From positions 1 to 38,059 of the forward strand of contig JALEPQ010000134.1 in NCBI GenBank assembly GCA_022768685.1: 38,059 nucleotides of DNA. The letters are read 5' to 3'. The notes under the pieces were generated by a model. It saw nothing but the letters and a program-made list of their open reading frames with translations, ran no database searches and was not told where the DNA came from. This stretch comes from Spirochaetia bacterium (lineage in GTDB: Bacteria; Spirochaetota; Spirochaetia; Treponematales; Treponemataceae). The position numbers and the translations under genes were made by a program. How positions within the stretch are numbered: the stretch's first letter is position 1; every line of letters starts with the position of its first letter. This document shows, piece by piece, positions 1 to 38,059 of the stretch.

Positions 1-21
1 GCGAAGGAGCGGGGCGTGGTT

Positions 22-119
22 CAAAAACACTCTTTTTGTGGCTGCTGCGAAGCAGCAGTTCAATAGTTTCTATACCACAAAAAGCGTGTAGCGCATTATT
101 GCGCGGTTTTGAATCACGC
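22..119. repeat. Nested palindromic intergenic element (left copy, with extra arm)
   Basis: This stretch folds into several stems. CTTTTTGTGG (32-41) pairs with CCACAAAAAG (75-84) and encloses a perfect CTGCTGC-GAA-GCAGCAG hairpin (42-58). Next to it GCGTG (84-88) pairs with CACGC (115-119) around an inner GCGCA-TTAT-TGCGC hairpin (91-104). The right-hand half belongs to the 101-bp repeat found again near 6.1-6.2 kb. No open reading frame of note is present. It may be a REP/MITE-like element or a structured RNA; the sequence alone does not decide. Confidence 0.65.
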
Positions 120-165
120 AACCGTGACTGGGAGCCAAAAATTCAGGATTTTTGTTTATAATGCG
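65..165 (+). repeat. 101-bp dispersed repeat, copy A (inverted relative to copy B)
   Basis: It matches the reverse complement of 6100-6199 at about 97 of 101 positions, with two clear substitutions and a small change in an A-run. The copy ends in GTTTATAATGCG, so it carries a TATAAT box (157-162) that points into the flanked segment. The track ORF beginning at 109 starts inside this repeat, which argues against that start for the downstream gene. No transposase lies between the two copies. Confidence 0.85.
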
Positions 166-200
166 GAGGCCCTGGATATTCTAGAATCTGGAAATTGTGC

Positions 201-206
201 TATAAT
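201..206 (+). promoter_or_regulatory. Candidate -10 box (TATAAT) for the small membrane protein gene
   Basis: A perfect TATAAT lies 31 nt before the ATG at 238, leaving room for a ~25-nt leader that contains the GAGAGG ribosome binding site (about 225-230). No convincing -35 box is seen at 16-18 nt upstream. A second TATAAT inside the repeat (157-162) could also serve. Confidence 0.45.
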
Positions 207-237
207 AAAACTATTACAACGTAAGAGAGGTATTAAA

Positions 238-666
238 ATGGGAAAAAAGAAAACAGGATCATTAAACATCTTATATTTAATAGGAATGGTTTTAACTGTA
301 GTAGGTTTTTGTTTACCAATGATTACAGGACCTTTAAAAGGTACATACAACGGATTCAAATTCATTAACTTTGATAACAGTGGATTTGTAACAATTGGTG
401 CTTTAGTATTGTTTATTGGAGCTTGTATTGGTGCTGCTGTAGGACTTTTATCACTTTTAGGAATTAAAATTCCTTCAAAAAAGCTGCTTGCATTAGTTGC
501 AATTCTTGTTGTTCTTGCAGGTGCATGTATTCTTGTAATTGGATTTGCTTCTGGAAACGGAGTTTACAAATTCTTAGGTAAACAGCTTTTCAAACACGCC
601 ACTTACGGTTTTTATATGGTAATTGGCGGTTGGGTTGTTTCCTTAATCGGTTTTATACTCAAATAA
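238..666 (+). CDS. Small four-helix integral membrane protein, function unknown
   Basis: I do not recognise a family. The 142-residue product starts MGKKKTG and has four hydrophobic stretches (roughly residues 9-28, 44-70, 78-103 and 117-141), as expected of a small inner-membrane protein with a positively charged N-terminus. The start at 238 is chosen because GAGAGG sits 7 nt before it and because the longer track ORF (from 109) begins inside a dispersed intergenic repeat and has no membrane character in its first 43 residues. It converges on the Rsm22-type gene with 9 bp between stop codons. Its transcript probably ends at a stem-loop lying inside the 3' end of that gene. Real gene: likely. 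Function: unknown. Confidence 0.75.
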   Translation: MGKKKTGSLNILYLIGMVLTVVGFCLPMITGPLKGTYNGFKFINFDNSGFVTIGALVLFIGACIGAAVGLLSLLGIKIPSKKLLALVAILVVLAGACILVIGFASGNGVYKFLGKQLFKHATYGFYMVIGGWVVSLIGFILK

Positions 667-675
667 CAGTTTAAG

Positions 676-2028
676 CTATATTTCTATAATTAGAGCACCG
701 GATTTTTCATCTGTTTTAAGCTGAGAGTCCGGTGTTTTTATTTTAACAGGAATCAAATCTCCAGATTTTATCTTTTCTGCCTTCTGCCCTCTTGTTTTTA
801 CAAGAGTTAATCCTAATTTACTGCAGGCATAATATCCGGTACAGTGATTTGGAAGCATAAAGCTGTCTGAAGCAATTCTTAATAAAAGTTCATCTGATTT
901 TTTATTGTTTTCAGCTGCAGGATGTGAACTTGCAGAAATGAAACTTAAAACAGCTCTTTCCTTTGGAAGTTTTGCCAGTGTTGAAAGTTTTTGTAATCTG
1001 ACAGGGGCATCTTCTGTATTGAAGGCAAAGTTGCACCATTTATTTTTACTTCCTGTGTAAGATTTAAAGCCATTCATAGGGCATTCTTCAGAATGAGGAC
1101 AAGGCGCAATAATAGTATCCTGATTTCTTAAAAATCTGTCACGTAAAAGACTTAATGTTCTTGCGGCTTTTGGAACTCCAGGTTCAATTAAAAGAAAGTG
1201 AGCATAAGCAGCAGCATAATTTTTAAGCTGATCGAAATATTTTTTTGACTGAAATTCAGGAGGCATATCGCTTGCCTGATCAAGTTCATTGAACATATTG
1301 GCACAGGTAATAAAATCACATTTCTGGCGGATACTGGTTCCAAAACTTCCCTTTACGCGGATAATTTTCCATGGTTCTGTATCAGGGGTTCTTGCAGCAA
1401 TGGAAAGGTAAATATCTTCTCCTAAGGCCATTGAATTTGAAGAAACATCAAGACAATACCAGGTGAATTTTTTATTGCGAAGTTCCGGGCGGGCAAGCCA
1501 GAGAGCCGTAACAACTGTAAGGGGACCTGAACCTAAATCAAGACAGATAGAATCTTCTTTTTGTGGAAAGGAACTTTCCGGGAGATTTGAGAAAAGTCGT
1601 GTAAGACGTACCAGATTCCACCATGTAAAATAACGGACATAAGAGGAAAGCTGAATATTGTCATTCATATAACCTAATCTTCTTTCCGAACGCTGGTCTG
1701 TAAGCTGGTGAGAAAGTGAACGGATGTTGTCTGGCAGTTGCTGAATCTGGCGGCTGTTAAGGGGACGGACTCCTTGTATAATTTCATCAAAATTTGAAAG
1801 TGTTGTTTGAGCAAACTTATCAAGAGTAGAAGTAGAGAATAATGCGGATGCAGGAAGCAGGAATGAGGAATTACTATTTTTATGATTTGGTTGAGAAGTT
1901 TTGTTATTGTATGAGGATTTTTTTTGATTGGATTCTGGCTGAACGTGTATTTTTTTGTTTGCTTCAGCTCGTTTTACCTTTTTGCTTTTTTTTCCTTCTG
2001 TAAATTTTGAATAAAATTTATCTTCCAT
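676..2028 (-). CDS. Rsm22-family small-subunit rRNA methyltransferase-like protein
   Basis: This 450-residue protein resembles the Rsm22 family (METTL17 in mitochondria), thought to bind or methylate the small ribosomal subunit during assembly. A SAM-binding motif I, LDLGSGPL, lies at residues 163-170, followed by FNELD (246-250) and IEPG (281-284). The family's cysteine cluster is present: CPHSEECPM (C310, C316) and WCNF (C332), with later cysteines C395 and C402 that could supply the fourth ligand. In METTL17/Rsm22 homologues such cysteines hold a [4Fe-4S] cluster. The first ~55 residues are basic, Lys/Asn/Ser-rich and probably disordered. The start is supported by GAGGA 5 nt upstream. It lies 33 bp after the MerR-type gene and probably shares its transcript. 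Whether it still methylates RNA cannot be told here. Confidence 0.82.
   Translation of the reverse strand: MEDKFYSKFTEGKKSKKVKRAEANKKIHVQPESNQKKSSYNNKTSQPNHKNSNSSFLLPASALFSTSTLDKFAQTTLSNFDEIIQGVRPLNSRQIQQLPDNIRSLSHQLTDQRSERRLGYMNDNIQLSSYVRYFTWWNLVRLTRLFSNLPESSFPQKEDSICLDLGSGPLTVVTALWLARPELRNKKFTWYCLDVSSNSMALGEDIYLSIAARTPDTEPWKIIRVKGSFGTSIRQKCDFITCANMFNELDQASDMPPEFQSKKYFDQLKNYAAAYAHFLLIEPGVPKAARTLSLLRDRFLRNQDTIIAPCPHSEECPMNGFKSYTGSKNKWCNFAFNTEDAPVRLQKLSTLAKLPKERAVLSFISASSHPAAENNKKSDELLLRIASDSFMLPNHCTGYYACSKLGLTLVKTRGQKAEKIKSGDLIPVKIKTPDSQLKTDEKSGALIIEI
696..744 (+). terminator. Rho-independent-like terminator inside convergent gene end
   Basis: CACCGGA (696-702) and TCCGGTG (728-734) form a perfect 7-bp stem with a 25-nt loop, followed by TTTTTATTTT. 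It lies 30 bp after the stop of the + strand membrane gene but within the last codons of the minus-strand methyltransferase gene, so one sequence would be both coding and terminator. The long loop lowers confidence. Confidence 0.5.
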
Positions 2029-2061
2029 AATTTCCTCTTAATGTTGAATCTTTTTTATAAA

Positions 2062-2394
2062 TTAATTCCTGATTCCGCCTTCCGAATTCCTGATCAAAAT
2101 ATAAAGTTCTGAAAGTTCTGCCCTGCACTGTCGTATCTGTTGAATTAAATCTGCATTATCCTGTACCAGTTGAGCTTCTTCCAGAATCCTCTGACCTGCA
2201 CCTTCTGCAGTATATTTTTTTTCTGTAATCAGATATTTAAGACGAAAAATTAATTCAACTTCTTTCTGGGTATAAAGTCTCCTTCCGCTAACATCCTTCT
2301 GGGGAGTAAAGCCGGGTACAACTTCCTCCCAATAGCGCAAAACATGAGACTTTACACCTGTTAAATCTTCAACTTGTCCAATTGTATATGTCAT
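2062..2394 (-). CDS. MerR-family transcriptional regulator
   Basis: The 110-residue product starts MTYTIGQVEDLTGV and has the MerR-type winged helix: helix-turn-helix at about residues 3-22 (IGQVEDLTGVKSHVLRYWE), then the wing signature GRRLYTQKEVELI (about 38-50). The C-terminal ~40 residues form a predicted coiled helix for dimerisation. No cysteine cluster or effector-binding domain follows, so no ligand can be proposed. The longer track ORF (start 2457) adds 21 residues that are a translation of a dispersed repeat plus a GGGG/CCCC hairpin, so I reject that start. No Shine-Dalgarno sequence precedes the chosen ATG. It sits between the repeat array after der and the Rsm22-type gene. Confidence 0.82.
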   Translation of the reverse strand: MTYTIGQVEDLTGVKSHVLRYWEEVVPGFTPQKDVSGRRLYTQKEVELIFRLKYLITEKKYTAEGAGQRILEEAQLVQDNADLIQQIRQCRAELSELYILIRNSEGGIRN

Positions 2395-2405
2395 ATTTTT
2401 TTTCA

Positions 2406-2423
2406 GAGGGGACAGACCCCTAC
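2406..2423. repeat. Short GGGG/CCCC hairpin upstream of the regulator
   Basis: AGGGG-ACAGA-CCCCT is a perfect 5-bp stem with a 5-nt loop, 13 nt before the regulator's ATG on the minus strand. The same GGGACAG/CTGTCCC wording returns in the terminator near 29.44 kb, which suggests a recurring intergenic motif in this genome. Confidence 0.4.
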
Positions 2424-2428
2424 AAAGT

Positions 2429-2462
2429 AGATTGCCACGTCGCCTTGCTCCTCGCAATGACA
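2429..2462. repeat. Widespread AGATTGC...GCAATGACA intergenic element
   Basis: The sequence reads AGATTGCCACGTCGCCTT then GCTCCTCGCAATGACA. I recognise this as the short imperfect palindrome dispersed in many unrelated bacterial genomes; its translations give the familiar CHCEEQGDVAI peptide seen in a shadow ORF here. It is a mobile-like repeat of unknown function and not coding. It lies between the repeat array and the regulator gene. Confidence 0.75.
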
Positions 2463-2820
2463 GATTTTCCCCAAAAAACAGGAGAGCGAGACAAAGTCCC
2501 TTGACACTTTTAAATTGCCTATAGGTCTCCTAAACCTTACAAGTGCCTTATACCAGTTTTTTTTCAAAAAAACTGGAGAGCGAGACAATGTTCCTTAAAG
2601 CTTTAAAATTGCCTATAGGTCTCCTAAAACTATACAAGTGCCTCGTGCCTGTTTTTTTCTAAAAAAACAGGAGAGCGAGACAACGTGCCTTTAAACTTAA
2701 AATGTTCCTATATGTCTCGCTAACCTTTACTAGTGCCTTATACCAGTTTTTTTCCAAAAAACTGGAGAACGAGATAACGTTCATTGACACCTTAAAGTTG
2801 CCTAACTATCTCGTTCCTCC
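2458..2820. repeat. Array of four ~95-bp tandem repeats with paired hairpins
   Basis: Four units with a period of 94-95 bp begin near 2458, 2553, 2648 and 2743. Each opens with a near-perfect hairpin (for example CCAG-T8-C-A7-CTGG at 2553-2576, and CCTG-T7-CT-A7-CAGG at 2648-2671; unit 1 is degenerate). Each then has GGAGAGCGAGAC and, about 35-40 nt later, a pairing partner such as GTCTCGCT. Unit 4 differs in both arms in a compensatory way (AACGAGATA with TATCTCGTT). Read on the minus strand, the direction of der, each unit is a stem-loop followed by a T-run, like a terminator. Unit 4 overlaps the last codons of der. This fills most of the 407-bp gap between der and the regulator. Confidence 0.8.
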
Positions 2821-4307
2821 CACTTCTTCCGAGACCCTTTTAATTCCAGCTGAACAGGTATATGATCATATCCTAAATCTTCACGGATACGGTTTTTAAG
2901 ATATGTAATATATGTTTCAGGTACAACTTCTGGACGAGTAGCAAAAATGATGAAAGATACAGGATTTGTACTGGCCTGAGTCATATAACGGATTTTAAAG
3001 TGTGCAGTTTTACTTGCTGGAGGCGGATATCTGTCCAACCAATCCTGCAGTGCATTGTTCAAAGATGAAGTTCCTATTTTCTTTGTAAGCTGTCCATATA
3101 AATCAATAGTTGTATTCAAAAGATCTTTTATTCCTTCTCCATTCAAAGCAGAAAGAGGAAGAATTGGGGCAAAATCCATGTGAGCAAACATAATGTTCAT
3201 CCATTCTCTGGCAGCCTTTACAGCTTTCTGGTTCTGTTCTTCCCGTAAATCCCATTTATTTAAAACAAAAATGATTGCACGACCTTTTTCATAAGCAAGA
3301 GAACAGATTTTCTTATCCTGTTCAGCAAGACCTTCAACAGCATCAATCATAAGGAAAACAACATCACATTCATCAAGAGTTTTAATTGCACGGTTTACAG
3401 AGTAATATTCAACATCATCAGTAACTTTTGCTTTACGGCGTATACCTGCAGTATCAAGAACTTTAAACGCCTTTCCAGCATAAGAAAATTCTCCTTCAAC
3501 AACGTCCCGTGTTGTTCCTGCATAATCACAAACAATAGAATTTTCGCTGTGAGTAAGGCGGTTAGAAAGAGTAGATTTTCCTGTATTTGGTTTTCCAAGA
3601 ATTGCAATCTTAATAGGACGGTCTTTTGAAAGTTCTTTTACTTTACTAAAATCACAACGTTTTTCTATTAAGTCTGACAATTCTCCAAAGCGGTCACCAT
3701 GTTCTGCGGAAATAAAAATCAGTTCATCAAAACCATATTTTGCATAGTTCCATGCTTCAGCTTCATTCTTTCCACCTTCAGTCTTATTTACAGCTGCAAT
3801 CACTTTATTCCAGTAAGGACGCATTTTGATGATAAATTCTTCATCTTCACCAGTAATAACACCTGCTTCAAGAAGAAGAATAACAACATCAGCCTTGTCA
3901 ATCATTTCAAGGGAACGTTCTACTACATATTCATCAAGTTCAGCTTCTTTAGAGCCAATATCACGGGTAAGTTTGTATCCGCCAGTATCTACAAGATGAA
4001 TAGGTTTTTCGTGGATAAAAGCTGTAGCTTCAACAGGGTCACGAGTAACACCAGGCTGATCATTTACGATTGCAATACGTCGCTGTAAAAAACGGTTAAA
4101 TAAAGTCGATTTTCCAACATTTGGACGTCCGGCAATAACAACTAAAGGAAGATTTTCATATTCTTTATCTTCTGGACGTACATCATCAACTTTATCTTCA
4201 ATAAAATCTGGTTCAACTTCAGGTTCTGTATTAAAAATATCAACTTCAGAACTGTGAATAACTTCTTTAGGTTTACTAAAGTCTGGCTTTGCCTTTTTCT
4301 TTGCCAT
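2802..4307 (-). CDS. der: Ribosome-assembly GTPase Der (EngA)
   Basis: Der is a double GTPase that acts in the cytoplasm in 50S subunit assembly. The first G domain has GRPNVGKST (residues 60-68), DTGGY and NKTEG; the second has GKPNTGKST, DTAGIRRK, NKWDL and SALNGEG. A KH-like RNA-binding domain (about residues 400-501) closes the protein. It has 501 residues, longer than a compact Der of ~440, because of an acidic N-terminal extension of about 53 residues. The ATG at 4307 is chosen over the track's upstream TTG because GGAG lies 6 nt before it; that SD is itself inside the first codons of the TTG reading. It follows ptsI by 19 bp, so the two are probably co-transcribed. The last codons lie within unit 4 of the repeat array. 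Confidence 0.96.
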   Translation of the reverse strand: MAKKKAKPDFSKPKEVIHSSEVDIFNTEPEVEPDFIEDKVDDVRPEDKEYENLPLVVIAGRPNVGKSTLFNRFLQRRIAIVNDQPGVTRDPVEATAFIHEKPIHLVDTGGYKLTRDIGSKEAELDEYVVERSLEMIDKADVVILLLEAGVITGEDEEFIIKMRPYWNKVIAAVNKTEGGKNEAEAWNYAKYGFDELIFISAEHGDRFGELSDLIEKRCDFSKVKELSKDRPIKIAILGKPNTGKSTLSNRLTHSENSIVCDYAGTTRDVVEGEFSYAGKAFKVLDTAGIRRKAKVTDDVEYYSVNRAIKTLDECDVVFLMIDAVEGLAEQDKKICSLAYEKGRAIIFVLNKWDLREEQNQKAVKAAREWMNIMFAHMDFAPILPLSALNGEGIKDLLNTTIDLYGQLTKKIGTSSLNNALQDWLDRYPPPASKTAHFKIRYMTQASTNPVSFIIFATRPEVVPETYITYLKNRIREDLGYDHIPVQLELKGSRKKWEERDS

Positions 4308-4326
4308 AAAATTCTCCAAAGGACTC

Positions 4327-6045
4327 TTAAATCTTAAGAGGATTTAATTTTTTGTCAGTAATTGCTTCTAATTCCTGAATTGTAAAGCGAGAAAGCAATT
4401 CTTTTGTACTTAATATCTGTTTTGGACTCATACTTAAAGTTCTAATTCCCATTCCACCAAGCACCATGATGGAATCCTGTCTTCCGGCCATTTCACCACA
4501 AACAGAAACAGGAATATTTGCTTCATGACCAGTCATGTAAGTTCTGTGAATAAGTCTTAGTACAGCTAAGTGGAATTCGTTGTACAGACCTGCAACATGA
4601 GGATTTTCACGGTCAACTGCAAGAGTATATTGAGTTAAGTCATTTGTTCCAAGACTGAAAAAATCACTTACTTTTGTAAGACAATCCGCAATAATAGCAG
4701 CCGCAGCTGTTTCAATCATAATTCCAAGAGGAACATCCTTGTATTCTATGCCTTCAGATTTAAGTTCAGATTTAACTTCATCAACAATAGAAAGACATTC
4801 CTTTACCTGTTCTACACTTGTAATTAAAGGAAACATGATTTTTAAATTTCCGTAAACTGAAGCTCTGTAAAGGGCTCGTAACTGAGTTTTTAAAACTTGA
4901 GGGTAAGAAAGACTTAATCTTACAGCTCTAAGACCCATAAGAGGATTTTTTTCCTCAATGGCAGGAATATCTACAGAGTTGATTAATTTATCACCACCTG
5001 CATCAAGAGTTCTTATAGTAACAGGCTTGTCCCCCATAGTTTCAAGTACAAATTTATAAGCTTCAAACTGAGAATCCTCTCTGAAAGTTCTGGCAGCCGC
5101 ATTAAGAGAAACACCACTTTCAGCCATATACAAAAATTCAGTTCTAAAAAGGCCTATACCATCTGCACCTTCAGCTTTTGCAATAACAGCCTCTTCTGGT
5201 GTGCCAATATTGGCCAGGAGTTCAAATTTTGTTCCATCTTTGGTAACAGCAGGTTTATCAAGGAATGTTTTTAGGGACTGCTTTCTCTGATATTCTTCAC
5301 GAATTTTAGCTTTATATTCATCTATAGTAGTTTTATCAGGACTTACAAGAATTTCTGCTTCTTTACCATCAACAACAACAGTTTCTCCGTTGTGTACTTT
5401 TTTTACAATTTCATCAATGCCCACAACAGTTGGAATACCATAGTTTCTGGCAAGAATAACAACATGACTTGAAACACCACCTTCAGTTAATGCAAGACCG
5501 GCAATCTTACGCCTGGAAAGGATGATAGTATCAGATGAACTTAAAGATTTAGCAATAATAACAGAACCGTCAGGAACCTGATTTATATCAAACTGGTGAA
5601 TATTAAGCATTTCATCAAGAACACGCCCAAAAATATCAGTAATATCCTGAGCACGTTCAGCCAGATAGTCATTACCAGACATTCTTAAGCGGGATGCATA
5701 TTCCTGGGATTTATAATCAATAGTGTAAATAATGTTAAAAAGTTCTTTCTGGTAATAATCTTTTACTTCTTTCATAAAAACAGGATCTTCCAGCATAAGA
5801 ATATAAGTTTCAAAAACTTCACGCTGAGCCTTATCCTTTTTATCTGTTTTAGAAAGAGTATCAAGATGAGTGTTCAGATTATAAATTACAGACTGAACAG
5901 CAGATTCAAAGTGATTCCATCCTGCATTAACTTCATTTAAACTTATTCTATGCTGAGGAATAGCCCTTTTTACAGGTTCAGGAATTACAAATGCAGTTCC
6001 TATGCCAATTCCATCAGCTGCCGGTATACCAAGAAAAACTTCCAT
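4327..6045 (-). CDS. ptsI: PTS enzyme I (phosphoenolpyruvate-protein phosphotransferase)
   Basis: Enzyme I takes phosphate from phosphoenolpyruvate and passes it to HPr. The 572-residue product has full family length. The phosphorylated histidine is His194 in GGVSSHVVILAR, the PEP-site signature LGTNDLTQYTLAVDR is present, and the catalytic cysteine is Cys516 in VSVCGEMAGR. The track start (a GTG at 6081) adds 12 unrelated residues. The ATG at 6045 gives MEVFLGIPAADGIGIG, which matches the usual enzyme I beginning. No Shine-Dalgarno precedes it, and a -10 box ends 8 nt upstream, so the mRNA may be leaderless. No HPr or sugar permease gene is in the window. Some treponemes keep PTS phosphotransfer for signalling rather than sugar uptake, and that may apply here (inference). 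Confidence 0.96.
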   Translation of the reverse strand: MEVFLGIPAADGIGIGTAFVIPEPVKRAIPQHRISLNEVNAGWNHFESAVQSVIYNLNTHLDTLSKTDKKDKAQREVFETYILMLEDPVFMKEVKDYYQKELFNIIYTIDYKSQEYASRLRMSGNDYLAERAQDITDIFGRVLDEMLNIHQFDINQVPDGSVIIAKSLSSSDTIILSRRKIAGLALTEGGVSSHVVILARNYGIPTVVGIDEIVKKVHNGETVVVDGKEAEILVSPDKTTIDEYKAKIREEYQRKQSLKTFLDKPAVTKDGTKFELLANIGTPEEAVIAKAEGADGIGLFRTEFLYMAESGVSLNAAARTFREDSQFEAYKFVLETMGDKPVTIRTLDAGGDKLINSVDIPAIEEKNPLMGLRAVRLSLSYPQVLKTQLRALYRASVYGNLKIMFPLITSVEQVKECLSIVDEVKSELKSEGIEYKDVPLGIMIETAAAAIIADCLTKVSDFFSLGTNDLTQYTLAVDRENPHVAGLYNEFHLAVLRLIHRTYMTGHEANIPVSVCGEMAGRQDSIMVLGGMGIRTLSMSPKQILSTKELLSRFTIQELEAITDKKLNPLKI

Positions 6046-6053
6046 AATAGAAG

Positions 6054-6083
6054 AGTATAGCACAAAGTAAAGGTAATTCACAA
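6054..6083 (-). promoter_or_regulatory. Candidate leaderless promoter of ptsI
   Basis: On the minus strand TTGTGA (6083-6078) and TATACT (6059-6054) are separated by 18 bp. The -10 box ends 8 nt before the ATG at 6045, so transcription would start at or just before the start codon. This agrees with the missing Shine-Dalgarno sequence. Confidence 0.5.
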
Positions 6084-6099
6084 TTCATATCAGGGCAAA

Positions 6100-6199
6100 C
6101 GCATTATAAACAAAAATCCGATTTTTTGGCTCCCAGCCACGGTTGCGTGATTCAAAACTGCGCAATAATGCGCTACACGCTTTTTGTGGTATAGAAACT
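6100..6199 (-). repeat. 101-bp dispersed repeat, copy B
   Basis: This is the reverse complement of 65-165 with about four differences. It lies between ptsI and the first giant lipoprotein gene, so copies A and B face each other across 5.9 kb. Its TATAAT box (complement of 6102-6107) points towards ptsI. It lacks the extra CTGCTGC hairpin arm found left of copy A. Confidence 0.85.
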
Positions 6200-6510
6200 A
6201 GAAAAATTCAAGGGGAAAATAAAAATAAGATAAGAAAATAATAAAAAAAAGATAATTTTCTTTTATTTCTACTATAAATTTGCTTACAACCGCTATGAAT
6301 TCATTTATAATAATTATAATTGGATATAGTGGGCTTTTTTTCGCGTGTGCTAGTATTTAAATCAACACGTGTGGAAAAGTTATAAGTAATTAAAAAAGGG
6401 TATTGTGAAGTTAACTAACGATTTTTTTATATATAACCGATAATAGAATGATAATTTTTTTCTTATAAAGAATATAAAAAATGATTTAAAATCCTATGGA
6501 GAAAAAGTGT
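6200..6510 (+). promoter_or_regulatory. AT-rich upstream region of giant lipoprotein operon
   Basis: No gene is seen in this 311-bp stretch. It is very AT-rich with several TATAAT-like boxes, for instance TATAAT at 6306-6311 with a weak TTACAA 16 bp upstream, and ATATA-rich boxes near 6430-6450. I cannot pick one promoter. A possible hairpin CGCGTGT (6342-6348) with ACACGTG (6365-6371, one G-T pair) could lie in the leader. The ribosome binding site GGAG (6499-6502) sits 8 nt before the ATG at 6511. Confidence 0.35.
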
Positions 6511-9500
6511 ATGAAGAATAAGCTTACAGGTATTTTATTTTCTTTAGTAATTTTTATAGCAATGATTTCATGTAAAGTTGGTTTAGGGGAAATTGTTGAT
6601 TTAGTTGCGCCTGAAATTACTGTAGAAGAAATGGTAGCTTATAATACTGACGGTTCTATTGCTGATACGGTCAAAGATTTTGGTACTGCAGTGTACACAA
6701 AGAAAAATGTTACTTTTTCAGGAAAGGCAACTGATAATGTTGAAGTTACAAAAGTATATGCTGAAATTAAATGGAATGATTCTGATTACACATATTTAAA
6801 AACAGCCGATATTTCTGGCGAAAAGTGGACTCTTGATATCTCCTTTGAAAAAGAAGGTGCATGCTGGTTAAAAATTGTTGCATGTGATAAGAATGAAAAT
6901 TATGGCACAAAAGCAAATAAAGTTGTGACTCTATTTGTTGATGAAACAGCTCCTAAAGCAGATGACTGGTATATAGATCGCCAGATAAATGGTATTCAAT
7001 ATAAGTTAAAATCACTTAAGGATTTAAAAAATATTCTTGAAGAAGATAAAAATCTTTCAAATCCAAGCAATAAAGATGTGGCTCAAAATGGTGATTTTTT
7101 AATCTGTGCTAGTTTTGATGATGCGGCTGGAATTAAGTCAGGAACTACAAGTATAAGCATTTATGATGAAAATGGAAATAAAGTAGTTTCTGGAATTGAG
7201 GTTGATTCAAGTTCAACTAGTGATTATGCTCCAAAATTTAAGATTGATGGAGAAATCCATAATCTGGCTAAAACTGGAAAGAATTATTATCAAGTACGTT
7301 ATTCTTCTTCAGATATTATTCCAGATTCAAATAGTGTAAAAGATATAGAAGTTTCTTTAGGCTGGTTCTTGTGGTGGCCAGAAAGTGATATGCCAAGATG
7401 TTCTATTACAGATTTAGAAGAGAATGCTTCTTCAATGAGTATTCGCACTGGAGATTCATTAAATATCACAGTATTTGATGATGATGCCTTAAAAGGTGAT
7501 ATTACTTGTAAACTTAAAGGTGATAATCCTTCAAATGATGTTACAGTAACTAAGACTATAACTTCAGATACTGAACGAGAATGTAATATTATAGTAAAAG
7601 CTCCAGATACACCTCAGACAATGACTTTGGAGATAACAGCAAAAGATAAAAATGGAAAGCCTTTGAATACCCAGTTTACGGTCTATGTTACAGATGAATT
7701 TAAACCTAGTGTTATTTTTACATCTCCAGAAAATAATCAAGTACCTGCTGTAAATGGGGATGAGGCAAATATCACATTTGAAGGAATTGCACTTGATAAA
7801 GTTGTTTGTAATTTCCTTGAAATTATTTGGGTTCCAGATTCTGTAACTATAGATGCAACTGCAAAGAAAACTCTTGCACAAAACTGGTTTAACTCAATTG
7901 ATTACTCTAAAAAAACTCCTGTTGCTGATGAAAAGGACTATGAATTTGAAGAAGGAACTGGTGACTATGCTGGTCTAAAAAAATGGTCTGCTAAATTAAA
8001 AGAATCTGAAGAGGAAGAGGGTTTTAAAAAGTATGAATTTAATTTTAATATTCCTTTACTAGAAGAAACTGGTCTAAAATCTGAAGCCAAAAAAGATAAA
8101 TATTTCTTTGCCAGAGTTATTCGCTCAAATGATATTTATAGTGAATCAGAATTAAAGCTTACAGGCGATAATCTTGTTCCAGAAATAAAAGCAATTTCCC
8201 CAGCAGGAAATATGGCCTATATTGATGGTGATTTAGATTTAGTAATTAAATTTAAGGGTGAAAAACAGAGTGGGCTTCCTATGAATATTGAAAAATATTC
8301 TTTAAAAGAAGATGGAAAACCCTTAAATGGAATTTATGATACAAAAGGAGAGTGTTATACATATACAGTTCCTAAAGCTACTTTAGATGAGTATGTTCAA
8401 AATAATAAAAATCCTAAATTCACTTATTATGTAGAAGATGTTCTTGGAAATTCAGCATATGCGGAATACCAGTTTATTATTGATACTCTTCCAATAATTC
8501 AGACTGTAACTTCTTCTGCTTCTGCAAAGTGTAAAAAAGGTGATGAAATTTACATAAACGTATCTTTCTCTAAGCCTATTACTTGTTCAGAGGATGTAAA
8601 ACTAAAGCTTAGAAATATAAAAAACGCTGGTGCTGGTAATGGTGAAAATACTACAGTTTATGCTGATTATAGTTCCGGTTCAGGTTCAACAACATTAATT
8701 TTCAAATATACAGTTAAAGAAGGAGATACTTCTACAGGTCTTGAGGTTTACAATGAAACTGGTGTTGGACCAATTAAAGGTATAGATGAATCTGTAGCTC
8801 ATTTAGCTCAACTTTCCCCAGAAAATAATCTTCAGGCAAAGCGTGCTGGTAATCCTATAACTATTGATGGTGTTACTCCAAATGTAAAAAGCATAGAAAT
8901 TTCAACTGATTCAGGTGCTGAAAATAAGAATAACAATATTTCATATTTAAAAGCTGGCCGAACTGTTACTGCCACTGTAATAACAGATAAAAAAGTTTCT
9001 GTTCAGGGATCTCCTGTTATAGATCTTTATAATGATGCCAACAACAAAAAAATAACATTAAATTGGCAAGGCATTGCTGATGAAGGAACAGGTAGTAAGC
9101 TGACATTTACAAAGAAAGTTACCAGCGATGATGAAGGTTTATATAATAAGAACTATAATTTTGTTAATTCAGATGTCATAAAAGATTCCTATGAAAACTC
9201 CATTTCTGTAGGTTCAGTTACTGCTACGGGAGAAACTTTTATAGTAGATACAACTGCCCCTGGTAAACCAAAAATAAAAAATGCAGATGGTACAGCCGAA
9301 TTAGCTTCTGGTAAATATATGTCAGATGTAACATTTAGTATTTCAACAGATGCTAATGATGCTAAAGGTGTAGCTGAAACTTCTATAAGCAAAATAGAAT
9401 ATTCACTTACAGGAGGAAGTACTTGGGAAATAAATCCTTATAAGTCTCCAGTTACAGTTTCTTCTGATGCTAACCTTGTAGCGCGTGTAACAGATTATGC

Positions 9501-11958
9501 TGGTAATATTTCTGTATATTCTGATGTTGTAAATCTTGAAATTACAAATAAATTCCCAACATTTACGGTGGAATGTACAAACTCAGATGGTAACTATAAA
9601 GCAGGTGATACAATTACATTTAGAGTTTACTTTAAAAGAGAAGTAAATATTGATTCTAACTCAACTGCATCAATTTCTCTTTCAAAAAATGCTGATGCTG
9701 AAACAATTACATCTGGAGCAAAGGCTACAATTACAGCTACATCTAAAGGAAAAAATAGTGTAACTAGTGCAGATTTTACTTATGTAGTTCAAAAAGCAGA
9801 TGAATTTACACTAAAAATTGGAAGAAATGATTTAGCTCTTTCAGGTATTACAGATTTATACGGCTTTACTCAAGCTGGAGCAAAACTCACTGCCGACTTT
9901 TCAAGAGAAGCCGACTATTCAAGAGAAAATGTAAGATGTGATGGTGTTCCTCCAACAATTACAAGAATGGAGCCAAAAGGAGATAAAACAACACAGAATG
10001 GTTTAAATGCCTATTCAGAGGCAAAACAGATTGTTCTTACATTCAGTGAACCAGTTACTGCAGTTAGTGGAAATATCTATTTACGCCAAACCGCAGGTTG
10101 GGCTATTCCACCAATGCTTACTGCAGATGAATTTAATACAGTATTAAGTGCAGTAAATAGTGCAACTATTGATACAAGTAAAACAAATACACTAACAGGT
10201 TCACAAGTTCTTTATATGGATGGACTTGAAGATGCTGAAAACTTGTATAACTCATTGGTAGGTGCAGCACATGACCGTTACCATGGTACAGCACAGTATG
10301 TTGGTCCATATAAAAAGATGACAAATGGAATTAAAGATAACGGAGATCCAGATTTAGATCCTAAATATGTTCTTGATTTTGGAGTAGATATTTGGGACTC
10401 TGCAAAATCTACAAAGAAAAACTTTGGTAAGACTTTTGAACCAAATTACAGAAAGAAAAGTGCCTCTGGTAATTATATTGGTGAAAATGCATACAATACC
10501 TATCACCATAAATATTATGCTGGTTGGGTAAATGTTCTTACTGGTTCTGACATTAATCCTCATGAAATAACAACAGATACTATTAGATATGTCCTTGAAC
10601 AGGCTCACTATCATGAACGTTACATGGCTGTAAATTCATCGTACGTAACAATTTCTGATGATAGTACAACAGTAACCTTGAATTTCCCTAATGATATTTT
10701 TGGAAACACTAATTTGCCTGCAGGTCGTGAATGGGAACTTGTTATTGAAGAAGGAACCTTCATGGATGCCAGTGGAAATAAGTTTGGTTATGATTATTCT
10801 GGAGATACTTTGCAGAAAACAACTGGCGATATTGTTCAAATAGCAAACAAAGGAACTACTGAAGGTAAATGGAAAAGAAAAAGAGACACTGCAGATAAAC
10901 CGTTAGTTCTTATTCAAGATGGAAACAATGTAGCATTTATGTCTGCTGGTGTTGCAACACCTGTAATTCGTGTAGACAGATATAGTTATGGATTAGGAAT
11001 TTTCCAGCCTAAAGATATTAGTGACGGAAAATTTGTATCTGAAATGATAAATTCTATCTCTACGGAAACAACTAAGGTTACAAGTCTTGATTCGTATTTA
11101 CAGACAGGAAGCACAGCTCCTACTGCAAAAGTTGCTGTAAAGATTGACTGTGAAACTAAAAATGCAACTATTAAATATGCTAGAAAGACAGCTGAAACAA
11201 ATACTTGTGTGGATAAAGAAACTCAACCTGAAAGAACAAATGGTAGTTCCGTAGTAACAAAATCTTCTTCAATACAGCTTGATGTTCCTACAAGTAACAC
11301 AGATGCATCTGATAATGACCACAAAGGAGAAGGTAATTCAAATGGAGCAACTAGGGCCATTTTCCTGGGAGGAAACGGAGATTATACAAAGGCCTATAGA
11401 GAATATATCTATGCTGATGCGACTGTGGGTGAAATTTCTTCTGCCCCAGCTAAAGAGGGAATTTTCCAAACTGTTGTTTGTATAAATCATCCACTACATA
11501 ATAAAGCTTATAGTAGAACTTCAGATGATGTATATACTTTTGGTGCAGGACAGCAGGTCGTAAATATTCATGGATATACTACAAAGTCAATTACTCCTTA
11601 TCCATTAAGAGACCAGCTAGTAGCGTCTGCTTATATGAGACAAACATATCAATCTCCATCACCAAATAATTTTAACTATTACTGGATTAGTTATGAAACC
11701 TTAACGGATGCAACATTCTCAATGTATGTATATGGTCAAAATGCTTATTGGGGCTACCATAACTATGGTACTTATAACTCACTTAACTGGGGAGATTGGT
11801 CAAAGGATTACGGAGTATTTAAGGCTGGAGAATATACATTGTGTACAGGAATGGAAAGCTATGTTTCAACTTGGTATGATTCTGATAAAAAATATAATAG
11901 TGCCGGGGAAGAAACTAATAGGAATTCAAAAAAATTAAGTGAATGGAGAAAGGACTAA
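6511..11958 (+). CDS. Giant Ig-like repeat lipoprotein 1
   Basis: This 1815-residue protein has a lipoprotein signal peptide (lipid Cys at residue 21, ...AMISC), then KVGLGEIVDLVAPEI, the signature shared with the two following genes. Beta-sandwich modules follow: N-terminal Ig-like domains, a FLWWPESDMP motif near residue 286, several ...KAGDTI...-type adhesin repeats (about 672-910 and 1023-1143), an OmpL47-like repeat (about 913-1010, EYSLTGGSTWE), an SbsA/Big_5-like domain (1147-1440) interrupted by a ~200-residue His/Tyr-rich insert, a chitobiase-C-like segment (about 1480-1590) and a C-terminal domain shared with gene 2. The start at M6 of the track ORF is set by GGAG. Expected in the outer membrane or periplasm, possibly surface exposed. 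No enzyme motif is seen. It is translationally close to gene 2 (3-nt gap). Confidence 0.88.
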   Translation: MKNKLTGILFSLVIFIAMISCKVGLGEIVDLVAPEITVEEMVAYNTDGSIADTVKDFGTAVYTKKNVTFSGKATDNVEVTKVYAEIKWNDSDYTYLKTADISGEKWTLDISFEKEGACWLKIVACDKNENYGTKANKVVTLFVDETAPKADDWYIDRQINGIQYKLKSLKDLKNILEEDKNLSNPSNKDVAQNGDFLICASFDDAAGIKSGTTSISIYDENGNKVVSGIEVDSSSTSDYAPKFKIDGEIHNLAKTGKNYYQVRYSSSDIIPDSNSVKDIEVSLGWFLWWPESDMPRCSITDLEENASSMSIRTGDSLNITVFDDDALKGDITCKLKGDNPSNDVTVTKTITSDTERECNIIVKAPDTPQTMTLEITAKDKNGKPLNTQFTVYVTDEFKPSVIFTSPENNQVPAVNGDEANITFEGIALDKVVCNFLEIIWVPDSVTIDATAKKTLAQNWFNSIDYSKKTPVADEKDYEFEEGTGDYAGLKKWSAKLKESEEEEGFKKYEFNFNIPLLEETGLKSEAKKDKYFFARVIRSNDIYSESELKLTGDNLVPEIKAISPAGNMAYIDGDLDLVIKFKGEKQSGLPMNIEKYSLKEDGKPLNGIYDTKGECYTYTVPKATLDEYVQNNKNPKFTYYVEDVLGNSAYAEYQFIIDTLPIIQTVTSSASAKCKKGDEIYINVSFSKPITCSEDVKLKLRNIKNAGAGNGENTTVYADYSSGSGSTTLIFKYTVKEGDTSTGLEVYNETGVGPIKGIDESVAHLAQLSPENNLQAKRAGNPITIDGVTPNVKSIEISTDSGAENKNNNISYLKAGRTVTATVITDKKVSVQGSPVIDLYNDANNKKITLNWQGIADEGTGSKLTFTKKVTSDDEGLYNKNYNFVNSDVIKDSYENSISVGSVTATGETFIVDTTAPGKPKIKNADGTAELASGKYMSDVTFSISTDANDAKGVAETSISKIEYSLTGGSTWEINPYKSPVTVSSDANLVARVTDYAGNISVYSDVVNLEITNKFPTFTVECTNSDGNYKAGDTITFRVYFKREVNIDSNSTASISLSKNADAETITSGAKATITATSKGKNSVTSADFTYVVQKADEFTLKIGRNDLALSGITDLYGFTQAGAKLTADFSREADYSRENVRCDGVPPTITRMEPKGDKTTQNGLNAYSEAKQIVLTFSEPVTAVSGNIYLRQTAGWAIPPMLTADEFNTVLSAVNSATIDTSKTNTLTGSQVLYMDGLEDAENLYNSLVGAAHDRYHGTAQYVGPYKKMTNGIKDNGDPDLDPKYVLDFGVDIWDSAKSTKKNFGKTFEPNYRKKSASGNYIGENAYNTYHHKYYAGWVNVLTGSDINPHEITTDTIRYVLEQAHYHERYMAVNSSYVTISDDSTTVTLNFPNDIFGNTNLPAGREWELVIEEGTFMDASGNKFGYDYSGDTLQKTTGDIVQIANKGTTEGKWKRKRDTADKPLVLIQDGNNVAFMSAGVATPVIRVDRYSYGLGIFQPKDISDGKFVSEMINSISTETTKVTSLDSYLQTGSTAPTAKVAVKIDCETKNATIKYARKTAETNTCVDKETQPERTNGSSVVTKSSSIQLDVPTSNTDASDNDHKGEGNSNGATRAIFLGGNGDYTKAYREYIYADATVGEISSAPAKEGIFQTVVCINHPLHNKAYSRTSDDVYTFGAGQQVVNIHGYTTKSITPYPLRDQLVASAYMRQTYQSPSPNNFNYYWISYETLTDATFSMYVYGQNAYWGYHNYGTYNSLNWGDWSKDYGVFKAGEYTLCTGMESYVSTWYDSDKKYNSAGEETNRNSKKLSEWRKD

Positions 11959-11961
11959 GTT

Positions 11962-14900
11962 ATGAATAAGATAATAAAAAATAAATTAATATATGTATCA
12001 ACTTTTTTAATCAGTTTTCTTCTTTTTTCTTCTTGTATTGTAGGTCTTGGGCCTGCAATTGACCTTATGGCACCAGAAGTAACACTTGATTCTCATAGTA
12101 ATAATGACTCTGTACCTGAATCTTTTGTGTTATATGGAACCGCTACAGATAATGAGGCTGTTTCAAAAATAACAATCAGCTTTGAAGATGCTGAAATGTA
12201 TTACCAGATTGTACCGGGTGAATCAACCTGGCAGAAAAAAAATCAAAAAACTGGTGATTGGAAGGCCATTCAAAATGATTCAAATAACTATTGTAAACAG
12301 GTTAATGGAACATGGAACTGGTCTGTAACAATTGATACAGATGATAAAACTTCTGCAAAAACAGATTCTACCTTTACTTTTACTATCATTGTTTATGATA
12401 AGCTTGGAAACTCAACTAAAAAATCTAAGGTGGACTGTTCTGTAGTTCTTGATACTTCAAATCCTAGTGTAAGTATTTATAAGCCAGAGCTTTTTGAAGG
12501 TACATATGAAAGTATAGTTGCTTCAACATCAGGCTATGAAACAAAAGATGGAAATGTTATTAGTCGTCTTTTAAATGGAGATATTACTTTTTCTGGAAGA
12601 ATCAGTAATTCAGTTTCTTTCAAAGGTATGAAAATTGAATTTGATAACGGAAAACTTAAATCTGGTATAAATAAAACAACAGGATTATCTGCAGTAACTT
12701 CTATTGAAGATATTTTAAATCTTGGAACAGAATCAAGTTTAGGAGATTCAACCGCCCCTACAGTTTATTATTCAAAATTAATTGAAAAGTCAGATTTAAA
12801 AGAATGGACTCTTACAGTTTCTCCAGAAGAATGGGCAACTTCAGAAAGTGGAATTGCTAACGGATTAAATACTGGAAAACACATTATTCGTGTAGTAACT
12901 ACAGCCTTAAGTTCTTCTGGTTCCTGGGAAAGAAAAGTTGTTGGATACTTTTTGTGGTATCCAGAAGCAGATGTGCCTTGGCTTACAGTTTCTGTTGGTG
13001 ATGTGTCTTTTACAGATTCTGAATCTGTTGGGACAGAATGCTATCCGGGTTCAAATATTTCTGGAATTGCTCAAGATGATGATGAAATTCAAAGCTTTGT
13101 AACAAGAGTATATAAATTGTCAGGAAGTAGTACATTTACTTTATATTCTGCAACTGATTATCAAAATCCTGTTACTCATACAATTTCTGTTGATAGTCCA
13201 AAATATGCTGCCTGGACTATGAAAGTTCCAACTGAAACAGGTGTTTATAAGCTTGAAATGGAATTAAAAGATAAAACAGGAAATTCAGTTATTGAAGAAC
13301 GATATTTTAAATCTTCTGATGTAGGTGCTCCTAACATTACTATAACAAGTCCTGTAAATGATACTTATGCAATTACAAATGCAGAGGGAAATATAGCTTT
13401 TAAAGCTTCTGCGGTAGATAATACTAAATTGGAAAGCTTTGCTTTTGTATGGCTTAATCCTAAAAACAGTTCTGATCCAAATAATAAGATTAAATATCTT
13501 ACAGGAACAGATGCTAACTGGGCAGAAGCAACTGAAGATGGTTGGTCTGATACGGCTGGGAATAAAATTTTTAAAATTGAATTGAATGACGATGGAAGAA
13601 CTGCATACCTAGATAAGACTTACAATCTTTATGAGAATTTTGGAATAGATGGTGAAGAGGTACTTCTTGGAACACAAGATTTTATATTCCGTGCTTCTGA
13701 TGGAGTTAACACTTGTGTAACAACATTAACTTTATCTGGAGATTCTCTTACACCAGAAGTAAGTTTTAATAATATATCTTTTGGTTCTTCTACGCCACAA
13801 TCATTAGAAAACAATATTCCGTCTTTTGAAAAATCTGTAACTAGTGAAAAAGCTACAATTACAGGAACCTGGAGCGATAAGTTTACTCCAAACTTAAATA
13901 ACTTAGAAAAAATTAAGATATTTACCGTAAATTGGGGTGGTTCTGATTATGATTTAGAAAAAGACAACATAAAAGCAGATGGTACCTGGGAAGTAAAAAT
14001 TAAAGCTCCAGCAGGTGGTGGAACTATTACTGCAAAAATACAAGATTATGCAGGAAATTCTAAAACTGTACAGGCTGCTGTAAATATTGAAACTGCTGAT
14101 TTATCACTTTCAAGAATTGGTTGTGAAAATGATGATGGTGCCTATAAAGCAGGTAGTGAAATTATTGTTACATTAAATTTCTCTAAAAATACTGATGTAG
14201 AATTAGGTTCAGAATTAAAACTTCCTTATCTTGTATTAAATAATGGTGGAAAAGCTGTATACATTAATGAAACAGCTTCTCAAATTATAACAACAGGAAG
14301 TGGTTCTACTATTCATAGATATAAATATATTGTTTCTGAAAGTGATAGAGATGTTGAAAATCTTGGAGTTTCTGGAATTGTATTAAATGGGGCAGTATGG
14401 AAAGATTCAAAAGTAGAAAATGAATTTACTTTCTTTAAAGAAACTTCTAATGCTGATGGTTCTAGAGACATAAATCTTCAAGATGGAAATAGCCTGGAAA
14501 AAACTAGAGCTATAAAAATAGATAATACAAAACCAGCTGTTAGTTCAATAAATGTGCTTTCTTCTGGTTCTTCAGGAAATTATTATAAGGAAGGAGATTC
14601 TATTCTTCTTTTGTTGAATTTTACTGAAAATGTAACTGTTACAAACTATTCTAGTTTGAGCTTAAACTTTGCTCATGGTAAAAGTTCAGATTTAAACAGT
14701 GCTACACTATCTGGTTCAAATGGTATTATTTTTACTCATAAAGTAGAAGCTGGTGAAAATACATCACAATTTAAATTAAATGATTCATCACCATTTATAA
14801 ACACTGGAGTTATTGTAACAGATTCTGCTGGTAATGATTTAGCTTGGGATAGTATAACTACAGGCAATATTACTATTACAAATTTTGACAAAGTAATAAT

Positions 14901-17106
14901 TGATACAACACCACCGTTTGCTCCAAAATTTATGAATGCGGATGGAACAACAACTTGGAATCCTTCAAGCATTATTCTTGATAATGAAGGAACAAGTTTT
15001 ACTTTGCAAAAACAAAATGATGATGTTAATTCTATGGAATATTCTGTAGACAATGGTACTACATGGGTAACCTATAGTGGCAAAGTTGATTTAAAAAATA
15101 ATGGTTCATACACTGTTATTGCGCGTGCAACAGATAATGCGGGTAATGTTTCTGTTAAAAGTTCACCAGATATTACCTTTACAATAGATAAAGGTGAATT
15201 ACTGTCAAAAATTACAGCAGATACTTCTAGTGGTTCCTACGGAGTTGGAAAAACTATTACAGGACGAATTGAATTCCGCAAAGCAGTAACCATACCTAAA
15301 GGTGCAAAAGTTACTCTTAATATTGCAAATAGCAATGAGAAAATTAATAAACGAGACTGTGATATAACAGAATGTATAGATTCATCAAAAAATAGTACTA
15401 AATTTACATTTGCATATACTGTAGTTGAAGGTGATGCTATTGACGAACTTGATGTTATAGAATTGGCATTGGGAAATGTAACAGTTGATGGAAAAACAGT
15501 TGATATAAATAATCCTGATGAAAGTAGTGAAAAACGCTTTAAGAAAAATAGAACTATCAAAATTGATGGAATTGCGCCAAAAATTTCAGGTACTCCTTCT
15601 ATTAGTGGAACAACAATGACTATTGAATTTGACAGTGCTGTTTCTAAAGGTTCTGGAAGTATAGAAATTGAATATGTTAATGAAAATTCTGACAACGGCC
15701 AAAAATTCCATGTTCCAGCTGTGCTTACTGCCAGTGAATATTCGGAACTTAAAGCAATTTTTGCAGCTCAAAACCCTGCTGTTACACTTTCTATGTATTA
15801 CGAACAAGGAACAAACGGTGCAAAAGTAAGTGGAAATACTTTAGTAAATGATACTTCGACTAAGTATACACTTAAAATTAATAAAACAGACAGTGGTGTA
15901 GAAAGTATTAGTGATACTGATTCAAATCTAGTAAAGGCTTTTATAACTGCAAATAAACATAAGGTAACTGTACCTGTTATTGCTGATGAAGTAACATTAA
16001 GTGCTGATAATAAGTCTATAAAAGTAGAGTTAAGTTCTACTTATGCGCTCCCAGTAAAAGGTGCTAATTATTCAGTAACTATTCCTGCTGGTTTTGTATC
16101 TGATGATGTAAATAATCCAAATGCTACTGTAACAGAAAAAGTACAAGCTCCTGGAGTTGAAAAACCAGAAATCAGAATTTATAAGCCAAGTTATTCAATA
16201 ACTAATCCTGGTAATACAACAGGTGCTACTGTAAGTATGACAGATGTTCAGACTGCAACAATGTTTATAACTTGTAGAACACCTGGTGCTACCATTAATT
16301 ATGGTAAAACATCTGATTCTAATGCTGCAACAGTTGCATATAATTCTAATTCAACAACAGCACGAAAAGAAGTACTTGTTCACAGTAATCCAATTAATGT
16401 AAGTACAACAAAAACAGGTGACGTAACAATTCCAACTGTAAAATCATCAAATTATACTTCAAATACTGCAGTTGATTTAGGAAGTGATGATAGCTTGAAA
16501 GTTAATTCATTTACTGGTGCACAAGGATTGAAGATAGCAATTACTGCACAAGCTAATAAAGATGGAATAGATTCTGACTTAAGCTATGAATATGCAACAA
16601 GAACCGTAGTTAAATTTAATTTGCAACATCATCGTGATGCAATAGGTAATACTACTGCTAAGAATTCCCTAACATTTAAAGATTTACGTGTTTGGCTTAC
16701 AGGTGGAGACAGTACATCTGGTCCAAATGCTTCTTCAAGTTTTCCTCTGGCATGGTCTGACAGTTCAAAGTTTAAATTAATGGAAGGTAAGCATACGGGT
16801 TCAACTACTGATGATAAGGAAAGTATGTATGGTAAGTGGTGGTGGGTTTCTTGGGATATTACTTCTACAACCTATATTGGCTTTGTTATAGGAGATGTTC
16901 CTTCTGATGCAAATACAAACGGTCCAACTTTCTGGTATTTAGGAGACTATCATTGGACTTTAATCAAAGAAGATTATCCACTGTATCCAGGAGAATGTCT
17001 GTTTATGGAAGCAAAAGATGAAACTGGTAGTGATGGTAAAAGTGTAAGTATTCCTTATGGTGCCCAGTTTAGTTTTAATCAAACAAAAGTTGTTTCTAGA
17101 GAATAA
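11962..17106 (+). CDS. Giant Ig-like repeat lipoprotein 2
   Basis: The 1714-residue product has a signal peptide with lipid Cys25 (...LFSSC) followed by IVGLGPAIDLMAPEV, matching its neighbours. Its layout repeats gene 1 in order: Ig-like domains, FLWYPEADVP near residue 330, adhesin-type repeats beginning YKAGSEI (~723) and YKEGDSI (~873), an OmpL47-like repeat (~983-1073, EYSVDNGTTW), another repeat (~1089), a Big_5-like domain (~1200-1393, ending NYSVTIPAGF), a chitobiase-C-like segment (~1401-1553, ITCRTPGATINY) and a Trp/Tyr-rich C-terminal domain. AAGGA inside the last codons of gene 1 serves as ribosome binding site, so the two form an operon. The strong terminator just downstream ends it. 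Probable role: large surface or periplasmic adhesin or scaffold (inference). Confidence 0.88.
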   Translation: MNKIIKNKLIYVSTFLISFLLFSSCIVGLGPAIDLMAPEVTLDSHSNNDSVPESFVLYGTATDNEAVSKITISFEDAEMYYQIVPGESTWQKKNQKTGDWKAIQNDSNNYCKQVNGTWNWSVTIDTDDKTSAKTDSTFTFTIIVYDKLGNSTKKSKVDCSVVLDTSNPSVSIYKPELFEGTYESIVASTSGYETKDGNVISRLLNGDITFSGRISNSVSFKGMKIEFDNGKLKSGINKTTGLSAVTSIEDILNLGTESSLGDSTAPTVYYSKLIEKSDLKEWTLTVSPEEWATSESGIANGLNTGKHIIRVVTTALSSSGSWERKVVGYFLWYPEADVPWLTVSVGDVSFTDSESVGTECYPGSNISGIAQDDDEIQSFVTRVYKLSGSSTFTLYSATDYQNPVTHTISVDSPKYAAWTMKVPTETGVYKLEMELKDKTGNSVIEERYFKSSDVGAPNITITSPVNDTYAITNAEGNIAFKASAVDNTKLESFAFVWLNPKNSSDPNNKIKYLTGTDANWAEATEDGWSDTAGNKIFKIELNDDGRTAYLDKTYNLYENFGIDGEEVLLGTQDFIFRASDGVNTCVTTLTLSGDSLTPEVSFNNISFGSSTPQSLENNIPSFEKSVTSEKATITGTWSDKFTPNLNNLEKIKIFTVNWGGSDYDLEKDNIKADGTWEVKIKAPAGGGTITAKIQDYAGNSKTVQAAVNIETADLSLSRIGCENDDGAYKAGSEIIVTLNFSKNTDVELGSELKLPYLVLNNGGKAVYINETASQIITTGSGSTIHRYKYIVSESDRDVENLGVSGIVLNGAVWKDSKVENEFTFFKETSNADGSRDINLQDGNSLEKTRAIKIDNTKPAVSSINVLSSGSSGNYYKEGDSILLLLNFTENVTVTNYSSLSLNFAHGKSSDLNSATLSGSNGIIFTHKVEAGENTSQFKLNDSSPFINTGVIVTDSAGNDLAWDSITTGNITITNFDKVIIDTTPPFAPKFMNADGTTTWNPSSIILDNEGTSFTLQKQNDDVNSMEYSVDNGTTWVTYSGKVDLKNNGSYTVIARATDNAGNVSVKSSPDITFTIDKGELLSKITADTSSGSYGVGKTITGRIEFRKAVTIPKGAKVTLNIANSNEKINKRDCDITECIDSSKNSTKFTFAYTVVEGDAIDELDVIELALGNVTVDGKTVDINNPDESSEKRFKKNRTIKIDGIAPKISGTPSISGTTMTIEFDSAVSKGSGSIEIEYVNENSDNGQKFHVPAVLTASEYSELKAIFAAQNPAVTLSMYYEQGTNGAKVSGNTLVNDTSTKYTLKINKTDSGVESISDTDSNLVKAFITANKHKVTVPVIADEVTLSADNKSIKVELSSTYALPVKGANYSVTIPAGFVSDDVNNPNATVTEKVQAPGVEKPEIRIYKPSYSITNPGNTTGATVSMTDVQTATMFITCRTPGATINYGKTSDSNAATVAYNSNSTTARKEVLVHSNPINVSTTKTGDVTIPTVKSSNYTSNTAVDLGSDDSLKVNSFTGAQGLKIAITAQANKDGIDSDLSYEYATRTVVKFNLQHHRDAIGNTTAKNSLTFKDLRVWLTGGDSTSGPNASSSFPLAWSDSSKFKLMEGKHTGSTTDDKESMYGKWWWVSWDITSTTYIGFVIGDVPSDANTNGPTFWYLGDYHWTLIKEDYPLYPGECLFMEAKDETGSDGKSVSIPYGAQFSFNQTKVVSRE

Positions 17107-17131
17107 AATTATAAAAACATAAAATTAACTT

Positions 17132-17170
17132 AAAATCCCCCAAAAGTTTTTTTTTGGGGGATTTTTCTTT
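17132..17170 (+). terminator. Strong rho-independent terminator after giant gene 2
   Basis: AAAATCCCCCAAAA (17132-17145) pairs perfectly over 14 bp with TTTTGGGGGATTTT (17152-17165), with a 6-nt loop and a T-rich tail TTTTTCTTTT. It begins 25 bp after the stop codon and separates gene 2 from gene 3. Confidence 0.9.
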
Positions 17171-17183
17171 TATTTTATTCCCT

Positions 17184-17264
17184 ATGGAGCTAGATTCTCT
17201 TTTAGAGCAGATAAAAAAATCACACGTTAAAAATTATTCTAAACTTTCCAAAGATCCTCTGTGA
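17184..17264 (+). other. Short 26-codon ORF, possible gene remnant
   Basis: ATG at 17184 opens MELDSLLEQIKKSH... and ends at a TGA made by the first bases of the palindromic element that begins at 17259. The composition looks like an ordinary helical protein N-terminus. No Shine-Dalgarno is seen and it follows a terminator. It may be the front of a gene cut by insertion of the palindrome, or chance. Confidence 0.2.
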
Positions 17265-17326
17265 ACCCCTTCGCAATAATCCGCGTAACCGAGCAATTAC
17301 GCTTGATTATTGCGTTGTTCACACAG
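17259..17326. repeat. Three-tier nested palindrome between giant genes 2 and 3
   Basis: Three stems are stacked: CTGTGAAC (17259-17266) with GTTCAC-A-CAG (17317-17326); CGCAATAATC (17272-17281) with GATTATTGCG (17305-17314), perfect over 10 bp; and GCGTAA (17283-17288) with TTACGC (17297-17302). Its CGCAATAAT core and its GCGAAGG/GGTTCA wording resemble the element at the left end of the window, suggesting one family. There is no T-run, so it is not a simple terminator. Confidence 0.75.
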
Positions 17327-17435
17327 TGCTTACTGTCCCCCTCTTTTTAGTAAAGTCTTCTCATTTAAATAGTATTTCCGTAACATTGTTAGTTAATTTG
17401 CAAAAAAAAAATTATATAAAATCAATAAATCCCGA

Positions 17436-17441
17436 TATAAT
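17436..17441 (+). promoter_or_regulatory. Candidate -10 box for giant gene 3
   Basis: A perfect TATAAT lies 41 nt before the ATG at 17483, leaving a leader of about 35 nt with GGGG (17473-17476) as a weak ribosome binding site. The -35 region is only AT-rich (TATATA). The terminator and palindrome upstream imply that gene 3 has its own promoter. Confidence 0.45.
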
Positions 17442-17482
17442 AAAGGTAAGAGTTTATATTTCATAATATATTGGGGTATTTT

Positions 17483-20400
17483 ATGAATAACTATTTTAAA
17501 AAGTTTAACTTAATTTTATGTTTAAGTTTAACAGGATTATTTACATTTTCCTGTAGAATTGGTCTTGGAGCATCAGTAGATACAGAACCTCCAAAGATTT
17601 CAATTGAATCACCTGCTGCCAGTGCAGTTATTAGGGACTCCTTTGCTTTAAAGGGTAATGTTTCTGATGATAAGGGGATTAAATCTATTGAAGCTGTTTT
17701 TACTTCTACAGATTCAAAAGGCTATTCAAGAACTTTTACTGGCGACGTAACTGATGAATCTTGGAAGTGTATTATTTCTGATATGCCAGATGGTAGTTTT
17801 GAAGTAACTGTTACTGCCACTGACCATAGTAATCACACTACAACTGCATCCCGCCAGTTTACAATTGATAATACTCCACCTTTAGTAGTTTTACAGCGTC
17901 CTTCTTCTAAGGCAACTGCTGATAATTCCTCTACAGATTCTTACGGCCAGCTTTTAACTCTTGAAGGTCAGGCTGCTGATGATAATGATGTAGATCATAT
18001 TGATGTTTCTATTTTCAAGGATGCTGCACAGACTCAGCTTTTAAAAACTGTAACTCTAAAGAATGTTCCTCCAACTATTTCTTTGGATGTTGCACAGTTT
18101 GTTGATGGAGTGGAAAATGACTATTCAACTATTTACGGAACAACTTCAAAAATTGATGATACACGTTATTTTTATCTTTCGTTAAAAGTTTATGATGGTG
18201 CAAAACGCTATCCGGTTGATGGAGAGCGTTCTGCTGATGATGATAATGGAAATGCAACAACTTCTTATTATCTTTACAGTGATCTTTCTGGTTCTGTTTT
18301 AAGTAATTATAAGGTTACAGATGTTTACCACATGCTAAGTGGGTTTTATTCCGATTCTAATGTTAGTAATTCTGTAAAACAGCAGCTTGAATCAGTTTCA
18401 ATTAAGGAATCAAGATTTTCATTAAATCCAGAAAACAGTCCTACTTATACTGTTACAGGAAGAAGCTGGCTAACAGTTGAAAAAGATTCTGAAGGCAACA
18501 TTAGTCCAACAGAAGGTCTTGATAAAATAACAAAAGATTACTATTTAACAAATGACACAGCTCAGCTTGTAGTAGAAGTATCACCAGGTCTTGATGGTTC
18601 ATCTATTCTCCCAGAGACAATTGGTGTTTATTTATTAAAAACTAATAATGTTGGTGAACCTGAAAATAACGCAGAAAAAATCTGGATTGTAAAACCAGAA
18701 ACTGCTTGGGGTGATTATCCTGCAGAAACTGCTCCTTTGTGGTCAGATAGAAAATCTATGAGTGGTTCATCTTACAAGTTCTCAAGCGAAAAAAATATTT
18801 CTGCTTCTGAATACGGATTAAAAATTAATGCTTGCTACAGAATTTATGTCGTAGGTAAGGATAATGCAGGAAATCAGTTAAATAATACTGATACAAAATT
18901 CTGTGGTTTCTATCTTGCTTCAAGTGGTGCAACTATGAGTTATAAGCTCATGGAGCAGGAAGATTATGTTACAACACAGGGAACTAAAAATAAGGTAAAT
19001 ACAATCTTAAAAATCCGTCCAACAGATAAAAATAAATTCTATGCTTACAGAATGTTTTCATCTTCAATTCCTAGAACCATTAGTAAGGATATGTTCTATG
19101 ACAATGGAAAATTAATAACAGGTGTAACAGAACTTGAGATTGAAGGAATTCCTGACTCTTACGAAGGAGCAGATTCATCTTCTTATAGTGCTATTTATTA
19201 TGACAACGATATTCCTCTTGAATATGTAGATGATAATGATAAATCTACTGTAAAAAAATATTTAATGTATCTTATTTTGGATTATAAACTTGGTGGAAGT
19301 GAAGAAACTGATGTTAACTTACAAAATACGTACGATTCATATTTAGCTGTAAAAATTGATGACATTAAGCCTACAACAACAATCAAGCAGCCAGTTGCTT
19401 CTTACAAGGATGATACAAAATATATAGATGATACTTCTTTTGATTTCCGTCTTGAATCAAAGGATAGTGATTCTGGAATTGAAAAACTTGAATATGTAAT
19501 CACAAAATCCTCTACAGCACCTGCTGATGGTGATGCTGCTTGGATAAGTACAGATGATTACACTGGTGGAGTTTATGATTTTTCAAGAAATCTTATTGAG
19601 GGTGAAAATTCTCTTGCAGAAGGTAAATGGTATTTATATGCAAAATCAACTGATGCTGTTGGTTTAGTTTCTGATACAGTCAGCACATGGTTCAATGTTG
19701 ATAAAGCTGCGCCTGCTTTGACAGTTTCTGATCTTACTGAAGATTCTAAAAATCTTTTAAATCAGACTATTACAATAGATGGGAATAATAAATATCTTAC
19801 AATTACAGGAACTATAGATGATTCAAATGCTCTTCACGGAACTGAATCTCTTGTAATTAAAGTTGATGATGTAAATAAGGTAAGTACAAAAATTGATGTA
19901 GCAAATGATCATACTGCAACTGCACAAGAACCTTGGACATATACAAAATCAACAAAAACCTGGACTTACAAGCTTCCTGTAGGAGATGTTCCCGGAACTC
20001 TTAAAGAAAATTCAGATGTAAAACTTGAAGTAATTGCAAAGGATATTGTAAACAGAAAGGTTTCTAGAGAATTTACACTCTATTATGATACTCATAAACC
20101 TATTGCCAGCATTTCTTCTCCAGATACAGATTATTCTGAGACACAATTTATTAGTGCAGATAAATTTGATTTTAAGATTGATGCTTCAGATTCAACAGGT
20201 TCTGGAATAAAAACTATAAGTTATGTCTTCAGCAGATCTTCTACAAAAGAAGGAATTTCAGAAACTTGGGTAGATGATAATTCTTACATAAGTGGCGATA
20301 AGTACATTACAAAAGAACTTGTTTCAGGAAATGGAACTCCAGAAAATGCAGCACAACTTACAGAAGGTAAGTGGTACTTATACGTAAAAGCAACTGATAA

Positions 20401-23400
20401 AGTAGGATTAACATCTGATACAATATGCAGGGCCTTCAATGTAGATAAATCAACTCCAGACTTAAGGGTAAAAGTTGGTGATAAACAACTTTCCGAAGAT
20501 TCTACTAACGCATTCTATGAAGAAATCTCTAATAAGGGAACTGAAAATGAAGCCTTAGTTCTTACTGGAACGGTTTCAGATACAAATGCCCTTTCAAAAC
20601 TTGAAATTTCAGTAGATGGACAGAATCCAGTTTCAATTACACCAAATAAAGGAACTTGGGAATATAATCTTCGTGTAGGACCAGAAGATGGTACCTTACA
20701 AAAGGATGCTTCTATTTCCGTAAATTTAACTGCAACAGATGCAGTTAGTCGCAAAACATCAAAGGATTACATTGTTTATTATGATACAAAAGCTCCAACT
20801 CTTGATGTTTCAAGTCCTGCAGAAAATATTTCTGTAGATGCAGGAGCTTATAAAATTAAGGGTAATGTAGTTGATGATGGATTTGGACTTACAACTCTTG
20901 TTTTTGAATTAAGAGAACGTGGAAAAACTACAGTCCTAAAAGACGAAAATAATAAGGCCATATCAGGAACTTCAACTTATGATGCGACAACAAAGAAGTG
21001 GAGTGGTTCAGGTAATTATCCTCTTACAGTTCGTGGTGGACAGTGGTATTTCTCAGAAACATTCGGAAGCACAACAGAATCTGCAATTCCTTTAGGAACA
21101 AAAGAAGGTTCAATTGATTTATATGTAAAGGCAACAGAAAACAGTGCTGTAACTTCACGTGCAAAAATCACAGAAAAAACAGTACCATTCTATTTTGACA
21201 GTGCACTTCCTGGTGTAAATGAAGATGGAATTCAGGCAAAAGGTAGAACTACAAATACAAACTTTACATTAAAAGGAAAAGTTTGGGATTCAAATGAAGT
21301 CGCAAGCGTAAGCGTAAGCTACGATGAAAATGGCATTACAAAAACTTTAACATCTACAGGTGACTCTCCAAAGGTTACACTAGGTTCTGTTGTAACAGCA
21401 AAAACTGAAGCTACAGGAGCAGCTTGGTCATGTCCATTTGAAATTACTTCTTCACGTATTAACGGAACAAAAGACGGTGAACTTTCTGATGGTACATACA
21501 CCTTTACAATTACAGCAACAGATGCAGCCGGAAAAACAGCAACTGTTCAGCGTACTGTAACTGTAGATACAATAAAACCTGAAATGGGAACTAATGTTGT
21601 AGATGGTTCTCAGGGTACAAAAATAGGTGATAATTACTGGTTTAGTACAAATCAGGTTCCAATTTTAATCAGAGCAGAAGATGATACAAATGGAACTGGA
21701 ATTTCTAAAGTAGAATATTCATTAAGTTCAGACTTTGCTTCATCTGCAGCTTTAGCTACAAGTAGTTTTAAATTATCTGGTGAATCATCTAAAAAAGAAG
21801 GATGGGCAGGAACTGTAACTTGTTCAAGGGAGGGTGCAAATACAATTTATGTTAGAGCTACAGATACAGCAGGAAACAAGATTGAAAAATCTATTACTGC
21901 TTATGTAGATACAAAATCACCTGCATTCACTTGTACAAATTTAAATACCACAATTACAGGGACTCAGGTTTCTACAGAAAGTGAACTGATTGTTAATGGA
22001 ACGACAGATATTACAATTATCCTTTCAGATGTTGCAGATGATGAAACTAGTGGGGAAGGTACTTTTGCTGGTTTATACACGTCTGCTACAGAAAATGCTG
22101 CTGTCCAGATTGTGGAATTAGGTTCTACAAAAGTAGACATTAAGTCAACTTATGATTCAGATAGTGAAAAATATATTCTTACAATTCCAAAAGAACAGCA
22201 GACAAAAGCAAATTCGGGAAGTGTAAAAGTTCAAATAACAGATAGGGTTGGTCATTCTACAACTACAGAAGCATTTAAAATGTCAGTAGATACAAGTGCA
22301 CCAACAATAAAAATTACTTCCCCAACAGCAGGTAAGGAAGTAAATAAAGTAATAACAGTTTCTGGTGAAGCTAGTGATACAAATAAGGTTAGCCTTGTAA
22401 CTGTAACTGCTAAGGGAAATTCAAAGACAAAATCTTATACATTTACCCCTAAAACAGCTGCAGAAGATGTTGAATGGTCAGTTAATATTGATACAACATA
22501 TTTTTATAATGATAAAGAAACAGAAAATTTGGTTCTGTCTGTAACAGCAAAAGATTCTTTGGGCAATGAAACTATAGCAGCAAATGAAGTAACAAGAACA
22601 ATTAAAATCAATCAGAATCTAGATCGCCCTAAAGTTGTAATTTCAAATCTTGATGGTTCTGGAACAACTTTAATGTACGGAAACAGAGCTTCTATTTCTG
22701 GTACTGTTGAAGATGATGATGGAATTGAAAATTTTGCTGTAGTATCGTCTGCAATTACAGATTTTGCTACTGGAACTAAATCAAAATTCCTTGCTGAAAA
22801 TTCAAAACCATATTCGGTGAGTGATGGTTCACAAATTACATTAAATATCCTCAATTCAAAGACAACAGACAGTCAGGATGATATTGATAATTTGTACAAA
22901 ATAACTCCTGCAAGAGATTCTCGTATTTACAAATATTATGTAAAAACTGAGGCTGAAATAGATTATTACGATGTTACAATTTATGAACCTGAAACAGGAA
23001 TCTGGACATTCTATCCGCATGATGCATCTGATGCTAATAAGTCTATCTATTTTGTAATTCAGGATACAGATTCTACTAATGTAACCACTTCAGAAGGCTC
23101 AACAACATATAATTATTTCTATACAACTTCAACTAATCAGCTTTACAATCCTAAAGTGCAGTTTAAATCTGGAACAGTTGGTGATAATAAAACAGTAATT
23201 ACATATCTTTCTGACAGTAAATCTCCAGAATTTGTTTCTGCAAGTATGAACTATAAGGCCACTTCTAGTGCAAAAACAGAAGATGGAACAGAAAGCAATG
23301 TAAATCAATCAACAATTGTTGGTGGAAACAGAAAATTTGTTCAGTTTGTTATTACATGTTCAGATGCTGCTGGAATTTCTAGAATGCAGCTAAAAGTTGT

Positions 23401-26400
23401 AGATTCTACTAATGCAGAAAAACAAAACTTAAAAATTAATACAGACGCTGAAAGAGCTGTTAATGATGGAACACTAATAAATGGAATTTGGACAACTCCA
23501 TACATTGATGTTTCAGATTTTGCAAAAGGTGGTGCCCGTGGAGTTCTGACTTTCTATGATGGAAGTGGGCTTTATAATAATACAACAATTAACTTTACAA
23601 TTGATAATGACGCTCCTTCGTATTCAGGAATTTCTCCGTTGTCAAATGATGAAGTTACAGGTCAGATTACAATAACTGGTAATACAACAGATATTGGTGA
23701 TGCAGGTGTAGTTTCTACAAGATGGATTATTCCAACTTATAAAACATGGACATATACAAAGGATGCAACTGCAACTTACGAAGAAGGTCACTTTGTAAAA
23801 GATGGTGAAAATTATAAGGCTTATACAAACGAAACTACAGGTGATACATATTCAAGAACAGGCGCTACACAGTATACAGATGCAGAGATTAAGGCAATGA
23901 ATGCTTTAGTAAAAGATTCTAGTCCTGTTTATGCTTATGGTCACTATTCGTTAAATTCTTCTGGAAAATATGAGACTGCTATTGGTAAAACAAGCGGAGA
24001 TACATATTCAAGCCAATTAAATGAAATGGATCAGGGCTCAACAGCTACAAGCTGGACAAAAATCTTCACAGAAACAGAAATTAAGTCTTATGATAAAGAT
24101 GATTTATCAAATACTTATGTAGTTTCAAAAGATGAAGCCGCTGGTGATATTTATCTTGTTCCTTTCTACATTGTTTCAGAAGATGCAGTAGGAAATATTT
24201 CGATTAAGAAGCATGTAATCAGACATAATCCTGATGCAAATATTCCTCGTGTAACTTCAATTTCTCCAAATGAAGATGATTATGATGAAATTAAGGATTC
24301 AAATGGAGTTGTAACTGGAAGACAGAATTATGTAACAATGGGTGGTACAATCAAAATAAATGGTACTGCTCAAGATAATGTAAGCATAAGTAAAGTATTC
24401 TTACAGATTGATCCAAATCCAACTTTGACTTCTGGAAAATATGTTCCAAATTTTGACTCTACAGATAAATCAACAGTTGCAGGATACACAAGTACTGGTA
24501 CTTCAAAGGTTTATACAATCACAGATAAATCAAACATTACAGGATTATCTGATGATAAAAAAGATAAGATTGCAGCTGCATGGTGGGGTATTGAAGTAGA
24601 AAAAACAACTTCTTGGAATAAAGAAATTAACAAATATGGTGAACTTAATCCTTCTGAAAATGGTTTAAAATATGTTTGTATTCGTGCATGTGCATTAGAC
24701 AATGAAGGAAATATTGGTGCTTGGTGTTCTCCAATTACAATTGCAATTGATATGGGAACTCCAAAAATTGGTGAACATGGGCAGAGATTGTATAAGTACA
24801 ATTCAACAGGCTTTAATAGTAATAGCCCAGAATTAAATATTGAGGCTCGTATCGAAACTTACTCTGCTGATAAATATTTAAGAGGAAATTGGTACTTTGT
24901 AGTTTCAGTAGAAGATGAAAGTGGAATTAGCGAATGTGAAGTTTACAAAGATGGTGGACTTATAAATACATCAGACTATACTGCAAAATCTGTTGGAACT
25001 GGTGATTCTGGATGGGGTACAAGAAGTGGAAAGTTACTCTATATTCCAGTTGATAATTCTTCAACAACAGTAACTTATACAGTTTATGCAAAAGATGCTG
25101 ATGGAAAAACATCTGAAAAGGATTTTACATTCAATATTGATAATGATGCACCAATTATTTCTTCTGTAAAGGGTAATTCAAAATCATTATTAAGTTCACC
25201 AGACGCAATTTCTAACTCAAATTATAGGTACCAGTTGGAAAGTGCAATTGCAGATAATAATTCTGGATTGGATATGGTTGCTTTCTATTTTGAAAGAGCA
25301 ACAGGAACTACAGATATTGACGGTGTTTATGATGTAATGCTGCCACACAATAATACTCGTGCAAACAGAATTACTGGAGCAGCTTCAAAAACAGTTGTTT
25401 CTGGTGCAACACCAATTACATTCAAGGGATTAGAATTAACTGGGACAACACGTTCTACAGATAAAACTGTAGTTCATGCATCTTTGGTGAATAATGCAAA
25501 TATCAGAACCGGTGGTTTAATTTTCATTGGTGGTATGTATCACCGAATTGATGGTTTTGCAAAGGCTACTGGTACAATTACCTTAGATGAAGCTGTGGCA
25601 GTTTCAGAAACAAATGTATTCTTACCATATGCTCAGGTAATTGATAATGCAGATAAGTGGAACTGGAATGAAACTACTCATGTTTATGATAAAGTAACAG
25701 ATGATGATGATAACATGGTTGAATCTCTTACAGGTACAAAATCTGGAGGATATTCTGCAGAAGCTTCATTTGATTCGTCAAATATTTACGATGGTCCAAT
25801 AAATCTTGTTATTGTAGCATTTGATAAAGCTGGAAATACAAGTGGAAGAATTATAGAAACATCAGTTCAGAATAATAGACCACAAGTTTCGAAAATTTGG
25901 TTAGGTACAGATTTAACCGGTGATGGAAAATATGCAGATTCAGAATTTGAAGAATATGATGTAGGTCATGTAAGCGGAACAACTTCATCAGCTGTAATTA
26001 CAACAGCAGGCTATAAAGAAGTTCGCTATAACGAAGATACACATGCATATTACACAGTAAATTCTTCTCGTGGTGCTTTTACTGTAAAAGATAAACTCGT
26101 AGTAGTACCAGAATTTGTTGGTGGAAACGGAGATATTCAGATGGTATTTAATCCATCTGCAAGTGACACAGAAATAAATAAAACTGAAGAAACTGCTGCA
26201 AACAGAATAAAAACAACAATATTCACTTCTTCTCATGTACCAACAACTACAAGTGGCGTAGATGTAAATGAAACAATTAGAATAGGAACAAAAGCTTATA
26301 TACTTCAGAATAATTCAGAAACTGCAACAACTAAACTTCCTGCTGATTCAGCATCTGCAAAAGTTTCATTTACATTCTGGGATTCAACAGATGGTCTTGA

Positions 26401-29400
26401 ATGTGGTTCAACTTCACAGTGGGCTTATGTAAGAATTACAGACTTAGCTGTAGATTGTGTTGATGACGTAGCTCCAAAAGTAATTATTGACCCATTTAAG
26501 TGGACTGGAAGAGGATTTGATGTGGTAAAGAATAGTGATGGTACTGTAAAAGGCTATAGTCCACTAAATAATCTTTATTATTCGGTAAATAACGCTAACT
26601 GGAAAACAGCTGGTACTGGAGGAACAGAAGCCTCTCCAACAAATTCAGAAGTAAACGGACATATTGAACTTGTAAATGATATTGATACGACTAAAGTTAC
26701 TGCTGATAACTTTGGAACAAACGATCCTAAAGTTTCTGGAAAAATTGTAGTTCGAGGTACAGCTTACGATGATGTACGTCTTGATACACTTTGGGTTTCT
26801 TTTGCAGGAATGACACTGGCAAATAAACTTACAAATACAGTAAGTATTAAAACAGCTGCAAATGCTATGCCGACACTTTCAACAAATGGTGAATATACTG
26901 TTGGAGCAGTTACTTATTACCAGGCTGCAAAATATACAACAGCTTCTTCAACTTGGAGTACAGCAACTGCAACAATTGGAACTGAGGGATGGGAATTTAA
27001 GATTGTAGAAGATGGAGTAAATGATAGTAACAGTTTCTTTAATCAAAAGGGACATCGCGTAACGTGGGAACTTTATCTTGATACTGCAAAAATACCTAAT
27101 GTTGCTCAAAAAGATGTAAAAGTAGCAGTATTAGCAGTAGATGGAAGAGGACAATTACAGTCTAGTACAAGTGTAGAAGGAACAGCTTCCGCTTCAAATG
27201 CAACTAATTACAATGCAGTTTGTGTTCCTTCATATCAGATGGATGTTGTACCTTATATTACAAGTGTGGATACATACATATATGGAAAATTAAAGAGTAG
27301 TATTAGAAGTGCTTACTCAAGAACATCATTAGGAAATTATATAGTTCGTAATAATGAAGAAATTACAATACATGGTTTCAACTTAGGAAGTTCTACAGTT
27401 GATCCTGTAATTACTAATGGTACAAAAGGCTCTGGAAAGAGTACGTATTATGTAAATGGAAATCTAGTTGTTTCAACTGCAAATATGACTTCTGGTAATT
27501 TTGCACTTAAAGTTGGAGTTTCTGGAAGTGAAGTGGATTTATTCAATAATTACAGTAATAACAACGCAAAAGGATCTTTCACAGGAACAATGAATGATTC
27601 TACTAGTTATGACAATAAAAATACTTATGGTTATAACAGAATGCCAAATAATTCAAGTAACAATCTTCTTACAGATGATATTATATTTGACGTATGGCAG
27701 TTCAATAGTGCTGCAGCAAAACCTGTAAGTGGAAAACTTTCAGAACCAGTAATGAGAATTAATCCAAAAGATGGCAGAATTGGTTTTGCATTTGTAAGTG
27801 GTCCGGCAGATTTTTCAATGTCTCAAATGTTTCAGGGACAATCAAATTCATACACAAGATTCCAGCATAACTATGCTACATTCAATAATGTAAGTTTTGT
27901 TTATGATTCAAATGGTATTGCTCATGGTACAACAACTGGTTTGGATACCTATCCAGAAGATACTAATTATAATTACACTTTAGCAGGTAGATTTACTTAC
28001 CAAAACAGCAAATGGGGAACAGGTACTGTTAATAGTATGAATGATAATTATGATGGTACCAATAAAGTCCGTCTTGAAGCTATAGGAATTCCGGGAAATA
28101 ACAACACTGATAATAAAGGTAATATCAGTATTATTGTAAACGGAACTAAACCAATTAGTTATACTATGACAGAAACAAGATTTGCATCTCCAACAATAGC
28201 TACTACTACTCATGGAACAGCAATGAATCAAACATCTGTTTATCTTGCATATTATGATGATATTCAAAAACAGATAAGATTTAGATATGCAACTTTAGGT
28301 GATAGTAAAGGCAATTACAATAATTTTAATGATAATGGTAAAGATAATAAACGCATTGCAATTAGTAATTATAACCCCGACGGAGCTGGAGATAATAATA
28401 ATGCAAAACGTGTATTTGAATCTACTACAAATGTATTTAGTTTAATTGCAGGAAAAGACTGGCAGCAAACTAGAAATTCTGCACAAGATGGCTCAGATAC
28501 AAATTATAAATATACAAGAGTTACTTCTGCTGCTGAAAATAATATATCGCTTGCTGCCGATGGTTATTATCTTGATACTGGTTCTGTTGCTGGTAAATAT
28601 GTTGCAATTGATGCATTAGCTGGTACTGCAAGTAATGGAACTGTTACTTCCTCAAATGCAGCTTCCGGTGATACTGTAGTTGCAGTCTGGTTTGATGGAA
28701 CAAACTGTAATTACTCATATATTGTAAATCCAACTTCAGGAAATGATTTAAATGCTTACAGAACAACAATAGCAGATGGTTATTGGTCAAAACCTAAAGT
28801 GATTTTTAGTGAAGGTGGAGAATACTGTAATGTTAAGTTTGGTCCAGATGGATCAGTTCATATTGCAGCTAATGTTGATGGTGTACTTAAATACGCTTAT
28901 TTAAAAGATCCTGCAGCAATCTCAAGCTATGTTGAATCAACAGATTCTGTTGTTATAGATTCATATTCAAATACAGGTACACAGATTACAATTGATGTTG
29001 GTTATGATAAAACAAGAACAAGTGTAGTTGTCCCATATATTGGATACTATAATGAATCTGCAAAACGAGCTGCCGTAGCTCATCCTGTAATAAAGAGCAC
29101 AACAACAAGTGGAACAACAACTTATTCTGTAAATTATAAAGCTCAGGGTACAAGCGATTCTGTTTATACAGGAAACTGGGAAATTTCTATTGTTCCAACT
29201 GCAAGTGATCTTTCTGATGCATTAAATACAACAGATAAGGTAAGTATTGGATTATGGAAAACAACAACTGGCGTAATAAAGAATTCTACGACAGGGTCAT
29301 CATCAGCTTCTAATACAAGTGGAAACTGTTGGGGTAATGGAACCGCTTATCCTGTATTAGGATATTCAGTTGTTACAACTTCTGGTACCGCAATAGAAAC

Positions 29401-29416
29401 TGCACAGATGAAATAA
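17483..29416 (+). CDS. Giant 3977-residue Ig-like repeat lipoprotein 3
   Basis: The largest gene here encodes a lipoprotein (Cys24 in ...LFTFSC, then RIGLGASVDTEPPKI). Most of its length is a string of bacterial Ig-like modules marked by repeated 'DTxxPxxxxxSP' joins and 'xATDxxGN' ends. A ~240-residue module is duplicated at about residues 626-1100. Insertions include two 'Y..GH...GKY...SGDTYS' units (about 2098-2177) and an EF-hand-like loop DLTGDGKYADSE (2810-2821). Near the end an IPT/TIG-like domain (about 3256-3370, EEITIHGFNLG) leads to a C-terminal part (about 3410-3977) with repeated 'xVYLAYYDD...FRYA'-type strands resembling a beta-propeller. ATG 17483 is preferred to the track's TTG because GGGG precedes it. 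A terminator follows. Location: probably outer membrane, facing out or into the periplasm (inference). Confidence 0.88.
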   Translation: MNNYFKKFNLILCLSLTGLFTFSCRIGLGASVDTEPPKISIESPAASAVIRDSFALKGNVSDDKGIKSIEAVFTSTDSKGYSRTFTGDVTDESWKCIISDMPDGSFEVTVTATDHSNHTTTASRQFTIDNTPPLVVLQRPSSKATADNSSTDSYGQLLTLEGQAADDNDVDHIDVSIFKDAAQTQLLKTVTLKNVPPTISLDVAQFVDGVENDYSTIYGTTSKIDDTRYFYLSLKVYDGAKRYPVDGERSADDDNGNATTSYYLYSDLSGSVLSNYKVTDVYHMLSGFYSDSNVSNSVKQQLESVSIKESRFSLNPENSPTYTVTGRSWLTVEKDSEGNISPTEGLDKITKDYYLTNDTAQLVVEVSPGLDGSSILPETIGVYLLKTNNVGEPENNAEKIWIVKPETAWGDYPAETAPLWSDRKSMSGSSYKFSSEKNISASEYGLKINACYRIYVVGKDNAGNQLNNTDTKFCGFYLASSGATMSYKLMEQEDYVTTQGTKNKVNTILKIRPTDKNKFYAYRMFSSSIPRTISKDMFYDNGKLITGVTELEIEGIPDSYEGADSSSYSAIYYDNDIPLEYVDDNDKSTVKKYLMYLILDYKLGGSEETDVNLQNTYDSYLAVKIDDIKPTTTIKQPVASYKDDTKYIDDTSFDFRLESKDSDSGIEKLEYVITKSSTAPADGDAAWISTDDYTGGVYDFSRNLIEGENSLAEGKWYLYAKSTDAVGLVSDTVSTWFNVDKAAPALTVSDLTEDSKNLLNQTITIDGNNKYLTITGTIDDSNALHGTESLVIKVDDVNKVSTKIDVANDHTATAQEPWTYTKSTKTWTYKLPVGDVPGTLKENSDVKLEVIAKDIVNRKVSREFTLYYDTHKPIASISSPDTDYSETQFISADKFDFKIDASDSTGSGIKTISYVFSRSSTKEGISETWVDDNSYISGDKYITKELVSGNGTPENAAQLTEGKWYLYVKATDKVGLTSDTICRAFNVDKSTPDLRVKVGDKQLSEDSTNAFYEEISNKGTENEALVLTGTVSDTNALSKLEISVDGQNPVSITPNKGTWEYNLRVGPEDGTLQKDASISVNLTATDAVSRKTSKDYIVYYDTKAPTLDVSSPAENISVDAGAYKIKGNVVDDGFGLTTLVFELRERGKTTVLKDENNKAISGTSTYDATTKKWSGSGNYPLTVRGGQWYFSETFGSTTESAIPLGTKEGSIDLYVKATENSAVTSRAKITEKTVPFYFDSALPGVNEDGIQAKGRTTNTNFTLKGKVWDSNEVASVSVSYDENGITKTLTSTGDSPKVTLGSVVTAKTEATGAAWSCPFEITSSRINGTKDGELSDGTYTFTITATDAAGKTATVQRTVTVDTIKPEMGTNVVDGSQGTKIGDNYWFSTNQVPILIRAEDDTNGTGISKVEYSLSSDFASSAALATSSFKLSGESSKKEGWAGTVTCSREGANTIYVRATDTAGNKIEKSITAYVDTKSPAFTCTNLNTTITGTQVSTESELIVNGTTDITIILSDVADDETSGEGTFAGLYTSATENAAVQIVELGSTKVDIKSTYDSDSEKYILTIPKEQQTKANSGSVKVQITDRVGHSTTTEAFKMSVDTSAPTIKITSPTAGKEVNKVITVSGEASDTNKVSLVTVTAKGNSKTKSYTFTPKTAAEDVEWSVNIDTTYFYNDKETENLVLSVTAKDSLGNETIAANEVTRTIKINQNLDRPKVVISNLDGSGTTLMYGNRASISGTVEDDDGIENFAVVSSAITDFATGTKSKFLAENSKPYSVSDGSQITLNILNSKTTDSQDDIDNLYKITPARDSRIYKYYVKTEAEIDYYDVTIYEPETGIWTFYPHDASDANKSIYFVIQDTDSTNVTTSEGSTTYNYFYTTSTNQLYNPKVQFKSGTVGDNKTVITYLSDSKSPEFVSASMNYKATSSAKTEDGTESNVNQSTIVGGNRKFVQFVITCSDAAGISRMQLKVVDSTNAEKQNLKINTDAERAVNDGTLINGIWTTPYIDVSDFAKGGARGVLTFYDGSGLYNNTTINFTIDNDAPSYSGISPLSNDEVTGQITITGNTTDIGDAGVVSTRWIIPTYKTWTYTKDATATYEEGHFVKDGENYKAYTNETTGDTYSRTGATQYTDAEIKAMNALVKDSSPVYAYGHYSLNSSGKYETAIGKTSGDTYSSQLNEMDQGSTATSWTKIFTETEIKSYDKDDLSNTYVVSKDEAAGDIYLVPFYIVSEDAVGNISIKKHVIRHNPDANIPRVTSISPNEDDYDEIKDSNGVVTGRQNYVTMGGTIKINGTAQDNVSISKVFLQIDPNPTLTSGKYVPNFDSTDKSTVAGYTSTGTSKVYTITDKSNITGLSDDKKDKIAAAWWGIEVEKTTSWNKEINKYGELNPSENGLKYVCIRACALDNEGNIGAWCSPITIAIDMGTPKIGEHGQRLYKYNSTGFNSNSPELNIEARIETYSADKYLRGNWYFVVSVEDESGISECEVYKDGGLINTSDYTAKSVGTGDSGWGTRSGKLLYIPVDNSSTTVTYTVYAKDADGKTSEKDFTFNIDNDAPIISSVKGNSKSLLSSPDAISNSNYRYQLESAIADNNSGLDMVAFYFERATGTTDIDGVYDVMLPHNNTRANRITGAASKTVVSGATPITFKGLELTGTTRSTDKTVVHASLVNNANIRTGGLIFIGGMYHRIDGFAKATGTITLDEAVAVSETNVFLPYAQVIDNADKWNWNETTHVYDKVTDDDDNMVESLTGTKSGGYSAEASFDSSNIYDGPINLVIVAFDKAGNTSGRIIETSVQNNRPQVSKIWLGTDLTGDGKYADSEFEEYDVGHVSGTTSSAVITTAGYKEVRYNEDTHAYYTVNSSRGAFTVKDKLVVVPEFVGGNGDIQMVFNPSASDTEINKTEETAANRIKTTIFTSSHVPTTTSGVDVNETIRIGTKAYILQNNSETATTKLPADSASAKVSFTFWDSTDGLECGSTSQWAYVRITDLAVDCVDDVAPKVIIDPFKWTGRGFDVVKNSDGTVKGYSPLNNLYYSVNNANWKTAGTGGTEASPTNSEVNGHIELVNDIDTTKVTADNFGTNDPKVSGKIVVRGTAYDDVRLDTLWVSFAGMTLANKLTNTVSIKTAANAMPTLSTNGEYTVGAVTYYQAAKYTTASSTWSTATATIGTEGWEFKIVEDGVNDSNSFFNQKGHRVTWELYLDTAKIPNVAQKDVKVAVLAVDGRGQLQSSTSVEGTASASNATNYNAVCVPSYQMDVVPYITSVDTYIYGKLKSSIRSAYSRTSLGNYIVRNNEEITIHGFNLGSSTVDPVITNGTKGSGKSTYYVNGNLVVSTANMTSGNFALKVGVSGSEVDLFNNYSNNNAKGSFTGTMNDSTSYDNKNTYGYNRMPNNSSNNLLTDDIIFDVWQFNSAAAKPVSGKLSEPVMRINPKDGRIGFAFVSGPADFSMSQMFQGQSNSYTRFQHNYATFNNVSFVYDSNGIAHGTTTGLDTYPEDTNYNYTLAGRFTYQNSKWGTGTVNSMNDNYDGTNKVRLEAIGIPGNNNTDNKGNISIIVNGTKPISYTMTETRFASPTIATTTHGTAMNQTSVYLAYYDDIQKQIRFRYATLGDSKGNYNNFNDNGKDNKRIAISNYNPDGAGDNNNAKRVFESTTNVFSLIAGKDWQQTRNSAQDGSDTNYKYTRVTSAAENNISLAADGYYLDTGSVAGKYVAIDALAGTASNGTVTSSNAASGDTVVAVWFDGTNCNYSYIVNPTSGNDLNAYRTTIADGYWSKPKVIFSEGGEYCNVKFGPDGSVHIAANVDGVLKYAYLKDPAAISSYVESTDSVVIDSYSNTGTQITIDVGYDKTRTSVVVPYIGYYNESAKRAAVAHPVIKSTTTSGTTTYSVNYKAQGTSDSVYTGNWEISIVPTASDLSDALNTTDKVSIGLWKTTTGVIKNSTTGSSSASNTSGNCWGNGTAYPVLGYSVVTTSGTAIETAQMK
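19358..20780 (+). repeat. Duplicated ~240-residue two-domain module in giant gene 3
   Basis: The segment beginning DIKPTTTIKQP and the one beginning DTHKPIASISSP run in parallel: both have '...FDF+.++.DS.SGI+.+.YV..+SS', then 'LAEGKWYLYAKSTDAVGL' against 'LTEGKWYLYVKATDKVGL', 'FNVDK', and an 'LTGT+.D.NAL' domain ending in a Tyr-Tyr-Asp-Thr join. They are similar at protein level and diverged in DNA, so this is an old duplication. Confidence 0.7.
23773..24012 (+). repeat. Two CBM5/12-like short repeats inserted in giant gene 3
   Basis: YEEGHFVKDGENYKAY...GDTYSR and YAYGHYSLNSSGKYETA...GDTYSS are two copies of a ~50-residue unit, each followed by a '+TE/DAEIK' segment. The Y..G..V..G..Y pattern recalls carbohydrate-binding modules of the chitin-binding type, but the usual tryptophans are sparse. 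They interrupt an Ig-like domain whose strands resume at YLVPFYIVSEDAVGN. Confidence 0.4.
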
Positions 29417-29439
29417 AGTTATTCACACTCATTCCCCCA

Positions 29440-29481
29440 GGGACAGTCCTCTTCCCAAGAGTCTGTCCCCTTTTTTTTTTT
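29440..29481 (+). terminator. Rho-independent terminator after giant gene 3
   Basis: GGGACAG (29440-29446) pairs with CTGTCCC (29463-29469), with an inner CTCTT/AAGAG stem, followed by eleven T's after one C. It lies 24 bp after the stop of the giant gene. Confidence 0.9.
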
Positions 29482-29527
29482 ACGCAGGATTATTTTGCTG
29501 CTTAGAATTATCATCATCTCTTCCCGA

Positions 29528-29555
29528 TTGTCGATAATTTTGTTAAATTTATAGT
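29528..29555 (+). promoter_or_regulatory. Candidate promoter of the solute-binding-like lipoprotein gene
   Basis: TTGTCG (29528-29533) and TATAGT (29550-29555) are 16 bp apart, between the terminator of the giant gene and the ATG at 29567. The -10 lies only 11 nt before the ATG, so the leader would be very short and the GGGG at 29557-29560 would sit at or next to the start site. Confidence 0.4.
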
Positions 29556-29566
29556 CGGGGTTAGAA

Positions 29567-30775
29567 ATGAAATCTTCTTTTATTTACAAAGTTTTTTGTG
29601 GAGTAGCTTTTGCTTCACTTCTGTTTGTTGTTTCCTGTTCAAAAGACAAAAATGTTTCTGTAGGTTTTTATAATTTAGATTCCCATGTTGTAGAGGGAAT
29701 AAAATCTGTTATTGACAGTCATTATGCTGATCAGAAACTTAATTTTACTTATATTCAGTTCTCTGATGACAATCTTGAATCGCAGTTAAAATCTTCTAAA
29801 ATTGATTTATTTTTTGCTACTGATGGTTATGGGGCTAAAACTATAGTAAAGTCTGCTAATGAAAAAGCTGGAATTCCTTCTTCTGTACTGGGAAATGTAA
29901 CTACAAGTATTCAGCGCAAAGCTATAGTTTCTGAAAACTTAGTAAAAGCAGTTCCAGTTCTTTCTGATAATATTGAAGTTGATGTGGAAATTCCTGCTTT
30001 TCAGGAATCAAAAATAAAAGGAATTGGTTCATTAAAAGATATTCAGAAGTTTGGTGAGCAGCAGAAAAAATTTGTTGATTATCCGATTGTATTTGCCGGT
30101 GATGAACCAGTTTTCTTTTTTGATTTTCTTGGTGCCCTTTGCGAAGCTTGCGATGGTCAAAAATATTATGAAGAAGCAGTAAAAATTCTTGAAGAAGCGG
30201 CTGCATCAGAAAAAAAATTCAATGCAAAAGAAGTTGCGGAACAGCTGACAGAAAAAAATTCTTCTCCAATGTTAAAAACAAAAGATTTTTTAAGACAGCT
30301 TTACAATAAGAAGTTATTCAGTAATGAAGTTTTTAATTACAAAATTCATGATGTTCAGGCATTTTCTGCTGCTCGTTCATCAAAAATTCTCTTTATGAGT
30401 TTTACAGATCATCGTAATTTTGATCAGAATGTAATTTCAAGATATGAATCTAGTTTTATACCTTCATTAACACCAAAAAATGTAAGATTTTTTTCATCTT
30501 CAACTTTGTATGCAATTCCTGTAACTTCAAATCCAAATGCCTCAAAAATAGCACAGGATTTTGTATCTGTAGATTTTCAGGAAAGTTTGTGCCGTTCAAC
30601 AGGTTTGGCTCCTGTTTTAAGAAACTGCAGAACTACAGATGTTCAGGCTAGCGATGTCAGATTCTGGATAGCTTCATCTTCAACACCAAATGCAGGTCTG
30701 GGACACGAAACATCACTTACAAAAGAGCAGTTGAGACAAATTAAAAACGAACTTAAAGCAAATATTATTTATTAA
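29567..30775 (+). CDS. Solute-binding-protein-like lipoprotein
   Basis: The 402-residue product has a lipoprotein signal (Cys24 in ...FVVSC) and then a bilobal-binding-protein look: VSVGFYNLDSHVVEGIKSVID, a DLFFATDGYG strand that would line the cleft, and a late segment (STLYAIPVTSNPNASKIAQDF) like the 'G.aipk.s.n...A..Fi.f' region of ABC-transporter substrate-binding proteins. I infer a periplasmic, membrane-tethered binding protein. No permease or ATPase gene is near, so it may act alone or with a transporter elsewhere. It is separated from the giant gene by a terminator and converges on the next gene with no base between the two stop codons. Confidence 0.72.
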   Translation: MKSSFIYKVFCGVAFASLLFVVSCSKDKNVSVGFYNLDSHVVEGIKSVIDSHYADQKLNFTYIQFSDDNLESQLKSSKIDLFFATDGYGAKTIVKSANEKAGIPSSVLGNVTTSIQRKAIVSENLVKAVPVLSDNIEVDVEIPAFQESKIKGIGSLKDIQKFGEQQKKFVDYPIVFAGDEPVFFFDFLGALCEACDGQKYYEEAVKILEEAAASEKKFNAKEVAEQLTEKNSSPMLKTKDFLRQLYNKKLFSNEVFNYKIHDVQAFSAARSSKILFMSFTDHRNFDQNVISRYESSFIPSLTPKNVRFFSSSTLYAIPVTSNPNASKIAQDFVSVDFQESLCRSTGLAPVLRNCRTTDVQASDVRFWIASSSTPNAGLGHETSLTKEQLRQIKNELKANIIY

Positions 30776-31408
30776 TCATGAATTATAAACTGGTTGTAAA
30801 CCAATAAATGCTGTTACAGATTTTTCCGGAGCCATTACCAGTGTATCCATCAACGTAAGTCCTATTTTTGTACATGGTAACAGGCGGAAAAAGTCTTTTT
30901 GGACATCAAGACTGACATCTCCATATCCAGGGCTGTATCTGGGTTTTGCAGTAAATCCTTGGGCTTCCGCATCCTTTTTTATTTTATCATTTAATAAATT
31001 AACAACTTCTTCTATGAACATTGCTCCTGTAGCCTGAAATATAGCAGCCTTTACCGAATCAAAATGTTCTGTACGCTTTATGAGCATATCAACCTGACTG
31101 CCAATAGTAGCCGCCAGCAAAATTACTTCAGTACATCCTGAAAGATTTTTACTCAAATCTTGTGAAGAAAAAGAAACATCCGCAAACTCAATCTTTCCAC
31201 CAATTCCTAATTCCAAATTCCTCATTCCGAATTGACTGTAAACCGCCTTTGGTACAATCACTTTTTTCATTTCTTCTATGCATTGGTGAATTAAAAGTTC
31301 AACTTCATTTTCAGGCGGATTTAATTTACTGTAGCCTAAATATCTTGCAGCTTCGTTAAAGTCAGGCTTGATTTCTGATTTGTCTGGATAAAAAAACTGA
31401 ATGTTCAT
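30776..31408 (-). CDS. Stand-alone vitamin B12-dependent methionine synthase activation domain
   Basis: This 210-residue protein matches the reactivation domain found at the C-terminus of MetH, which binds SAM and remethylates oxidised cobalamin. The family core RYSPGYGDVSLDVQ (residues 157-170), followed by LLPCTKIGLTLMDT and APEKSVTAFIGL, is well kept, including the RxSPGYGD SAM-site motif. Here it is a separate gene, so it should work in trans on a shortened MetH encoded elsewhere (inference from the known split systems). The ATG overlaps the stop of the MgtC-family gene by one base (TAATG), so the two are translationally coupled; no Shine-Dalgarno is seen. It is the last gene of a three-gene minus-strand operon. 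Confidence 0.88.
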   Translation of the reverse strand: MNIQFFYPDKSEIKPDFNEAARYLGYSKLNPPENEVELLIHQCIEEMKKVIVPKAVYSQFGMRNLELGIGGKIEFADVSFSSQDLSKNLSGCTEVILLAATIGSQVDMLIKRTEHFDSVKAAIFQATGAMFIEEVVNLLNDKIKKDAEAQGFTAKPRYSPGYGDVSLDVQKDFFRLLPCTKIGLTLMDTLVMAPEKSVTAFIGLQPVYNS

Positions 31409-32088
31409 TATTTTTTACTGACTTTACAGTTTTTAATTTTTGGAATTCCAGAAAAATCTTTTGCCAAAGTAAGAGGATCCAGTTTACTTGGAACTTTTAC
31501 TATGTATGAAACTACAATTTTTTCGTCTGGAGAATATTCTAAATCTGTATCAAAAATAATGATGTCATTTTTTTTAAAAACCTGTTCAATCTGTTTTTCA
31601 TCAATATCTTCATCGGTAAATTCAAGGCTTACAACTTTTGTACTGCCTTGTGGAATCAGTTTGTGTTCAATTTTTTCAGATACAAACAATGTTATAAGAA
31701 TTAATGCCATTGTTAAAAATGCAGGATAGTAGAGAGCTGCTCCGCATGTAAGGCCAATTCCAGAATCAGCAAAAATTACAGCTGCAGTTGTAATCCCACG
31801 GATATTAAATCCTTCTTTTATGATTGTTCCACCACCAACAAAACCAATGCCCGTAATTACACCGGCTGCAATTCTGGTAGGATCTCCACGTATATTACCA
31901 AATTTAGAAAGTTCTACGGAAATAATGCTTAGTAAAGCAGAGGAAATACAGATTAAAACTAAAGTTCTTATTCCAACGGCATGCATTCTGATTTTTCGTT
32001 CAAGACCAAGAATTGAACCGCACAATAAAGCCGCAAAAATTCTGATTGAATAGTCTAAAAATGGATGTGAAACAATAAAATCTACCAT
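31408..32088 (-). CDS. MgtC/SapB-family membrane protein
   Basis: The 226-residue product has about five membrane segments and the family hallmarks GLERKIRMHAVGIRT (about residues 28-42), DPTRIAAGVITGIGFVGGG and NIRGITTAAVIF, with the conserved arginine and aspartate residues. A C-terminal ~75-residue soluble part looks like the ACT-like domain present in many members. MgtC proteins are linked to magnesium or acid stress and, in pathogens, to control of the F-ATPase; other members have unknown roles. AGGGA lies 5 nt before the ATG and overlaps the stop codon of the upstream gene, 8 bp away, so they are co-transcribed. Confidence 0.93.
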   Translation of the reverse strand: MVDFIVSHPFLDYSIRIFAALLCGSILGLERKIRMHAVGIRTLVLICISSALLSIISVELSKFGNIRGDPTRIAAGVITGIGFVGGGTIIKEGFNIRGITTAAVIFADSGIGLTCGAALYYPAFLTMALILITLFVSEKIEHKLIPQGSTKVVSLEFTDEDIDEKQIEQVFKKNDIIIFDTDLEYSPDEKIVVSYIVKVPSKLDPLTLAKDFSGIPKIKNCKVSKK

Positions 32089-32096
32089 AAAAATCC

Positions 32097-32822
32097 CTAT
32101 CTGAATAATTTAAATCCTGAAGAAATTCTGTCTCCAACTTTAACCCAGTTTAAAGCCTGTTTTACCGTCTGTTTGTTTTTTTGTGTGCTTATAGTTTTAT
32201 AACTTTCATTAACCCAGTTTGCAATTGCATTTTCATCATTATAAAATTCATTTGAAAAAGGACATTTTGCCAGAATTACAGAAAGATAATCTCTGTCATT
32301 TACATAAATTGCAAAATTTTCTGCAAATTTTTCAAAAGCAGCTTCTGCAGAACTTACCAGGTTTGTTGCAGGAACAATACTTATATTTTTTGCGGATGAT
32401 AAAACTTCAGCTTTTGAAGGATAGCTTTTTAATAAAAATGTAACTGTAATTTTTTCTTTCTGCTGGTCTATTCTTTTTATCAGTTCATTTGCTGTAAACA
32501 TAAAAGAATTAATCATACAATCATTTGCAGCAGCAACTTCTTCGGTTTTATCTTCTGAAAATTTTGATGTAAAATTCTGTGAATCAAAATAAAAAATTAC
32601 ATGATTAATGTTCTGTAATTCAGTTTCAGCTTTAATAATAAAAGAATGAGCAGAAATTGCAGAAGCTTTATTCCAGTTTGTTGTAAAAACATTTTGTGGT
32701 GGATTTATATTTTTTTCTTCAAGATTTTGATTTGTAAAAATTTTATTTTCCTGAAGACAAAGAGAAGAGCAGAAATCCAGACTGTCTGGAAAATCTTTTC
32801 CTATTAAAAGCACATTAGACAT
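32097..32822 (-). CDS. Uncharacterised 241-residue protein, possible Rossmann-like fold
   Basis: I do not recognise the family. The start MSNVLLIGKDFPDSLDFCSSL, alternating hydrophobic strands (HVIFYFDSQNF, KITVTFLL, ISIVPATN) and the helix around AEAAFEKFAENFAIY resemble a short-chain dehydrogenase-like Rossmann core, but the glycine-rich loop and a Tyr-x3-Lys pair are not evident. No signal peptide or membrane segment is seen. The track's TTG start adds two residues; I use ATG 32822, which lies 6 nt after a TATAAT on the minus strand, so the mRNA is probably leaderless. It leads the operon with the MgtC-family and activation-domain genes and is divergent from the symporter gene across a 43-bp palindrome. 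Confidence 0.7.
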   Translation of the reverse strand: MSNVLLIGKDFPDSLDFCSSLCLQENKIFTNQNLEEKNINPPQNVFTTNWNKASAISAHSFIIKAETELQNINHVIFYFDSQNFTSKFSEDKTEEVAAANDCMINSFMFTANELIKRIDQQKEKITVTFLLKSYPSKAEVLSSAKNISIVPATNLVSSAEAAFEKFAENFAIYVNDRDYLSVILAKCPFSNEFYNDENAIANWVNESYKTISTQKNKQTVKQALNWVKVGDRISSGFKLFR

Positions 32823-32828
32823 ATTCAA

Positions 32829-32871
32829 ATTATACCACAGTGTAGAATGACATTCTACACTGTGGTATAAT
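32829..32871. promoter_or_regulatory. 43-bp perfect palindrome with back-to-back extended -10 promoters
   Basis: TATACCACAGTGTAGAATG and its flanks form two 21-nt arms (32829-32849 and 32851-32871) that are perfect inverted copies around a single A. Each arm ends in TGGTATAAT, an extended -10 box, one pointing left and one right. The minus-strand box ends 6 nt before the ATG at 32822 and the plus-strand box 8 nt before the ATG at 32880, so both messages would begin at or near the start codon. The -35 zone of each promoter falls in the other arm (TAGAAT), which is weak and could be an operator. Confidence 0.8.
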
Positions 32872-32879
32872 CAACTTAT

Positions 32880-34109
32880 ATGAAAGTTTGGATTAAATAT
32901 TTACTTGGAATTGCTCTTGGAATTATCACTGCATTTATTCTTCCTGTGGAGAATATTCAGTTTAATAACTTTATTTCTTTTCTTACAGAATTTTTTATCA
33001 GATTCGGAAGATATCTTGTTGTACCATTAATTTTTTCAACAGGGATTATTTCAATAAATAAACTGCGTTCATCAAAGCTCCTCTTCAAAACTTTTGGATG
33101 GACTTTAATAATTATTGTATTTTCAACTTTTATTCTTACTTTAGCTGGGCTTCTTTCAATTGTTATAGTTCGTATTCCTCGTATTCCAATTACAGTTGAT
33201 AACGCCGTAAATGCAGTTCGTTTTGATATTAAGGGATTAATTCTTTCTCTTTTTCCATATTCAGGTTTTGAAGCACTTAAAGAAGGTTCATTCCTCTTAG
33301 TATCCTTAATTTTTTCATTCCTTATTGGATGGGAATCAGCTTCAGAAGAGACTACTTTTAAGCCGGTATTTTCTCTGGCAGATTCACTTTCAAAACTTTT
33401 TTACAATATTTCCGTTTTCTTTACAGAAGTTCTTTCTGTTCTTTCAATTGCAATTGCATGTAATTGGGCATACACTTTCCGTGACATAATTACTTCTGGA
33501 ATCTACACTTCAATGATTATTATGTTCCTTGTAGATTTAGTTCTTGTAGTTGCAGTTATTTATCCTCTTATTCTAAGATATGTCTGTCATGATCCTCATC
33601 CTTATAAAGTTTTATATGCCAGTCTGGCACCAATGTTCCTTTCATTTATAAGTGGTGATTCTAACTTGATTTTGCCTTTATCTATCAGACATGCAAAGGA
33701 ATCTTTAGGAATAAGAAGACGTTGTTCTGGATTTACTTTCCCAATTTTTTCTATTTTTGCCCGTGGGGGGTCTGCTTTAGTTTCTGTAATTTCATTTATT
33801 GTAATCTGGCGTTCTTATTCATCTTTAAGTATTCCTTTTACAGATATTTTATGGATTTTTGGAATTGCGTTTGGAATGTCTTTCCTTTTAGGAGGGCTTC
33901 CATCTGGTGGAGCTTTTGTTCTGCTTACAATTATGTGTTCACAGTATGGAAAAGGATTTGAAACAAGTTTCCTTCTTTTAAAACCAGCTGCATTGATAAT
34001 CTGTTCATTTGCTACATTGTTTGATTGTGTAACTGCAATGTTTGGTAGTTATATAGTAGCTGTTAAAACAAAAATGATTGAACATCATACATTGCAACAT
34101 TTCATTTAA
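32880..34109 (+). CDS. Dicarboxylate/amino acid:cation symporter family protein
   Basis: The 409-residue protein has many hydrophobic segments and the overall order of the sodium/proton-dicarboxylate (glutamate transporter) family: an N-terminal helix set with FGRYLVVPLIFSTGI, a hairpin SGDSNLILPLS in place of the usual Ser-rich SSSxLP loop, FPIFSIFARGGSALVS, a second hairpin GGLPSGGAF and a last helix FDCVTAMFGSYIVA where most members have a D..RT...V.GD motif. The substrate-binding residues are thus altered and the substrate is not predictable. The start codon is close behind a -10 box and has no Shine-Dalgarno. It is divergent from the MgtC operon and probably co-regulated with it through the shared palindrome. 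Confidence 0.82.
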   Translation: MKVWIKYLLGIALGIITAFILPVENIQFNNFISFLTEFFIRFGRYLVVPLIFSTGIISINKLRSSKLLFKTFGWTLIIIVFSTFILTLAGLLSIVIVRIPRIPITVDNAVNAVRFDIKGLILSLFPYSGFEALKEGSFLLVSLIFSFLIGWESASEETTFKPVFSLADSLSKLFYNISVFFTEVLSVLSIAIACNWAYTFRDIITSGIYTSMIIMFLVDLVLVVAVIYPLILRYVCHDPHPYKVLYASLAPMFLSFISGDSNLILPLSIRHAKESLGIRRRCSGFTFPIFSIFARGGSALVSVISFIVIWRSYSSLSIPFTDILWIFGIAFGMSFLLGGLPSGGAFVLLTIMCSQYGKGFETSFLLLKPAALIICSFATLFDCVTAMFGSYIVAVKTKMIEHHTLQHFI

Positions 34110-34218
34110 TCATTTACAATAGTAAAGACTAGAATTTATAGCACTCGATTTTTAAAAGTTTTATCCAGTTAAGAAAGTTTTTGGCTTATAAGTTTTATGT
34201 TGAAGAGAGGGAAAATTA

Positions 34219-35103
34219 TTGGCTATTTCAATTGAAGAAATAGTGACTGGACGAAAAACTTTTTTTATAACTCCGGACACGTCACTATTACCAGAAAGTT
34301 TTTTAGAAGATTATTTCTCATTAGGCTATGAATGCTATTTTGTTGAAAATGACAAGCGTGTAGATATTCGACGAAAAATAGATATTATCATAAATACTTT
34401 TAGAGATGTAATCCTGTTTTTTAATATTGATTATCCAATTTCAGATGTAAACTGGGATGAAATAATAGACAACACCCTCAGAAAATACAACAATGGAACT
34501 TCAATAGGTGTTTTCTATATAAAACGTCAGTCAAGAGAAGAAAAATTACGGTTAGAAAAAAAATATCTTTTTGAAAAAGGATTAAATTGCGGTTGTATTC
34601 AGCTTGAATATCAGAAAAAGCAGAATTTTGAAATTATTGAAAAAATTTTGCGTGCAAATCAGGCTCAGGGACGCAGAAAAAACATCCGGGCCCTCTGTTC
34701 AAACACATGTACTTTCCAGATTAGGTTTAATGGTGGATGTTATAATGGAATTTTACAGGACGTAAGTCTATCTCACTTTTCATTTTTGTTTTCAGAAAAT
34801 ACAATTCCTGTAAAGCTTTATGAAAAAATCTCAGACATTCACTTTAATATTAGAGGTTTTCTATTTAAATCTGATGCAGTTTTAATTATGGAACGTAAAG
34901 TTGGTGGTAAAAGTCTTTATGTATTTGCATTTACTTCTTCAAATGGAGCTGCCGGCTTGGATCAGCGAATTCATCAACTTTTGGTTCCTGTAATTTATCA
35001 GCTTATGTCTGCAAATTGTAAAACTTTGTTAGATCAACTTTATATGAGTGGAATTGAAGATAAATCTGAAAAAGATATCTTTAAAACTCCTGATTTTTTA
35101 TGA
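34219..35103 (+). CDS. PilZ-like domain protein
   Basis: This 294-residue cytoplasmic protein has an N-terminal ~145-residue domain I cannot name (TFFITPDTSLLPESFLEDYF...), then a PilZ-like beta-barrel. The barrel begins GRRKNIRAL (RxxxR at residues 153-157, part of the cyclic-di-GMP arm) and continues to QDVSLSHF (181-186), where the usual [DN]xSxxG has lost its glycine. PilZ domains read cyclic-di-GMP; with the altered motif, binding here is uncertain. Translation starts at TTG 34219, supported by GAGAGGG 7 nt upstream; no ATG in frame fits as well. It lies 109 bp after the symporter gene and 60 bp before tex. Confidence 0.7.
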   Translation: MAISIEEIVTGRKTFFITPDTSLLPESFLEDYFSLGYECYFVENDKRVDIRRKIDIIINTFRDVILFFNIDYPISDVNWDEIIDNTLRKYNNGTSIGVFYIKRQSREEKLRLEKKYLFEKGLNCGCIQLEYQKKQNFEIIEKILRANQAQGRRKNIRALCSNTCTFQIRFNGGCYNGILQDVSLSHFSFLFSENTIPVKLYEKISDIHFNIRGFLFKSDAVLIMERKVGGKSLYVFAFTSSNGAAGLDQRIHQLLVPVIYQLMSANCKTLLDQLYMSGIEDKSEKDIFKTPDFL

Positions 35104-35124
35104 TGATATTCTGTAAAAAATCTA

Positions 35125-35153
35125 CTGACTAAAATCTCCTTTTTTCGTAAAAT
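35125..35153 (+). promoter_or_regulatory. Candidate leaderless promoter of tex
   Basis: CTGACT (35125-35130) and TAAAAT (35148-35153) are 17 bp apart. The -10 box includes the first ATG given in the ORF track, and transcription would begin about 4 nt before the in-frame ATG at 35164. No Shine-Dalgarno precedes either ATG. Confidence 0.45.
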
Positions 35154-35163
35154 GCTCATTACT

Positions 35164-37557
35164 ATGGAATTTACACAAGAATCAATTGACGCACTCGTTG
35201 TTAACGAAGTGGAAATTATGAAAAAAATTGCTGACGAATTAAATGTTCGTGTTGCTCAGGTTAGTGCTGTAATCAGCCTTTTTGATGAAGGTTGTACAGT
35301 TGCATTTATCAGCCGTTATAGAAAAGAAAAGACAGATAACCTGGATGAAGTTCAGGTATTAAATATCGATCATCTTTTTAAATCATATAAAAATCTTGAA
35401 GAACGTCGTCTTGAAATTGTAAAAGGAGTTTTTGCACAGGGAAAACTTACAGAATCTCTTTATAATGCAATTATGTCTGCTGCAACTTTAACTGCACTTG
35501 AAGATTTGTGGGCACCATTCAAGAAAAAGAAGAAGACTCGTGGTATGGTTGCTGCAGAAAAAGGGCTGGAACCTTTGGCAGATGCTATGCTTGAAATGGA
35601 TGATGCAAAAATTGAAAAAGAAGCAGAAAAATATGTTAAGACTGACAATGAGGATCCTGCTTTAAATGTTGAAACAGCTGCTGATGCTCTTGCCGGTGCT
35701 AAAGATATTATTGCAGAACGTGTAAGTCAGGAAACAAAAAACCGCGAAGCAATTTACGATCTTTACATAAAAACAGGCAACATTGTTACAAAAGGTATTG
35801 TTCCAGAAGGACAGACTGAAGAACAGGCTCAGAAACTTTCTACATATCAGATGTACTGGGATTATTCAGAACCTTTAAATCAGGTAAAACCACATCGTAT
35901 TCTTGCTATGAACCGTGGAGAACGGGAAGGTGCTTTGTCTGTTACAATTGATGTAGATGTAGATTCTGCTATTGCAATGCTTCAGAAAAAAGCTGTTATT
36001 AATAATAAATATCATTCAGAAGCTATTGAAGATGGTGTTGTTCGTCTTCTTTCCCCAGCTGTAGTTCGTGAAATCCGTTCTGATGAAGCTGATGAAGCTG
36101 ATGCACACGGAATTGGAATGTTTGGTGAAAATTTAAAAAATCTTCTTATGACTCAGCCTATTAAAGGAAGCCGTGTTCTTGGAGTAGACCCGGGTTACCG
36201 CAATGGTACAAAATGTGCTGCCCTTGATGAAACAGGTAAATATCTTGGTTTCTTTAAAATCTATCAGGAAATTAATCCTAAAGAAGCCTATGATGCAATC
36301 AATGACGCAATTGATAAATATGATATTCAGGTTTTAGCTGTTGGAAACGGAACTGGTTCGCATGAAGTGCAGGAAATTGTTGCTAAAGTAATCAGCGAAA
36401 ATTACGCAAATTCAGATGTAAAATATACTGTAGTTGATGAATCTGGTGCATCAGTTTATTCAGCTTCTCCAGTTGCCACAGAAGAATTCCCGGATTTAGA
36501 TGTAATGGTTCGTGGTGCTATTTCTATGGGTCGCCGTTTACAGGATCCTCTTGCCGAATTAGTAAAAATTGATCCTAAAGCAATTGGTGTTGGTCTTTAT
36601 CAGCACGATGTAAACCAGAAAAAACTTGCAGAACAGCTTGATGAAGTTGTTAGTTCAGTTGTAAACAATGTAGGTGTAAACTTAAATACAGCTTCTTACA
36701 TGCTTTTGAAATATGTTTCTGGAATTAACGTTTCTACAGCTAAGAAGATTGTTGCTTACCGTGATGCAAACGGAAAAATTACAAGCCGTGAAGATCTTAA
36801 AAAAGTTCCTGGACTTGGACCAAAAGCATTTGAACAGTGTGCAGGTTTCTTGAAGATTGCAGAATCTTCTGACCCTCTTGATAATACCTGGGTTCACCCT
36901 GAAAACTATGATGCTGCCCGTGAAGTTTTACCTCTAATTCAGAAGGGAGAAAAAGTTCCTGCAGATTTAATTAAAAAGGTTGCTGAAAAATATAAGCTGG
37001 CAGAATCTACTGTAAAAGATATTGTAGAAGAATTACAGAAGCCAAACCGTGACCCTCGTGACGGATATCCTGCTCCAATCATGCAGAAAGGCGTTGTTCA
37101 GTTTGAAGATTTAAAACCTGGAATGAAAGTTACAGGAAAAATAAAAAACGTTGTAGATTTTGGTGCTTTTGTTGATATTGGTTTACACGAAACAGGTTTG
37201 ATTCACGTTTCAGAACTTAGTGATAATTTTGTAAGCAATCCAATGGAAGTTGTAAAAGTTGGTGACACATTTGAGTTTACAATTATTGAACTTGATATGG
37301 ATCGCCGCCGAATCAGTCTTTCTTTGAAGAGTGATGCTGCTGGACGTGCAGGAACAGGTGCAAAATCTGCTCCAGTAAAACGTGAAAATCGTCCTGCAGG
37401 AACTGGTACTGGTGACAAAAAACGTGTAGTTGTGGTTAAAAAAGGTGGAAATTCTGCCGGTAACACAAATAACACCGATAATAGAAGCAGAAATTACAGT
37501 TCAAGAAATGATGATGGAGATACTTATAATCCATTTGCAGCTTTTTTTAATAAATAA
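35164..37557 (+). CDS. tex: Tex/YhgF-type RNA-binding transcription accessory protein
   Basis: Tex is a conserved cytoplasmic nucleic-acid-binding protein that affects transcription and RNA handling. The 797-residue product is of family length. In order: a helical N-terminal region, a YqgF/RNase H-like domain beginning GVDPGYRNGTKCAALD (about residue 339), a helix-hairpin-helix pair (about 511-566, including KKVPGLGPKAFEQ), and a C-terminal S1 domain (about 650-722, VVDFGAFVDIGLHETGLIHVSEL). A ~70-residue Gly/Asn/Arg-rich tail follows. I start it at ATG 35164 rather than at 35152 because the earlier ATG lies in the probable -10 box. It is followed by a separate promoter and lipoprotein gene. 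Confidence 0.95.
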   Translation: MEFTQESIDALVVNEVEIMKKIADELNVRVAQVSAVISLFDEGCTVAFISRYRKEKTDNLDEVQVLNIDHLFKSYKNLEERRLEIVKGVFAQGKLTESLYNAIMSAATLTALEDLWAPFKKKKKTRGMVAAEKGLEPLADAMLEMDDAKIEKEAEKYVKTDNEDPALNVETAADALAGAKDIIAERVSQETKNREAIYDLYIKTGNIVTKGIVPEGQTEEQAQKLSTYQMYWDYSEPLNQVKPHRILAMNRGEREGALSVTIDVDVDSAIAMLQKKAVINNKYHSEAIEDGVVRLLSPAVVREIRSDEADEADAHGIGMFGENLKNLLMTQPIKGSRVLGVDPGYRNGTKCAALDETGKYLGFFKIYQEINPKEAYDAINDAIDKYDIQVLAVGNGTGSHEVQEIVAKVISENYANSDVKYTVVDESGASVYSASPVATEEFPDLDVMVRGAISMGRRLQDPLAELVKIDPKAIGVGLYQHDVNQKKLAEQLDEVVSSVVNNVGVNLNTASYMLLKYVSGINVSTAKKIVAYRDANGKITSREDLKKVPGLGPKAFEQCAGFLKIAESSDPLDNTWVHPENYDAAREVLPLIQKGEKVPADLIKKVAEKYKLAESTVKDIVEELQKPNRDPRDGYPAPIMQKGVVQFEDLKPGMKVTGKIKNVVDFGAFVDIGLHETGLIHVSELSDNFVSNPMEVVKVGDTFEFTIIELDMDRRRISLSLKSDAAGRAGTGAKSAPVKRENRPAGTGTGDKKRVVVVKKGGNSAGNTNNTDNRSRNYSSRNDDGDTYNPFAAFFNK

Positions 37558-37561
37558 TTGT

Positions 37562-37590
37562 TTTACAACAGTAATTTCTTAAATTATAAT
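37562..37590 (+). promoter_or_regulatory. Promoter of the terminal lipoprotein gene
   Basis: TTTACA (37562-37567), a 17-bp spacer and a perfect TATAAT (37585-37590) make the best consensus promoter in the window. It starts 5 bp after the tex stop and gives a leader of about 35 nt with GGAGG (37622-37626) 6 nt before the ATG. Confidence 0.75.
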
Positions 37591-37632
37591 AAAATGGGCT
37601 TTTTATGGGCCTGTTTTAAACGGAGGCAAGAA

Positions 37633-38059
37633 ATGAAAAAAAGATTTATTATTTTTTCTTTGTCAGTTTGTTTAGTTTCTCTTGTTGGATGTAAGTGGAA
37701 TGTTCCGCAAAAAGTCACTGTAAAATCAAATGCGGAATACAATTTCACAGTTGGAAAGGTAAGCAAGAATTTAAGTGATTCAGTAGATCTTTCAAAAACA
37801 TTAAGCGATAGTCTTTCTACAAATAATGCAAAAATCTATGACTATTATCCAAATGAACTGGATTCTGCTGTTCAGAAGTATTTGATGGAAATGCCAATTA
37901 AAGACATTGAACTGGACTTTGGAAAATATTTTGAAGGTCTGAATGTGGCAGGTGATATTCAAGGATTAAGTCACTCAGAAACATTTACTGTACCTAATGT
38001 AAATGGCCAGACAGCAACATCAAAAGTTGATTTGACTGGACTTCAGACTATAGTGAATA
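37633..38059 (+). CDS. Lipoprotein of unknown function, truncated by window end
   Basis: This gene is missing from the ORF track because it has no stop before the window ends. At least 142 codons are open from ATG 37633, behind GGAGG. The product begins MKKRFIIFSLSVCLVSLVGC, a textbook lipoprotein signal with the lipid cysteine at residue 20. The mature part (KWNVPQKVTVKSNAEYNFTVG...) is rich in Ser, Asp and Asn, with no domain I recognise and no GLG signature of the giant family. It should be a membrane-tethered periplasmic or surface protein. Its own strong promoter separates it from tex. Confidence 0.8.
   Translation, partial: MKKRFIIFSLSVCLVSLVGCKWNVPQKVTVKSNAEYNFTVGKVSKNLSDSVDLSKTLSDSLSTNNAKIYDYYPNELDSAVQKYLMEMPIKDIELDFGKYFEGLNVAGDIQGLSHSETFTVPNVNGQTATSKVDLTGLQTIVN

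Follow-up and report, generated by a model that had tools for sequence, protein, structure and literature searches.

The three giant genes in the window (the whole 38,059-nucleotide stretch of DNA analysed here) belong to a widespread family of very large lipoproteins that spans the class Spirochaetia, far beyond this genome, and that is apparently undescribed: our search of the open literature found no description of giant or Ig-like Treponema lipoproteins of this kind. A G-L-G behind the lipidated cysteine marks the family, and the long members are linked to a neighbouring gene, fl3. We propose, with a probability of about 0.55, that the giants are lipid-anchored and most likely surface-displayed rods, in which a GLG linker would carry an Ig stalk with a glycan-binding tip and fl3 would cooperate with the long type.

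Three giant lipoprotein genes in the window

The genes and their N-terminal motifs are laid out as follows.

6496–11958, + strand: P1, short-type giant lipoprotein, 1815 aa from the ATG at 6511 (intact open frame)
6571–6612, + strand: P1 motif CKVGLGEIVDLVAP, from the translation (Cys codon at 6571)
11962–17106, + strand: P2, short-type giant lipoprotein, 1714 aa (intact open frame, 3 nt past P1)
12034–12075, + strand: P2 motif CIVGLGPAIDLMAP, from the translation (Cys codon at 12034)
17132–17165, + strand: intrinsic terminator, a 15-bp stem and then a T-rich tail, closing the P1–P2 unit
17483–29416, + strand: P3, long-type giant lipoprotein, 3977 aa from the ATG at 17483 (frame open from the TTG at 17471)
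17552–17593, + strand: P3 motif CRIGLGASVDTEPP, from the translation (Cys codon at 17552; GLG ahead of the first Ig domain)

The earlier note had described three proteins of 1815, 1714 and 3977 residues, each with a lipoprotein signal and, directly behind it, C-x-[VI]-G-L-G-x3-D-x3-P; the translations agree for P1, P2 and P3, whose signals include a lipobox. In each, a hydrophobic signal ends in S-C and the motif follows (...MIS/CKVGLGEIVDLVAP, ...FSS/CIVGLGPAIDLMAP and ...TFS/CRIGLGASVDTEPP). Judged by sequence, all three are bacterial lipoproteins (signal peptidase II), with a hydrophobic signal and a lipobox whose cysteine is at +1. Nine sites in the same genome (92% complete) fit C-x-x-G-[LF]-G; a lipobox and a giant gene are found at P1–P3 only.

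The genes had also been taken for a cluster of three. P1 and P2 do form an operon, but P3 is a separate unit beyond the strong terminator at 17132–17165 (the region holds three terminator-like sites versus 0.2 expected). The order of a P1-like and then a P2-like gene recurs at L061, L064, L103 and L127. The trio is not a conserved cluster, because the long type lies elsewhere in genomes G014 and G018, both of which have P1–P2. P1 and P2 are homologous over much of their length (28–35% identity in blocks); P3 has the N-terminal region alone in common with them, at 22–24% identity. The P1 orthologue in G014 matches at 39% over 6–1790. The C-terminal regions of P1 and P2 (window 10436–11955 and 16500–17103) seem to end in a common domain with W/Y-W-[IV]-S-[WY]-[DE] and PGE, preceded in both by CHB_HEX_C-like stretches.

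The motif marks a family of giants across the Spirochaetia

The pattern C-x-x-G-L-G-x3-D-x3-P was matched at least once in 73 of 118 same-genus genomes, its reversed control in none. The sites in these genomes often come several in tandem, 10–14 kb apart. In a phylum set the pattern was matched in 31 of 296 genomes, and the true matches were restricted to the class Spirochaetia. Three lipobox-free matches were discarded as unrelated chance hits: L053, and L123 and L124 (one phylum-level and one class-level match), which are without signal peptide.

Whole-gene matches with a lipobox are giants and fall into two size classes, of about 1250–1806 aa and 2364–4851 aa. The residue at −1 of the lipid cysteine is S, A, T, G or N, with S in 60 of 73 cases. 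The few shorter closed frames (186–644 aa) include contig-end cases and split genes such as L138 and L173, where the remainder of the giant continues as a second frame. In L138 (Brucepastera), L173 and L136 the giant is spread over two frames, of which the short upstream one carries the GLG part; a frameshift, a pseudogene or phase variation may account for these split genes.

We also ran a looser search in nine genomes, for a lipobox and C-x-[VI]-G-[LF]-G with the D and P dropped. Of the 10 sites it returned, nine belong to giants and the tenth lacks a lipobox; no short GLG lipoprotein turned up. The proposal of a giant-lipoprotein family marked by the GLG thus holds: the motif is neither confined to the three genes of the window nor equally common on short lipoproteins.

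The GLG keeps a fixed distance to the first Ig domain

The table of 73 matches was not used for conservation, since the search pattern forces its G, L, G, D and P. We therefore used a pattern-free set, in which relatives were recruited by their C-terminal region: 43 readable N-termini, near-identical paralogues included, from Treponema, Brucepastera and several other Spirochaetia families. All 43 carry [GAS]LG-x3-[DN]-x3-P. The first position of the xLG is G in 38, A in three and S in two; the L and the second G are invariant. The spacing from xLG to P is 11 residues in every case, while the distance from the cysteine to the xLG is 2 residues (22 cases), 4 (12), 5 (4) or 6 (5). Thus, the motif keeps a fixed register with the first Ig domain and not with the lipid anchor.

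The earlier note had suggested that the GLG may be a sorting or anchoring signal. A code counted from the cysteine can be set aside because the xLG distance varies and positions +2 to +4 differ across the class (CEI, CKQN, CENP, CDL), so that no fixed-position rule of the Lol type (+2/+3/+4) fits the 43 N-termini. The lipoprotein export signal of Bacteroidetes consists of charged residues of the K-(D/E)2 type immediately behind the cysteine; such a stretch is absent from the 43 N-termini, where 2–6 mixed residues precede the xLG. Protein-side recognition of the GLG and a plain hinge are both possible.

When family models were compared with the N-termini, the Big_7 match began exactly at the motif P and DUF4625 at the motif V. 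Inside the giants there are 262 occurrences of [VIF]Dxx[AP]P and none of GLGxx[VI]D. The VDxxxP half is thus an ordinary Ig-module edge. The GLG itself is outside the predicted Ig fold: in the P3 N-terminal model the mean pLDDT is 64 at residues 1–10 and 96 at residues 11–20, and the Big_7 match sets in at residue 14. In the Ig domain that follows, the top residue has a mean frequency of 0.46 and reaches at least 95% at 8 of 101 positions; the GLG is conserved far better.

Ig-like modules had been assigned to all three proteins. Domain-model matches support them well in P3 and P2 and only weakly in P1. The giants match Big_7, Big_13 and Big_3 and are predicted to adopt an Ig fold; the first domain is Ig-like, with Big_7 matching 29 of 33 N-termini. 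In Foldseek, the N-terminal domains have the giant adhesin SiiE and an ice-binding adhesin of 1.5 MDa among their neighbours. With E values up to 1 allowed, Big_2 (PF02368) matched none of P1–P3 and was absent among the families matched by the 33 N-termini.

The long type is predicted to end in a propeller

Two features were defined in the C-terminal region of P3.

27134–27685, + strand: conserved pre-propeller region (DVVPYIT ... GFNL), from sequence conservation
27686–29413, + strand: predicted C-terminal seven-bladed beta-propeller, from a structure model (pTM 0.83); the tail IETAQMK is the closing strand

Long-type giants have about 760 C-terminal residues in common, with no Pfam match of note. 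An AlphaFold2 model of this region of P3, built from 41 sequences, had a pTM of 0.83 and placed the propeller over about residues 185–760. PLL/PHL chains headed both the Foldseek and the VIA-align lists (Z 20–22, rmsd 3.0–3.2 over ~300 residues), and unrelated propellers such as WD40 chains were also near (Z 18–20); propellers shaped like this one serve many functions. Sequence identity to the PLL lectins is 8–10%, and a PDB profile search returned no PLL. The seven-bladed fold predicted for the tip is well supported, and the tip may act as a lectin.

Three other ideas on the C-termini were dropped. The tail ETAQMK was considered as a C-terminal sorting signal, but it forms the last propeller strand (model residues 751–759) and other members end differently. 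A sialidase would carry Asp boxes (S-x-D-x-G-x-T-W), and P3 has none. The possibility that the C-termini are targets of a diversity-generating retroelement, prompted by PMC8144416, found no support in the sequences seen.

fl3 is linked to the long-type giants

One gene next to P3 was identified by neighbour clustering and a profile match.

29567–30775, + strand: fl3, a solute-binding-protein-like lipoprotein, conserved neighbour of long-type giants

Neighbour clustering found fl3 next to a long-type giant at 17 loci, among them the window and loci of Brucepastera, of Spirochaeta sp. UBA5339 and of a further genus in the family. It lies on either side of the giant and in either orientation, at times with a gap of only 9–16 nt. 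We scored the 296-genome phylum set for strong fl3 matches (E < 1e-30) and for giants by their C-terminus. All 32 genomes with a strong match also had a giant C-terminus, and none of the 237 genomes that lack this C-terminus gave a strong match. Within the window's own taxonomic family, fl3 was present in 30 of 40 giant-bearing and 0 of 9 giant-free genomes; Fisher values for the association overstate independence because the species are related. fl3 is not indispensable, since 27 giant-bearing genomes of the phylum set are without a strong match. It is nearly always single-copy and in some genomes is remote from the giants. A weak match adjoins the giant in G270, a genome of another family, which suggests a diverged form of fl3 there. 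Giant-family members of 2100–2830 aa (CKQNIGLGGTIDIERP, CKPSLGGQVDILPP) occur without fl3 in L202–L206 (genus g15, complete genomes of 2.8–2.9 Mb), and G188 (genus g16, a 1.1-Mb genome) has neither giants nor fl3.

The fl3 profile matched ABC sugar-binding proteins (6pql, 2hq0, MsmE) over the N-terminal part of these proteins, with E 8e-9; single members are subthreshold in Pfam and the family is also below the NCBIfam cut-offs. Among the window genes no ABC permease or ATPase gene adjoins fl3, and the genes downstream encode, by reading, an MgtC-like protein, a dicarboxylate-symporter-like carrier and Tex. fl3 is anchored by a membrane helix or as a lipoprotein. Most homologues have an apparent N-terminal membrane helix and would probably sit in the inner membrane, facing the periplasm.

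Some paralogues share N-termini and differ in stalk and tip

Same-genome paralogues can be near-identical over their first 400 residues and only 25–30% alike in stalk and tip. N-terminal identity reaches 100% in G390 (L209/L210), 99/89% in G056 (L084/L085) and 82/78% in G255; in G110 it is 68–80% versus 25–46% in stalk and tip. The paralogues L205 and L090–L092 show the same contrast between the N-terminal ~400 aa and the rest. In G390, within a single 3.37-Mb contig, a 2269-bp block of 98.9% identity runs from the gene start to an abrupt end. The reverse holds in two other genomes, whose paralogues are more alike in their C-terminal parts. By sequence, the pattern resembles an exchange of anchors and tips through duplication or gene conversion.

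Location of the giants and role of the GLG

In the arrangement we propose, the lipidated cysteine would fix the N-terminus in the outer membrane, and a short flexible linker with the invariant [G]LG would connect this anchor to the long Ig-like stalk. The far end would bear a recognition domain: the propeller of lectin-like fold in P3 and a different C-terminal domain in P1 and P2. The most likely job would be to bind glycans or glycan-coated surfaces away from the cell, either for attachment to feed particles, mucus or partner cells or for carbohydrate capture. Membrane-held fl3 would work together with the long-type giant. We infer the surface location from the length of the proteins and their variable tips. 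These can be set against an arrangement in which the giants are periplasmic scaffolds linking the outer membrane, the cell wall or the periplasmic flagella. A probable inner-membrane fl3, facing the periplasm in most homologues, would suit such a scaffold as its periplasmic partner. However, thousands of Ig residues would, if extended, exceed the width of the periplasm many times, a constant N-terminus with a variable tip among paralogues resembles surface recognition, and the absence of giants from many related genomes argues against a core structure. We consider a periplasmic scaffold unlikely.

For surface-displayed rods, the GLG linker would have been retained as an anchor–stalk connector or as a cue for export machinery, not as a code counted from the cysteine. 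We give roughly even odds to an inherited hinge or cap ahead of the first Ig domain that descent and stalk mechanics have preserved, with no recognition involved. The rigid 11-residue register, held while the cysteine distance varies, is consistent with a hinge, as are the adjoining VDxxxP, which is part of the Ig family models, and a first domain common to all family members. Yet the GLG is conserved above nearly all Ig positions, and the first ten residues have low model confidence, so that no predicted fold contact accounts for it. Its near-invariance outside the Ig fold would be explained if the GLG were an export or sorting signal, read by an outer membrane flippase, a Lol component or fl3, that sends the giants to the surface. 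Among the lipoprotein types tested no other carries it, and N-terminal cassettes are kept identical in some paralogue pairs. For spirochaetes, a review reports that no Slam is present and postulates an as yet unknown flippase (PMC7857515). Still, we doubt a sorting signal: its distance from the cysteine ranges from 2 to 6 residues, a machine or adaptor would have very few clients in the many genomes with 1–4 giants, and no candidate machine was identified. Our confidences in a hinge and in a sorting signal overlap with the overall figure, because both are accounts of the GLG within one picture. It is quite improbable that the GLG is the recognition element of a dedicated spirochaetal export of giant lipoproteins, with fl3 as periplasmic partner and a recombining N-terminal cassette whose stalks and lectin tips are swapped.

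Comparison with known systems

Leptospira LigA and LigB are lipid-anchored, adhesin-like lipoproteins with tandem Ig-like domains of the Big_2 type. The giants are likewise spirochaetal lipoproteins with an N-terminal lipid anchor and tandem Ig-like domains, but these are of the Big_7, Big_13 and Big_3 types, in proteins of 1250–4850 aa with a GLG linker, a predicted propeller tip and an fl3 neighbour. The giant RTX, SiiE and ice-binding adhesins resemble the proposed rods in bearing a binding domain at the end of a very long Ig-type stalk; they depend on type I systems for secretion and retention and are not lipidated at a conserved N-terminus. The Photorhabdus PLL/PHL lectins, the nearest fold of the P3 C-terminal domain, are free-standing lectins, whereas the P3 propeller would be the tip of a giant lipoprotein. 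fl3 resembles ABC sugar-binding proteins in their N-terminal part but is tied to giants and not to permease or ATPase neighbours. In the Bacteroidetes LES, the Borrelia tether and the Lol +2/+3 rules, location signals are read from or near the lipid cysteine; unlike these, the GLG keeps its register with the first Ig domain. The predicted P3-type propeller tip and fl3 as a conserved neighbour are new, and neither reaches a Pfam cut-off.

A class-wide family of very large spirochaete lipoproteins, from the rumen, the gut and other lineages, is thereby defined from sequence. For the transfer of spirochaete lipoproteins to the surface no Slam has been found (PMC7857515), and a one-line motif that selects a coherent set of clients makes this transfer open to test. 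The lectin-like tips also offer a direct hypothesis for the attachment of commensal treponemes to plant particles or mucus.

Other genes flanking the giants

The commonest flanking gene belongs to cluster fl1 (~290 aa, transposase/nuclease-like by reading), found at L069, L079, L098 and ~25 other loci; its abundance next to the giants may point to mobility. L061, L116 and L138, from three genera, share two TPR-like genes near the giants (clusters fl15 and fl5).
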